Assembly: GCA_017601145.1 (NCBI GenBank)
Contig: JAFNIV010000008.1
Location: forward strand, 1-53,981
Length of the DNA: 53,981 bases
From: Candidatus Brockarchaeota archaeon
GTDB taxonomy: Archaea > Thermoproteota > EX4484-205 > JAAOZO01
Reading direction: 5' to 3'
The notes beneath the pieces are model-generated. The model ran no database searches and was not told where the DNA came from. It worked only from the letters and a program-made list of their open reading frames with translations. Shown here piece by piece: positions 1-53,981 of this stretch. Both the position numbers and the translations under genes were made by a program. Position 1 is the first letter of the stretch, and each line of letters opens with the position of its first letter.

Positions 1-313
1 TCAACGGCGGAGACAAGATCCGCGCCCTTTGAAGGTGCCAAAACTCTAGTCTCATAATGAGAAAATAAAGGGTGGTGGTACACCCTTCGCTCCGAAGGTA
101 TGAGCTAGGAGCCATCACCAGGAGCGAACAAGTTCAGCTAAATGGCACAAAAATAGCAAAGTTTATCCTTTCTGTTCAAAAATTTAAACATAAACTAGTT
201 CGCATCCTAGCTTAAAACTTTAGTTTAGCAAAGCCAACTAGCCTTAACATAAGGTTTATATACCTCTTTAAAGAAACAACAAAGTCGGAATAAATGGGGG
301 TGTATGAATATAT
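1..313. other. Gene-free stretch with a GC-rich structured segment
   Basis: The first 140 bases are far richer in GC than the surroundings and can form several hairpins. GCGGA (8-12) pairs with TCCGC (20-24). GGGTG pairs with CACCC at about 70-85. TTCGCTCC (about 88-95) pairs with GGAGCGAA (about 121-128), enclosing about 25 bases. I do not recognise it as SRP RNA, RNase P RNA or a tRNA. It may be the end of an RNA gene or mobile element cut by the window edge. The remainder up to 250 is plain AT-rich DNA leading to the S30e promoter. Confidence 0.4.
255..262 (+). promoter_or_regulatory. TATA box of the S30e gene
   Basis: TTTATATA lies about 52 bases upstream of the S30e start codon, with an A/G-rich stretch just before it, as in archaeal BRE/TATA promoters. 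A start site 25-30 bases downstream gives a leader of about 25 bases containing a G-rich Shine-Dalgarno-like run (GGGGGTGT, 296-303). Confidence 0.6.
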
Positions 314-466
314 ATGGTTACTCACGGTTCAGTTACATTGGCAGGTAAAGTTCGTAGTGTAACGCCAAAGTTGCCACGAAAAGAAAAAAGAAGTCCTATA
401 CCGCGGATAAAAGTAAAGTCTCTTTATAGAAAGAGAGTAGTCTTAAAGAGAGAACTCTCCACATGA
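314..466 (+). CDS. rps30e: 30S ribosomal protein S30e
   Basis: This 50-residue, strongly basic protein begins MVTHGSVTLAGKVRSVTPK. That matches the hallmark N-terminus of eukaryotic/archaeal S30e (HGSLxxAGKVRxxTPK), followed by the usual Lys/Arg-rich tail with PRIKVKSLYRKRV. It belongs to the small ribosomal subunit. The ATG at 314 follows a G-rich Shine-Dalgarno-like run and a clear TATA box. Among archaea S30e is typical of the TACK and Asgard groups and usually absent from Euryarchaeota, so it helps place the organism. The frame opens cleanly and ends at TGA 464-466. An IS607 relic begins 81 bases downstream. Confidence 0.88.
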   Translation: MVTHGSVTLAGKVRSVTPKLPRKEKRSPIPRIKVKSLYRKRVVLKRELST

Positions 467-547
467 ACGATAGTGGACTCATAAGCAAATTCATAGTCCT
501 TACTAAACCTTAAATCAACAGAACTCTTCCCTGCCTCTAACTTGCCT

Positions 548-809
548 CTTCAGCAGTTTCAAAATAGAAAAGTTTAAACAGCGGTCTAACCCCCTTAACT
601 CTTTGATGGAAGAAGAACTCTACGCCCTCTCTGTTCTGGAAGCATGGCTTCCTATCTGGGCAGGATAATGAAATGCGAAAAATGCGGATTAGCAATGGAT
701 AGAGACATCGTAGCAGTATTGAACCTTCAGATGCGGGGAGAAGGGTTCCCCCAAAGAGCCCTCGATGAAATAATTGGGGGGGAAGGGCTAACTACTTAAC
801 TCAGAACCC
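548..809 (+). mobile_element. IS607-type relic, internally deleted (copy a)
   Basis: The left end (CTTCAGCAGTTTCAAAATAG at 548) is shared with the relic at 16233 and, in diverged form, with the one at 12822-13487. The right end ACTTAACTCAGAACCC is shared with the latter. Between the ends only a few N-terminal codons of unclear origin (ATGGAAGAAGAA, about 605) and the C-terminal zinc finger and tail of TnpB remain. The whole element is about 262 bp, so nearly all of TnpA and the TnpB nuclease core are gone. Confidence 0.7.
668..799 (+). pseudogene. TnpB C-terminal fragment (IS607 family)
   Basis: An open stretch of 43 codons encodes the second half of the TnpB zinc finger (CEKCGLAMDRDIVAVLNLQ) and the family's C-terminal tail (RGEGFPQRALDEIIGGEG). 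The RuvC catalytic core and N-terminal domain are absent, so this cannot be a working nuclease. It lies inside the IS607 relic described here and has the same tail as the copy at 12822-13487. Confidence 0.75.
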
Positions 810-1116
810 GTAGTCTTAGTATTTTGTACATTTTTAAATGCTCATAATGATCCATTAGGAGCAAGAGTAATAGGAGTTTTAGAAGATTCGTAGCAAACCT
901 CAGTTTGAGAAATAAAGTATATGTTAATTTTGAGTGTGTTTAATCTTAAGCGTTTCATGTGTGTTTTCGTAAGAAACTTGCAAGTCTATTGGCAGAAACT
1001 TATGCTTAAAAAGGTCTAATCTCAGACTAAATGACTGAAAAATCAAGTTTTAATTCACTAACTAAAGAGCTTAAAGTAATGGCTTCTAATGGTCTTAAAG
1101 TTTAAAAGTACAAAAA
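810..1116. other. AT-rich intergenic region, no gene recognised
   Basis: A short open tail (about 834-892) would encode residues ending NDPLGARVIGVLEDS before a TAG. It abuts the right end of the IS607 relic, so it may be the 3' end of a gene cut by the insertion. I could not identify the family. The rest is AT-rich with no coding signal. Confidence 0.35.
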
Positions 1117-1125
1117 GCTTTAAAC
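1117..1125 (+). promoter_or_regulatory. TATA box of the S6e-aIF2-gamma operon
   Basis: GCTTTAAAC lies about 33 bases upstream of the TTG start of S6e. The gene also has a near-perfect Shine-Dalgarno GGTGAT at 1143-1148, five bases before TTG. Confidence 0.5.
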
Positions 1126-1153
1126 TGCCTTCGTTGACTTTTGGTGATAAAAA

Positions 1154-1498
1154 TTGCCCGCAAGGATTAGAATTGAAATCGAAGATCACGTAGAGAAAAA
1201 ACATGAGTCTCTAATACTAGAAGGTGAGGATGCTAAGCCTTTAATGGGATACAAGATAGGTGACGTAATTGACGGCGCTATAATAAAGAAACAGGGGAAG
1301 TTTAAAATAACTGGGGGCTCCGATACTTCAGGATTTCCAATGCTGGTAGGAATACACGGTACAGCTCAAAGGAGTGTACTGCTTGAAAGAGGGAAAGCTG
1401 CTAGAAAAGCAAAGAAAGGTGAGAAAGTCAAAGTTACAGTTAGAGGAGAAGTAGTTTCCGAAGAGACTGCTCAAGTTAACTTAGTAAGGATAGAGTGA
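1154..1498 (+). CDS. rps6e: 30S ribosomal protein S6e
   Basis: The 114-residue protein carries the S6e core: MGYKIGDVIDG, then KITGGSDTSGFPM, then the basic segment and TVRGEVVSEETAQVNL. Its length is normal for archaeal S6e, a small-subunit protein near the mRNA entry side. The start is TTG at 1154, chosen because GGTGAT sits five bases upstream. The same arrangement is seen at infB. The stop overlaps the region just before the aIF2-gamma ATG (1500), so the two are co-transcribed, a conserved archaeal pairing. Confidence 0.93.
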   Translation: MPARIRIEIEDHVEKKHESLILEGEDAKPLMGYKIGDVIDGAIIKKQGKFKITGGSDTSGFPMLVGIHGTAQRSVLLERGKAARKAKKGEKVKVTVRGEVVSEETAQVNLVRIE

Positions 1499-1499
1499 T

Positions 1500-2741
1500 A
1501 TGTCTAAACTAGACTCTAACATTCAAAAACCTTCGATAAACATTGGAACTTTAGGACATGTTGATCATGGAAAAACATCTCTTGTGAAAGCTCTTACCGG
1601 AGTATTAACTAGTAGGCATAGCCAAGAACTTGCTCGAAACATTACAATAAAACTTGGTTATGCTACAATGGATATATACAAATGTAATGTTTGCGAGCCT
1701 CCTTTTAATTACTTTACTTCAAACACTTGTCCAAAGGGGCATTCTTGCGAATACGTTAGAAGTATCTCTTTCATAGATGCACCTGGGCATGAAGTCTTAA
1801 TGACAACTATGCTTAGTGGTGCGGCGTTAATGGATGGTGCTCTTTTTGTAATAGCCGCAGATGAAAAATGTCCTCAACCTCAGACAATGGAGCACCTATA
1901 TGCTGCAAAGATTCTTAATCTAAAAAATCTTATAGTGGTTCAGAACAAAATTGACTTAGTAACTAAAGAAAGAGCAAAAGAGAGCTATAACGAAATTAAG
2001 ACTCTCCTTTCAGAAGCTGGCTATGAGAACGTTCCAATAATACCTGTTTCTGCTACATTTGGTACAAATATAGATGCTTTAGTTTGGGCAATTGAAAAGT
2101 ACTTTCCAACACCAAACAGGGACCCTAACCTAGAATTAAGAATGCCAGTTATAAGATCTTTTAATATAAATAAGCCCGGCACACTACTTAAAGACATTAA
2201 AGGAGGTGTAATTGGAGGTTCAGTACAGCAAGGTAAAATAAAAGAAGGTGATGAAATTAGCATCTTTCCTGGAATTATTATGAAGAGTGAAGGAGAAGTA
2301 AAAAACATAGTCCTTGAAACAAAAGTAATTTCAATAATGTTTGACAACAAGAGTTTAAAAGAAGCAGACCCTGGAGGCTTAATAGCAATTGGTTCCACGT
2401 TAGATCCATCGTTAACAAAAGACGATAGGTTATCAGGCTCCCTTGTTACTTTAGCAGGGAAACAGATAAGAGTTACAAAACAAGTATCTCTAGAGATTAA
2501 TTTGTTTTCGTATCTGCTTGGTACCCGGGAGAAAATAAAAATAGAGCCAATAAAACAAAGGGAAAAGTTGAATATTAACATAGGTGTAGGGATGAGTAGC
2601 GGCGAGGTTCAGGCAGTAAAAGATAACATAATAAATGTTAAACTTGATAAGCCCCTAGTAGCTGAATTTGGACAGAGAGCCGCAATTAGTAGAATAATAG
2701 ATAAGAGATGGAGGCTTATTGGGTACGGTGTAGTTAAATAG
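1500..2741 (+). CDS. eif2g: Translation initiation factor 2 subunit gamma (aIF2-gamma)
   Basis: This GTPase delivers initiator Met-tRNA to the small ribosomal subunit. Visible motifs are G1 GHVDHGKTSL (residues about 19-28), a knob with four cysteines (CNVCEPP...CPKGHSC, about 60-82), G3 DAPGHE, and G4 NKID, followed by the two beta-barrel domains. At 413 residues it is full length and uninterrupted, unlike the related GTPase infB on the opposite strand, whose G1 motif is split by an intron. It follows S6e with one base between stop and start. Confidence 0.95.
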   Translation: MSKLDSNIQKPSINIGTLGHVDHGKTSLVKALTGVLTSRHSQELARNITIKLGYATMDIYKCNVCEPPFNYFTSNTCPKGHSCEYVRSISFIDAPGHEVLMTTMLSGAALMDGALFVIAADEKCPQPQTMEHLYAAKILNLKNLIVVQNKIDLVTKERAKESYNEIKTLLSEAGYENVPIIPVSATFGTNIDALVWAIEKYFPTPNRDPNLELRMPVIRSFNINKPGTLLKDIKGGVIGGSVQQGKIKEGDEISIFPGIIMKSEGEVKNIVLETKVISIMFDNKSLKEADPGGLIAIGSTLDPSLTKDDRLSGSLVTLAGKQIRVTKQVSLEINLFSYLLGTREKIKIEPIKQREKLNINIGVGMSSGEVQAVKDNIINVKLDKPLVAEFGQRAAISRIIDKRWRLIGYGVVK

Positions 2742-2763
2742 CTTTTCTATTCACTCTTAAACT

Positions 2764-4581
2764 TTAATACATTCCCCAATAAGGTTCTTTCTTCCTTTTG
2801 ATGTTGTATATTTCTTCTAGTGCCTCTAATGTATCTTGACTTATGAATTGCTGGAGTTTATTTTTCAATAAGAAAGCATGTGAAGAGGGAATGTCTGAAT
2901 ATAATACTTCGCCTTCCTTTATAGATCTCCCAACAACAGCTTCTCTTACTGAAATTGATACTTCTTGCTTCACAGTAGCTTCTCTTACAGTTTCGTCTTT
3001 AAGTCTTATTGACTCTACTACTCCAACATGTTCTCCTTTTTCATTCATCAAATAAGCACCTTGTCTAAGTATGCCCTTCTCAACCCTTATACCAAATATT
3101 GCAGGTTTACTTCTCCTAAAAACGAATCCAGGAAGTACTAGAATCTTACATGGCATTTGAACTGAAGAAATTGTTGCTTCAAGAGATGATTTTTCAATTT
3201 GTTCTTTCCATGCAATGTAGTCCTCTATTATACTATATATTATTTCTCCAGAAAATATCTTTACGTCCATATCTCTAGCACCTATTTCTGCTTCATCTGT
3301 GATGTTTACATTGAATGCGAGAATTGCTCTTAGGTATCTTTTTTCTGATGAAGCAAGAGATGCTTGAATCACGTCTTTCTTAGAAACTGGCCCTATGCCT
3401 GCTACCCTTATTCCTATTTTTCTTGCCTGGAGCTCGCTTACAATTGCTTCTAAAGCACCTAATGTATCAGCCTTTATCACCAAGCCTTCAACCTCTTTTT
3501 CAAATAGAAACTGAGATGTTTCTTTAGAAAGCTGATCTAACAAGGGTTTCTCTTCTTCTCCACTAAACACTATAACTTCTGAACCTGCAAGGGCTTTCTC
3601 TAAGTTAGGTGCGCTTACTTTTACTCCAGCTGATGCTTTAACAACTTCCACATAGTTAAATTTATCCCTCGGATCTCTCATCTCGTCAAGGGGCTTCGGA
3701 ACCAGTAATGATCTGATTTTTGTTACTATTGGCCCATCAGCTCCTAGAAGGGCAATTTGGTTTCCAACTTTAAACTCTCCATCATATACTATAACATTTA
3801 GTGTTGTCCCTAAACCTGTTTCTTCTGTAACTTCTAAGACTACTCCTTTGCCTCGGTTTGAACTTATTCTCAACGAATCTAAGTTAAAAGTTTGGACCAT
3901 TCCAACTATGACTGCTATTAGCTCTGCTATTCCTTCTCCAGTCTTCGCGCTAACAGGAACTATTGGAACCCTCCCTTTGAAACTTTTCATATTGTAAAAA
4001 ATATCTGTATCTATTTGTAGGTTTGAAAGTTGACCCACTAGCTGGTAAATTTTTTCTTCAAGCGCTTTTCTAACAGAAGGTTCTTGAAACTTTAATGATT
4101 CAAGAAAAGAAAGCGTATTAACTTGCTTCCAACCTTTAACTAAGTCTATTTTGTTTGCTGCAACTACGAATGGAGTATTTCTTGACTTTAGTATATTAAC
4201 TGACTCTACAGTTTGAGGCATTACACCAGAAGTAACATCTATTACTAATATAGCAAAATCAGCAATAGAGCCACCTCTCTTTCTTAAGTTCATGAAGGCT
4301 TGATGACCTGGAGTATCTATAACTAGAATTCCTGGAATTTTTACTTTCGAAGCTACTTCAAAGCCTTTTATCTCTCTAACTATACTAATTAAAGTATCAA
4401 AGGGCAAATAAGAAGCTCCAACATGCTGGGTCTAGGACCTCTAAAAGGTTATCCCCCCTGCTTCTCTTTTTGCCACAACAGTTCCTCTTATCTTATCTAA
4501 TAACGAAGTCTTGCCGTGGTCTACTTAGCCCCTTTAAAAGGAATGGCCTAAGACCACGACAATAGGCTCTCTAATTTCCAA
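2764..4581 (-). CDS. infB: Translation initiation factor aIF5B, gene with two mini-introns
   Basis: aIF5B is the GTPase that promotes subunit joining. The long uninterrupted frame (from 4407) lacks the G1 motif, but the missing N-terminus lies just upstream, cut by two 18-nt insertions. Exons are 4581-4543, 4524-4450 and 4431-2764, joined to 1782 nt (593 residues). The joined N-terminus contains LGHVDHGKTSLL and GGITQHVGAS, then DTPGHQAF and NKIDL. Without removal, four in-frame stops would block translation. The TTG start follows GGTGAT by five bases, as at S6e. Domains II-IV follow, ending in the helical C-terminal region. The gene converges on aIF2-gamma. Seen: motifs and insertions. Inferred: RNA splicing. 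Confidence 0.93.
4432..4449 (-). other. 18-nt BHB mini-intron 2 in infB
   Basis: The sequence (minus strand) is ACCTTTTAGAGGTCCTAG, between the codons for Ile38 and Thr39 of the switch I motif GGITQH, with TAG twice in frame. The fold is a canonical BHB. Exon GGGA pairs with intron TCCT. The 5' bulge is TA|A and the 3' bulge AG|A. The inner hairpin is CCTT-TTA-GAGG and the outer helix GGG/CCC. Cutting after the second bulge base gives ATA ACC CAG (ITQ). Compared with intron 1, the hairpin keeps its pairing with one A to G change (A-U to G-U). Confidence 0.9.
4525..4542 (-). other. 18-nt BHB mini-intron 1 in infB
   Basis: The sequence (minus strand) is TCCTTTTAAAGGGGCTAA, lying between the codons for His13 and Val14 of GHVDHGKT, with TAA twice in frame. 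It folds as a bulge-helix-bulge. Exon GGCC pairs with intron GGCT. The 5' bulge is AT|T and the 3' bulge AA|G. The inner hairpin is CCTT-TTA-AAGG. The outer exon-exon helix is GTGGTC/GACCAC plus TA/TA, with one T bulged. Cutting after the second bulge base gives exactly GGC CAT GTA GAC (GHVD). Confidence 0.88.
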
Positions 4582-5069
4582 TTTTGATCACCAGCACATG
4601 AAAGACTTAAAACTTTAATAAATGTTAGCTTCTTTGAAGTCCCCCTTTACTTTTTGTAGAAGAATAGTGTTAAAAACAAAGATATTAATAGTCAAAAAAA
4701 GGCTTCTTACTTCTTTAAAGAACTTTTTACCATTGTGAGATTCACAGATTTTATCACTCCCCTTTCACTTCTATTATAGGTTCACAAAAAGCTTTTCAGG
4801 GATCCTTCATCCTAAGCATTTAAGGACTGCAATACGTCTTCTTCGTTTTCATACTTGCATGCCTTACATTTCTTATACCTATACTCATTCGATATTAGTT
4901 TACCACCACATATAGGTATATCTATGCAGAAGTTTATCATATTCCTAAAGTCCAGTCCACTAAGACTCTTTTAATATGTCGTTCGATTCGTAAGCAAATG
5001 AACTCCAAGGTCGACTTCCACAACAGAATATACAATAAACATCTATAAAAAATCCATTTATTCTAAAAC
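4582..5069. other. Gene-poor region between infB and L24e with a TnpB relic
   Basis: Many archaea carry a nucleoside diphosphate kinase gene between L24e and infB. None is visible here. The only coding trace is a TnpB zinc-finger remnant on the minus strand (4812-4960). The rest is AT-rich. A GGTGATC Shine-Dalgarno for infB sits at about 4586-4592. Confidence 0.5.
4812..4960 (-). pseudogene. TnpB zinc-finger remnant
   Basis: Read from 4960 downward, the frame gives ICGGKLISNEYRYKKCKAC followed by KYENEEDVLQSLNA and a stop, then DEGSLK in the same frame. This matches the layout of the TnpB zinc finger (CxxCG...C..C) and the following D-x-x-A/Q-x-x-N and GSL segments, with the first cysteine pair damaged. 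No N-terminal part or element ends were found. It is more decayed and of a different type from the IS607 relics here. Confidence 0.5.
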
Positions 5070-5246
5070 TTAAAACTGCTTCTTCACCCATTTTATTTTT
5101 CTTGGGTTTCTTTTTAGTTCAAGCGCATTCTTTTTGCACTTCGATGAACAAAACCAAAGCAGCGCACCATCATTTCTAACAAATAGTAGTCCCGTTCCAG
5201 GTTCTACCTGCCTACCACAGAAAGAACATTTTCTAAAGATTGGCAT
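5070..5246 (-). CDS. rpl24e: 50S ribosomal protein L24e
   Basis: The 58-residue zinc-ribbon protein begins [19 protein letters not shown], with the second cysteine pair in FCSSKCKKN and the ending [12 protein letters not shown]. These are the family hallmarks (four zinc ligands C7, C10, C33, C37) and the usual length. It is a large-subunit protein. It follows S28e by two bases and L7Ae before that, the standard archaeal L7Ae-S28e-L24e order. A GAGGTAAAG Shine-Dalgarno precedes the ATG. Confidence 0.95.
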
Positions 5247-5248
5247 CT

Positions 5249-5458
5249 TTACCTCACCCTTCTTGCTTCTCTTTCATCTTCTCTTAAGCAAAGAATCTCT
5301 CCAACCTTTACAGGTCCTCTTACGTTTCTAAGTATTACTCTCCCTTTATTCCTACCAGATAAAATTCTCACTCTAACTTGAGTAACTTCTCCCGTAGCAC
5401 CAGCTCTCCCTAGAACTTCTAAAACTTCTACATGGATGCATTCGTCTTCGATACTCAT
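5249..5458 (-). CDS. rps28e: 30S ribosomal protein S28e
   Basis: The 69-residue protein contains the S28e OB-fold signature [30 protein letters not shown] and the C-terminal [12 protein letters not shown]. It is full length. It is the middle gene of L7Ae-S28e-L24e, 16 bases after the L7Ae stop and two bases before L24e, so it is certainly co-transcribed with them. Confidence 0.95.
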
Positions 5459-5474
5459 TTCGTTTTTTCACTTT

Positions 5475-5849
5475 TTAACTCTGTTTCAGCTTGTTTATTT
5501 TTTCGATTAACTCATTCATTTGTTTCTCAGCTTGTCCAGGATTTTCGATGGCTGCACATGCCGCAGGTACTGATAATCCCACTGCGCTTCCTAGCATTTT
5601 CTTACTTGAAACTATTAAGTAGGGGACCTTTCTATCCCTACAGAGTAAAGGCACATGAAGAACTATTTCCACGGGGTCTACATCTTCAGCAATAACTACC
5701 AGCTTAGCTACCCCTCTTTCTATGGATTTTGTTGTCTCATTGGTGCCTCTTCTAACTTTACCTGTTTGGGCTGCTAGTTTCAGTAGTTCGAAAGCTTGAG
5801 ATTGTAATTCTTCTGGTACTTCATACTCTGCAGTCGTAATTTTTCCCAT
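5475..5849 (-). CDS. rpl7ae: 50S ribosomal protein L7Ae
   Basis: The 124-residue protein binds kink-turns in 23S rRNA, in C/D and H/ACA guide RNPs and in RNase P. The RNA-binding signature is GKVRRGTNETTKSIERGVAKLV, with VIAEDVDPVEIVLHVPLLC and the loop AVGLSVPAACAAI. The ATG at 5849 is chosen because AGGTGT lies just before it and residues before it (up to 5921) do not fit the family. It heads the L7Ae-S28e-L24e operon. Confidence 0.93.
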   Translation of the reverse strand: MGKITTAEYEVPEELQSQAFELLKLAAQTGKVRRGTNETTKSIERGVAKLVVIAEDVDPVEIVLHVPLLCRDRKVPYLIVSSKKMLGSAVGLSVPAACAAIENPGQAEKQMNELIEKINKLKQS

Positions 5850-6004
5850 TTTTCTACACCTCGACACCTTCAGCACTTTACTGAACAGCTTATTTAAACT
5901 TACCTTTTTGAAATTTGTCATCAGCTACTTAAAAAGGACGAAGTAGCAGCTCTATTTATTCAAAACACTATTGTTTATAAAAATTAAAACAAATTAAGAT
6001 TAAA

Positions 6005-6030
6005 AACTCAAAAAAAGAATTTTTTGAGTT
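6005..6030. terminator. Perfect 11-bp inverted repeat, possible terminator
   Basis: An 11-bp stem with an AGAA loop is followed on the plus strand by CTTT and preceded by an A-rich run. It lies upstream of L7Ae and downstream of TBP on the minus strand, so it could end the TBP transcript. Archaeal terminators are usually T-runs rather than hairpins, so the role is uncertain. Confidence 0.3.
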
Positions 6031-6216
6031 CTTTAGCAAAGAACTTCGTTGTACTGTAATATGAAAATTAAACTCTGGGAAATTTTATAAAAAAACCTAA
6101 AGTAACCCTAAGATGAGTTTTTGAAAGATTTGAAATGCTAAGAATAACGTAATTTAAAGTTCTAGCAAATAAGATTGGCGAAGGTTTCGGCAAGCATACT
6201 AGGCTGTGTGCTCGAA

Positions 6217-6253
6217 GAATCGAAGATCTCTCGGCTCAGCTGAGGAGAGTACC
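6217..6253 (+). repeat. IS200/IS605-like right-end hairpin A
   Basis: GAATCGAAGATCTCTCGGCTC forms a short stem, followed by AGCTGAGGAGAGTACC. The same arrangement, with nearly the same bases, occurs at 39241-39280 (minus) and more loosely at 29959-29990 (minus). Solitary copies with no tnpA or tnpB nearby suggest remnants of element ends, or of the 3' end of a TnpB guide RNA scaffold. Confidence 0.45.
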
Positions 6254-6401
6254 AAAGAATCAAGGTTGAAACTCCAAAATTGAAGTTATACATTCGATGA
6301 GTCATAAGTTCATGCTCATAGTTTATAATTATTTTTAGACGAATATAAAGTGGTTCCTTTTTGCAATTTGCGATGCGATTAGAGTTACTTTTATCTTTTG
6401 T

Positions 6402-6980
6402 TTAATAGAGCAAGTTCAGTTCAGAAAGTTGCTTGTATAAGTTTTCTGTTGCTTGTTTTACGTCAGCTTCTTTTCTTGCTCCAGTACAAACAAATTTTCC
6501 ACTTGCAAAGAGTAATAGGACAACTTTAGGTTCTTTCATTCTATATATGAGCCCTGGGAACTCTTCAGGCTCATACATTGTTCGTTCTAGTGTATAAGCA
6601 CATTTTTCAAGATCTATTCTTCCGGGTAAAGATCCAGAGGCAACTATGTTCTGTATAGTTATTTCAGGTTTGTTGTAGATTGATATCCCAACTCTTTTTA
6701 ATTCTTCTACAACTCTATATATTGCCCTTATTGCTTGTTTTTCTGATTTACTCCCAGTGCATACCATTTTTCCTGAGCTAAATATTAAAGTTGCTGTCTT
6801 TGGTTTTTTTAAACGAAAAACAAGACCTGGAAATTGCTCTGGTACGTATTCTATGACTGATTCGTCAAATGAATTGACGATGTCAAACAAATTAATTCTT
6901 TGATTTAAAACTGCAGAAGCAACGACATTTTCTATTTTGACAATGGGTTTCTTTTCTCCAATTGGTAATGATGGAATCAA
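6402..6980 (-). CDS. tbp: TATA-box-binding protein (TBP)
   Basis: TBP nucleates transcription pre-initiation complexes. The 192 residues form the two direct repeats of the saddle. Repeat 1 has NVVASAVLNQRINL and PGLVFRLKKPKTATLIFSSG. Repeat 2 has NIVASGSLPGRIDL and PGLIYRMKEPKVVLLLFASG. Each ends in KMVCTG or KFVCTG. The start is TTG at 6980, about 30-40 bases after a strong TATA box. There is no acidic C-terminal tail, in contrast to many crenarchaeal TBPs. It is transcribed alone. Confidence 0.95.
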   Translation of the reverse strand: MIPSLPIGEKKPIVKIENVVASAVLNQRINLFDIVNSFDESVIEYVPEQFPGLVFRLKKPKTATLIFSSGKMVCTGSKSEKQAIRAIYRVVEELKRVGISIYNKPEITIQNIVASGSLPGRIDLEKCAYTLERTMYEPEEFPGLIYRMKEPKVVLLLFASGKFVCTGARKEADVKQATENLYKQLSELNLLY

Positions 6981-7344
6981 TTTGATTTTATGTGCTGTAA
7001 CCCCCTTTATAAACTTTATATAAGGTTAAATTTAAGTCTTTTGTAAAAAAGAAACTGCTAATACCATAAACTTAAGGTCGTTTACGCCTTATCAAATTAC
7101 TTTAAAAAGAACTTTTAGACTATTATCTCAGAATCGAATGAGAATTAAGTCTTTAATTTGCTTATTTGATTGAAAACAACTATTTCTTCTAGAAGATTTT
7201 TATTGTAAAATATTTTTTTAAAGCAATTTGAACTTAATCTAAAATAAAAAACTTTGAAATAGTAGTCGTGAAGTAACTGTGAACTTTGGAATTTTTAATT
7301 AGTACATAAAAGTGACTTCAGAACAGTAATGATTTAACTTTGAT
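6981..7344. other. TBP promoter region and AT-rich spacer
   Basis: The only clear signal is the minus-strand TATA region at 7006-7024. The rest is very AT-rich up to the right end of the IS200/IS605-like element at 7345. Confidence 0.5.
7006..7024 (-). promoter_or_regulatory. TATA region of the tbp gene
   Basis: On the minus strand this reads TTATATAAAGTTTATAAAG, two overlapping TATA-like boxes 26-44 bases before the TTG start of TBP. The doubled box would suit a strong or self-regulated promoter, but that is inference. Confidence 0.6.
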
Positions 7345-7621
7345 GGCGGGAAGTCCCCCTGCGAAAGCTGGGGGATGAAAGCCGAAACCGAAAAGCTTAT
7401 ATTTTTCTCATTACATCTATCATTGTCTGCTTGGCTGGCAGACCTAGTAGGCATGGGACAGGCCGAAAGAGACGCCTGCTGAGGGCAAGACCTCCGTAAC
7501 CCACCTTCCACACGGGTTCCTCGAAACGGCCTCACTTGCCGAGGCCTCCGCTGTGGGTGAGTGGAGAGCGAGTCTGTCCGTGGAAGCAGGAAGCTCCTTG
7601 CGATAGCGAGGAGTAGTTCAC
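7345..7621 (-). mobile_element. Non-autonomous IS200/IS605-like element (copy 1)
   Basis: This 277-bp GC-rich block, with no transposase gene, has hairpins near both ends. The left end (at 7621, minus strand) has CTCCT...AGGAG around GCTATCGC, followed by CTTCCTGCTTC. The right end (at 7345) has CCCCC...GGGGG, followed by ACTTCCCGCC. This is the layout of IS200/IS605 ends. A second copy in the opposite orientation starts at 53835. They differ at only 2 of about 147 shared bases, so the family is or was recently mobile. The interior holds more complementary GC-rich blocks and may encode a structured RNA. It ends about 20 bases before the elp3 TATA box. Confidence 0.65.
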
Positions 7622-7640
7622 TTATCCTCTAAAGTATCAG

Positions 7641-7649
7641 ATTTAAATA
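7641..7649 (+). promoter_or_regulatory. TATA box of the elp3-gatE-gatD operon
   Basis: ATTTAAATA lies 28-36 bases before the TTG start of Elp3, which fits a leaderless transcript. The mobile element ends just upstream, so the upstream activator region has been replaced or separated. Confidence 0.5.
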
Positions 7650-7676
7650 CCCTTTGATTTTAGAAAACATGCAGAA

Positions 7677-9272
7677 TTGCAAGTATATTCTAACAGTTAT
7701 GAAAAAGCAATCAACGAAATAGCTTACGAACTAAAAAAACAATGGCCTATCGATAAAAATCATTTTGAAGAAATTAAGAAAAAAATCGCATCAAAATACA
7801 AACTAACAAGAGTTCCTTCAAATACAGAGGTGCTTCTAGCTTTAGAAGAGGAGTTTAAAGAAAAAGTAGCTCAAGAACTTGCAATAAAGAAAACAAGATC
7901 GGCTTCAGGTGTTGTTGTTGTTGCAGCAATGACTGCTCCATTACCATGTCCTCATAAAGAGGGGCCGTGCATTTATTGTCCAGGAGGACCAAAATTTGGA
8001 ACTCCGCAAAGTTACACTGGTTACGAGCCTGCTGCAATGAGAGCAATACAATACAACTTTGATCCTAAAAAACAAGTTGAAGCAAGACTAAAACAATTAG
8101 AGCAAATGGGACATAGTACAAAAAAAGTTGAACTTATAATCATGGGAGGAACTTTTCCCTCTTTTCCAGTCAAGTACCAAACGTTCTTCATAAAAGGATG
8201 TTTCGATGCAATTAACGGTTTGTCTTCTAGCTCTATAGAAGAAGCAATAAGTATGGCTGAGAAAGCAAAAAGAAGAAACGTTGCACTCACTATAGAGACG
8301 CGCCCAGATTATTGTAAAGAAGAACACGTTGATTTAATGCTTAGCTATGGTACTACAAGAGTTGAAATTGGAGTCCAATCGATTTACGAAGACGTTCTAA
8401 AATTTGTTAACAGAGGACACACAGTTAAGGAAAGTATAGACGCAATAAGAATTGCAAAGGATGCTGGATTAAAGGTGGCGATCCATATAATGCCAGGATT
8501 ACCATTATCAAGCTTTAATAGAGATATTGAAATGTTTAAAGTAATATTTGAAGATCAAGTATTTAAACCAGATATGATAAAAGTATATCCGACGTTAGTT
8601 GTAGAAGGAACAAAACTATACGATCTTTATAAAAAAGGAGAGTATAAGGCTTTAACTGACGAGGAAGCTATAGAAATAGTAGCGAAGGCACTCGAACTCT
8701 CTCCAAATTGGATTAGATTCATGAGAGTTCAAAGAGATATTCCAGCAACTAAGATAGTTGCAGGTCCAAAACACGGAAACTTAAGAGAACTTGCAATAAG
8801 AAGGCTCGTACAAAGCGGAAGAAACACAAAAGAAATTAGATTTAGAGAAGCAGGCTTAAGAAACTTCTTTGAAGCTACAGAAATTAAGCTAGTGAGAACT
8901 GACTATGAGGCATCACTAGGGCATGAAGTTTTTCTTGAATATGTAGACGCAAAAACTAATACTTTGTTTGGATACTTAAGACTTAGAATTCCTTCAGAAT
9001 TCGCACATAGGCCAGAAATTAAGTCTAGCAAGGCCGCCATAGTAAGAGAACTGAAAGTTGTTGGAAGGGCAACTCCATTTGGAAAAGTTTATAGCAAATC
9101 TTGGCAACATAGAGGACTTGGAGCTTCTTTATTGAAAGAAGCTGAAAGAATAGCTCTAGAAGATTTTGATGCTCATAAAGTACTTGTTATATCGGCAATA
9201 GGAACGAGAGAATATTATTATAAGTTAGGCTATGAAAAGGAAGGTGTATACGTATCGAGGAAGATAAAATGA
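7677..9272 (+). CDS. elp3: Elp3-like tRNA uridine(34) acetyltransferase
   Basis: This 531-residue radical-SAM/GNAT protein makes carboxymethyl-type modifications on wobble uridine. It has an N-terminal RNA-binding segment. The radical-SAM cysteines are C91, C98 and C101 (CPHKEGPCIYC), followed by GGTFPSFP and the SAM-binding segment ETRPDYC. The C-terminal acetyltransferase has RGLGASLLKEAERIA and YYYKLGYEKEG. The TTG at 7677 is chosen because it lies a leaderless distance from the TATA box. Its stop overlaps the GatE start (ATGA), so modification and charging enzymes for tRNA are co-transcribed. Confidence 0.93.
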   Translation: MQVYSNSYEKAINEIAYELKKQWPIDKNHFEEIKKKIASKYKLTRVPSNTEVLLALEEEFKEKVAQELAIKKTRSASGVVVVAAMTAPLPCPHKEGPCIYCPGGPKFGTPQSYTGYEPAAMRAIQYNFDPKKQVEARLKQLEQMGHSTKKVELIIMGGTFPSFPVKYQTFFIKGCFDAINGLSSSSIEEAISMAEKAKRRNVALTIETRPDYCKEEHVDLMLSYGTTRVEIGVQSIYEDVLKFVNRGHTVKESIDAIRIAKDAGLKVAIHIMPGLPLSSFNRDIEMFKVIFEDQVFKPDMIKVYPTLVVEGTKLYDLYKKGEYKALTDEEAIEIVAKALELSPNWIRFMRVQRDIPATKIVAGPKHGNLRELAIRRLVQSGRNTKEIRFREAGLRNFFEATEIKLVRTDYEASLGHEVFLEYVDAKTNTLFGYLRLRIPSEFAHRPEIKSSKAAIVRELKVVGRATPFGKVYSKSWQHRGLGASLLKEAERIALEDFDAHKVLVISAIGTREYYYKLGYEKEGVYVSRKIK

Positions 9273-11149
9273 GCACTAAAGAACCAGAAGTAAAAATTGG
9301 CTTTGAGTGGCATCAGAGACTAAAAACGCATAAGCTATTTTGTGATTGCCCTTCCATGCTTGGATTAAAGCCAGAATCAAGAGTCATGAGGCATATACGA
9401 CTTTCATATAGTGAGCTTGGTGAGCAAGATCCTGCTGCAATTCTTGAAGCTCAGAGAGCGAGAAAGTTTTACTATGATTTTAATTCAATGAACTCCTGCC
9501 TTGTTGAATTGGATGAAGCACCTCCACATGAAATTAATGAAGAAGCACTAAGAATTGCATTCAAGATAGCTTTAATGTTCAGAATGCAGGTACTTGATGA
9601 GATAAGAGTTATGAGAAAAGTTGTTCTAGATGGAAGTAACACAACAGGATTTCAAAGAACAGCTTTAGTTGCAATAGGTACAAAAGAATCTTTTCTTGAA
9701 ACAAAAGAAGGCAATGTTAGATTCAAAACTCTTTGTTTAGAAGAAGAATCAGCATTTATTGAAGAAACGGATAAAGAAGAAGCAACTTATAGACTGGATA
9801 GATTGGGTATTCCGTTGATAGAACTAGCAACAGAACCAGATATTCATTCTGCAAAACAAGCTATCGAAGTGGCAGAGAAAGTTGGGTTAATGCTTAGATT
9901 AACTGGAGATGTTCAAAGAGGATTAGGTTCCATTAGGCAAGATTTGAACATAAGTATAGCAGGAGGAAGTAGACAAGAAATCAAGGGAGTGCAAGAACTT
10001 GAACTAATTCCAAATATTGTGTACTATGAAATAGAAAGACAAAGAAACTTGATTAAGATAAGGGATGAGCTAAATTTAAGGAAAGTAAAAAAAATTGAAT
10101 TTAATTACTTTGAGGTTACTAATGCTCTTAAAAAATCAAACTCAAAATTAGTTAAGGAAGCTATTGCAAGAGGAGAAAACGCCTACCTTCTACCACTCCC
10201 TGGTTTAGAAGGATTGCTTGGAATGCAAATTCAACCAAAAAGAAGGTTTGGTACGGAACTGGCAGATTATGCTAGAGTTTGGGGAGGAGTAAGGGGCATC
10301 ATTCACTCAGATGAACTTCCAGGCTATGGAATTACAGCAGAAGATGTTTCCTTGATTAGGAATGAAAATAACTTAAGTAAAGATTCTGCATTCGTAATTG
10401 TTTTTTCAGACATAAAAAAAGCAGAACTAGCATTAAGGGCAGTTCTCAATAGAGTAAACATGGCTTTAGAAGGAGTTCCCACAGAAACTAGAAAAGCTAA
10501 CCCAGATGGAACAACCTCTTACCTAAGGCCACTTCCCGGAGCAGCTAGAATGTACCCAGAAACTGATCTATTGCCAATAGTTGTTAATAAAAGTACCATT
10601 GAAGAACTTAAAATGCAGTTACCACCAACTCCAGAAGAAGTTATGAAACAAATAATGGAATACGGAGTTAGTGAACAAATGGCAAGACAACTAGTAAGGT
10701 CTCCTGATCTTCAAACTTTTTATAAGTTAGTGAAAGAGAACGTAGATCCCGTTTTTGTTTCTTCTGTACTACTAAATACGATTCCAAGTTTAAGGAGGAA
10801 TGGGATAAAAGTAGATGAAATAAGCGAAAGCGATTTGCAAACTTTAATTTTAGCTTTCTCCAGAGAAAAGCTACCAAAAGAAGCAATTGAAGAAGCACTA
10901 ATGCTACTATCAGAAGGAGAAGAAGTTAGTTCCGTGGTAAATAAAATAAAGAATAAAGTGATAGGGGAAGAGGAAGTAAGAAAAACTATCCAACAAGTTG
11001 TTCTGGAAAAGAAAGAACTAATAAATCAAAGAGGAAAAGATGCAATAAAGCCTCTTATGGGTTTAGTAATGGAACGTTTTAGAGGAAAAGTACAAGGAAG
11101 CTTAGTTTATGAATTGCTTAAAGAAGAAATAGAAAAGGTGATGAAGTAA
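9269..11149 (+). CDS. gatE: Glutamyl-tRNA(Gln) amidotransferase subunit E
   Basis: GatE recognises misacylated Glu-tRNA(Gln) and activates the glutamate for amidation. The 626-residue protein has the GatB/E cradle motifs (KLFCDCPS, GSNTTGFQRTALVA, TEPDI and RQDLNISI), an AspRS-like insertion (about 270-410), and a C-terminal YqeY-like tail (about 500-626) that docks tRNA. The first motif reads FEWHQRL, where LEIHQQL is usual, a small deviation. It overlaps Elp3 by four bases and its stop overlaps the GatD ATG. Confidence 0.95.
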   Translation: MSTKEPEVKIGFEWHQRLKTHKLFCDCPSMLGLKPESRVMRHIRLSYSELGEQDPAAILEAQRARKFYYDFNSMNSCLVELDEAPPHEINEEALRIAFKIALMFRMQVLDEIRVMRKVVLDGSNTTGFQRTALVAIGTKESFLETKEGNVRFKTLCLEEESAFIEETDKEEATYRLDRLGIPLIELATEPDIHSAKQAIEVAEKVGLMLRLTGDVQRGLGSIRQDLNISIAGGSRQEIKGVQELELIPNIVYYEIERQRNLIKIRDELNLRKVKKIEFNYFEVTNALKKSNSKLVKEAIARGENAYLLPLPGLEGLLGMQIQPKRRFGTELADYARVWGGVRGIIHSDELPGYGITAEDVSLIRNENNLSKDSAFVIVFSDIKKAELALRAVLNRVNMALEGVPTETRKANPDGTTSYLRPLPGAARMYPETDLLPIVVNKSTIEELKMQLPPTPEEVMKQIMEYGVSEQMARQLVRSPDLQTFYKLVKENVDPVFVSSVLLNTIPSLRRNGIKVDEISESDLQTLILAFSREKLPKEAIEEALMLLSEGEEVSSVVNKIKNKVIGEEEVRKTIQQVVLEKKELINQRGKDAIKPLMGLVMERFRGKVQGSLVYELLKEEIEKVMK

Positions 11150-12498
11150 TGCCTTACTCAAAAAGAGTTCAAGAGCTTTTTACCAAAAATGGAATAAGTG
11201 TAGGAGATATGGTAGAAGTTGAAGCCTATGGTGAAAGATTATTAGGAGTACTCTTACCAAGGGAAGAGATAGACTTTGGAGATCAGGATGCGATAGTTAT
11301 TAAGTTAAAAAATGGATACAACGTTGGTATAAATGTATCAAATATAAGTAGCATAAGAAAGACTGAAACACATATTGAACTTGAAAAGTTCCCTAAAATA
11401 ACTGAAATAAAACAAAAACCAGAACTTCCAAAAATTTCGTTTATTTCAACAGGTGGTACTATAAGTTCTAGAATAGACTACTTAACAGGAGGAGTAGCTA
11501 TGCTTTTTTCTCCTGAAGAAATTTTAAATGGTGTACCAGAACTTCAAAGTATTGCAAACATAAGGAAGGCAGAAAGGTTGTTCTCTCTGGCTTCTGAAGA
11601 CTTAACTCCAAACGAATGGAAGCAGATCGCGAGGAAAGTAGTTGAATTCTTAAGAGAAGGTGATGAAGGCGTAGTCATCTTGCATGGAACAGATACAATG
11701 CATTTTACTGCTGCAGCATTATCTTTTATGATAAGAGGTCTAAACGTTCCAGTAGTACTTACTGGCGCTCAGAGATCTGTTGATAGAGGCTCGAGAGACT
11801 CAGATTTCAACATAATTTCTTCTGCAATTGTAGCCACAAAGTTTCCATATGCAGTAGTTTCTATAGTTTTTCACAGCTCAATGAATGATGATGAAGCAAT
11901 TGTAATAAGAGGTACAAGAGCTAGAAAAATGCACACTTCGAGAAGGGATGCCTTTAGACCAATAAATGAGCTTCCAATTGCTAAAGTAAGTAAAGACGGG
12001 GATATAAGTGTTCTAATCCATAACTTAAAATTACGTTCGAAAGATACTCCTTGGGCAGATGATGTTTTTGAAGAAAAAACAGCACTTATAAAGACTTATC
12101 CTGGCTCAAATCCAGAAATTTTAGACTTTTTAATTGATAAGGGATACAAAGGTATAGTTCTTGAAGGAACCGGATTAGGGCATGTTCCAACTCAAACATT
12201 AGATCAGAGAAATTCTTGGCTTAATGCAATAAAGAGAGCAACAGATCAGTCTATTTTTGTTGGTATAACTTCCCAATGTATTTATGGAAGAGTTGATCCA
12301 TACGTGTACAGAAATGCAAGACTTGCGTTGAAATATGGAGCAACATACCTTTCTGATATGACTTCTGAAACAGCTTATGTAAAGCTTGGTTGGTTATTAG
12401 GACATAGTTTTGATATCGAAGACATAAAGAAATTAATGTTGTTTAATTTTGCTGGAGAAATCTCAGATGGTGATGATCCAAGAGCTTACCTTTATTAA
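11149..12498 (+). CDS. gatD: Glutamyl-tRNA(Gln) amidotransferase subunit D
   Basis: GatD is the L-asparaginase-type subunit that releases ammonia from glutamine for GatE. The 449 residues contain an N-terminal beta-barrel (about 1-75). The asparaginase motif STGGTISSRIDYLTGG (about 99-114) holds the catalytic Thr. Also visible are the second motif HGTDTMHFTAAALSF and TGAQRSVDRGSRDSDFN. The C-terminal domain has EGTGLGHVP. The ATG overlaps the GatE stop (TAATG). It is the last gene of the operon. Confidence 0.96.
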   Translation: MPYSKRVQELFTKNGISVGDMVEVEAYGERLLGVLLPREEIDFGDQDAIVIKLKNGYNVGINVSNISSIRKTETHIELEKFPKITEIKQKPELPKISFISTGGTISSRIDYLTGGVAMLFSPEEILNGVPELQSIANIRKAERLFSLASEDLTPNEWKQIARKVVEFLREGDEGVVILHGTDTMHFTAAALSFMIRGLNVPVVLTGAQRSVDRGSRDSDFNIISSAIVATKFPYAVVSIVFHSSMNDDEAIVIRGTRARKMHTSRRDAFRPINELPIAKVSKDGDISVLIHNLKLRSKDTPWADDVFEEKTALIKTYPGSNPEILDFLIDKGYKGIVLEGTGLGHVPTQTLDQRNSWLNAIKRATDQSIFVGITSQCIYGRVDPYVYRNARLALKYGATYLSDMTSETAYVKLGWLLGHSFDIEDIKKLMLFNFAGEISDGDDPRAYLY

Positions 12499-12821
12499 TT
12501 TTGAAAAAAAGAGATTCCACAAGAGAATACATGACTTTAATATAAGACTTGCATAGGCTTTAAATTAATAAGTTACCATTACGATAAGAGAAACAGACTT
12601 ATCATTTAGAACAGAAGGACTGCTTAACTTAAAAATAAATACATTAAAGCTTTCATGCTGAATAACCGCAAGTTATCTAAATCTTTTTTATTTGAAATTT
12701 TCATACTAAGAATGAAATACTTTATGTTTCATTTATTAGTTGTAAAAATATACTTTAGGATATCAAAATTTTTAAAGTCAGCGTCTTCTTGATACTCTGT
12801 TAAATTAAAGCTTACAATCAA
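12499..12821. other. AT-rich intergenic region, no gene seen
   Basis: The region runs from the gatD stop to the right end of the IS607 relic at 12822. Neither coding frames, notable repeats nor RNA-like GC-rich segments were found. Confidence 0.5.
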
Positions 12822-12943
12822 GGGTTCTGAGTTAAGTAGTTAGCCCTTCCCTCTCGATTATTTCATCGAGGGCTCTTTGGGGGAACCCTTCTCCCCGCAT
12901 CTGAAGGTTCAATACTGCTACAACGTCTCTATCTAAGATTATG

Positions 12944-13291
12944 TTACACATTTCTGAAGCTGAAAAGAGTACTCTTGATGTAGACTGTTCTTTTAGTTAT
13001 CTTAGGCTTACTTTCAGCTCTCCCCATATTATGTAATGTTATCCAGCTCTTAACAAGCCCTATGACAGAGTTTATTGCTGAATCAACATAATGCTTTGAA
13101 AACCTCCAGTTTTTTAGTAACTCATCTCTAAGCTTCCTCCTATCCTCTCTACTGATACTTAGATGGGCTTTATTGGAAAACCTTACATGGGCGAAAATGT
13201 GCTCCAAAGCTCTTTGCTTAACTTGAAAGTATTCTTCGATTAAATCCTTTGGAGCTTCTACTGGGATTCTATAGCTCTTAACTGCTTCCAT
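12944..13291 (-). pseudogene. TnpB N-terminal fragment (IS607 family)
   Basis: A 115-codon open frame covers the N-terminal part of TnpB (KSYRIPVEAPKDLIEEYF, then RFSKHYVDSAINSVIGLVKSW and GRAESKPKITKRTVYIK). It ends at TLFSFRNV, where the nuclease core has been lost. The downstream tail (LDRDVVAVLNLQMRGEGFPQ) is in another frame. Confidence 0.75.
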
Positions 13292-13309
13292 AATCTTTCA
13301 ACCTCACTC

Positions 13310-13439
13310 TTAGTGTTGGAAGCCTAATAGCCTTAATAATCCCCTTCTTTTGTCATTTTCAAAGAGTCTTAACTGAGATGTTAAATATCTTTGTAACATC
13401 CTTTGGTCTAAGCAGTTCTTCGTAATCTTCAGACATCAT
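13310..13439 (-). pseudogene. IS607 TnpA (serine resolvase) N-terminal relic
   Basis: The frame from ATG 13439 gives SEDYEELLRPKDVTKIFNIS and VKTL, then loses frame at about 13360. It resumes as TKEGIIKAIRLPTLRVRLKD in another frame. This is the DNA-binding N-terminus of IS607-family TnpA. The serine-recombinase catalytic domain is absent. Confidence 0.65.
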
Positions 13440-13748
13440 TAAAGTAATCAACCTTTATTTAAACCTACCTGTCTCGAAACTGCTGACAACGGCAACAAGT
13501 GCAACTAGATTACTTCGAAAGACAAAACTAACGTTCGTTTTTACACACTCTAGAACTGAAAACTTTTGAAATCGAACTAACGCTAAAAACTAAATATCGA
13601 AAAGACTTAACTCATTTTTCAGTTTAGCCAAAGACGAATTAGTTAGCCTACAAAGAAAAGGGATGAAGTTTCTTAAAAAGTCAAGTAAAAGAGCCAAATA
13701 GCCAGTAGTAAAGTTAAAATAATTACTACTTTAGTACAAAAACAAAGA

Positions 13749-15914
13749 TTGTTACCGTACACTGTTTTAGAACCAGAAGAAAACTACAACAATGATTTTG
13801 CAAGAAATTACAGAATTCTTCTTAAGAACCCAATTTCAGAATGGTCAACTAGTGTTTTTTCGGTGAAAGTAAATATATTTGAGAAAGAATCATTTTTTAC
13901 TCCGAATAGAGACTATCCTGTCGAAGGTTTTCTTTGCGATCTGCATGGCAGTACGTGGAAAATTCTTGATTCCTTTGGCATTTCTTTAAGAGACGAAAAT
14001 CTTAAAGAAGTTGAAATTACCCCAACTAAAGTGTACTACAACATTTTCTCTGCAAAGTATTTCTACAAAATAAAAGAGTATGGAGAAATTTCTATAGATT
14101 TTTCTTTATGCAATACTAGGTTACAAAATGTTGCAGCTTTAAGGATAAAAGTGGCCCAAGAGAGAATTCCTCCAAAATTTAAATATTTCTTTTACTTTCT
14201 TCTAAAACTTAGACCAATAAAAGGGAACTACGTTCCATGTAGTGTTTTTTCAAAACACCCTGAGGGCGTTCTTTGCTCAAGTGACAGAGTAGAGGTAAAA
14301 GTTGAAAGTAATCAAAACATGTACTCAGAAATGAGTAAAGTTAGGTCTTTAGTGTGGAATTATAAACAAGGTTATGGTTTCAGATATGTAGAAAACAATA
14401 GAGTATTGTTTAAAAGTGAACAAGATGAAATATACGTGATCGGACCACTCTATGCTAGTGTAACTGAAGAACCTATCGAGCTTAAGGTTATAGTTAGTGA
14501 AACAAACTACTCAAAAGAGGAAGTACTGAAAGAACTGTTTTGTTTATCACCTATAAGTTATTCTCATGTGAACCAAATATTGTCCTCTCTTCCATTTGAT
14601 GGAATAAGTGACGAAAACATAAGAACAGCTATGAAAGGAAGACTAGTTGCACTGTTAACTTTTGGAAAAAGAACCGCACTTGACTCAGAAGAGTATCTTG
14701 TGCCTGAAGCAGGGGCATGGTGGTTTAGAGAAATATGGCTTAGAGATCTTTACGAAGGACTTTTTTGGAACATTAATACTTACTTGACTACAGGTCTTTA
14801 CAATTTTATTGTTAACCAAGTGAATTTTGGGTTTTCAGTGATGAATGAATATGGCATGTTGCCAAACTTTGTTATATTTGAAGGAGGAAGAAAAGTATTG
14901 AATTTTGAATCAATTGATGCCACTTTATTGTTTCATAAGCTAGTTTTGAGATTAGGACAAATAACTAATGATAAAGCTTTACTAGAAAGAGCATTCAAAG
15001 CTTTTAGAAAGTTTGTCGATGCTACCATAGAAGGTAAAATAAAGAATATCACGATAAACAATAGTTTAATCCTTTCACCACCTTACTATAGCTGGATTGA
15101 TAGTAGATATGACATAAAAATTGGTGACAAAATAATATATAAGTTCCCTAGTAGAGTTTCAGCAGACATGTTGAAAGAACTTCTTTTTAAATATCAAGAC
15201 GAGAGACATATTTATGAATTACTTAATTCCCCTTCATTCTTTTTACCAGAGATTCAAGCTACTTTTTGTCTCATTTTAAATGAATATAAAAGAATAGATA
15301 AAATTACGAAAAATGCTAACAACATATCAAAAATAGCTGAAGAATCACTTGAGAGATACCTTGAAATTTTAAAAAATAGTAAGACCAACATTCCTCCAAA
15401 TATAATGTACATAAGTCACAAAAATGAGTACCTAAAGGATGAAACTATATCTTCTGCTTCTTTCTCTTCAGTTTCAACTCTAAAATCTTACTTAGATGAC
15501 GACTTTTTGAAAAAAGCTCTTGAAACTGCACAAAAAGAACTTATCGTATACAGAAAACTCATGAAACTTGGCTCAGGAATTTATCCCTTTGGTTTAATTA
15601 CACAGAAAAGAGAACACTCACCTTACTTAGGAGATGAACAGTATCATGGCTATGTAGTTTGGCCGAGGGAAACAGTCTACGTCGTAGACCTCTTAGAAAA
15701 ACTTAACTTAACAAGAGACGTTGACAAGATACTTCTTAATAACTTAGATGCATCAATTTCTGAAAGGATTCCATTCTACCTTTCAGAACTATTTGAAGTT
15801 CAAAAACTTAAAAAAATGCCAGAAAATGAATTAGAAAATCCAATACCGATGAAAAATCCAGCACAGTACTGGTCGATGTGGTTTGATCCATATTTAAAAT
15901 GGCTTTTAGTGTGA
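13749..15914 (+). CDS. Amylo-alpha-1,6-glucosidase/debranching-type glycoside hydrolase
   Basis: The 721-residue protein resembles archaeal glycogen-debranching and amylo-1,6-glucosidase enzymes. It has an N-terminal beta-sandwich (about 1-270) followed by an (alpha/alpha)6 barrel. The stretch GAWWFREIWLRDLYEGLFWN (about 319-338) matches the W-x-R-D catalytic-acid segment, and GYVVWPRETVYVVDLL (about 629-644) resembles the second active-site loop. No signal peptide is evident, so it acts in the cytoplasm, plausibly on glycogen made by the synthase at 25.7 kb. The TTG start has no clear Shine-Dalgarno. It stands alone between two IS607 relics. The exact substrate is uncertain. Confidence 0.75.
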   Translation: MLPYTVLEPEENYNNDFARNYRILLKNPISEWSTSVFSVKVNIFEKESFFTPNRDYPVEGFLCDLHGSTWKILDSFGISLRDENLKEVEITPTKVYYNIFSAKYFYKIKEYGEISIDFSLCNTRLQNVAALRIKVAQERIPPKFKYFFYFLLKLRPIKGNYVPCSVFSKHPEGVLCSSDRVEVKVESNQNMYSEMSKVRSLVWNYKQGYGFRYVENNRVLFKSEQDEIYVIGPLYASVTEEPIELKVIVSETNYSKEEVLKELFCLSPISYSHVNQILSSLPFDGISDENIRTAMKGRLVALLTFGKRTALDSEEYLVPEAGAWWFREIWLRDLYEGLFWNINTYLTTGLYNFIVNQVNFGFSVMNEYGMLPNFVIFEGGRKVLNFESIDATLLFHKLVLRLGQITNDKALLERAFKAFRKFVDATIEGKIKNITINNSLILSPPYYSWIDSRYDIKIGDKIIYKFPSRVSADMLKELLFKYQDERHIYELLNSPSFFLPEIQATFCLILNEYKRIDKITKNANNISKIAEESLERYLEILKNSKTNIPPNIMYISHKNEYLKDETISSASFSSVSTLKSYLDDDFLKKALETAQKELIVYRKLMKLGSGIYPFGLITQKREHSPYLGDEQYHGYVVWPRETVYVVDLLEKLNLTRDVDKILLNNLDASISERIPFYLSELFEVQKLKKMPENELENPIPMKNPAQYWSMWFDPYLKWLLV

Positions 15915-15956
15915 AGTTACTCTCTCTGTGTTTAAGAACAAGAAAATCAAATTCAG

Positions 15957-16118
15957 TTAAATGGCTTTTACCATTTTTACTGTTTCTTTTCTTACTTTCT
16001 CTAAAACCTTATACCCACAATATGGGCACCTTATTTCTCTGGGGTTCATCATTTCAGGAGTGAATATACTCTTACAGGCTAAACACCTATAAACAATTGA
16101 AGGTTTTCCTTCTTCCAT
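15957..16118 (-). CDS. rpoP: DNA-directed RNA polymerase subunit P (Rpb12-like)
   Basis: This 53-residue zinc-ribbon protein has two CxxC pairs (YRCLACKS and IRCPYCGYKVLEK) and ends VKMVKAI, the RpoP/Rpb12 pattern. It is a small essential subunit of archaeal RNA polymerase that bridges the Rpo3/Rpo10/Rpo11 platform. An AAGGGTGAA Shine-Dalgarno lies directly before ATG 16118. It converges on the glycoside hydrolase and lies next to an IS607 relic. In many archaea it follows L37Ae, but no L37Ae is present here. Confidence 0.92.
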   Translation of the reverse strand: MEEGKPSIVYRCLACKSIFTPEMMNPREIRCPYCGYKVLEKVRKETVKMVKAI

Positions 16119-16232
16119 TTCACCCTTGCTGGCGTGAGTAGTAGTATAAATTTGTTTCGCCTGTATGTCTTTAACTTGAAGTTAAATAGTTTTACTTGCC
16201 TCGAATACATTCTTCAAAACTTGTCTTTGCCC

Positions 16233-16928
16233 CTTCAGCAGTTTCAAAATAGATATGCTTAAATATTGGTAGATATAGAAGAATATTAATGTCAGAAAAG
16301 CTCTATAAAATCAAAGAGGCGAAGAAGCTTCTTGGAGTCAAAAAGATTGTTAGTTAAAGCATACTCTATACCTCATAATCTTGAGGTGAATGAGCTTATA
16401 GAGGATTACATGAGAATCTATCTTGGAAGATTTATGGAAGAACATTGAATGGAAAAGGAATAGGAAGAGGCTTATACCATTTCTGAGGAAAGATAAGGAT
16501 TTTAGGAAAAAGCTTAGAGACAAGAATCTTAGAGGATGGGTTTACTCCAAGCATTACGTGGACTCTGCGATAAAACAGGCTTATTCTATGCTTGAATCGT
16601 GGAGGAAGAGATACCTTCATGGACGGGCTAAAAGAAGACCTGAGTTGAAGAGGAAATTTGTTAGAGTTAAGGAAACCCTCTACAGCTACAGACGGTGTGC
16701 AACAAAGATCTAAGGGGAGAGGTCTTCAAATGCCCAAAATGCGGACTTGTAATAGATAGGCAAAAGAATGCATCAATAAACATTTGGAAAACATTCCTTA
16801 GGATGTGGGGAGTTATGGGTTTCCCCCGAAAGGAGCAAAGCTCAATGAGTCCTCCAATGAACCCTGAGGAGGAAAAGAGCGTTGAGGCTCAAGGACTAAG
16901 TATGGATTCCATACTTAGTTCAGAACCC
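16233..16928 (+). mobile_element. IS607-type relic (copy c)
   Basis: The left end is CTTCAGCAGTTTCAAAATAG, as in copy a. The element holds a truncated TnpA (ATG 16289: SEKLYKIKEAKKLLGVKKIV, then stop), the frameshifted N-terminal half of TnpB (about 16345-16700), then the zinc finger and tail (16695-16937). It ends near CAGAACCC (16921-16928). The TnpB catalytic core is missing between TLYSYR and the zinc finger. Confidence 0.75.
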
Positions 16929-16937
16929 ATAATATAA
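16345..16937 (+). pseudogene. TnpB relic with catalytic core deleted
   Basis: Three frames carry successive parts. First is LVKAYSIPHNLEVNELIEDY (about 16345-16430). Second is LRGWVYSKHYVDSAIKQAYS, from an open frame at 16423-16713. Third is the zinc finger VFKCPKCGLVIDRQKNASIN with a tail ending SSEPII (16695-16937). The parts align end to end with the copy at 12944-13291, so frameshifts and one large deletion killed the gene. Confidence 0.75.
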
Positions 16938-17058
16938 AGCAATACTGTTATGAAACTTTTAGTACTTAGTTAAGACTTTTAATCTTTATATGTTTCTATT
17001 TGTTTTTGGAACACCATATTTCTTAATTATTTTACGAAACTATTCTTTGTTACAACTT

Positions 17059-17808
17059 TTAGGAATAAATATTTTGTTTTCTTAACAGTTCTAGGAACTC
17101 TTCTGCATTTTTTATCATATTTATTACGTTAAACATTACATAAACTTCTTTGGAATCCTGTTCTAAAACAATTTTAAGTAGTTTTTCTAAGTCCTTACTT
17201 GTATACTCATACTTATAGTTGTATCTTCTCCTAAGCCCATGAAGTCTAAAGTAACAAACCTCTTGTTCAACGACAGGCTTATCCCAAAAAGGATCTACTA
17301 CATGAATTAGGTTGTACTTGTCTATGATTTGTTTTAGTACTACCTTTTCATTAAGCCATTCTCCCCTTGGTTCCCAACCGAGCTTAAATCCATACCGTTC
17401 AATGCTTGAAAAAAAGTTTTCTAAGTTGCTTCTGTTTCTCATGCTAGGTTCAAAGCTTGGAGGAGACTGAAAAATGATCATTTCTGCTCCTAGAGCCTTA
17501 GCAAAATTAGCAGTAGTCTTCCAAGCTTCAAACACTTCTTTAGTTGGCATAAAATTTCCGTAGTTTGTCAGATTTATTTTATGCTTTCCTTTATACCGTT
17601 TCCAAGTTGGGCTACTAGAAGAATGCGTAATACCTTGCCAAGCTTTCAAAGTATAAACAAAGTCCTCAGGTGCTTCTTCTCTCCATTTCTTTGCTGTTTT
17701 CTCAGATGGAACGTTATAAAATGTTTCTTGAATTTCAACCGTATTAAATTTCTTAAAATATGTATTCTTTGAAATTGCAAACCCGCATGTACCTACAAGA
17801 ATTCTCAT
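17059..17808 (-). CDS. DUF72 family TIM-barrel protein (YecE-like)
   Basis: The 249-residue protein starts MRILVGTCGFAISKNTYFKK and has the DUF72 hallmarks: a G-T/W-x-x-x-F-Y strand near the N-terminus (VEIQETFYNVPSEKTAKKW), a LIHVVDPF strand and a late YFRLHG motif. The family has a TIM-barrel fold and no settled biochemical role. It follows purB with one base between stop and start, so it shares that operon. This does not prove a purine role. Confidence 0.85.
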   Translation of the reverse strand: MRILVGTCGFAISKNTYFKKFNTVEIQETFYNVPSEKTAKKWREEAPEDFVYTLKAWQGITHSSSSPTWKRYKGKHKINLTNYGNFMPTKEVFEAWKTTANFAKALGAEMIIFQSPPSFEPSMRNRSNLENFFSSIERYGFKLGWEPRGEWLNEKVVLKQIIDKYNLIHVVDPFWDKPVVEQEVCYFRLHGLRRRYNYKYEYTSKDLEKLLKIVLEQDSKEVYVMFNVINMIKNAEEFLELLRKQNIYS

Positions 17809-17809
17809 C

Positions 17810-19177
17810 TTAATTCACCAAACTTTTACCTACAATTTTTTCGCTTTCATCTATGACCCTTAAGATTATTTTTTCAACAACTTTAAAGAAAGTTTCTTGA
17901 TCAAAGAGATTTTTTATATCTTCTTCCTTAATAAGGTTAGATATATCTTCGTGTTGTTTAGCTGTTTCAAAGAAGTGTGTTTTACTTTCTTCAACTTTAT
18001 CAGAAATAGCAGAAACTATGCTATGAGCCCTCTTTCTTGAAACTCCTCTTTTTATAAGTTCTGTTAATAAGAGTTCAGAATAGATCTTTCCATTTGTAAG
18101 CTCTAAGTTTTTTATCATATTCTCTTTGTTTATTTCAAGATCTTCAATAACCTTTTGAATAGTAACTAGTTGTTCAGATAACAGTCCAAAGACTTCTGGA
18201 AACACTAGCCTTTCAGTTGAACTATTACTTAGATCTCTCTCGTGCCATAAAACTATGTTTTCAAGCATTGAAAGGCTTATCCCTCTTAAAACTCGTGCTA
18301 TTCCAGAAACCTTTTCACAATTTATTGGATTTCTTTTATGAGGCATAGCAGAAGAACCAACTTGTTCAGCTACAAATTTTTCTCTAACTTCATTTATTTC
18401 AGTTCTCTGAAGGTTTCTAATCTCTGTTGAAATTTTATCTAAGATAGTTGAGAGTATCACAAACTCAACAATAAGCCTAGCGTATAGGTCTCTACTTAAA
18501 ATTTGGGTAGCTATAGCAGGTTGTTTTAGCCCAAGTTTATTCAACGCGATTCTTTCAACGTCTATTCCCTTTTCACCCATAATTAAGTAAGTTCCTACCG
18601 CACCGCTTATTTTACCATATCGCATATCTTCTAGAGCTTCCTTTATTTTGGCATAAGATCTAGAAACTTCCCATGTCCATACCGAAAACTTTAACCCAAA
18701 CACATATGGTTCTGCATGAATTCCATGAGTTCTTGCAACACAAATTGTTTTTTTATTTTCTAGCGCCTTTTTAGCAAGAATCTTTATCAGATTTAATAAA
18801 CGTTTAAGAATGATTGCTCCTGCTTTTTGAATTATAATTGCATTAGAAGTATCTATGATATCATTAGAAGTCAAACCAAAGTGCACGAACCTACCGTAAT
18901 CTCCACAATTTTTCTCAATGTAGCTAACAAGTGCAGCAACTTCATGCTTTGTTTCTGATTCAAGTCTTTTTATTGCTTCTACATCAACATCCTTTTTTGC
19001 AAATTGACTTATTACTTCTGCAGCTTCCTTCGGAATTAAACCCAGATCGCCTTGAACTTCCGCAACAGTCTTTTCAACCTCAATCATTGTTTTATATTTT
19101 TCTCTTTCAGTAAAGAATTCAAGTATTGCTGGATCACCATACCTGTAGTCTATTGGATGAACAGGTTCTCGCGGCAT
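17810..19177 (-). CDS. purB: Adenylosuccinate lyase
   Basis: The enzyme cleaves SAICAR and adenylosuccinate in purine synthesis. The 455-residue protein starts MPREPVHPIDYRYGDPA and contains the fumarase/aspartase-family signature GSSAMPHKRNPINCE (about 279-293), the catalytic-His region ARTHGIHAEPY, and SNDIIDTSNA. It is full length. It is divergent from purA, with only 62 bases between the starts. The two enzymes that make AMP from IMP therefore share a promoter region, and purA carries a mini-intron. Confidence 0.96.
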   Translation of the reverse strand: MPREPVHPIDYRYGDPAILEFFTEREKYKTMIEVEKTVAEVQGDLGLIPKEAAEVISQFAKKDVDVEAIKRLESETKHEVAALVSYIEKNCGDYGRFVHFGLTSNDIIDTSNAIIIQKAGAIILKRLLNLIKILAKKALENKKTICVARTHGIHAEPYVFGLKFSVWTWEVSRSYAKIKEALEDMRYGKISGAVGTYLIMGEKGIDVERIALNKLGLKQPAIATQILSRDLYARLIVEFVILSTILDKISTEIRNLQRTEINEVREKFVAEQVGSSAMPHKRNPINCEKVSGIARVLRGISLSMLENIVLWHERDLSNSSTERLVFPEVFGLLSEQLVTIQKVIEDLEINKENMIKNLELTNGKIYSELLLTELIKRGVSRKRAHSIVSAISDKVEESKTHFFETAKQHEDISNLIKEEDIKNLFDQETFFKVVEKIILRVIDESEKIVGKSLVN

Positions 19178-19239
19178 TTCTCCTCACTTCTATAAGAAGA
19201 GACTTAAATAATAGATTTTTGCTATGTTGAAAGCAGAAA
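19178..19239. promoter_or_regulatory. Shared divergent purB/purA promoter region
   Basis: The 62 bases between the two starts must hold both promoters. On the plus strand GACTTAAATAATAG (19201-19214) is the best TATA candidate for purA, about 30 bases before ATG 19240. CTATTATTTAAGTC on the minus strand serves purB. Confidence 0.45.
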
Positions 19240-20250
19240 ATGACGCTAAAAGTAATCGTGTCTGGCTTTTGGGGCGATGAGGGAAAGCTTTAGCCCCTAG
19301 AAGGCAAAATTTCAGCCTACCTCGCACTGAGGGATCGCCCCACAATTGCTGTAAGGACCGGTTCCATAAATGCAGGGCATACTGTAGTTATTAGTGGCAA
19401 AACATACAAGCTAAGACTAACGCCTAGTGCATTTGTCTGCGAAAACACAAAGTTAATGATAGCACCTGGCGCAAATATTTCTCTTGAAGTGTTTTTTAAA
19501 GAGATAGAAGACTTGGGGCTAAGAAACAGGTTAAGAGTTGACTATAATACGTCGATAATAGAAGAAAAACATGTAAAACAAGACCAAGAAGATAAATTCC
19601 TTAAGGAAGTTATTGGAAGTACTGGTAGTGGAGTCGGCCCAGCAATAGCAGATAGAGTCCTTAGAAAAGCTAAGTTAGCTAAAGAGATTCCAGAGTTAAG
19701 AAACTTCTTAGCAGATGTTTCTGAGGAAGTTAACAATGCGCTGGATGAGGGTAAAATTGTTCACCTAGAAGGTTCTCAAGGTTTTTACTTAAGCTTGTAT
19801 CATGGTACATACCCTTATGTTACTGGGAGAGATACTACCTCAGCCGCAGTACTTAGTGAAGTTGGTATAGGGCCTAAGAAGGTAGATGAAATTATTCTAG
19901 TATTAAAGGGTTATGTAACAAGAGTTGGAAATGGACCACTACCAGGAGAACTTCCACCTGAAGAAATTGAAAGACGTGGATGGGTCGAAAGAGGGACTGT
20001 AACTGGTAGAATTAGAAGAGCAGCACCATTTAACTTTGAACTAGCTGCAAAAAGCGCAAAAGTTAATAGTGCTACAAGCATAGCTATAACAAAGATAGAT
20101 CGTTTGTTTCCTGAATGTTCTCATGTAAGACAAAAAGAAGTTTTAAGTGAGAGATGTATTGAGTTTATACGTCAAGTGGAAAAAGCTACTAATGTACCTG
20201 TAAAATTTGTAGGAACTGGAGAAGATATTTTAGACATCGTAGAACTTTAG
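19240..20250 (+). CDS. purA: Adenylosuccinate synthetase, gene with one mini-intron
   Basis: PurA forms adenylosuccinate from IMP, aspartate and GTP. The exons are 19240-19285 and 19301-20250, joined to 996 nt (331 residues). The joined N-terminus MTLKVIVSGFWGDEGKGKI contains the GDEGKGK GTP-binding loop, followed by GSINAGHTVV. Later come EGSQGFYLSLYHGTYPYVT, and TAVTGRIRR-like TVTGRIRRA. Unspliced, the frame meets TAG four bases into the insertion. The shorter open frame beginning at 19456 lacks the whole active-site loop, so it cannot be the true protein. The length suits the compact archaeal PurA. It is divergent from purB. Confidence 0.93.
19286..19300 (+). other. 15-nt BHB mini-intron in purA
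   Basis: AGCTTTAGCCCCTAG splits the codon for Lys16 in GDEGKGK (phase 1). Exon AGGG (19280-19283) pairs with intron CCCT (19295-19298). The bulges are AA|A and AG|A. The inner hairpin is GC(T)-TT-(A)GC. The outer helix is weak (TTTTG/CAAAA across an internal loop), a relaxed BHB. Cutting after the second bulge base gives GGA AAA GGC (GKG). One- and two-base shifts of the intron would also give GKG, but only this register matches the BHB rule used by the infB introns. Confidence 0.83.
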
Positions 20251-20286
20251 TTATTTACTTTTTAAAAATAAATAAAAGAAATAAGA

Positions 20287-21216
20287 TTAACCGTCGACCT
20301 TTACATGAATTGGTTCTTCATAGCCTTTAGCATTTTTGTTCTGTTTATCTTCTGAAGACGTTTCAGGAGTTCCAGGTACAACACCACCTATCTTTTTTAT
20401 AAACTCAAGGTCAAATGTATTATTAAGTTGAAAGTTATTAGATTTTTCCTCTGTTTCTTTCTTATTTTCTAACTTCATTTCTGTTGTACTCAAAGGAACA
20501 TTGTTGCTCGTATTTGAGTTTACTTCTACTTGATCATTGTTTGAAGAAGGCAGCTCGGTGGACGAAATTACTACAACTTGTTCAACTTGTTTCTGCTCTG
20601 TATATTCTGGCGTAGCAGGTTTTTCTTCAATATCAATCTCGAGAAAGCTAAATTCCCGATTAAGAAGTTCCATTTCTTTAGAAAGTTTGCTCATAACAGT
20701 TTTTATTCCACTTAATGCAGTCCTATATGTAATGTCGTCAAGTTCTCCAGACATAGCTTGAACTTCAACGATTGCTTGAATTTTTTGCATTTCAACTATT
20801 TTTCTTGCTATTTCTTCTCTCCTGCTGTTAGCTAATTCTAAAAGTTCCTTTTTCCTTTTCTCTAGTTCTTCTCTTTCTCTATCAAAGTTAGCTTTTAGTT
20901 CAGTGTAAACTCTCTTATGAAATGCACTTGATTTGTTAAGCTCTTCAAGAGCTTTTCTTCTCTTAAAGTTAATTTCTATTTCTCTCTTTAAGTATTTTAC
21001 CTCACTTAGGAGTTTGTCCATGAGTCTAATTTCAGTTGAAGTTATCTCTATTTCATCTTTATCAAACTCTCTTATTTCACCATAGTCGTCAAGGGCTGTT
21101 ATTTTGCTTATTATACCCCTTCCATTTCTCGTATAACAAACAACTTTTCCTAATTCTCTTCCCAAATAATCCCTTACTGGAAGACCAATTATTTTATCGA
21201 CTACTATTGGCGACAT
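20287..21216 (-). CDS. cdvA: CdvA-like cell division protein (PRC-barrel and coiled coil)
   Basis: The 309-residue protein has an N-terminal PRC-barrel (about 1-75: DKIIGLPVRDYLGRELGKVV), a long coiled coil (about 75-190, rich in E/K/R), then a low-complexity Ser/Thr/Asn/Glu linker. The short C-terminal segment EEPIHVKVDG looks like the CdvB-binding tail of CdvA. CdvA is the archaea-specific membrane-associated component that recruits ESCRT-III-like CdvB. No cdvB or cdvC lies in this window, unlike the usual cdvABC cluster. The call rests on architecture. Other PRC-barrel coiled-coil proteins are the alternative. Confidence 0.75.
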   Translation of the reverse strand: MSPIVVDKIIGLPVRDYLGRELGKVVCYTRNGRGIISKITALDDYGEIREFDKDEIEITSTEIRLMDKLLSEVKYLKREIEINFKRRKALEELNKSSAFHKRVYTELKANFDREREELEKRKKELLELANSRREEIARKIVEMQKIQAIVEVQAMSGELDDITYRTALSGIKTVMSKLSKEMELLNREFSFLEIDIEEKPATPEYTEQKQVEQVVVISSTELPSSNNDQVEVNSNTSNNVPLSTTEMKLENKKETEEKSNNFQLNNTFDLEFIKKIGGVVPGTPETSSEDKQNKNAKGYEEPIHVKVDG

Positions 21217-21353
21217 TTTTACAATGCGTTTATAGGTAGGAGCTTAAGCGAATTACGGTTAACTATAATGTATCTCTTACTAAAGATTTTTGAAGCTTAT
21301 TTATAATAAAGTTTATGTTTAGAAGTCTTATTACTGAAACTAGGGTGTTTCAA

Positions 21354-21845
21354 ATGTCTGTGCTTATAGGAAGGGAGATAATAGAAGGAGGAATTGTTAG
21401 CAACTTAAAAAGTATAACAGAGCAAATTCAACCTGCTGGAGTTGATTTAACTCTAGATGAAGTTGAAGTTTTTTTATCACAACTTGTTTTATCTGAAAAA
21501 AACCCAGAACTTGCAAAAGTTGAAAAATTAAGTTCTTTAGAAGGAAAGTACAGCCTAAACCCCGGAGCTTATAAAATAACATACTCTGAAACCATAAGTA
21601 TCCCGGATGATGCTATTGGCCTTGTTTTTCCAAGATCTTCATTGCTAAGGTCGGGAATAGTGGTATACACCGCTGTTTGGGATCCAGGCTATAAGGGTAA
21701 GGGTTCAGGACTATTGTTGGTACTAAATCCTTCTGGAGCGATACTATGGAAGGGTAGTAGATTAGCCCAGCTTATAATTATAAAAACAACAAAGAAACCT
21801 GACTTTATTTACAGAGGAAAATATCAGAATGAAGGTATAACTTGA
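21354..21845 (+). CDS. dcd: dCTP deaminase (Dcd-like)
   Basis: The 163-residue protein has the trimeric dUTPase/dCTP-deaminase fold: QPAGVDLTLDEVEVF near residues 30-45, FPRSSLLRSGIVV (the R-S-S-L motif) and AVWDPGYKGKGSG. It supplies dUMP/dUTP for thymidylate synthesis or keeps dUTP low. The ATG at 21354 is preferred over the in-frame ATG at 21315, which lies only a few bases after the TTTATAATAAA TATA box. GGGTG lies just before 21354. Confidence 0.88.
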   Translation: MSVLIGREIIEGGIVSNLKSITEQIQPAGVDLTLDEVEVFLSQLVLSEKNPELAKVEKLSSLEGKYSLNPGAYKITYSETISIPDDAIGLVFPRSSLLRSGIVVYTAVWDPGYKGKGSGLLLVLNPSGAILWKGSRLAQLIIIKTTKKPDFIYRGKYQNEGIT

Positions 21846-21939
21846 AGCAATAGTTCATTTTTACTTTCTATAACATTAAACTTCGTTAAGAGAAAGTGTT
21901 AAATTCTTCTTCAATTAGCTTAAAGAAGAAGATAAAGGG

Positions 21940-23235
21940 ATGAAAATAAGCCTCATAAAAATTGTTGTAATAGCGGCCATTGGAGTATTCATAGTAGCTC
22001 TCATGCCGTACATTATTGGCGGTACATTCATGAAACCTCAATCTCCAGAAGCCAAAATAGTAGTAGATACAGCAACTGTACAGTTATCTTCTGGTATCTT
22101 TAGCAATGACTACTTCTTTTCTATTCTCGGAACTTCACTCTTAGCGTATCAACTATTAGCCACACCACTTGGATACTCAGGCAACACTATAAGCGGAGCT
22201 ATTGCAAGCGGTATGTATTCGACAATCAACCCACAATGGCAATACATTGCTCTAGCACTTGCAATTGCTTTTGGACTAATTGCTACAATAACAAGCAGAA
22301 ATCTCTCAGAGTCTGCAGTAGGTATGCTTGTAGGATATTTTGCATCAAGTGCTCTTCAACTTTACTTAGCAGGGAATTTGTTAGCCTCTTTAGGACTAAG
22401 TTCTAGTAAGCAAGCAATGGCATTTAATGCAGTTTTAGCGTTTTTAACATCTTCAAACCTCTTTTATTTGCTTTTGTCTCTTTTAGTATCTTTTGCAATA
22501 GTAAAATATGTTTTTCCACCAAGAGTCATACCACTACAGGAAAAGAAAATAAAACTAGCTTCTGAGGTAACCGTAGCCACCCCAAAAAAAGAAGAAATAG
22601 AAATAAAGCCTGAGATAAAGCCCGTAGAGGTAGCAGTACCAAAGGAAGAAACGAAAACGCAAGCGCAAGTAAGTGAAGTAACACCATTTGAGGTTACCAG
22701 CGAGCTAGAGAAAGAAGAAAAACCAAAGGCAAAACTGAAAACTCCAGAAGAACATAAAGAAATAGTAGAGGAAGTTAAAAAGGAAACAAAGGTTCAAGCC
22801 CCAGAACAAAAAGTAGAAGGAGAAGAAATTAAACCTGTAGAAGAAAAAGCTGAGGAGGTAATAGAGTTACCTGAAGAACTCTTCAAATCAATAGAACAAT
22901 CAAAAATAAAAGCTCAGGAAGAAAAACCTGAACAAGTGGAAATTCCTATTAAAAAAGAGGCTATATCTGTAGAAGAAAGTGCGATTACTCCACCATTAAA
23001 AGAAGAAGTTACAAAAAAGACAGTAGAAGAGAAAGTTTATGAGGAGAAACGTGAACCTTCTGTAATAATTTCGGAACTCGAGAAGCCGCTAAAGGAACTT
23101 CAAGATAAAAAATATTTCACAGAAATTGAAGATAAGTTGAAGATAAATCTGTACTGCAATATATGTGGTTACAAGCTTGTTTGGAACGAAGAAGAAGGAA
23201 GGTATGAATGCCCAGTATGTAGAGAAATTCAATAA
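21940..23235 (+). CDS. Membrane protein with charged linker and C-terminal zinc ribbon
   Basis: Function not recognised. The 431-residue protein has about five hydrophobic helices in the first 200 residues: 1-27, about 62-80, 100-118, 130-160 and 178-196. A highly charged E/K/P-rich region follows (about 200-395), without predicted fold. It ends in a four-cysteine zinc ribbon LYCNICGYKLVW...YECPVC (about 403-428). The linker and ribbon are probably cytoplasmic. It lies 56 bases before a membrane-anchored HTH gene on the same strand, so the two may form a sensing pair. That is inference. Confidence 0.6.
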   Translation: MKISLIKIVVIAAIGVFIVALMPYIIGGTFMKPQSPEAKIVVDTATVQLSSGIFSNDYFFSILGTSLLAYQLLATPLGYSGNTISGAIASGMYSTINPQWQYIALALAIAFGLIATITSRNLSESAVGMLVGYFASSALQLYLAGNLLASLGLSSSKQAMAFNAVLAFLTSSNLFYLLLSLLVSFAIVKYVFPPRVIPLQEKKIKLASEVTVATPKKEEIEIKPEIKPVEVAVPKEETKTQAQVSEVTPFEVTSELEKEEKPKAKLKTPEEHKEIVEEVKKETKVQAPEQKVEGEEIKPVEEKAEEVIELPEELFKSIEQSKIKAQEEKPEQVEIPIKKEAISVEESAITPPLKEEVTKKTVEEKVYEEKREPSVIISELEKPLKELQDKKYFTEIEDKLKINLYCNICGYKLVWNEEEGRYECPVCREIQ

Positions 23236-23291
23236 ATTACTTTTTACTTAAACTTTGGATAATAGAAAGAGGATTACACCATTAGGAAAAC

Positions 23292-23756
23292 TTGAATCAA
23301 CACGATAGAGATATCGAAGGAATAAGAATTATTATTTCTAGCGAACTAAGACTAAACATAGTAAAGGTACTTAATGAAAAAGGTCCATTAAATATTGGGA
23401 GTCTCTCTTCTAACCTTAATAAGTCAAGACAACTCATTAAGCATCATATATCAATATTAGAAAAAAGTAACATAATCATGCAAAGAAATTATGGCTCATT
23501 AAAAGTTTATGAACTTACTGAATTTGGTAAAAGATTATTAGCCAAAATTCAAGACGAAAAAATGAAAAAGGAAAATGAGAAAAAACTAAGCTTTGGAAGA
23601 TTCTACCGTATTAGTATTATAATAGCTTTGTCTCTTATTCCTATGGTCCTTGCAACTGTAAAATTCGGTTTAGAGAAAACACATCCCTTTTGGATTATAG
23701 GAGGATTCATTATATCTTTATTAGTTTATCATATACTTAACAAAATTTGGAAATAA
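23292..23756 (+). CDS. ArsR-like winged-helix regulator with two membrane helices
   Basis: The 154-residue protein has an N-terminal winged helix (about 10-85: SELRLNIVKVLNEKGPLNIG, then SRQLIKHHISILEKSNII as recognition helix). A basic linker follows, then two hydrophobic segments (about 106-122 and 134-148). This makes a membrane-tethered transcription factor. The TTG start lies 56 bases after the zinc-ribbon membrane protein. The ligand and targets are unknown. Confidence 0.75.
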   Translation: MNQHDRDIEGIRIIISSELRLNIVKVLNEKGPLNIGSLSSNLNKSRQLIKHHISILEKSNIIMQRNYGSLKVYELTEFGKRLLAKIQDEKMKKENEKKLSFGRFYRISIIIALSLIPMVLATVKFGLEKTHPFWIIGGFIISLLVYHILNKIWK

Positions 23757-23898
23757 AAAATTGGCTTTATCTTTACTTTTGCACATTGGAAAAAACATCG
23801 ACATATTTTACGGAGTAAAAACTAGTTCATTTCACTTAGAAGTAGTTCTTTTACTAACATTTAACTTTATAAACTAAAGCTAGTATCATTGAAAAGTG

Positions 23899-25008
23899 AT
23901 GAAAGTAGGCCTTTTTACTGAGTGGTATCTCCCAATAAGAGGCGGAGTAAGCTCACATGTTGATGGTTTATACAAAGAACTAAAGAGAAGAGGTCATGAA
24001 GTAAAAATATTTACAAAAAGAAGTAAACTTCGCAAGGAAAGAAACATTACTAATGATGACATCGTAGAGTTAAACCCGATTTTACCCTTGGACCTTCCAA
24101 TACTTCCACCATCTGGAGACGAAACCCTAAAGGTGATATCAAGTTACAACTTAGATATAGTTCATTCACATCACGCATTTACAGCAACACCCCTTGCTGG
24201 GTTATCATATGCTGAAAGATTAGGGATCCCAAGACTTTTAACGAACCACTCCATACCTGCTGGGAAACATGACGGGTATTTCTGGGAGACTATAGGAAAT
24301 TTAGCATACCCAGTTAGATATTATATTAGTAAAGCTGAAGTTGTAATAGCTGTAAGCAAAGCAGCTGCGAATTTTATAAGTTTCTTTATCGATTACGCAC
24401 CAATAAAAATTATTCCTAATGGAATAGATACAAACAGGTTTAAACCAAATTTTGATAAAGAAAATAAAGAACTAAGGATACTGTTTGTTAGTAGGCTAGT
24501 TCACAGAAAAGGACCTCATCTTTTAGTGAAGGCGTTCAAGAGAGTAATTAAAAGGTATGACAAGGTTACCTTAATATTTGCTGGTTCAGGATATATGAGA
24601 GAAACTTTAGAAGAACTTGCAATGAGCCTTAATATAGCAAGCAAAGTAAAATTTTTAGGAGATGTACCAGATGAAAACCTACCTCAAGTTTATTCTGAGT
24701 CAGATATTTTTGTTCTTCCTTCTTTACATGCAGAGTCGTTTGGATTAGTTTTACTTGAAGCTATGGCAAGTGGTTTACCTGTTGTTACCACAAACATAGG
24801 AGGAATTCCAGAAGTACTAGAAGATGGAAAAGAGGGATTCCTAGTAAAACCTGATGAAAGAAATATAGCTGATGCTTTGATCAAATTATTGGAAGATAAA
24901 AATCTAAGAGAAAAAATGGGCAGAAATGGAAGGAAGAAAGCTGTTGAAGTGTATGACTGGAAAAATGTTGGCGAAAAAATAGAAGAAGTGTATAAAGAAC
25001 TTTTATGA
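23899..25008 (+). CDS. GT4-family glycosyltransferase
   Basis: The 369-residue protein has the GT-B fold. The N-terminal loop is PIRGGVSSHVDGLYKEL. The acceptor side has VHSHHAFTATPLAG. The donor-binding half has PNGIDTNRF, LFVSRLVHRKG and the E-x7-E motif ESFGLVLLEAMASG followed by LPVV. No signal peptide is present. It may act in glycolipid or glycan synthesis. The specificity cannot be read. The ATG at 23899 is preferred over GTG 23896, at a leaderless distance from TATA AACTTTATAAAC. Confidence 0.85.
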   Translation: MKVGLFTEWYLPIRGGVSSHVDGLYKELKRRGHEVKIFTKRSKLRKERNITNDDIVELNPILPLDLPILPPSGDETLKVISSYNLDIVHSHHAFTATPLAGLSYAERLGIPRLLTNHSIPAGKHDGYFWETIGNLAYPVRYYISKAEVVIAVSKAAANFISFFIDYAPIKIIPNGIDTNRFKPNFDKENKELRILFVSRLVHRKGPHLLVKAFKRVIKRYDKVTLIFAGSGYMRETLEELAMSLNIASKVKFLGDVPDENLPQVYSESDIFVLPSLHAESFGLVLLEAMASGLPVVTTNIGGIPEVLEDGKEGFLVKPDERNIADALIKLLEDKNLREKMGRNGRKKAVEVYDWKNVGEKIEEVYKELL

Positions 25009-25017
25009 ATTAATTTT

Positions 25018-25662
25018 TTATTCTCTTAAGAAATTGTCAATTATTTGAACGATGTTTTCAAAAGAGGCATCGTACAGTTTCTTCCCTATTTCAGAAGTTG
25101 CTTTTTTTGGGTCACCAACTACGCCAAAGGAAGAATCAGCATACTTTAACATATCTTGTTTAACTAGGTAGCTATTTAGAAATAAAGCTAGTGAAGTTAA
25201 GTGAGCATTTCCCTTGCCTGTAGGGCTTTCAGAAACAAGTTCTTCGGTCTTAGGTAAGGTTTCAACTATATTTATATATTTCTGTTTAAAGTTAAAATTC
25301 TTAAGCGCTTCTTTTGAGACTTCTATAGAATCACTTGAAAAAGAAAGTATAATTATTCTCTCTATTCCGAGAGCTTTTATTTGATTTGCTATTTGTTTTA
25401 GTGTTAAGGCAAAGCAATCCTTCTCTAATCCAAATATTTTATCACCTCCAATCTCGAATGGAATTGTTTGTGTAACTAGAACATATGGTGAAAGTCTTTG
25501 GGCAATTTTATTTGCATATTCTTCAGTAATCTCAATTTCAGTACCTATTGCTAAATGCGGACCATGATCTTTTAGGCCTGAGATTGGTATGAGTGCTGCC
25601 ATAGCTTGTTTAGCTCTAAATTTAAGTTCTGGCCCAGTCATTTGGCCAATTGGTTGTTTCAT
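25018..25662 (-). CDS. Creatininase-family protein with degenerate metal site
   Basis: The 214-residue protein matches the creatininase/ArfB amidohydrolase family at PISGLKDHGPHLAIGTEIEI, where the usual motif is GSxEQHGPHLP. The metal-binding Glu is Lys here, the later NGHGGN loop reads SFSSDS, and GHAGELETS reads GNAHLTSLA. Metal ligands are therefore mostly lost. In archaea members act in riboflavin/F420 synthesis (ArfB), but this divergent copy may be catalytically altered or inactive. It follows the glycogen synthase gene by 33 bases. Confidence 0.65.
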   Translation of the reverse strand: MKQPIGQMTGPELKFRAKQAMAALIPISGLKDHGPHLAIGTEIEITEEYANKIAQRLSPYVLVTQTIPFEIGGDKIFGLEKDCFALTLKQIANQIKALGIERIIILSFSSDSIEVSKEALKNFNFKQKYINIVETLPKTEELVSESPTGKGNAHLTSLALFLNSYLVKQDMLKYADSSFGVVGDPKKATSEIGKKLYDASFENIVQIIDNFLRE

Positions 25663-25695
25663 GACTCACTTATGTTATAAAATCTATAAATAAAT

Positions 25696-26952
25696 TTAAC
25701 TTCCTTTACTCTTTGAAATAACACTCTCATACACTTCGAGAGTTTGTCTTGCGGCTGCCTGCCATGTGAAATACTTTAAAACTCTATTTCGTCCATTTTT
25801 CCCCCATTCCTTCATTCTTTTCTGGTCTTCTAGTGCGACTTCAATTCCCCATGCTATGTCTCGAGGATCATTTCCATTAATATGAACGCCATTTTGCTCT
25901 GGACCAGAGGGAATTACTTGTTCTCTAAAGCCAACTACACCATTAGCGCCAACGACTACTGGTTTTCCCATGGACATTGCCTCTAGACTTACGATTCCAA
26001 ACGGCTCATAAATGCTTGGAAAAACTGCTAAGTCACATGCAGCATAATGAAGAATCCTTTCCTCTTCTGGAACAAACTCAAATCGAACTATCAAATTTTT
26101 TGAAATCCCAAGTCGTTCTGATAGCTCCATTATAGAGTTTTGTTGTTCCCCCCTGCCAAGTATAACTAGCTTAGCTTTTGGATAATGTGAAATAACTTCA
26201 GGCATCGCTTGAACTAAGTTTACTACACCTTTAACCCATGTGAGCCTTCCTATGAACAAGAGCATAATATCGTCATCTTCAATGCCATACTTCTTTCTTA
26301 GCGCCTCAACTTTTTCTTGAGGAATTTTTGAAGGGTCATACTTTTCTGGATCAACACCATTCCAAACAACGGAAATTTTATTACTTGGCCATCCATGCCT
26401 TTCAAGATCTTCCTTCATAGCATGACTAACTGTAATAATCCAATCTGCGTGTTTTGCTGCTTCTAGTTCTAGATGTTTTATAGTTTGTGATCCATCTCCT
26501 GTTCTTCCCCATTCCGTTGAATGGACATGAAAAACAACAGGCTTGTTTTTCATCATGTTTTTTATAGTTATTCCAGAAATAGCGCTTAGCCAATCATGAA
26601 ATGCTACTACATCATGATTTTTACCTTCACTCTTTTCTACTAAGTTGATAAATTTAGCGGTTGAGAGAATGTTGTATATTAGTATATCATTAAAAAATTT
26701 TATTGCTGGCCCCCAATTAGTTATATCTTGGGTAAAGAATAAAGGGAATACATTAGCTATGTCTACGAGCAATGGCCTATGAACTTCAACTCCTTGAACA
26801 ACTTCTCTGGTTGGTAGGTTTCCAGGATTAATAGTAAAAACAGAAACATCATTTCCAGTTCTAATGTATTCTCTTGTTATGTATTCAGCGTATGTTCCAA
26901 GTCCACCAACTAACATTGGAGGATACTCCCATACAAAAAATGCAACTCTCAT
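25696..26952 (-). CDS. Glycogen/starch synthase-like glycosyltransferase (GT5/GT4)
   Basis: The 418-residue GT-B protein starts MRVAFFVWEYPPMLVGGLGTY, with the KxGGL-like donor loop. It has HDWLSAISG, VVWNGVDPEKYDP, LFIGRLTWVKGVVNLVQAM and the catalytic E-x7-E loop SIYEPFGIVSLEAMSMGKPVV. This is the type found in archaeal glycogen synthases. It would feed the polymer that the debranching-type enzyme at 13.7 kb trims. It leads the pair with the creatininase-like gene, which follows 33 bases downstream. Confidence 0.82.
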   Translation of the reverse strand: MRVAFFVWEYPPMLVGGLGTYAEYITREYIRTGNDVSVFTINPGNLPTREVVQGVEVHRPLLVDIANVFPLFFTQDITNWGPAIKFFNDILIYNILSTAKFINLVEKSEGKNHDVVAFHDWLSAISGITIKNMMKNKPVVFHVHSTEWGRTGDGSQTIKHLELEAAKHADWIITVSHAMKEDLERHGWPSNKISVVWNGVDPEKYDPSKIPQEKVEALRKKYGIEDDDIMLLFIGRLTWVKGVVNLVQAMPEVISHYPKAKLVILGRGEQQNSIMELSERLGISKNLIVRFEFVPEEERILHYAACDLAVFPSIYEPFGIVSLEAMSMGKPVVVGANGVVGFREQVIPSGPEQNGVHINGNDPRDIAWGIEVALEDQKRMKEWGKNGRNRVLKYFTWQAAARQTLEVYESVISKSKGS

Positions 26953-27047
26953 ATTTTTTCTTTTTTTTAATATAAAGTTATGTATTTAAATCTTTTTTAT
27001 TCAAACAAAGAAAAACTTTTAACTTCTTTTTAGCTTTATCACAGTTC

Positions 27048-27425
27048 ATGAAGGAGGAAATAATAACAAAGGAAGCACCAGAACCTATAGGCCCTTATTC
27101 CCAAGCAATTCGTGTTGAAAACCTAATATTTCTTTCTGGAATAATTCCAGTAAATCCAAAAACCGGAGAAGTAATAAATGGAGACATAAAACAGGCAACA
27201 GAACAAATTTTTAAGAACGCTTCTGCTATACTAAAGGCAGCAGGAGCTTCTCTTGAAAACGTAGTAAAAGTTACAGTATTCCTAAAAGATTTAAAAAACT
27301 TTGAAGAAATGAACAAAGTTTACTCAAATTGGTTCAAAAAGCCATACCCTGCAAGAACGACTGTTCAAGTCGCAGCTCTACCTAAGGAAGTAGACGTAGA
27401 GATGGATTTTATTGCAGAAATTTAA
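27048..27425 (+). CDS. ridA: RidA family enamine/imine deaminase
   Basis: The 125-residue protein has the YjgF/YER057c/UK114 signature: EAPEPIGPYSQAIRV, FLSGIIPVNPKTGEVI, VVKVTVFLKDL and the catalytic arginine in PARTTVQVAALP, ending VEMDFIAEI. RidA hydrolyses 2-aminoacrylate and related imines released by threonine/serine dehydratases. The convergent neighbour is exactly such an enzyme, 30 bases away. The ATG lies a leaderless distance from AAACTTTTAAC. Confidence 0.95.
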   Translation: MKEEIITKEAPEPIGPYSQAIRVENLIFLSGIIPVNPKTGEVINGDIKQATEQIFKNASAILKAAGASLENVVKVTVFLKDLKNFEEMNKVYSNWFKKPYPARTTVQVAALPKEVDVEMDFIAEI

Positions 27426-27454
27426 AAAATTTTAGTTTATTTTTAGCATGTAAG

Positions 27455-28672
27455 CTACGTTATTTCATAACTTAGACCTTTGTCCTTTAAGCATTTTCCC
27501 AGTTCTTCTAGGGTTTCACCTCTTATAACTTCTACTATTATTTCGACTGTCGCCATCGCAGGTGGAATCCAAGGCTCATTCCTCAAATGTATTAAGTCAA
27601 CAACATTAGCTTTAACCTTAGAGACACATTCTAAAACATTTCTCAGGCTACCAGGTCTGTCAGGGATTGTTACGACAAGACGAACCATTCTTCCTTCTTG
27701 CCTTAAGCTCTGTGTAATTACTCTAGCAAGTAAAAGAGGATTAACATTTCCTCCACTTATTATGGCTCCAACTTTTTTAGATTTAATATCTATTTTATTT
27801 GATAAAATTGCAGCCAAACTCGCAGCTCCTGCAGGTTCTGCCACCATCTTAGTTCTTTCAAGTAAGAGAAACATAGCAGCCATTATGATTTCATCATTTA
27901 CTGTTACAAAATCATCTACAACTTCTGTTGCTATTCTAAAGGTTAATTCACCAGGCCTCTTTACAGATATACCATCTGCTATTGAATAACCTCTCTTTGT
28001 ATCAATAATTCTTCTTTGTTTAAAGGACTCAGCAAAAGCAGGATAACTATCTGTTTGTACTCCTATTATCTTTACTTCTGGAGCTATTTTTTTTATTACA
28101 GTTCCAACTCCAGTTATTAGACCACCCCCTCCAACAGGGACAAAAAGATAGTCTAGGTTTTTTATCTCACTTAGAATCTCAAAAGCAATTGTTCCCTGAC
28201 CACTTATAACGTATTTATCATCAAAGGGATGAATTATTTTTACTTCTTTGTTTTTTGCATAATCTACTGCATAGGCATATGCATCATCGTATGTTTCTCC
28301 CGCCAGAATCACGTTTGCACCATAATTTTTTGTTGCTTCGACTTTGTTTGGATAAGCAAACTCTGGCATAAATATTGTAGACTTCATTCCAAGTATGTTT
28401 GCAGCAAGGGCAACTCCTTGAGCGTGATTTCCGGCTGAAGCGGCTACAACTTCATTCACACCCTCTCTTTTAGCTATAGTACAAGCGTTGAGAGCTCCTC
28501 TTACCTTAAAAGCTCCTGTTTTTTGAAGATTTTCAAGTTTAAGAAAAATTTCTGCTCCAGTTAACTTACTAAAGGATTCACTCCGTATTAATGGCGTCTT
28601 ATGTATAAAAGGAGATAATGCTTCTGTAGCGAGTCGTGATAAATTGAAGATTTCATCTAGAACATAACTCAT
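27455..28672 (-). CDS. ilvA: Threonine ammonia-lyase (PLP-dependent, with ACT domain)
   Basis: The 405-residue enzyme converts threonine to 2-oxobutanoate. The catalytic lysine lies in KTGAFKVRGA (about 51-60). AASAGNHAQGVA and the phosphate loop VPVGGGGLI are present. The C-terminal ACT domain (about 328-405: VRLVVTIPDRPGSLRNVLEC) suggests allosteric control. The architecture is that of the catabolic TdcB-like/IlvA short form. It overlaps the Orc1/Cdc6 gene by four bases and converges on ridA, a functional match. Confidence 0.93.
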   Translation of the reverse strand: MSYVLDEIFNLSRLATEALSPFIHKTPLIRSESFSKLTGAEIFLKLENLQKTGAFKVRGALNACTIAKREGVNEVVAASAGNHAQGVALAANILGMKSTIFMPEFAYPNKVEATKNYGANVILAGETYDDAYAYAVDYAKNKEVKIIHPFDDKYVISGQGTIAFEILSEIKNLDYLFVPVGGGGLITGVGTVIKKIAPEVKIIGVQTDSYPAFAESFKQRRIIDTKRGYSIADGISVKRPGELTFRIATEVVDDFVTVNDEIIMAAMFLLLERTKMVAEPAGAASLAAILSNKIDIKSKKVGAIISGGNVNPLLLARVITQSLRQEGRMVRLVVTIPDRPGSLRNVLECVSKVKANVVDLIHLRNEPWIPPAMATVEIIVEVIRGETLEELGKCLKDKGLSYEIT

Positions 28673-29802
28673 GTTAATGTATCATCTCTTTGTTTCATTA
28701 AGCTAATAAGTTTTGATGGTAAAAATAAACCAATATAGACATCTCCACCGAATTCAAGTAGATCAACGATCCCCTCAAGATTTAACCTATTCAAGTATTC
28801 CATAGTCTTTTGTTTCTCTTTTTTTAACCTGCTTAATAAACTACTAAGAGTTAAGTAAGAGATATCTTCTTCCTCGAAGACTTCTGCGAGAGCTAAGGCA
28901 AACTCCCTTAAATCTTCTGAAAAATTTGAAAACTCTGCAGCTTCTTGTTCTCCTTCAAGTTTTGCCAAGGAAAGTCTAATATGCTCTGAATTTATTTTAT
29001 TATTCCCTTCCCACTCAGCTTCCATTCCTGATATCAATAATAGTTCTAACCCATATCTCGCAGAACCATAACCAAATTTTGAGCTAATTCTACTAACAAA
29101 AATGAGTTCACTCTCATCTACTACTCCATCCTTAAATACTTCTTTTGCTCTTTTTCCAAGTATATCTTTAAGCTCACTCCAGCTGTATGGCTCAAACTTA
29201 GATTTTGTCCTCCAAACATAATTTCTTATCCAGCTTTCTTCAAACATCAATGTATAGTCACTGACACCGATAAAAATTATGAACAGCCTAGAATCGATAA
29301 TCTCTTGCTGTTTTAAGATATCATAGACTAATTTTAATTTTGACTTTTTCCTTATAGTATAACTGTCAAAATCATCTAAAGCAAGTATCAAATAACTTTC
29401 ATTATTTCTTAAATACTCCATAACGTTTTGGATCATTTCTGTTGCACTAAAGCCTCTTAACGAAACACTTGGCATTACACTTAAAGCAATAGCTTGAGCC
29501 AATGAAAAGTCAGATTTCATAAACCTACAGTTGATTATATTTGTAATGATTTTTATTCCTCTCTCACTTGCTATGTTACTAATAGCTCTGAAGAAGGCTC
29601 TAACTACAGAGGTTTTCCCAGTACCACTTGGGCCTTGAATCATTATTGCCCAGGGAATTTGCTTTTCTCTTTCTAGTAAAGGTGAGAAAATCTTTAAGAG
29701 TTCTTGTATATGTTGTTCTCTATGTGGCAACTCTAGTGGTAAGTAGGAGGGACTTAGCTTTGAAGCACCATCCACTTTGAATATTCTCCCCAATTTATTC
29801 AC
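28669..29802 (-). CDS. Orc1/Cdc6-type AAA+ initiator
   Basis: The 377-residue protein is of the archaeal Orc1/Cdc6 type. It has IMIQGPSGTGKTSVVRAF (Walker A), LALDDFDSY (Walker B, the second acidic residue displaced: DDFD instead of DE), a sensor-2-like SARYGLELLLISG segment, and a C-terminal winged helix (about 300-370). It may be an origin-binding initiator or a paralogue. No origin-box repeats were recognised in the 257 bases upstream. Its stop overlaps the start of the threonine ammonia-lyase gene. Confidence 0.75.
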   Translation of the reverse strand: MNKLGRIFKVDGASKLSPSYLPLELPHREQHIQELLKIFSPLLEREKQIPWAIMIQGPSGTGKTSVVRAFFRAISNIASERGIKIITNIINCRFMKSDFSLAQAIALSVMPSVSLRGFSATEMIQNVMEYLRNNESYLILALDDFDSYTIRKKSKLKLVYDILKQQEIIDSRLFIIFIGVSDYTLMFEESWIRNYVWRTKSKFEPYSWSELKDILGKRAKEVFKDGVVDESELIFVSRISSKFGYGSARYGLELLLISGMEAEWEGNNKINSEHIRLSLAKLEGEQEAAEFSNFSEDLREFALALAEVFEEEDISYLTLSSLLSRLKKEKQKTMEYLNRLNLEGIVDLLEFGGDVYIGLFLPSKLISLMKQRDDTLT

Positions 29803-30059
29803 TTTAAGTTATTAAGGTTGGAGTTTATTACTTTTACTATAAATTCTAGAAAAACTAAGTCAGCGATCGTATTTTTATTTAAGCAAGAAGAATTTTTGTG
29901 TCTAAGAAGTTAAGCAATTTGCTACTAGAAAAATCCTAAGCCTCATGAATCTACTTTTGGCATTCTCCACGAATAAGTCCGGATTCTTAGTTTTTCGAGG
30001 CTGAGCAGCTCATTCGAGTTCTGAGCTGTGTAATAACAGAATTCGTTCTCTAGTTTAGC
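29803..30059. other. Intergenic region upstream of orc1/cdc6 with IS-like hairpin C
   Basis: The region holds the Orc1/Cdc6 promoter and a solitary hairpin at 29959-29990. On the minus strand AAGAATCC pairs with GGACTTATTC, followed by GTGGAGAATGCC, related to hairpins A and B. No long repeats suggesting an origin were seen. Confidence 0.4.
29959..29990 (-). repeat. IS200/IS605-like right-end hairpin C
   Basis: On the minus strand GAATCCGGACTTATTC is followed by GTGGAGAATGCC. It shares layout with hairpins A (6217) and B (39241): a short GAAT...ATTC stem, then a purine-rich GGAGAATG tail. It is the most diverged of the three. Confidence 0.35.
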
Positions 30060-30737
30060 CTAGCTGAATCTTCTTTTCGCCTCACTTATTATTTCATAGA
30101 ATGAACTCGTCCCAATTATATTTGCTCCTGCATCTAAGAAACTTAAAAGCACATCTAATGTTTTTATACCTCCTGAAGCTTTTATTCCAGCTTTGTTCCC
30201 AATTGCACTTTTTATAAGCCTTATATCTTCAATCTTAGTTGGTCTTGGGCCATAACCTGTTGAAGTCTTTATGTAGTCAACTCCAGAAGAAACGCATGAC
30301 TTACTTACTTCAATTATTTGATTTTCATTTAAATATCCAACTTCTATGATTGCCTTTACAACTTCAGCTCCATTTGCTTTTGCTTCTTCAACCACTTTCG
30401 AAGCCTCAATTGCTATTGCTTCATCACCATAGGAAAAGTAAGCCCCAAGATTTATTACATAGTCTATTTCATTTGCACCCATCTCAACTGCAGTCTTTAT
30501 CTCATATAATTTTGTACTTAGAGCATTGTACCCAAAAGGAAAAGCAACTACAGTACAAATTTTTGTGTTAGTATTTTTAAGTAGGCTATACGCAAGACTT
30601 ACGAAATAAGGAGAAACGCAAATTGACCTATATTCATCGTTTATTGCCTCATATGCAAATCTTTGAATTTCTTCTGCAGTTGTATTTGGCTTTAAGATCG
30701 CGGCATCAATAACTTTAGAAATACTTTTCCAGTTCAA
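30060..30737 (-). CDS. deoC: Deoxyribose-phosphate aldolase
   Basis: The 225-residue class I aldolase splits deoxyribose 5-phosphate into glyceraldehyde 3-phosphate and acetaldehyde. Visible are VVAFPFGY, EIDYVINLGA, the Schiff-base lysine in VDYIKTSTGYGP (about Lys158) and the second lysine in GIKASGGIKT. It is of normal archaeal length, transcribed alone, and complements the GAPDH/PGK genes by returning nucleoside sugar to glycolysis. Confidence 0.95.
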   Translation of the reverse strand: MNWKSISKVIDAAILKPNTTAEEIQRFAYEAINDEYRSICVSPYFVSLAYSLLKNTNTKICTVVAFPFGYNALSTKLYEIKTAVEMGANEIDYVINLGAYFSYGDEAIAIEASKVVEEAKANGAEVVKAIIEVGYLNENQIIEVSKSCVSSGVDYIKTSTGYGPRPTKIEDIRLIKSAIGNKAGIKASGGIKTLDVLLSFLDAGANIIGTSSFYEIISEAKRRFS

Positions 30738-30856
30738 CCTTAATCTTATAAAAGGTATTAACTAAATTCCTTTATTTAAATTTAACTTCTTTTAAAATAA
30801 AATATTAAAAAAAGAAGTTACAAATTTGTTTAGAATCCACTTAAGAACAACACTAT

Positions 30857-31321
30857 TTAAGGACTAAGCTTTAACTTTAGGTTACTAGTTTTAATTCTTG
30901 AAGTTACCTCTAGCACTCCATTGTTTAAATTTATCTTTCTTTTGTTCCAATTTAGAGGTAAGCCTACGAAAACCCTATACTTTTTCTTTCTTAATCTGAA
31001 AGTTAACCAAAAACCATCATAACTTATATGTTCTTCATCAATATGTTCTAGTGGAACAGAAACTATTACTCTGGCTACATTATTGTTAACGGTAATCTCA
31101 CTTAACTTTATTTTGTTATGAGAACTTAGTTTTCTTGATCTTACTGAAAGTGGCACGAAGAGCTTTATTCTCAGTATATATCCTGATCTTCCATTTCTTA
31201 TTATTTTTCCAGCATAGTAGGTTCCTTCTATTTTTCCTTGATCAATTTTTTGAAGAAGCCCACCTAAATCTGGATTTAACTTAAGAAATCTATTAAAGTT
31301 TTTTTCAAATTCTCCTTCCAT
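30857..31321 (-). CDS. Hsp20-like (alpha-crystallin domain) protein
   Basis: The 154-residue protein has an N-terminal segment, then a beta-sandwich resembling the alpha-crystallin domain (about 65-145). The late NGVLEVTSRI matches the GVLxV motif, followed by a short C-terminal tail KLKLSP. It lacks the classic A-x-x-x-n-G-V-L opening and the I-x-I/V tail, so the call is by fold pattern. If correct, it is a holdase chaperone. Confidence 0.5.
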   Translation of the reverse strand: MEGEFEKNFNRFLKLNPDLGGLLQKIDQGKIEGTYYAGKIIRNGRSGYILRIKLFVPLSVRSRKLSSHNKIKLSEITVNNNVARVIVSVPLEHIDEEHISYDGFWLTFRLRKKKYRVFVGLPLNWNKRKINLNNGVLEVTSRIKTSNLKLKLSP

Positions 31322-31699
31322 CTATACTTTTTATCTCGAAAGAGAGGGGTATAAAACTATTTCTCTTAAAAGTCAAGTTAATAGAAAGTTTAAAAATCGT
31401 GAAGATAAGGCATAAAAGAAAAAATAAAAATGTTTCTTAACTTTACTTGTTAAAAAGTAAAGTACAAGTAGTGCTTGCAAACTTTTAGACGAAAGAAACT
31501 TAATTCTTTAAAGAACAATAAGCGCATAATACTCTGAATTGTCTTATCAACTTTTATTACGAAACTTAAACTTTCGATAAAACGAATCTTGCAAGATTTT
31601 ATACCTTATGACTTAAGTTATAAAAAGTTCAACTTGTTTTCTCATTAAGTAAGGGTCTCCAAAGCTTTTTATAATCCTCGCTGTTACTATCAAAGCACG
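31322..31699. other. AT-rich intergenic region, promoters only
   Basis: The gap separates divergent Hsp20 and PIG-L genes. CTTTTTATAATCC (about 31664-31676) is a likely TATA box for the PIG-L gene, at a leaderless distance from ATG 31700. Nothing else was seen. Confidence 0.45.
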
Positions 31700-32371
31700 A
31701 TGGAAAGTATCCAGAGAGCGGAAATATTTGTAGCTCACCCGGATGATGAAATAATTGGGCTGGGTGGGGCTTTAAGCAAACTTAGGAGTACAGGAATTGA
31801 AATAAAAGTGATAATATTTCATCTTGGAGGAAAAAGCGTGAAGGGAGTTTATGATGAACAGGTTGGAATGGAAGTAAGAGAAAAGGAATTAGAACAAGTA
31901 TCAAAGTTTCTAAATTTTAATCATGAACATTGGGGTATCTCCGAAATAATAGACCGAAGAGCCATAGTTCGAAAGATAGTTCAAGAAATAAGGAGCTTTA
32001 AACCGAATATAATCTTTTCGCATTCACCTCAAGATAGGCATCATCTACATGTTGGTGTTTCATCTACTGTAACTGAAGCAGCTTGGCATGCTTCTCAGCT
32101 TTACTACCTAGATTTAGGTGATCCATGGAGAACAATGGATGTATATTATTTTGAAGTTTGGGACTTGTTTACACATCCTTCTTTAGTAGTAGATATAACA
32201 AACTACATGGAGAAAAAGAAAGAGGCTATGAGACTGTATAAGTCACAGTTAGCGGCGTTTCCAAGAATTCTAGATTATATAGAAGCCTTAGGAAAGGTTA
32301 GGGGTGTAGAGATTGGATGTGAGTATGGCGAAGCATTCTTAAGAGCTCCTGTTTTACCAAGGTATTTTTAG
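31700..32371 (+). CDS. PIG-L family (LmbE-like) deacetylase
   Basis: The 223-residue zinc-dependent deacetylase has the AHPDDEIIGLGG motif (His-Asp-Asp) near residues 12-23 and the late metal-ligand segment FSHSPQDRHHLHVGVS. Family members remove N-acetyl groups from GlcNAc-type sugars, for example GlcNAc-PI, chitobiose and bacillithiol precursors. In this window it could act with the sugar kinase and MurQ genes, but the loci are 5 kb apart. It is intracellular and a single gene. Confidence 0.88.
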   Translation: MESIQRAEIFVAHPDDEIIGLGGALSKLRSTGIEIKVIIFHLGGKSVKGVYDEQVGMEVREKELEQVSKFLNFNHEHWGISEIIDRRAIVRKIVQEIRSFKPNIIFSHSPQDRHHLHVGVSSTVTEAAWHASQLYYLDLGDPWRTMDVYYFEVWDLFTHPSLVVDITNYMEKKKEAMRLYKSQLAAFPRILDYIEALGKVRGVEIGCEYGEAFLRAPVLPRYF

Positions 32372-32435
32372 TTTAAAAAAATAACTTATCTTAGAATTTA
32401 AGTATTAACGGTTTTATTTAGTATGAAGTATTTTC

Positions 32436-33086
32436 TCACTCTATTTTTTGTAAAATAGAAGCTATGGCAGCAGTTCCAGAGACCTTAGCTGAGACCACGG
32501 AAGGGGCAGAAACGATAAGAATTAAGTTATCTTCATTAAGCCCTAACTTTTTTAGTTGATAATAGTCATGAAGCGATTGTTTAATTAGATCATCTATTAC
32601 GAAAGGAACCTCGATTTTGTCTTTGCTGTAAATACAGAGCGTAGCACCTGTACCCCCAAACCTTACCACTAAGTCTCTTATCTCAAGAGGTTTAAACTTT
32701 TCTTTCTCTAAGCCTTTTATAATAAAGGCTACATCGTAAGCATCAACACTAAGGTATTCTAGCTCTACTTCGAATGGACCATCTATATTTTCTCTTAACT
32801 TTTTATTAATTTCTATTCCAACTCCCCTTAATCTAATTCCGCGATATGTTATCGAAATTAAGTGATTTAGATTAAGCCTAGTAAGCAAACTTCGTATAGC
32901 ACCACCTCCAAGTCCAAGCAGGCTTGACAATTTTTCTCTAGAAATTGGTTTTTCTCTATCCAATTCAAGCATAGCTAAAACTACATGACCTATGTGGAAT
33001 GATTTTGGGCGAATTTCATCCTCTTCTATAACTTTTGCAAGTATTTTTAAGGCATCTTCTAGTTTCAACGTTTTATGCAAACTCAC
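32436..33086 (-). CDS. DUF4443-type putative transcriptional regulator
   Basis: The 216-residue protein has an N-terminal winged helix (about 20-75: HIGHVVLAMLELDREKPISR, GGGAIRSLLTRLNLNHLI) followed by an alpha/beta ligand-type domain with VRFGGTGATLCIYSKDK (about 125-142) and ending SAKVSGTAAIASILQKI. This resembles archaeal DUF4443 regulators. The effector and targets are unknown. Confidence 0.65.
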   Translation of the reverse strand: MSLHKTLKLEDALKILAKVIEEDEIRPKSFHIGHVVLAMLELDREKPISREKLSSLLGLGGGAIRSLLTRLNLNHLISITYRGIRLRGVGIEINKKLRENIDGPFEVELEYLSVDAYDVAFIIKGLEKEKFKPLEIRDLVVRFGGTGATLCIYSKDKIEVPFVIDDLIKQSLHDYYQLKKLGLNEDNLILIVSAPSVVSAKVSGTAAIASILQKIE

Positions 33087-33304
33087 CGTTGGCTGAAAAA
33101 AGGTAATTTATTAGGCTAAAAACATGCAGTATCCAATCTAAATATCTTTTAAAAGCTTCAGTAAATGTAAAGTTGAGGGTTTTTAAATTCATTTTTCTAT
33201 AATGAGAATATTAACACCTTTTTTTATAAGCTTTTCGCTTTAGATTTGAGACCTCAAAAACTTTTAAGTTGACTCTTTATGACTTGAAACTGAGAAAACT
33301 TAAG

Positions 33305-33801
33305 ATGAAAATAGGGGTAATAAGCGATTCTCATGACAACTTGCCTATGATAAGAAGAGCAGTTTCAAGATTAAACTCCGAAGAAAGACTAGAGTATGTA
33401 TTTCATGCAGGAGACATAATTAGTCCATTTGCTGCAAAAGAGTTTTTAAGTCTTAAATACCCTGTTTTCTTCACTTTCGGAAACAATGATGGAGAAAGAT
33501 TAATGCTAAAAGATATTCTTGTATCTAGTAGCAAAGGTAAGCTACTCTGGCCAAAGATAACAATTGAACTAGAAAAGTACAAAATAGCACTTTTACATGG
33601 TGAAGACGAGAGTGTTGTAGAAGCATTAGCTAAAAGTGGAATTTATGATGTTGTTATTTATGGCCATTGGCATAAAGTAGTTAGTAGGCTAGTTAACAAT
33701 ACCCTGATTATCAATCCTGGAGAACTTTGTGGCTATCTAACTGGTAAGTCAACTTTAGCCATAGTTGACTTAGAAACAAAAAGCGCAGAGATATTAGAAC
33801 T

Positions 33802-33805
<4 letters not shown>
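33305..33805 (+). CDS. MJ0936-type phosphodiesterase (YfcE-like)
   Basis: The 166-residue calcineurin-like phosphoesterase has all metal motifs: ISDSHDN (7-13), HAGDI, FGNNDG, LLHGE and YGHWHK. The family hydrolyses phosphodiesters such as bis-pNPP, and its natural substrate is not settled. ATG 33305 is preferred over the earlier in-frame start at 33269, which lies directly on the TATA-like CTTTTAAGTT. The next gene starts within its stop (ATGA overlap). Confidence 0.88.
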
Positions 33806-35684
<1,879 letters not shown>

Positions 35685-36902
35685 ATGGAAAAGAGGTTTA
35701 AGACTTTAGATGATCTAGATGCGAAAAATAAAACAGTTCTTGTGCGAGTTGATATAAATAGCCCACTCGACCCAGAGACGAAAAAAATTATAGATGACAG
35801 TAGGATAAGGTTACACGCATCTACGATTGATGAACTTGCATCCAAAGATGCAAAAGTTGTTATTTTGGCACACCAAGGACGACCAGGAGATCCTGATTTC
35901 TCGAGTTTAAATTCACATGCAACTATTTTACAAAACTACGTAAAAGCAAAAGTGAAGTTTGTAAACGATGTTATTGGTGAAAAAGCAATTTCATCAATAA
36001 AAGCTTTAAACCCTGGAGAGATCTTGATGTTAGAAAACGTAAGAACAATTCCAGAAGAAATGAAAGATCTTCCACCTGAGCAACATGCAAAAGGAAAATT
36101 AGTAAAGACGCTATCTGAAGTTTCAGATGCATTTGTTAACGATGCTTTCGCAGCAGCGCATAGAGCTCATGCGTCTATAGTTGGGTTTACTGCAGTCTTG
36201 CCCTCTTATGCAGGAAGAGTTATGGAAAAAGAAGTCTATGCCTTAGATAAAGTTTACAGTAATCCAGAAAAACCTTCAATTTATGTATTGGGTGGTGCTA
36301 AACCAAAGGAAACTTTCAAAGTTATAGAACATGTTGTCTCGAAGAATAAAGCAGATGAAGTTTTAGTAGGGGGGATGGTAAGTACTGTTTTCTTACATTG
36401 TGCAGGTTATGACATAGGCGAGAAAAATGTAAAAGAAATTGAAGAAAAAGGATTTGGGCAATTTTATGACAAAGTAAAGGAGATACTTGCAAAATATGAA
36501 GATAGACTAGTAATGCCCTATGATGTTGCTGTAGACTTAGACGGTAAACGAAAAGAGTTTCCAAGAGTAATGTTTCCGCCAGTAGGCTACATCAGAGACA
36601 TTGGTAAAGATACAGTAGAAATTTATTCAAAGATCTTGAAAGTAGCTAAATCAATAGTAATAAATGGCCCAATGGGTATGTTTGAAGACAAAAGGTTTTC
36701 ATTTGGTACAGTTGAATTGCTAAAGTCACTTAAGGGATCAAAAGCTTTCTCCGTTTTAGGGGGAGGACACTCTGTTGCAGCAGTCGAAAGCTATGGACTT
36801 TCAGAATTTGTTAGCTATATTAGCTCTGGGGGAGGTGCTATGATTTCTTTCCTTTCTGGAGAAAAGCTTCCAGGCATTGAAGCACTTGAAAAAGCAAAAT
36901 AA
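35685..36902 (+). CDS. pgk: Phosphoglycerate kinase
   Basis: The 405-residue kinase (from ATG 35685) has VRVDINSPLDP (N-domain substrate arginine and Asn), AHQGRPG, ENVRTIPEE, VNDAFAAAHRAHASIVGF, the hinge GGAKPKETF and the ATP-binding GGGHSVAA. An in-frame GTG at 35673 is the alternative start. The GTGA before the ATG serves as Shine-Dalgarno. It works with the divergent GAPDH. Confidence 0.95.
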   Translation: MEKRFKTLDDLDAKNKTVLVRVDINSPLDPETKKIIDDSRIRLHASTIDELASKDAKVVILAHQGRPGDPDFSSLNSHATILQNYVKAKVKFVNDVIGEKAISSIKALNPGEILMLENVRTIPEEMKDLPPEQHAKGKLVKTLSEVSDAFVNDAFAAAHRAHASIVGFTAVLPSYAGRVMEKEVYALDKVYSNPEKPSIYVLGGAKPKETFKVIEHVVSKNKADEVLVGGMVSTVFLHCAGYDIGEKNVKEIEEKGFGQFYDKVKEILAKYEDRLVMPYDVAVDLDGKRKEFPRVMFPPVGYIRDIGKDTVEIYSKILKVAKSIVINGPMGMFEDKRFSFGTVELLKSLKGSKAFSVLGGGHSVAAVESYGLSEFVSYISSGGGAMISFLSGEKLPGIEALEKAK

Positions 36903-36971
36903 TAAGCAACAGCTAAGTACTAAAAAATAGGAGTAAACTTTAATTAATCTTTTTTCATCATTAGTACTAAT

Positions 36972-37952
36972 ATGAGCTATTTTGTGGCAGTAGATGGGGG
37001 TGGAAGTAAGACAATAGCAGCGATTTTTTCGAAGGAAATAAACTTAATTTCATTTTCAAAAACAACTTCTTCTAATCCTAATGAAATTGGATTTGAAAGT
37101 GCCGCTAGAGTTGTTTACTCTGTAATTAGCGAAGCATTAATAAAAGCAAAGATACCTTTTTCAAAGTGTAGCTGGTACTCAATAGCTTTAGCAGGAATAG
37201 GAAGGGAAAGGGAGAAACTTATCTTCTTAAATAATTTAACAGAATTGCTTGGTGAAACAAAGATAGTTTCAGCAACAACGGATATTTACGCATCCTACAT
37301 ATCTGTTTTTACTGGTAAAGTTGGGATTTTACTAACAGTTGGAACAGGTTCTGCAGCGGTTTCATTCAATGAAAAAGGAGAAGAAATAAGAAGCGGTGGA
37401 TGGGGTGCAAGTTTGGATGATGAAGGAAGCGGCTACTGGATGGGGTTACAGGCGCTGAGAGCTGTTATGCAATCCTATGATGGTCGGCTTCCTAAAACTA
37501 AGCTTTATGACTCTGTACTTTCATGGCTATCATTAAACAACCCACTTGAACTCATCCCTTGGATAAACGATGCAAAAAGAGAAAAAATAGCAGCTATTGC
37601 TCCTATTGTAATTTCACTAGCAGAACAAAACGATCCTATAGCGCAAAAAATAGTAGAAAATGCAGCTACAGAGCTAGCGAAGATGGTTTGGGGAGTATGG
37701 AACAGGTTAGAAAGTTCACAAAAATATTCAACCAAACTTGCTTTTGCAGGAGGCTTATCACAGAGTCCTTTCTTTAAAGCAGCCATAGTAAGGAAACTAA
37801 GAGAAATAGAAATAAATTTCACATTAGAAGAAGTTCTACCTCATCCACTTATAGGTGCGGCTATGATTGCATTAGAAAATTTGGGAGTTAGTTTAGATGA
37901 AGAAAAACTAAATAAATTGAGACAAATAGTAACTAATGTAATTCTCCTTTGA
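36972..37952 (+). CDS. BadF/BadG-type sugar kinase (GlcNAc/MurNAc kinase-like)
   Basis: The 326-residue ASKHA ATPase has phosphate-1 loop AVDGGGSKTIAAIF, phosphate-2 LLTVGTGSAAV, the LDDEGSGYWMG motif typical of N-acetylhexosamine kinases and the adenosine segment AFAGGLSQSPFF. It is followed 21 bases later by MurQ. Together they would phosphorylate an amino sugar and cleave the lactyl ether of a MurNAc-6-phosphate-like substrate. The substrate is inferred from the neighbour. Confidence 0.8.
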   Translation: MSYFVAVDGGGSKTIAAIFSKEINLISFSKTTSSNPNEIGFESAARVVYSVISEALIKAKIPFSKCSWYSIALAGIGREREKLIFLNNLTELLGETKIVSATTDIYASYISVFTGKVGILLTVGTGSAAVSFNEKGEEIRSGGWGASLDDEGSGYWMGLQALRAVMQSYDGRLPKTKLYDSVLSWLSLNNPLELIPWINDAKREKIAAIAPIVISLAEQNDPIAQKIVENAATELAKMVWGVWNRLESSQKYSTKLAFAGGLSQSPFFKAAIVRKLREIEINFTLEEVLPHPLIGAAMIALENLGVSLDEEKLNKLRQIVTNVILL

Positions 37953-37973
37953 AGAATTTAAGAGAAGAAAAAA

Positions 37974-38900
37974 TTGAGCGAAATTTTTGATGAACTTCTT
38001 GAGCTAACTACAGAATCTAGGAATCTTCGGAGCATGAACATAGACAGAGTCTCTATCGAAGAAATTCTTAAAATAATAAATGAAGAAGACAAACTTGTTC
38101 CACTAGCGGTTGAAAAAGAAATCCCAAACATAGCTAAAGCGGTAAGGTTTGTGATAGATTCATTTAAGAAAAATGGAAGACTGATCTATGTTGGAACTGG
38201 AACGAGTGGGAGACTTGGTGTTCTAGACGCTGCTGAATGCCCGCCCACCTTTGGAGTAAGCTCCGACATGGTTGTTGGTATAATAGCAGGTTTTCCTGAA
38301 GCTCTATGGAAAGCAGTAGAAGGCGCTGAAGACTCTACAGAAGATGGAATGAGAGCAATGGAAAAAATTAGTGTAAATGAACGAGATACTGTAGTTGGCA
38401 TTTCAGCTTCTGGTAGAACACCATTTGTTATAGGCGCTCTGATAAAAGCGAAAGAAAGAGGAGCAAGAACTGTCGGAATAAGTACGAACAAAAATCCAAA
38501 GATCGCCAATTATGTAGAAGTTATGATTACACCATTGGTTGGTCCTGAAGTAATTACAGGTTCAACAAGAATGAAATCAGGAACAGCTCAAAAGCTTGTA
38601 CTTAATATGATTTCTACGGCCTCAATGATAGGTATAGGAAAAGTTTACCAAAACTTAATGATAGATCTAAAACCCCTTAATAATAAATTAATTGAGAGAG
38701 CAAAACGAATAATCATGGAACTTACTGGCGTAAATTACGAAAAAGCGTCAGAAATATTCTTGAAATCAGGTATGAATGTAAAGATATCTCTTGTTATGGC
38801 TCTTGGAAATGTAGAGGCTGAAGAAGCAAAAAAATTTTTAGAGTTGTCTGAAGGGCATGTGTTTAAGGCCGTAGAAATATCAAAAACTCAAAAAAAATAA
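37974..38900 (+). CDS. murQ: N-acetylmuramic acid 6-phosphate etherase-like (MurQ)
   Basis: The 308-residue SIS-domain protein has the MurQ hallmarks: YVGTGTSGRLGVLDAAECPP with catalytic Glu88, AVEGAEDS with Glu119, SASGRTPFVIGAL and GSTRMKSGTAQK. In bacteria it turns MurNAc-6-P into GlcNAc-6-P and lactate. Archaea lack murein, so it may salvage bacterial wall sugar or act on another ether-linked sugar. The start is TTG. It is co-transcribed with the sugar kinase. It is probably acquired from bacteria. Confidence 0.88.
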   Translation: MSEIFDELLELTTESRNLRSMNIDRVSIEEILKIINEEDKLVPLAVEKEIPNIAKAVRFVIDSFKKNGRLIYVGTGTSGRLGVLDAAECPPTFGVSSDMVVGIIAGFPEALWKAVEGAEDSTEDGMRAMEKISVNERDTVVGISASGRTPFVIGALIKAKERGARTVGISTNKNPKIANYVEVMITPLVGPEVITGSTRMKSGTAQKLVLNMISTASMIGIGKVYQNLMIDLKPLNNKLIERAKRIIMELTGVNYEKASEIFLKSGMNVKISLVMALGNVEAEEAKKFLELSEGHVFKAVEISKTQKK

Positions 38901-38926
38901 GTTTAAACTAAGGAAGACTTTGAAGT

Positions 38927-39064
38927 TTAAAATTCTTCTTCCTCTTCCTCTTCCTCAAAGTCCTCTTCTTCTAGCTCTTCTTCCCACTCTTCTTCTCCAA
39001 AGTCTTCCTCTTCTTCCCACTCTTCTTCCTCTTCCTCTTCCTCAAAGTCCTCTTCTTCAGACAT
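38927..39064 (-). CDS. Hyperacidic 45-residue protein
   Basis: The frame begins MSEEEDFEEEEEEEEWEEEE, followed by DFGEEEWEEELEEEDF and a final run of eight Glu before Phe. Apart from Met, Ser, Gly and Leu it contains only Glu, Asp, Phe and Trp, about three-quarters Glu. The DF-E8 block occurs twice. Codons alternate GAA and GAG, and ATG and TAA frame it cleanly. A TATA-like TTTTTAAATAG and GGTATTTAAG lie about 25-45 bases upstream. It resembles the acidic tails of eukaryotic chaperones and prothymosin-like proteins. The function is unknown. A nucleic-acid mimic or histone chaperone-like role is speculation. Confidence 0.6.
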   Translation of the reverse strand: MSEEEDFEEEEEEEEWEEEEDFGEEEWEEELEEEDFEEEEEEEEF

Positions 39065-39240
39065 TTTTGCTCGGCTGAAGCTTAAATACCTCTATTTAAA
39101 AATTTATTCACGAGCTTGCAAAGAATAAAAACCTCTTTAAATCGTTAAAAACAAAAAGAGTTTACTTAGCTCCCTTTTTAAAAAAGGCTTTGGTGCAAAT
39201 CTTTTCTGTATCGATTTGGGGGAGATGCTTCTTTATTTTT

Positions 39241-39280
39241 GACATTCTCCTCAGCTGAATCGAGAGATTTTCGATTCTTC
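39241..39280 (-). repeat. IS200/IS605-like right-end hairpin B
   Basis: On the minus strand, GAATCGAAAATCTCTCGATTC is a perfect 7-bp stem (GAATCGA/TCGATTC), followed by AGCTGAGGAGAATGTC. The tail matches hairpin A almost base for base. No transposase gene is next to it. Confidence 0.5.
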
Positions 39281-39782
39281 AAGGCGAGCCTTTCATACTA
39301 GTTCTAAGCTACATAAAAGCAACCCTAAACTAAGCATATAGCTTAGTCTGCGGTTGAAACCTTTACCAACCTTATTAGCCTGTGCCTTATTCCAGCTTTT
39401 AGCATTTGAACTGTACCAAGCGACACGCTTAAAAGCATACCTAAAGCATCTATTTTAAGTTTATCAAAAATTCAGCCTCATAATTAAAAATGTAGAGTTT
39501 CTTATAGAGATTCCTGTAAATGAAGCCTACTTTCAGCTAGTGTACAGGAATTGAGATCTTACTCAGAATGTAAACCAAACTACATGTTACTTAAGTTTAG
39601 CTTTTTTGGTATAAAAAAGATCGTTCTAAGGTTCTGTGTTAAAAGGCTTTCTAATTTGAGATAAAAATTATAACTAACATCAGTATATCGTCTTAGGTTT
39701 TCTTTGCTTTTATAAGAAATGTATTTGTTTTAAACTAAACTATTTCAATCAGAAAAGAAAAGTTACAGTTAAAACAAAAAAC

Positions 39783-39790
39783 TTATATAA
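39783..39790 (+). promoter_or_regulatory. TATA box of the threonine synthase gene
   Basis: TTATATAA lies 30 bases before ATG 39820 and 85 bases before the TTG that opens the long frame. A start site 25 bases downstream would leave about 60 bases of structured leader before the TTG. Confidence 0.6.
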
Positions 39791-39819
39791 TTACTCAATT
39801 ACTCTAGAGTAAGTAAAAA

Positions 39820-39897
39820 ATGGATAACAGAATCGTCGGCCTAAGGCCGACGGGAGGGGTAGGTAAAGCTACCCTTGGAAGGCGAAGAAGACTATAA
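39820..39897 (+). promoter_or_regulatory. Structured leader with a 25-codon upstream frame
   Basis: ATG 39820 opens a 25-codon frame (MDNRIVGLRPTGGVGKATLG, then RRRRL and stop) that overlaps the threonine synthase start in another frame. The same bases form two hairpins. One is GTCGGCC-TAA-GGCCGAC (39835-39851). The other is GGGTAG-GTAAAG-CTACCC (39857-39874), directly before TTG 39875. This could be a cis-acting RNA or leader peptide controlling the gene. I tested BHB introns here that would join the two frames and found none that fit. Confidence 0.4.
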
Positions 39898-40819
39898 GTT
39901 TAATACACCATTGTTTAAAGTACCTACATCCTCATTTACAAAAAATGGATTTAGGTTGTACGTTAAGTTTGAAGGCTTAAATCCAACTGGAACTCAAAAG
40001 GATAGAATTGCTAGGCTTCATGTAAGTGCTGCTAAGAAGCAAGGCTACTATGGAATAACTGCAGGCACTTGCGGAAACTACGGTGCTTCGATCGCTTACT
40101 ACGCCAAGCTATATGGGCTTAAAGCTAAAATTTTCGTTCCTTTTGACTTTCACCCAACTAGATTGGAAAAATATGCCAGTAGTAATGTCGAAATAGTAAG
40201 AGTAAAGGGGTATTATGAAGAAGCTGTTGCAAAGAGTATTGAGTTTGCTGAAAAAAATGGTTTTTATGACGCTAACGCAGGGTCAAAAAATAGCCAACTA
40301 GATTACGAAGGATACAAAACTATATCCTGGGAGATTGTTGAAAAACTTGGCAATACTCCTGACCTAGTAATAGTTCCTGTTGGAAATGGGACTACTATTT
40401 ATGGCATATACGCTGGCTTTCTTGAATTAAGAAACAATGGCATGATAGATAGAGTTCCAAGCATGATAGGTGTTGCGCCTGCTGATGCCAATCCAATAGT
40501 AGCATCATACCTAAGTAAAAGTAACGAGTATCATGATCTTGCACCGGAAAAAATAAAAATTACAGAAGAAAATGAGCCACTTGCAAACTATAAGTCTCTT
40601 GATGGGAAGAAGGCTTTTGAAGCAATAAGGGCTTCAAGAGGTTTTGCTATTTCAGTTGAAAATGAAGATATGAAGTTTGGAACATCATTTCTTAAAAGTA
40701 AAATAGGAATTGATGCTCTTCCTGCATCGGCATCAGCTGTTGCAGCTCTCTGGAAAGTACCTCACGAAATTATACATAATAAAATCATCGTATCTTTAAT
40801 AACTGGCAGTCAGAAGTAG
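39875..40819 (+). CDS. thrC: Threonine synthase-like PLP enzyme
   Basis: The 314-residue fold-type II PLP enzyme has the catalytic lysine in NPTGTQKDRIAR (usual S-F-K-D-R), the asparagine loop GTCGNYGASIAYYA, and the phosphate loop VPVGNGTTIYG. It fits threonine synthase, which makes threonine from phosphohomoserine, though the motif is variant, so a related dehydratase is possible. The N-terminal zinc-ribbon of many archaeal forms is absent. The TTG start has no Shine-Dalgarno and sits against a hairpin. The true start may be elsewhere. Confidence 0.75.
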   Translation: MEGEEDYKFNTPLFKVPTSSFTKNGFRLYVKFEGLNPTGTQKDRIARLHVSAAKKQGYYGITAGTCGNYGASIAYYAKLYGLKAKIFVPFDFHPTRLEKYASSNVEIVRVKGYYEEAVAKSIEFAEKNGFYDANAGSKNSQLDYEGYKTISWEIVEKLGNTPDLVIVPVGNGTTIYGIYAGFLELRNNGMIDRVPSMIGVAPADANPIVASYLSKSNEYHDLAPEKIKITEENEPLANYKSLDGKKAFEAIRASRGFAISVENEDMKFGTSFLKSKIGIDALPASASAVAALWKVPHEIIHNKIIVSLITGSQK

Positions 40820-41223
40820 TCTTCTTACACTCATACTATGAAGCAAGAAAATCACTAATTCATTTACGAAAGTAGTCTATACTAAGCTTATATTGGGATA
40901 AGCCACATAGATATTTGAACTTACCTATGTACAACATTAGGCTAGGCTTCATGAACTATTGAAATCTCAGGTTTATATTAAAAAAATGGGGCATAATTTT
41001 CAGAGTCAAAGCTTTAGTTTTGCGACTTCAAATAAGATATAACAAGACGAATCTTTGTTAAACTAAAAGATATGCCCATCAAACCAGGAAGCTATAATTT
41101 TATTTTTTCGCTGAACATTCTAATAGCAAAAACTTATACTAACATGTGAAAGTAAGCATTTTCCAAAAATAGAAAGACAGAGATTTGTTTATAACTTCTT
41201 ATTACCCAACCAAGAGTTACGAG
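40820..41223. other. AT-rich intergenic region, no gene seen
   Basis: About 400 bases precede the hydrogenase operon. TTTGTTTATAAC (41183-41194) is a likely TATA box about 30 bases before ATG 41224. No other signal was seen. Confidence 0.4.
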
Positions 41224-42819
41224 ATGGTAAAGTTAACAATTAATGAAAAAGAAGTTGAAGTTCCAGAAGGGTTTACGATACTTCAAGCTGCAAGAAAAGC
41301 CGGAATAGACATACCTACTCTCTGTAGCCTTGAGCCACTAACCAACGTAGCAGTCTGTAGATTATGTCTAGCAGAAGTAAAGGGGGGAAGAGCTTTAGTT
41401 CCTGCTTGTGCAACTCCAGTTGCTGAAGGAATGGTTGTTAAGACTAATACAGATAGAGTCTTAAGTGCAATTGAACAAAATCTTGAATTTATTGCAAGCG
41501 AACACGACTTTGACTGCCAAAATTGTCCAAGGAATGGAAATTGCGAACTGCAAATTTTAGCTTACAGATTTAACCTAGATAGACTAATTACGCAGCATCA
41601 CATAAGAAATTTAGAACCTGATACTTCAAGTCCTGCAATAACATTAAATTACAAAAAGTGCGTTCTTTGCTCTAGGTGTATAAGAACTTGTGCTGAGATT
41701 CAAACAGTTTATGCTTTAGATTATGCCTTTAGAGGTTATGACACTATCGTTACAACCCCGTTTAATGAAGGATTGGGGAATTCTTCTTGTGTTTCCTGTG
41801 GTCTTTGCACTCTTAATTGTCCAGTTGGCGCCTTAACAGAAAGAATGGAAGAAGAAGAAATTATTAACAAAATATCTTCTGGAGTAAGCTATGAACTAAT
41901 AGCAGACGATGTTGCAAGGCTAGCTCTTTCAGAAGAATTTTGGTATGCACCAGGAAGCGTTAAAGAAATCTCAGAAGAAGAAATTATAAAGTTAGGATTC
42001 AAGAGAATTACGGGTACTTCATTTTTTACGGGGTTATCCATAGTTGCTGAAGCTCATGAAATTTTAAGAAACTTAGAAAATGATTCGGTTAAGCCTCTTA
42101 TATCGCCAGCATGTCCTGCTGCGTCTGAATTTATAGAAAAATTTTTCCCAGAGTTCAAGAAAAACATAATCAAGGTTCCTTCTCAACTTCAATTACTTAC
42201 GAAAGAATCTGGTAACAAAGGAAAAATTGTAGTTCTTTCCCAATGCATAGCTAAGAAGAAAGAAATCAAATCTAAGAACATTAATGTAGACTATGTTCTT
42301 TCTGTTAGGGAAATGGCGAGGTTTATTAAAAAGAAAGGAGGAACACCTGACTCAATGGAATTTGTTGACATTGAAAATCCATCTCCTGAAATATTAGACT
42401 ACGTAAGTGGAGGGAGAACAGAATTAGTAATTAGAACGCTTTTTAATATAAATGGCTACAAATTAGAAGAGAGCATTATAGCCAACCTCAGAGATTTTAC
42501 GAAAAAAACAAAGAACTTTTCTCTTAAAATAAATAATCAAGAGTTTAATTTTGTTGTAACGAGTACACTTGGAGAACTAAGAAAAGTACTGGAGGCAGTA
42601 AAGTTTGGAGAAAAGATCGATTACATTGAAGCGAGAGCTTGCCCTAATGGATGTATAAGTGGTGGAGGAATGCCCATACCAACAAATGAAACAAAAAGAC
42701 TAGCTAGATCGGAAATGATCTATAGCGTATACGATAAACTAAAGTTAAAAGACCCTTGGGAATCCCCTGAGATCAGAGATGCTTATCAAAAGCTAGTTGG
42801 AACTGTAAAGGAGAGGTGA
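41224..42819 (+). CDS. [FeFe]-hydrogenase-like catalytic subunit with ferredoxin domains
   Basis: The 531-residue protein has the M3-type [FeFe]-hydrogenase layout. It has [2Fe-2S] (C34, C45, C48, C62), His-Cys [4Fe-4S] (H94, C98, C101, C107) and two [4Fe-4S] (C146-C156; C189-C199). The H-cluster domain retains all four cubane ligands: C297 (SPACPAAS), C341 (SQCIAKK) and C473/C477 (RACPNGCISGGG). The proton-transfer Cys of TSCCP is Ala296 and the bridging-region Met of MPC is Ser/Gln. ATG 41224 is chosen over an earlier TTG. [NiFe] subunits follow 6 bases later, giving a hybrid locus. The small H-cluster-side domain lacks usual maturases nearby. The subunit may be a true hydrogenase, a sensor, or an electron-transfer module. 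Confidence 0.88.
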   Translation: MVKLTINEKEVEVPEGFTILQAARKAGIDIPTLCSLEPLTNVAVCRLCLAEVKGGRALVPACATPVAEGMVVKTNTDRVLSAIEQNLEFIASEHDFDCQNCPRNGNCELQILAYRFNLDRLITQHHIRNLEPDTSSPAITLNYKKCVLCSRCIRTCAEIQTVYALDYAFRGYDTIVTTPFNEGLGNSSCVSCGLCTLNCPVGALTERMEEEEIINKISSGVSYELIADDVARLALSEEFWYAPGSVKEISEEEIIKLGFKRITGTSFFTGLSIVAEAHEILRNLENDSVKPLISPACPAASEFIEKFFPEFKKNIIKVPSQLQLLTKESGNKGKIVVLSQCIAKKKEIKSKNINVDYVLSVREMARFIKKKGGTPDSMEFVDIENPSPEILDYVSGGRTELVIRTLFNINGYKLEESIIANLRDFTKKTKNFSLKINNQEFNFVVTSTLGELRKVLEAVKFGEKIDYIEARACPNGCISGGGMPIPTNETKRLARSEMIYSVYDKLKLKDPWESPEIRDAYQKLVGTVKER

Positions 42820-42825
42820 TAGAAA

Positions 42826-43554
42826 ATGGGAAAAAAGGTTGCATTGTTTAGCTTAACTGACTGTCAAGGTTGTGAGTTCGTAGTGTTACAGCTTGGAGAA
42901 AAGTTACTTGAAGTAGCGAAAGAAGCTGATTTTGCAAACTTCAGGCTAGCTTCAAGCAGGAAAGAAGACGGACCATTTTTTATCTCGTTTGTTGATGGAG
43001 CAGTTACTTCAAATGAAGAAATTGAACGTTTAAAGTGGATTAGAACTAATTCAAAGTACCTAGTTGCTCTAGGTTCATGCGCAACAACAGGAGGAGTAAA
43101 TACATTAAAGAATTATTTTTCTGGTGTTAACTTTCCTAAAGAAGTTTATTCTAGAGATTTTGAGTCCTTTGAAGCAAAGCCAATAAGTGAATATGTAAAG
43201 GTTGACGTTTTGATACCAGGTTGTCCAATAAACCTGGAAGAGTTTGTATTTGTACTTAAGGCTCTCTTGGAAGATAGAGTCTTAAAATTGAAATTAGCTC
43301 CTGTGTGTGAAGATTGCAAGAAAAATGGCATTGAGTGCATTACTAAAAGAGGAGTGTTTTGCTTAGGACCTTACACAATAGGTGGATGCGGAGCGCCATG
43401 TCCTGCCGCAGGCGTATCTTGTTTTGGATGTAGAGGGCCGTTGTTTAGTCCAAATGTAACAGACGCAGAAAAAGTATTAAAAGATAGGTTTATGCATGGA
43501 GGAATTTTGTTCACTGGATTAGGATGGGTTTTAGTTAAAGGTGAAAGTAAATGA
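42826..43554 (+). CDS. [NiFe]-hydrogenase small subunit (group 3-like)
   Basis: The 242-residue protein has the proximal-cluster pair TDCQGCE (C13, C16), VALGSCATTGG and LIPGCPINLEEF. A C-terminal cysteine-rich segment (about 162-205: CEDCKKNGIEC and GGCGAPCPAAGVSCFGCRGP) gives further Fe-S clusters. No twin-arginine signal is present, so it is cytoplasmic. This matches soluble group 3 enzymes. It lies between the [FeFe]-like and large subunits and overlaps the latter by four bases. Confidence 0.93.
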   Translation: MGKKVALFSLTDCQGCEFVVLQLGEKLLEVAKEADFANFRLASSRKEDGPFFISFVDGAVTSNEEIERLKWIRTNSKYLVALGSCATTGGVNTLKNYFSGVNFPKEVYSRDFESFEAKPISEYVKVDVLIPGCPINLEEFVFVLKALLEDRVLKLKLAPVCEDCKKNGIECITKRGVFCLGPYTIGGCGAPCPAAGVSCFGCRGPLFSPNVTDAEKVLKDRFMHGGILFTGLGWVLVKGESK

Positions 43555-44864
43555 CAAGTGGAGAAAAGTCAATTAAACTAGAATATATAACTAGAGTTGA
43601 AGGCCATGCAAACGTGTATATAAGAGTATCAAAGAATGAAGTAGAAGAAGTTAAAATGCAAGTCATTGAAACACCTAGATTTTTTGAAGCAATGCTAAAA
43701 GGCAGAAAGATCAAAGAAGCTCACACAATAGTTTCAAGGATATGTGGTATTTGCGATTTTTCACACACTTTAGCTTCTGTTGAAACAACTGAGAATGCTC
43801 TCAGTATGCAAGTAAGTGAACAAACAAAACTACTAAGAAAGCTCGTAATGTATGGTCAACATATTTACAGTCATGCTTTGCATTTATACTTATTATCTTT
43901 ACCGGACTATCTTGGATTTCCAGACGCTATTAAAATGGCTTCCGAATATCCCGAAGAAGTTAAAAGAGGAATGAGACTAAAAAAAGTTGGCAATGAAATT
44001 TCGAGAATAATAGGAGGAAGAGCAACTATGAGTATTTCAATTATTCCTGGAGGGTTTGCAAAATTACCAAGCAAGGAAGATCTGGAGAAAATAAAATCGT
44101 TATTGAAAGAGGGTCTGGAAGATGCAAAAAAGACATTAGAACTCTTTGCATCTTTAAAACCTCCAAGATTGCTCAGGGAAACACAATTTGCGGCAATTGA
44201 TAGTAAAGAAGACAAATACCCCTTAATATTAGGAGAGGTAATTAGAACATCTGATGGAATATACTTTAATAAAGAAGAATTTGAGAAAAAATATGTAGAG
44301 CAGGCTAGAGAGTACTCTTATGCTAAGTTTGGAACAATTGACTCAAAGGCTCCAATGGTTGGAGCTCTTGCAAGGTTTAATATTCATGGAGAAGAAAAAC
44401 TAACTTCACCTACGAAGAGCTTACTCAAGTCGCTTTCTATCTCGAATACGCTAAACAACAGGTACGATAACAATTTAGCTCAAGCTATTGAAATGGTTGA
44501 TTTCTTCTATAAAGCTCAAGAAGTTACTGAACAACTTCTATCAAATGGCATAAGGCAAGAGGAACCTTTACAACTTTTACCGAAAGAAGCTTCAGGAGTA
44601 GGAGCAGTTGAAGCACCAAGAGGAATTTTATATCATAGATACTCCTTCGATAAAGAAGGAAGAATCCAAAACGCCAATATAGTTACTCCAACTGCAATGA
44701 ATGTATTTTCATTAGAGCTTGATATAAAGCAGCTCCTTTCAGAAAACTTAGACTTACCTGAGTCAAAACTAGTCGAAATAATAGAAAAACTAATCAGAGC
44801 ATACGATCCTTGTTATTCTTGCTCAGCACATTTCCTAAAGCTAAAAATAGAGAGAGAGCAGTAG
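43551..44864 (+). CDS. [NiFe]-hydrogenase large subunit (group 3-like)
   Basis: The 437-residue catalytic subunit has the L1 motif SRICGICDFSH and L2 motif YDPCYSCSAHFLKLK, so all four nickel-iron cysteine ligands are present. L0 appears as EYITRVEGHANVYI. The tail after L2 is only about 11 residues, so maturation may differ or need little proteolysis. The enzyme should oxidise or make H2 in the cytoplasm. Electron partners are the small subunit and probably the [FeFe]-like subunit encoded first. Confidence 0.94.
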   Translation: MTSGEKSIKLEYITRVEGHANVYIRVSKNEVEEVKMQVIETPRFFEAMLKGRKIKEAHTIVSRICGICDFSHTLASVETTENALSMQVSEQTKLLRKLVMYGQHIYSHALHLYLLSLPDYLGFPDAIKMASEYPEEVKRGMRLKKVGNEISRIIGGRATMSISIIPGGFAKLPSKEDLEKIKSLLKEGLEDAKKTLELFASLKPPRLLRETQFAAIDSKEDKYPLILGEVIRTSDGIYFNKEEFEKKYVEQAREYSYAKFGTIDSKAPMVGALARFNIHGEEKLTSPTKSLLKSLSISNTLNNRYDNNLAQAIEMVDFFYKAQEVTEQLLSNGIRQEEPLQLLPKEASGVGAVEAPRGILYHRYSFDKEGRIQNANIVTPTAMNVFSLELDIKQLLSENLDLPESKLVEIIEKLIRAYDPCYSCSAHFLKLKIEREQ

Positions 44865-44911
44865 CTTTCTATTTAAATTTTATTTCTCAATTTTTAAAAA
44901 CGATATACTAC

Positions 44912-45574
44912 TTAATTTTTAGTTGTTTTACTAGCGTTATAAAAGTCATCTAATTTCTTCTGAAGCCTTAAACTTCTGATTTCTTGGTAGAGGTCTGAAA
45001 TTGAAGCTTCTATCGTAATTCTATTTACATCGATCTTCCTTCTTAAACCAGGAGCCACAGATTCAGTTAAAGGGGTTTTCTGTATGTTGTTGTATATTTC
45101 TTGCATTACATCTAATAACTCTTTTGCTTCTTCTACTTTTTGATCTATTAAGTTTGATATAACTTCTCTTCTAAGCTCCCCTATTAAGTCAGAAAGACCT
45201 AACAACAAAGATAAGCTTGGAATTAAGTTTGTTTCCTTTACTACGTTCTTCATATCTCCAACTATTAATGAAAATAGAACTAGTGATTCAAAGAATTCTT
45301 GATAGACTTGAATAACATAACCCCAATCAGTTAATTTGCTATCGTAGGTTAGTTGATGAAATATTTTTACTTTCTTTTTTAACTTCACAATTTCTTCACT
45401 AGCAAGCTTTAAGTCTCTTCTGTGAATGAAAGAAACAACTTCTCTTGAAGCTTTAATTATTTCATCTCCTAACTGAGTTATTTTCCTTTTTTCATCTTCC
45501 TTCTTCTTTAACTCTTCTAGAGCTTTATCTATTCTACGACTTAAGAAAGTTAGAATTTTTTCTCTCTTAGACAA
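44912..45574 (-). CDS. Translin-family protein
   Basis: The 220-residue all-helical protein matches archaeal translin homologues: [20 protein letters not shown] near residues 43-62, [39 protein letters not shown] and [20 protein letters not shown]. Translins bind single-stranded DNA/RNA and some have RNase activity. It starts within the end of L37e (8-base overlap), after LSm. The operon context (LSm-L37e-translin) supports a role in RNA. Confidence 0.85.
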
Positions 45575-45767
45575 TCTTCTTAGACCTATTCAATGGTTTT
45601 TTTGCCCACGAATATTTTCTTATCTTAGCACTTCTTCCAAATCCACAAGCTGCACAGTAACCTTTTCTAACGTTAAAGGCATTCCTTCCGCATCTTGGGC
45701 AAATAGTGTGTGTTTTCTTTTTATTCATTCTTCCAAAAGCAGTAGTACCAGATGTAGTTTTTCCCAT
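45567..45767 (-). CDS. rpl37e: 50S ribosomal protein L37e
   Basis: The 66-residue zinc-finger ribosomal protein begins [20 protein letters not shown] and has [20 protein letters not shown] (four zinc ligands), ending with the basic [15 protein letters not shown] segment. It is full length. It follows LSm by 10 bases, a conserved archaeal pair. Confidence 0.96.
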
Positions 45768-45777
45768 GGTGCCTCAC

Positions 45778-46002
45778 CTACTCAAAAGGAGAAACCAGAA
45801 TTATGTTGTCACCTCTAACTATTATGAGACCGAGCTTCTTTCCATTTTCTTTGAATACTTCTTCTGCCTCATCGAGTAGTAAGTTCATGTGTGCATCAAA
45901 GCCTAGTAGAGTTCCTCTTATCCCACCACCCTCTTTGAGTCTAAGCATTACTTTCTTACCAAGAGAACGTTCTAGTGCTTGTAGTGCATGGTCAGCAAAC
46001 AT
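45778..46002 (-). CDS. Sm-like RNA-binding protein (LSm)
   Basis: The 74-residue protein has both Sm motifs. Sm1 is KKVMLRLKEGGGIRGTLLGFDAHMNLLLDEA and Sm2 is LIIVRGDNIILVSP. Archaeal LSm proteins form heptameric rings that bind U-rich RNA. It is first in the LSm-L37e-translin operon. Confidence 0.95.
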   Translation of the reverse strand: MFADHALQALERSLGKKVMLRLKEGGGIRGTLLGFDAHMNLLLDEAEEVFKENGKKLGLIIVRGDNIILVSPFE

Positions 46003-46066
46003 TTTATGCTCAGAGTTTTCGACTTTTTAAGGAATATAAATGTTTTGCTTTAATTAATAAGCAACT

Positions 46067-47974
46067 TCAACAAACTCTATGTTTATCGCCTAGTTTTGGC
46101 ACAATAACTCTCCCGGGAACAAATCTATTTAAATAACTTTGCATGCTTTTGAGCTTTGAGGTTTCACCGTGTACTAAGTAAATTATTTCTTGGCCTGTCA
46201 TCATCCTTTTTAGGAACGTTAGAAGTTGAGCTCTATCAGAATGCCCACTCAGACCATCTATTCTATAGATTTTGCTATTCACACTAACTAAAGTTGGTCT
46301 TCCATTTTCATCCATCATTTGAACTTCCTTAAGACCAGATAAGACTCTTTGACCCAAAGTTCCTTCTATTTGGTAGTTAACAAAAACAACAGAAGAGTTA
46401 GGATCAGGAGCTACTCGTCTGAAGTATTCTAGAACTGGCCCTCCCTCGAGCATTCCCGAAGTAGAGAGGATTATAGATTTCCCTTGAGAGAGGATCTCCT
46501 CCCTACTTTCTTGGTTTTTTACTGGAACTAAGTAGCGGGAATCAAAAGGATTTTCATCTTCTTCTATCATTAGAGAACTTAGTTCAGATGAAAGATACCT
46601 AGGAAATGCTGAATGTATCTTTGTAACCTCCATTATCATTCCATCGATAAAAATAGGCACTTCTTCTACTAACTTATTTTCGATTGCTTTTAGCAAAATT
46701 AAAATTACTTCTTGAGCACGCCCAACCGCTAAAGTTGGAATAAGGACCTTTCCTCCATTTTTCATTGTTTCATTTACTATTTTTATTAATGCATTTTCTA
46801 CCTCACTCCTTGGAGGCATTAAGTCATTTTCTCCTCCATAAGTACATTCCATTATAAGAGCATCAAGTTTTTGTTTCTTATAAACTGCTGAATTCAAAAG
46901 TAAACTTTTACCTAACTTAAAGTCGCTTGTGTATAGTATGTTACCTTCATTTTCTCCTATGTTTATATGAACCATCGCAGAACCAAGAATATGACCAGAG
47001 TTATGAAGTGTAACTCTAACATTTGGTGCAATATCTGTTGTTTGCCCATACTTTAGAATTATAGTTTGTTCAACTATTTCCTTTATATCTCTTAGCTCAA
47101 AGAAAGGTGACTTTCCAGATTTTAAGTCTACGTTGTATAGGTCCTCTAGAAGTATGACACTTAAATAAAGGGTTGGTTCTGTCATGTATATTGGTCCCTT
47201 GTAACCATACTTTATTAGGAAAGGTAAGGCACCAACATGATCAAGATGGGCATGAGTTATTACAACAGCTTCTATCTCGTTAACGTCTTTTATTTCATAA
47301 TCAAACCTTGGGAAGAACGCATTTCTAAGAGAGCTTCCAGGATTTACGCCGGCATCTATAAGTATCTTACTTTCCTCTGTTGAAAGTAACAAAGAAGAAC
47401 GGCCTACTTGTTCTGCTCCTCCTAAGAAGGAGATAAAAGAGGTATTTAAGTTAATTATACGCGGCCTAAAAATTCTATCACCAGTTTTCATTAAGAAACT
47501 TGCTCTATTTTCAGAAGGTAAAGTTAGAACATTCAGTACCTGTAAGAATGACTTTGTATCAGGAACTGTTTTCTTTTCTACAACCAACTTCCATCCAGTA
47601 CTTTTAATTACTTCAAGAGCAACTTGTTCGTAGTTAGCTTGTATGAAGTGAATTTTTTTAGCAATAACTATAGCTTCACCAGAATTATAGTCGAATATTA
47701 TTCTTTCTAATTCAGCCTCTTTAGGTATTATTTCTAATATCTTTTCTCTAGCTACATCTTCTTCCTTTCTTAAAGAAGGATCTAATCTAATAGTGACTCT
47801 TCTTTTTATTGTTTTTGCTAACTCTGCCGCGTACTTTGTGTTCTTTATAACTAGCTCAGGATTATCTGTGAAGACTACTATTGTTGGACCTTCTATCTTT
47901 ATTTTAACTTGACCAAATTCAGACCATATCTTCTCAACAACTTCTTTTCTTATTTGGTCGAGTGAAGAAGTCAA
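46067..47974 (-). CDS. aCPSF1-type beta-CASP ribonuclease with KH domains
   Basis: The 635-residue protein has two N-terminal KH-type domains (about 1-145), then a metallo-beta-lactamase fold. Its metal-binding motif is VITHAHLDHVGALP (about 238-251), with MECTYGGENDLMP, and the beta-CASP domain has VLIPTLAVGRAQEV. The last motifs are GLSGHSDRAQLL and YLVHGE. aCPSF1 cuts 3' ends of transcripts and ends transcription in archaea. Its start overlaps the psmB stop by four bases. Confidence 0.96.
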   Translation of the reverse strand: MTSSLDQIRKEVVEKIWSEFGQVKIKIEGPTIVVFTDNPELVIKNTKYAAELAKTIKRRVTIRLDPSLRKEEDVAREKILEIIPKEAELERIIFDYNSGEAIVIAKKIHFIQANYEQVALEVIKSTGWKLVVEKKTVPDTKSFLQVLNVLTLPSENRASFLMKTGDRIFRPRIINLNTSFISFLGGAEQVGRSSLLLSTEESKILIDAGVNPGSSLRNAFFPRFDYEIKDVNEIEAVVITHAHLDHVGALPFLIKYGYKGPIYMTEPTLYLSVILLEDLYNVDLKSGKSPFFELRDIKEIVEQTIILKYGQTTDIAPNVRVTLHNSGHILGSAMVHINIGENEGNILYTSDFKLGKSLLLNSAVYKKQKLDALIMECTYGGENDLMPPRSEVENALIKIVNETMKNGGKVLIPTLAVGRAQEVILILLKAIENKLVEEVPIFIDGMIMEVTKIHSAFPRYLSSELSSLMIEEDENPFDSRYLVPVKNQESREEILSQGKSIILSTSGMLEGGPVLEYFRRVAPDPNSSVVFVNYQIEGTLGQRVLSGLKEVQMMDENGRPTLVSVNSKIYRIDGLSGHSDRAQLLTFLKRMMTGQEIIYLVHGETSKLKSMQSYLNRFVPGRVIVPKLGDKHRVC

Positions 47975-48654
47975 CTTACACGCTTTACCGCCTTTAGAAT
48001 TTCATTCTTCTCGTTTTCTTTTAGTTCACGATAACCTTTTTCATCTATTATAGCAACGTCAAAGTCATTTCCAGTTGCTGTATCTCTGCTCATAGCTGTT
48101 AGCACAGCTTCAACTGCAACCTCAACAGCCTCTTTTTCTTCAACTTTCTCTTTCTTTAGGTTTGACTCTAGCACACCGAGAGCAACTGGAGAACCAGATC
48201 CTGTAGAAACAAAGTTTTCTTGAGTTATTCCACCAAAAGGATCTATTTGAAAGAGACTTGGACCAAACATATCATAACCGCCTATTATGGCCTGAATTGC
48301 GGGGGGCGACCTCCACAGTGCAATTGAAGCAACGTTAGCTAACGCCTTTATCGTTATTTCATAACCTCGCTCTAATTGGAATGTTTTTGCTTCTATCCGC
48401 AATATGTCGACTAAGTTTTGAGCAAATGCTACACTTCCTGCTATAGTAATAGCAGAGTGATCACTAATCTGAAGAACTTTCTTTCCTTTTTTGTGAGCTA
48501 CAAAAGTACTTCCTGCTATAACTCTAGTATCCGTTGAGAAAACAACACCTCTATCGTAGACAAGCCCTACTGTTGTAGTCCCCCATTTTTCAGCGTTTTG
48601 CATCCCTTTAAGAATCGAATTGTCTGAAATTGAATTATATTTTTTCAAATACAA
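47971..48654 (-). CDS. psmB: Proteasome subunit beta
   Basis: The catalytic beta subunit of the 20S proteasome. Autocleavage after Gly exposes Thr1 in WGTTTVGLVYDRGVVFSTDTR. Further hallmarks are KKVLQISDHSAITIAG (Lys33 region) and the GSGSPVALGVLE loop. TTG 48654 is chosen because AGGTG lies 7 bases before it, which leaves a 25-residue propeptide. ATG 48603 (8-residue propeptide) is the alternative. It is divergent from egsA. Confidence 0.93.
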   Translation of the reverse strand: MYLKKYNSISDNSILKGMQNAEKWGTTTVGLVYDRGVVFSTDTRVIAGSTFVAHKKGKKVLQISDHSAITIAGSVAFAQNLVDILRIEAKTFQLERGYEITIKALANVASIALWRSPPAIQAIIGGYDMFGPSLFQIDPFGGITQENFVSTGSGSPVALGVLESNLKKEKVEEKEAVEVAVEAVLTAMSRDTATGNDFDVAIIDEKGYRELKENEKNEILKAVKRVS

Positions 48655-48735
48655 CTTCCAACACCTAACTTGTACTCTTAGGATGAGAGTTGAAACAAAT
48701 AAATTTTTCTTTTTACTTTTCTTAGCGTACAGAGA

Positions 48736-49809
48736 ATGAGAACAGAAAGTGCAAAGATAAGACACAAAATAGAGCTTCCAAAGCTAGTTCTAGCTGGAGA
48801 GGAGATAATTTCAAGCGTTGGGGAAGAACTTAAAAAGATAGAAGTGAGGAAAGTACTAATAATAACGAGCAAAACACCTTACTCTTTGTTTAAAGATAAA
48901 CTGGTTTCTTCTTTAAATTCTGAAAGTATAAAATTTAGATTTCTGGTTGATACTTTTAAGACACATAAGGAAACAATCGAGAATTTCTTTTCAAATGAGT
49001 TTTTAAAAGAAGCTGATACTGTTGCAGGTTTTGGAGGGGGTAAAGTTATAGACGTATCGAAGTTAATTGCTGAACAAAAATCAAAAAACTTCATTTCTAT
49101 TCCTACTGTTCCTTCTCACGACGGAATAGCAAGTCCACTAGTTTCCCTTCCCGCTGAAGATAGGTGGTATTCTAGATTTTCAAAGACACCGTTAGCAGTT
49201 TTTGCAGATATAGAAATCCTTTCCAAAGCACCACAAGTTTACGTTTCAAGTGGCTTCGGAGACATAATAGGAAAACTTACAGCCATAAAGGATTGGAGGC
49301 TTGCACACCTTTTAACGGGAGAGTATTATGGGGAGTACGCCGCTCAGCAAGCAAAGAGTTGTGCTGATAGTATAATAAAGAAGTCCGAAGAAATCGGTAC
49401 AAAGTCAAAAGAAGGAGTTCGAGCTTTAGTAGAAGCCTTAATCTCATGTGGTATAGTAATAAGTATAGCAGGATCAAGTAGACCATGCAGTGGTTCTGAA
49501 CATCTTTTTGCTCATGCTCTTGATTATGTTGCTAATTTTCCATCAACGCATGGACTAGAGGTTGGAATTGGAACTATAATGATGTCCTACCTGCACGACA
49601 TGGATTGGATGGAAATTAAAGAAAATTTAGAAAAGGCAAAAGCAGCAACAACAGCTAAAGAAATCGGTGTTGGCGAAGAACAAGTAGTAAAAGCGCTTTC
49701 GCTAGCTGCAAAAATTAGACCAGAACGCTATACTATACTAGGAGAGAAAGGTTTAACAATAGAAGCTGCGACCAACTTGGCTAAAGTAACCAAAGTGATA
49801 AAATCTTGA
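48736..49809 (+). CDS. egsA: sn-Glycerol-1-phosphate dehydrogenase
   Basis: This makes the archaeal lipid backbone. The 357-residue protein has VAGFGGGKVIDVSKL (NAD site), SIPTVPSHDGIASPLVSL, and zinc ligands in SSGFGDIIGK, GSEHLFAHAL and HGLEVGIG. It is complete. The 5' end lies within the upstream region of psmB on the other strand, so the two share a promoter. UPF0179 follows with a 4-base overlap. Confidence 0.96.
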   Translation: MRTESAKIRHKIELPKLVLAGEEIISSVGEELKKIEVRKVLIITSKTPYSLFKDKLVSSLNSESIKFRFLVDTFKTHKETIENFFSNEFLKEADTVAGFGGGKVIDVSKLIAEQKSKNFISIPTVPSHDGIASPLVSLPAEDRWYSRFSKTPLAVFADIEILSKAPQVYVSSGFGDIIGKLTAIKDWRLAHLLTGEYYGEYAAQQAKSCADSIIKKSEEIGTKSKEGVRALVEALISCGIVISIAGSSRPCSGSEHLFAHALDYVANFPSTHGLEVGIGTIMMSYLHDMDWMEIKENLEKAKAATTAKEIGVGEEQVVKALSLAAKIRPERYTILGEKGLTIEAATNLAKVTKVIKS

Positions 49810-50258
49810 ATGAAGAAGAGCTATTTACGCTACTCGATTCAGAAGCAGTAAAGATAGGAGAAACCTGGATTTACCTAGGAGAAGCAGAAGAGTGTAGAAG
49901 ATGTAGTTTTAGACAGGTTTGCCACAGGTCATTAGTACCTGCTCAAAGATTTGTTGTTGTAGAGCAAAGGGACTTGAAGTACCATTGCGAACTAAGAGAG
50001 AAAGAAGTTAAACTTTTTAAAATAAAGAGACCAAACATAAAGATAGCAATTGAAAGTAGACTGGCTAAGGTAGGAGCAATTATAGAAGTTAGTTTAAACG
50101 TATGTAACCTATCCAGTTGCCCATATGAAGACATCTGCATGCCTCTAGAACTGGCACCAAAACCACAAAAACTAAAAATTCTTGAAATTGTAAAGAAATT
50201 CCCTTGCCCTCAGGACCCAGAAAAAGTTCTTGCGCTTATTGAGGCTCAGCTTGTTTAG
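49806..50258 (+). CDS. UPF0179 cysteine-rich protein
   Basis: The 150-residue archaeal family protein has two pairs of cysteines near residue 29-39 (ECRRCSFRQVC), and further ones in LNVCNLSSCPYEDICMP and PCPQDP. This looks like a metal or Fe-S site. The function is unknown. The TTG start overlaps the egsA stop (TTGA), so they are co-transcribed. The 3' end overlaps the FKBP gene by 23 bases. Confidence 0.85.
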   Translation: MNEEELFTLLDSEAVKIGETWIYLGEAEECRRCSFRQVCHRSLVPAQRFVVVEQRDLKYHCELREKEVKLFKIKRPNIKIAIESRLAKVGAIIEVSLNVCNLSSCPYEDICMPLELAPKPQKLKILEIVKKFPCPQDPEKVLALIEAQLV

Positions 50259-50988
50259 TCTCTTCGGTTTTTTCTTCTTTCTTTTCTTCTTTTGGCTTTT
50301 CCTTTTCATATACTTCCACAAACGTCACCTTTTCTACTTTAGGAATATACTTTGTTATAGAAGAGAAAAGAGCTCTCTTTATCAGCTGCAGACCCTCTAC
50401 GTAAAATGTTTCTGGAGGGACCTTGATTTTGACTTCGCCATCCTCTAAGTTTACTTCAAATTTATTCTCATCTATTCTGGGGAACCACCTTCTAAGAAGA
50501 GAAACTACTTTTTCTTTGTCATCCTCTACTTTTTTTAAAATTTTAAACTTGTAAATTAAAGTTTTTCCAGCTAATGGAGGGTTGAAGTCTATCGTCACCC
50601 TTCCAGAAGTTATCGCGCGCACAATGCCAACTTTTCCATCAACCTCAACACTAGATCCAACATTTATTTTATCAACGTCAACATTCCTTTCAGCAAGTCT
50701 CTTAATCGAAAATACTTTAACCTTAGTTAGATCTCTTTTCCCATAACCATCTTCTGGAGGTACTTCAACTTCTTTTTCTTGTCCAACTTCGTTTTCTCTT
50801 AAAGCTTTTTCGAACCCCTTTGTTACCTCATTAGAACCAAGGATTACTAGTTCAGGCTTGTAGACTTCATGCTCATTATAAATTCCAGCTTTTTTTGCCT
50901 CTTCCTCAGAAGTTGCGTAGACTGTTTCTCCAGTATCTTTTACCTTTATCATGTAATCAACTAAAAGGAACGTTCCTTCTTCGTTCAT
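50236..50988 (-). CDS. FKBP-type peptidyl-prolyl isomerase (SlyD-like, long archaeal form)
   Basis: The 250-residue protein has the FKBP core interrupted by an insert-in-flap domain: VTKGFEKALRENEVGQEKEV, PPEDGYGKRD, and VDFNPPLAGKTLIYKFKI-like TIDFNPPLAGKTL. The archaeal C-terminal domain follows (about 155-230), then a Lys/Glu tail (KEEKKEEKTEETK). It assists folding in the cytoplasm. A single gene. Confidence 0.92.
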   Translation of the reverse strand: MNEEGTFLLVDYMIKVKDTGETVYATSEEEAKKAGIYNEHEVYKPELVILGSNEVTKGFEKALRENEVGQEKEVEVPPEDGYGKRDLTKVKVFSIKRLAERNVDVDKINVGSSVEVDGKVGIVRAITSGRVTIDFNPPLAGKTLIYKFKILKKVEDDKEKVVSLLRRWFPRIDENKFEVNLEDGEVKIKVPPETFYVEGLQLIKRALFSSITKYIPKVEKVTFVEVYEKEKPKEEKKEEKTEETKQAEPQ

Positions 50989-51056
50989 GCTGCTTTTTGC
51001 TATTTTTTCTGGTATTTAAAAGTTTGAATTTTGACAAGAGCCTTTTCTTTTATAAA

Positions 51057-51593
51057 TTAATGGTCTTTCTGCATGAAACCATCACTAGAATTTAAAGCCC
51101 TTATTCTTGCATCTCCTCCAATAGAAACTATAAAGTCGTAAACACTTTTTGGCACTAACTCAGACCAGTCCTCTCCGTTTATTATTCTTTTCCTAATTTC
51201 TGTCCCGGAGTAGATTTCTCTGTTTAAGAAGGGTACTGGTTTTACGACGTAACCTTCCTCCTGAAACAAAACTCTCGTTAGAGCATCGTTAGTGTAAACT
51301 ACATGAAAACGAGGAACGCTTTTTTCTACCATAGTTACCCAAGAAGGATGAAAAGAAGTATCAGGAACGCTTGAAATTAGGTACTTTTTCCTATCTATTC
51401 CTTCGTTATCAAGTGCAAGAAGTATCATTTGAATTCTTTCTCCAAGAGTAAATGGATTTCTTATTTCATGACTACTTAAAGAACTTCCTACTAAGATTAT
51501 GAGTTTTTCCTCTTCTTCAAGTATTCTTTTTACAGCATAAAGGTGTCCTTTATGAAAAGGTTGAAATCTTCCGACGTAAAGTGCCCAAGACAT
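51057..51593 (-). CDS. nadM: Nicotinamide-nucleotide adenylyltransferase (archaeal NMNAT)
   Basis: The 178-residue protein makes NAD from NMN and ATP. It has the nucleotidyltransferase motif GRFQPFHKGHL (8-18) and the second motif YSGTEIRKRI (about 140-149). The length is typical. A single gene, with its 3' end 68 bases from the FKBP start. Confidence 0.95.
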   Translation of the reverse strand: MSWALYVGRFQPFHKGHLYAVKRILEEEEKLIILVGSSLSSHEIRNPFTLGERIQMILLALDNEGIDRKKYLISSVPDTSFHPSWVTMVEKSVPRFHVVYTNDALTRVLFQEEGYVVKPVPFLNREIYSGTEIRKRIINGEDWSELVPKSVYDFIVSIGGDARIRALNSSDGFMQKDH

Positions 51594-51675
51594 TATCTTT
51601 CATCCTCTCTGTATTTAACTTACACTTAAAAAAATTCTTTTAACCCATAAAACCTTAAAGTAAGGAAGTAAGAGA

Positions 51676-51906
51676 TAATTGTTGTTGATGGGTCCTATGG
51701 AGAAGGAGGAGCAAATTCTTAGAATCACGTTAACACTTTCGACAACACCTAAAAACGCCAGTGAGAATAGAAAAAAAAGGTCCAAAAGAGAGAATCCAGG
51801 AATAAGGCCTTAACATTTAGCAGCAATACAAGCAATTTCTGCTATTGTAAACACAAAGGTTTCTGGAGGTAATATTGGCTTGTCTACGACAACTTATAAG
51901 AACTAG
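51676..51906 (+). pseudogene. Decayed RtcA-like (RNA 3'-phosphate cyclase) copy
   Basis: Across three frames the sequence reads VVDGSYGEGGAQILRITLTL, then NPGIRP, HLAAIQAISAIVNTKVSGGN and IGLSTTTY. Single-base losses (for example near 51711 and 51809) and stop codons break it, and nothing further downstream matches. This copy keeps the canonical DGSxGEGGxQILR motif, which the intact gene at 52718 does not. BHB introns do not explain the lesions. Confidence 0.7.
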
Positions 51907-52251
51907 ACAAGACCCCAGAGCTTAAAGAAATTTGGCTTTGGCTATAGCTACAAGCAGAATGTTCTAAATCCTATTAAGAAGACGTTTTGTTTTACTAACA
52001 AAACTTCAGAATGTAAAATATATTATTGAGTAGTTTGAAAAATATTTAAACTTCTCCAGAAATTTGTGGCTGTATGAGCTTTTTATCGACTCATGAATAA
52101 AAATCCTAAGAAAATCAAATTTAAGTGGGCGATTTCCTAAAAATAAGCCTGATTTTGATAAAAGCTTATCTCAAAAATTGATACAGAAGAATCAAGTGAA
52201 ACTAGTATTACGAATTTGCGGCCACATGGAAGAACTCTAAAGGAAATTGTA

Positions 52252-52627
52252 ATGAGATTATTAGAAAGTGTAAGAAATTATGTTACTACAAATAGAAAGT
52301 CTGCAGGTTATTTCCTTTCTGGTGTATTAGCTGGGGATAGCTTTATAGTAACTACAAAATAAAGCAGCTTAAATTATACCAGAATTTTCTTCAACCCAAA
52401 CAAAGTATGAGAAAGAAACAAAAACGAATTAGAGCTTATATTTCATGCTTAAAACACTTGGTATCCCAAAAAATGACATAAAGATTTATATAAATGAACA
52501 TAGGAAAACAAAGAAATTTATCAAAGTAGTTAGTAAGCATGGAATTGAAATTAAAGCTTATAAAAGAGTATCAAGGGATTTGGCGGTGAAATATGTATCT
52601 TCAAATTCAGAAATTTTCAAAGGTTAG
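52252..52627 (+). pseudogene. LAGLIDADG-like homing endonuclease relic
   Basis: A short frame (52252-52362) has SAGYFLSGVLAGDSFIVTT, which resembles a LAGLIDADG helix (FLxGxLDGDGxI) with both acidic residues partly lost. A second frame (52445-52627, 60 codons: MLKTLGIPKNDIKIYINEHR and on) continues after ELELIFH in a shifted frame, as in LAGLIDADG proteins (LELI..LLKxLGI). It lies between a dead and a live RtcA gene. The original host gene or intron is unknown. Confidence 0.45.
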
Positions 52628-52717
52628 CTTCGTTCAATCCGTTCTTTCCGAACAAACTGAACGTAGAAAAATTTATTTCGCTTTCAATAAGATTGACAAA
52701 AATAGAGTAAGATTTCT

Positions 52718-53761
52718 ATGATCGTCATTGATGGGAAGGAAGCTGGAGGGCAAATATTAAGAACCTCACTCGGATTATCTGCTATTACAGGAGAACCAAT
52801 TAAAGTTATAAACATCCGTAGCAGTAGGAAAGGAGGTATAGGATTAAAAACTCAACATTTAGAAGGAGTATTAGCAGTTGCACAACTATGTAACGCTGAA
52901 GTTAAAGGTGTGGCATTAGGTTCTACAGAAATAGAATTTATCCCTAAAAAACTTGAAAATAAAGAATTGAACATCAGAATTTCTACAGCAGGTTCAATTG
53001 GCCTTCTTTATCAGAGTTTACAGATCCCTTCGGCTTTTACTAGTGACATGGTTAGAATACATGTTATTGGTGGTTCTGTTGCATCTTTATGGAGTCCCAC
53101 TATAGAGTATGTTCAGAATGTGTTTTTACCGATAGTTAGAAAAATGGGATACAATGCTGAAATTAAGGTAATTAAACATGGGTTTTATCCGAAAGGAGGT
53201 GCAGAAGTAGAAATAGTAGTGCATCCCATTAAAAGATTAAATTCAATTGAATTGACAAATCCTGGAAAAGTTAAAAAGATAAATATTATATCTATTGCGG
53301 GCTCTTTGCCTGGGCATGTAGCGATTAGACAAGCAGAATCTGCAAAGAAATATTTAGAAGAAAGAAACTTCAAAGATATAGAGATAAAATCTGAAACTGT
53401 TGAAACTTATTCACCAGGCACTTCAATTACACTTTGGGCTGAGACTGAGAATTCTGTTCTAGGCTCAGACAATTTGGGTAAAAAAGGGATAAGGGCTGAA
53501 GACATAGGAAGAGAAGCAGCTCAAGCCTTGATAAAATCAATCGAATCTAATGCTGCTTTGGACAAATTCATGGCAGATCAAGTAATTCCTTTCTTAGCTT
53601 TGGCTCATGGAGAATCTGAAATAAAAGTTGAAGAGATTACTGAACATGTTAGAACAAACATAAAGGTTACTGAGCTTATGCTTGGAGTTAAGTTTAATGT
53701 TGATGAAAAAAGCAGAATAATAAAAGTTAAGGGAATCGGATTCACAAACCCTGAGTTTTGA
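52718..53761 (+). CDS. rtcA: RNA 3'-terminal phosphate cyclase (RtcA family)
   Basis: The 347-residue protein has the RtcA fold with QILRTSLGLSAITGEPI, GGIGLKTQHLEGVLAVAQLC, GFYPKGGAEVEI and the catalytic histidine in EEITEHVRTNIKV (about His310). The N-terminal DGSxGEGGGQ is shortened to DGKEAGGQ, a real difference from family norm. The enzyme converts RNA 3'-phosphate to 2',3'-cyclic phosphate. RNA-end processing is of interest in an organism that may splice mRNA introns, but a link is not shown. Confidence 0.92.
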   Translation: MIVIDGKEAGGQILRTSLGLSAITGEPIKVINIRSSRKGGIGLKTQHLEGVLAVAQLCNAEVKGVALGSTEIEFIPKKLENKELNIRISTAGSIGLLYQSLQIPSAFTSDMVRIHVIGGSVASLWSPTIEYVQNVFLPIVRKMGYNAEIKVIKHGFYPKGGAEVEIVVHPIKRLNSIELTNPGKVKKINIISIAGSLPGHVAIRQAESAKKYLEERNFKDIEIKSETVETYSPGTSITLWAETENSVLGSDNLGKKGIRAEDIGREAAQALIKSIESNAALDKFMADQVIPFLALAHGESEIKVEEITEHVRTNIKVTELMLGVKFNVDEKSRIIKVKGIGFTNPEF

Positions 53762-53834
53762 AAAAAATAAACCTACTAATTTTTCTTCGAACAACAAAGC
53801 CAACTTTTTTTATCTTTGCAATCCATAGTTGGTT

Positions 53835-53981
53835 GTGAACTACTCCTCGCTATTGCAAGGAGCTTCCTGCTTCCACGGACAGACTCGCTCTCCACTCACC
53901 CACAGCGGAGGCCTCGGCAAGTGAGACCGTTTCGAGGAACCCGTGTGGAAGGTGGGTTACGGAGGTCTTGCCCTCAGCAGG
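53835..53981 (+). mobile_element. Non-autonomous IS200/IS605-like element (copy 2, cut by window end)
   Basis: The first 147 bases of this copy match the left portion of the element at 7345-7621 in the opposite orientation, with only two differences. It begins GTGAACTACTCCTCG with the left-end hairpin CTCCT...AGGAG and CTTCCTGCTTC. The rest lies beyond the window. Confidence 0.7.

Follow-up and report, generated by a model that had tools for sequence, protein, structure and literature searches.

Short candidate bulge-helix-bulge introns in infB and purA of a Brockarchaeota archaeon and in its relatives

Three short inserts break the infB and purA frames

The window, the whole stretch of 53,981 nucleotides analysed here (Candidatus Brockarchaeota archaeon, assembly GCA_017601145.1, contig JAFNIV010000008.1), carries infB (aIF5B) and purA in interrupted form. 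When three short inserts are removed, the conserved motifs of both proteins are restored. The features, with the inserts named as candidate introns, are as follows.

4543..4581, minus strand: infB exon 1, beginning with TTG and ending in LGH (13 codons)
4545-4548, minus strand: exon 1 bases GGCC, predicted 4-bp helix with intron A
4543-4544, minus strand: exon share of the 5' bulge
4525..4542, minus strand: infB intron A, 18 nt, made of T, hairpin CCTTTTAAAGG, GGCT and AA; splits LGH from VDHGKT
4450..4524, minus strand: infB exon 2
4515-4522 with 4551-4558, minus strand: predicted outer exon-exon helix of infB, AGACCACG of exon 2 with CGTGGTCT of exon 1
4432..4449, minus strand: infB intron B, 18 nt, made of A, hairpin CCTTTTAGAGG, TCCT and AG; splits GGI(T) from QH
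4452-4455, minus strand: exon bases GGGA, pairing with TCCT of intron B
2764..4431, minus strand: infB exon 3, open until the stop codon
19240..19285, plus strand: purA exon 1, from ATG to GDEGK
19280-19283, plus strand: exon 1 bases AGGG, pairing with CCCT of the intron
19286..19300, plus strand: purA intron, 15 nt, made of A, hairpin GCTTTAGC, CCCT and AG; splits GDEGK from GK
19301..20250, plus strand: purA exon 2, open until the stop codon

With carets at the cuts, the junctions read GGCC AT^T CCTTTTAAAGG GGCT AA^GTAGAC (infB A), GGGA TA^A CCTTTTAGAGG TCCT AG^ACCCAG (infB B) and AGGG AA^A GCTTTAGC CCCT AG^AAGGCA (purA). The initial annotation had placed the inserts at 4525-4542 and 4432-4449 (minus strand) and 19286-19300 (plus strand), and we find them there, with the blueprint that it described: one base, a hairpin of 11, 11 and 8 nt, respectively, four exon-pairing bases, and AA or AG. 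In each of the three, the four intron bases pair with the exon two bases ahead of the cut, and all hold in-frame stops, as had also been claimed (two TAA in infB intron A, two TAG in intron B, one TAG in purA).

The layout recurs at the same codons in relatives

The same codons are interrupted in relatives by inserts that differ in letters and length, and other relatives are intron-free at the same codon. The infB A site is also occupied in genomes G001 (17 nt), G042 (31 nt, with a one-base shift), G085 and G193, and the B site in 12 genomes besides that of the window. For purA, a pattern search found the site occupied in 25 of 398 genomes of the phylum; the window's genome, whose own purA intron this search overlooked, is a further carrier. 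A PurA tree that took in 22 of the 29 intron-bearing rows (leaving out L028, L034, L191, L193, L201, L203 and L209) needs at least five changes between intron presence and absence. Those carriers that have names are metagenome bins; most of the others are split over many contigs.

The parsed set comprises 64 distinct introns of 15-39 nt at nine sites in four genes (purA, infB, EF-2 and EF-1A). Chance pattern matches (L181, L182, L206, L207) and duplicates (L183, L185, L186) were excluded from the counts, and the EF-2 insert of G003 (L268), to which the layout could not be fitted and which has a run of N nearby, is outside the 64. All four exon-intron pairs are kept in 64/64 introns, 40 of them entirely Watson-Crick, while after permutation the mean is 2.23 of the four pairs, with a maximum of 2.75 in 5000 permutations. 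Since the positions recur with differing letters and lengths and the four pairs are always kept, the layout in infB and purA goes beyond chance. The outer pairs of the hairpin are formed at a frequency of 0.965, against 0.454 after permutation (64 introns); this hairpin, which extends the core on its intron side, is weak in one infB B intron (L162, one contiguous pair).

The core consists of a 4-bp helix between two 3-nt bulges, and cuts placed behind the second base of each bulge bring the reading frame back. When both cuts were moved together over nine registers, only register 0 kept the helix throughout, in 58/58 junctions against at most 3/58 for any other shift; the register had been fixed for each site on the basis of its first examples, and the independent choices are therefore the sites and not the introns. 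Covariation is seen in the hairpins as well as in the exon-intron helices, where exon and intron letters change together: GGGA/TCCY or GCCA/TGGY at infB B, TCCG/CGGA or TTCG/CGAR at EF-2 E1, and GCCC/GGGT or GCGC/GCGT at EF-2 E2.

The outer exon-exon helix is strong in infB A and B and mixed in EF-2. At infB B it is more stable in carriers than in intron-free relatives (-16.6 vs -7.0 kcal/mol, 11 vs 10 sequences, p 2e-4), and at purA no gain in stability is seen in carriers (-6.15 vs -5.63, 26 vs 68 sequences, p 0.18), so that purA appears to be without one part of the full canonical bulge-helix-bulge (BHB).

Splicing genes and a proposed mechanism

The window's genome holds two PF01974 splicing-endonuclease genes, one with and the other apparently without the catalytic His and Lys, and a gene for the tRNA ligase RtcB (E 5e-176). 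It thus has the genes that a hetero-oligomeric splicing endonuclease calls for, and assembly of the two products into such an enzyme is predicted.

Taken together, these observations lead us to propose, with a probability of roughly 0.93, that the inserts are short archaeal BHB introns of pre-mRNA, of the kind found in cbf5. An mRNA intron of the tRNA-splicing type with a single blueprint had been suggested at the outset, and the 64 introns, their covariation and the intron-free relatives uphold it. In the transcript, the intron hairpin and the 4-bp exon-intron helix, with the exon-exon helix at the infB sites, would form the BHB; a two-subunit endonuclease would cut both 3-nt bulges after the second base, RtcB would join the exons, and the intron of 15-39 nt would be thrown away. 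Were it left in place, translation would reach a stop or run out of frame after about 13-65 codons.

The introns found lie close to the 5' end of genes whose products use GTP (PurA, aIF5B, EF-2 and EF-1A), which bears out the earlier remark on their place near the start of core genes and within GTP-binding motifs. Any reason for this bias is a matter for conjecture. One speculative and improbable idea is a regulon, in which removable stops are kept at the 5' ends of genes for major users of GTP (EF-2, EF-1A, aIF5B and PurA). Translation and adenylate synthesis would then hinge on the splicing endonuclease and on RtcB, itself activated by GTP, and low GTP or competing RNA repair would leave the mRNAs cut and their exons unjoined.

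Origin of the inserts and other readings

A history of homing is compatible with splicing, and we regard it as possible, at somewhat below even odds: BHB introns would have entered P-loop targets by DNA homing or reverse splicing and would since have shrunk. The same motif is struck in infB and EF-2, between GH or AH and VDHGK, and in EF-1A the site lies two codons on; G085 has introns in infB, EF-2 and EF-1A; and the boundary between GK and T holds an intein-like insert in infB of G026 and G054 and an intron in EF-2 of G042. However, the inspected sites contain no long endonuclease-coding intron, all 64 being 15-39 nt, and the three introns of G085 are dissimilar to one another by eye (no alignment). 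The initial annotation had called the introns spreading and at their size limit. The former is supported in part, by gain or loss among close relatives and by the recurrent motif, from which no direction of change follows; the latter fits the 15-18 nt of the window's genome but not relatives with up to 39 nt.

Programmed translational bypassing, in which the ribosome hops across the insert, is known from phage T4 gene 60 and from the byp elements of yeast mitochondria, and it too concerns short inserts in coding genes, some with a hairpin beside a stop. A slide of at least one base would be possible at 49/58 junctions. The remaining 9/58 allow a single position and hence no repeated take-off and landing triplet, so that a match between take-off and landing codons is not regular; nor does bypassing foresee that in 64/64 cases the 3' end of the insert forms a 4-bp helix with the exon, always 2 nt from the cut, or that exon and intron change in a compensatory way. 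We consider it very improbable.

Still less credit can be given to stop-codon reassignment or read-through, by which the insert would be translated into extra P-loop residues. The lengths of all three window inserts are divisible by three, as this reading would have it, but among relatives, with inserts of 15-39 nt, the remainders 0, 1 and 2 occur in 24, 25 and 15 introns, so read-through cannot serve. TAG, TAA and TGA are all present in the inserts, and the added residues would fall within the nucleotide-binding loop.

Pseudogenes or assembly errors, which the metagenome bins, the in-frame stops and the N run near the EF-2 gene of G003 might suggest, are hardly credible at all, as purA, infB, EF-2 and EF-1A are core genes needed by the cell, their flanks are conserved, the same codon is interrupted with covarying letters in separate assemblies and genera, and the remaining frame is open except at contig ends and N runs. 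The preferred reading remains that of BHB introns in pre-mRNA.

Surveys for further introns

The initial annotation had suggested that the genome may hold dozens of introns. Among 281 gene regions with a usable homologue in the window's genome (47.6% of the assembly), infB and purA were the sole interrupted genes, which does not support that number. In three partly sampled genomes (598 gene regions, up to 15 hits per region), convincing interruptions were confined to infB, purA and EF-2, and all six known genes were recovered. Other flags were rejected: L294 is a 34.8%-identity match close to a gene end, L101 and L103 are weak alignments close to gene ends, and L112, L116, L211 and L215, apparently antisense or poor alignments, disappeared under the gap criterion.

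The search by layout that had been recommended fails as an intron finder. A scan for structure and frame over 454 kb of the window's genome gave 648 layouts, against 677 with a decoy pairing rule; layout alone is uninformative. The top matches, for example L108 and L115, are best read as ordinary coding sequence or neighbouring genes.

As for cbf5 in the window's genome, the PF01509 match has no stop and no GTLDP-like motif was found, so that this match may be another pseudouridine synthase. A structured-RNA search of the window found nothing reaching the gathering score, the stretch 6050-7700 gave one match at chance level, and ARAGORN found zero tRNA genes in the window.

Relation to known introns and significance

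The cbf5 pre-mRNA intron is described from Sulfolobales and Desulfurococcales (Watanabe 2002, via Yokobori 2009, PMC2738675), and cbf5 is given there as the only archaeal protein gene with confirmed splicing as of 2009 (Yokobori 2009, PMC2738675). Within the literature collection that we searched, no confirmed case of archaeal mRNA splicing after cbf5 came to light. As far as that account goes, the cbf5 intron resembles the present ones in its BHB-like structure within a protein-coding gene, a predicted cut between the second and third bulge base, a hetero-oligomeric endonuclease, and gain and loss among relatives. Unlike it, the present introns lie in purA, infB, EF-2 and EF-1A and in other lineages, occur two per gene (infB) and go down to 15 nt, and their splicing is predicted. 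Archaeal tRNA and rRNA introns share the BHB core and the enzymes, whereas here the host is an mRNA, whose exons have no tRNA fold to hold them. The putative 12-bp introns of the rudivirus SIRV1 (Peng 2004, quoted in PMC2738675) are likewise very short inserts within coding genes; they are viral, and their splicing is putative. P-loop inteins, read from the infB sequences of G026 and G054, sit in the same gene at almost the same site, but they are far longer and act by protein splicing.

Gene finders blind to such introns would shorten or overlook purA, infB, EF-2 and EF-1A in carriers. If the inserts are spliced, confirmed mRNA splicing in archaea would extend beyond cbf5: mRNA introns would span many Thermoproteota lineages, with two in one gene and a minimum of 15 nt, and would interrupt the genes of core translation GTPases in the parts that encode nucleotide binding. 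They would then offer a natural test case for intron gain and loss, and for short introns as possible switches.

Putative introns of the host genome

The window corresponds to contig C54 in an archaeal assembly of 1.62 Mb (55 contigs, 86.5% complete). Of the named relatives whose loci were found, 'Thaumarchaeota archaeon isolate SJ3.Bin70' is the nearest, with 91% PurA identity. The window carries three inserts predicted as bulge-helix-bulge (BHB) introns (a slash marks the insertion point):

infB (aIF5B), site A: minus strand, 18 nt, at LGH/VDHGKT
infB (aIF5B), site B: minus strand, 18 nt, at GGI(T)/QH
purA: 15 nt, at GDEGK/GK

Every one of the three contains in-frame stops, and its removal restores the conserved protein. 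Coordinates 4432 and 19300, between which the initial annotation had placed the family, coincide exactly with the outer end of intron B in infB and that of the intron in purA. EF-2 and EF-1A of this genome are uninterrupted. Separately, window positions 7340-7640, which precede an ORF at 7677, are relatively GC-rich and look non-coding; an Rfam search of this region gave no match above threshold.

Putative introns recur at the same sites in other genomes

A genome-wide search for the layout had also been proposed, but by itself the layout is uninformative: in 454 kb of the window's genome, with a reading-frame filter, it gave 648 matches versus 677 with a decoy pairing rule. The case against chance is made by comparison across genomes and not by layout alone. 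A PurA search of 61 genomes, 58 of them with a match, revealed an insert of 15 to 30 nt at the identical codon in 11. Among the best 80 of 265 named PurA loci, seven carry the intron (SJ3.Bin70, two Brockarchaeota, ex4484_205, two Nezhaarchaeota and Methanomethylicota WYZ-LMO11). When 398 genomes from the phylum were searched with an intron pattern, there were 29 matches, 25 in purA and 4 by chance; the pattern requires a minimum gap and skipped the window's own 15-nt intron, so carriers number at least 25.

For aIF5B, 60 genomes gave a match and 12 of these have an intron at site A or B. Five further searches for infB, in genomes chosen as carriers of introns of this family in any of these genes or as kin of a carrier, showed infB introns in all five. 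EF-2, examined as a paralogue of infB, is interrupted in 18 of the 118 genomes in which it was matched, at five sites: IRN/IGIIAH (10 genomes), AH/VDHGK (5), and GK/TT, TTTS/DSLL and EQ/LRQM (1 each). Of 89 genomes with an EF-1A match, 88 have the gene uninterrupted (G003 judged by eye); in G085 it has an intron at VD/HGK. In G003, the EF-2 gene (L268) holds some 30 extra nt at AH/VDHGK that lack the BHB layout, with a run of N downstream; either a fault in the assembly or a relaxed substrate could account for them.

Predicted structure

The four-base exon pairing of the shared blueprint, noticed initially in the window, holds throughout 64 distinct parsed introns: in 64/64, the exon 4-mer ending 2 bases before the 5' cut pairs at all four positions with the intron 4-mer ending 2 bases before the 3' cut. 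The cut rule was fixed separately at each site on its earliest examples, which makes a register choice that of a site and not of an intron. Random reassortment of exons and introns gave a mean of 2.23 of 4. Within a site, exon and intron sides covary, independently of the chosen register. The outer four hairpin pairs are formed in 96.5%, versus 45.4% with arms exchanged, and when both cuts are shifted by 1 to 4 bases the helix is lost, all four pairs surviving in no more than 3 of 58. Introns begin with A in 56 of the 64 cases, and their penultimate base is A in 62.

A full BHB also has an outer exon-exon helix, which is strong at infB A and B; in this respect carriers at site B differ from intron-free relatives. 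In purA, this helix is no stronger in carriers than in intron-free relatives; the substrate there may be of the relaxed sort which, according to PMC2738675 and PMC12397907, some archaeal endonucleases accept.

A handful of putative introns per genome

Parts of three genomes were surveyed by alignment with reference proteins of relatives, giving 598 gene regions: 281 in the window's genome (258 with an examinable start), 150 in G025 (143) and 167 in G038 (158). The genes interrupted were infB in all three genomes, purA in the window's genome and in G038, and EF-2 in G025. As positive controls, the window and four stretches of G025 and G038 were included for holding these genes, and 6/6 were recovered. 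As G038 infB makes two regions, 591 others remain, with no convincing interrupted gene among them, in a survey that covers genes represented by a homologue among the reference proteins and first exons of about 10 residues or more. The one weak flag, L294, resembles the end of a gene and was rejected. The dozens suggested at the outset for this genome are not supported by the survey, which points to a handful of introns per genome. There is a bias toward GTP-using genes, although EF-2 and EF-1A were chosen for kinship to infB.

Splicing machinery and known introns

Two PF01974 genes lie in the window's genome, on contigs C11 and C55, together with an RtcB gene. The C11 gene presumably keeps the catalytic Tyr, His and Lys, and we take His and Lys to be absent from the C55 gene. 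Such a pair would fit an (alpha-beta)2 endonuclease, an enzyme linked to mRNA introns in PMC2738675. There, cbf5 is the only archaeal mRNA splicing confirmed as of 2009, with putative introns predicted elsewhere; the examined passages of PMC7714728, PMC12397907 and PMC13149111 name no further archaeal mRNA intron. Full-text literature searches (titles and abstract openings), with most subscription papers and bioRxiv preprints outside their scope, gave no intron in archaeal purA, infB or EF-2.

Position and insertion

As the initial annotation had claimed, the introns lie near the 5' end, all sites being within about the first 65 codons, with translation-factor queries spanning only the first 130-176 residues. 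The EF-2 frame 3' of the intron is open for 683-752 aa in 16 of 18 carriers (530 in G017, at a contig end; 659 in G053, at a run of N), and that of infB downstream of its introns for 554-620 aa. Three explanations of this position are possible: conserved P-loop DNA is the insertion target, the BHB needs cutting before ribosomes cover it, or a stop close to the start serves as a switch. A strict GTP switch is made less likely by the report in PMC3973293 that Archease lets RtcB use GTP or ATP.

On a PurA tree built from 63 rows, of which 22 have the intron, the minimum is 5 changes, and well supported branches force 3 of these; the tree is compatible with gains and losses or with a single gain and several losses. 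In G042, infB site A holds an intron of 31 nt, off by one base, and EF-2 has one of 29 nt at GK/TT (L170/L265), a pattern that suggests insertions independent of each other at almost the same motif. In infB of G026 and G054 (L171, L172, L272), an intein-like insert occupies GK/T of the P-loop; its last residues before TSLLDK are HN, and intron site A is a few codons away. Together, this insert and the introns at H/VDHGK in different paralogues speak for targeted insertion, but the intron sites inspected held no long element.
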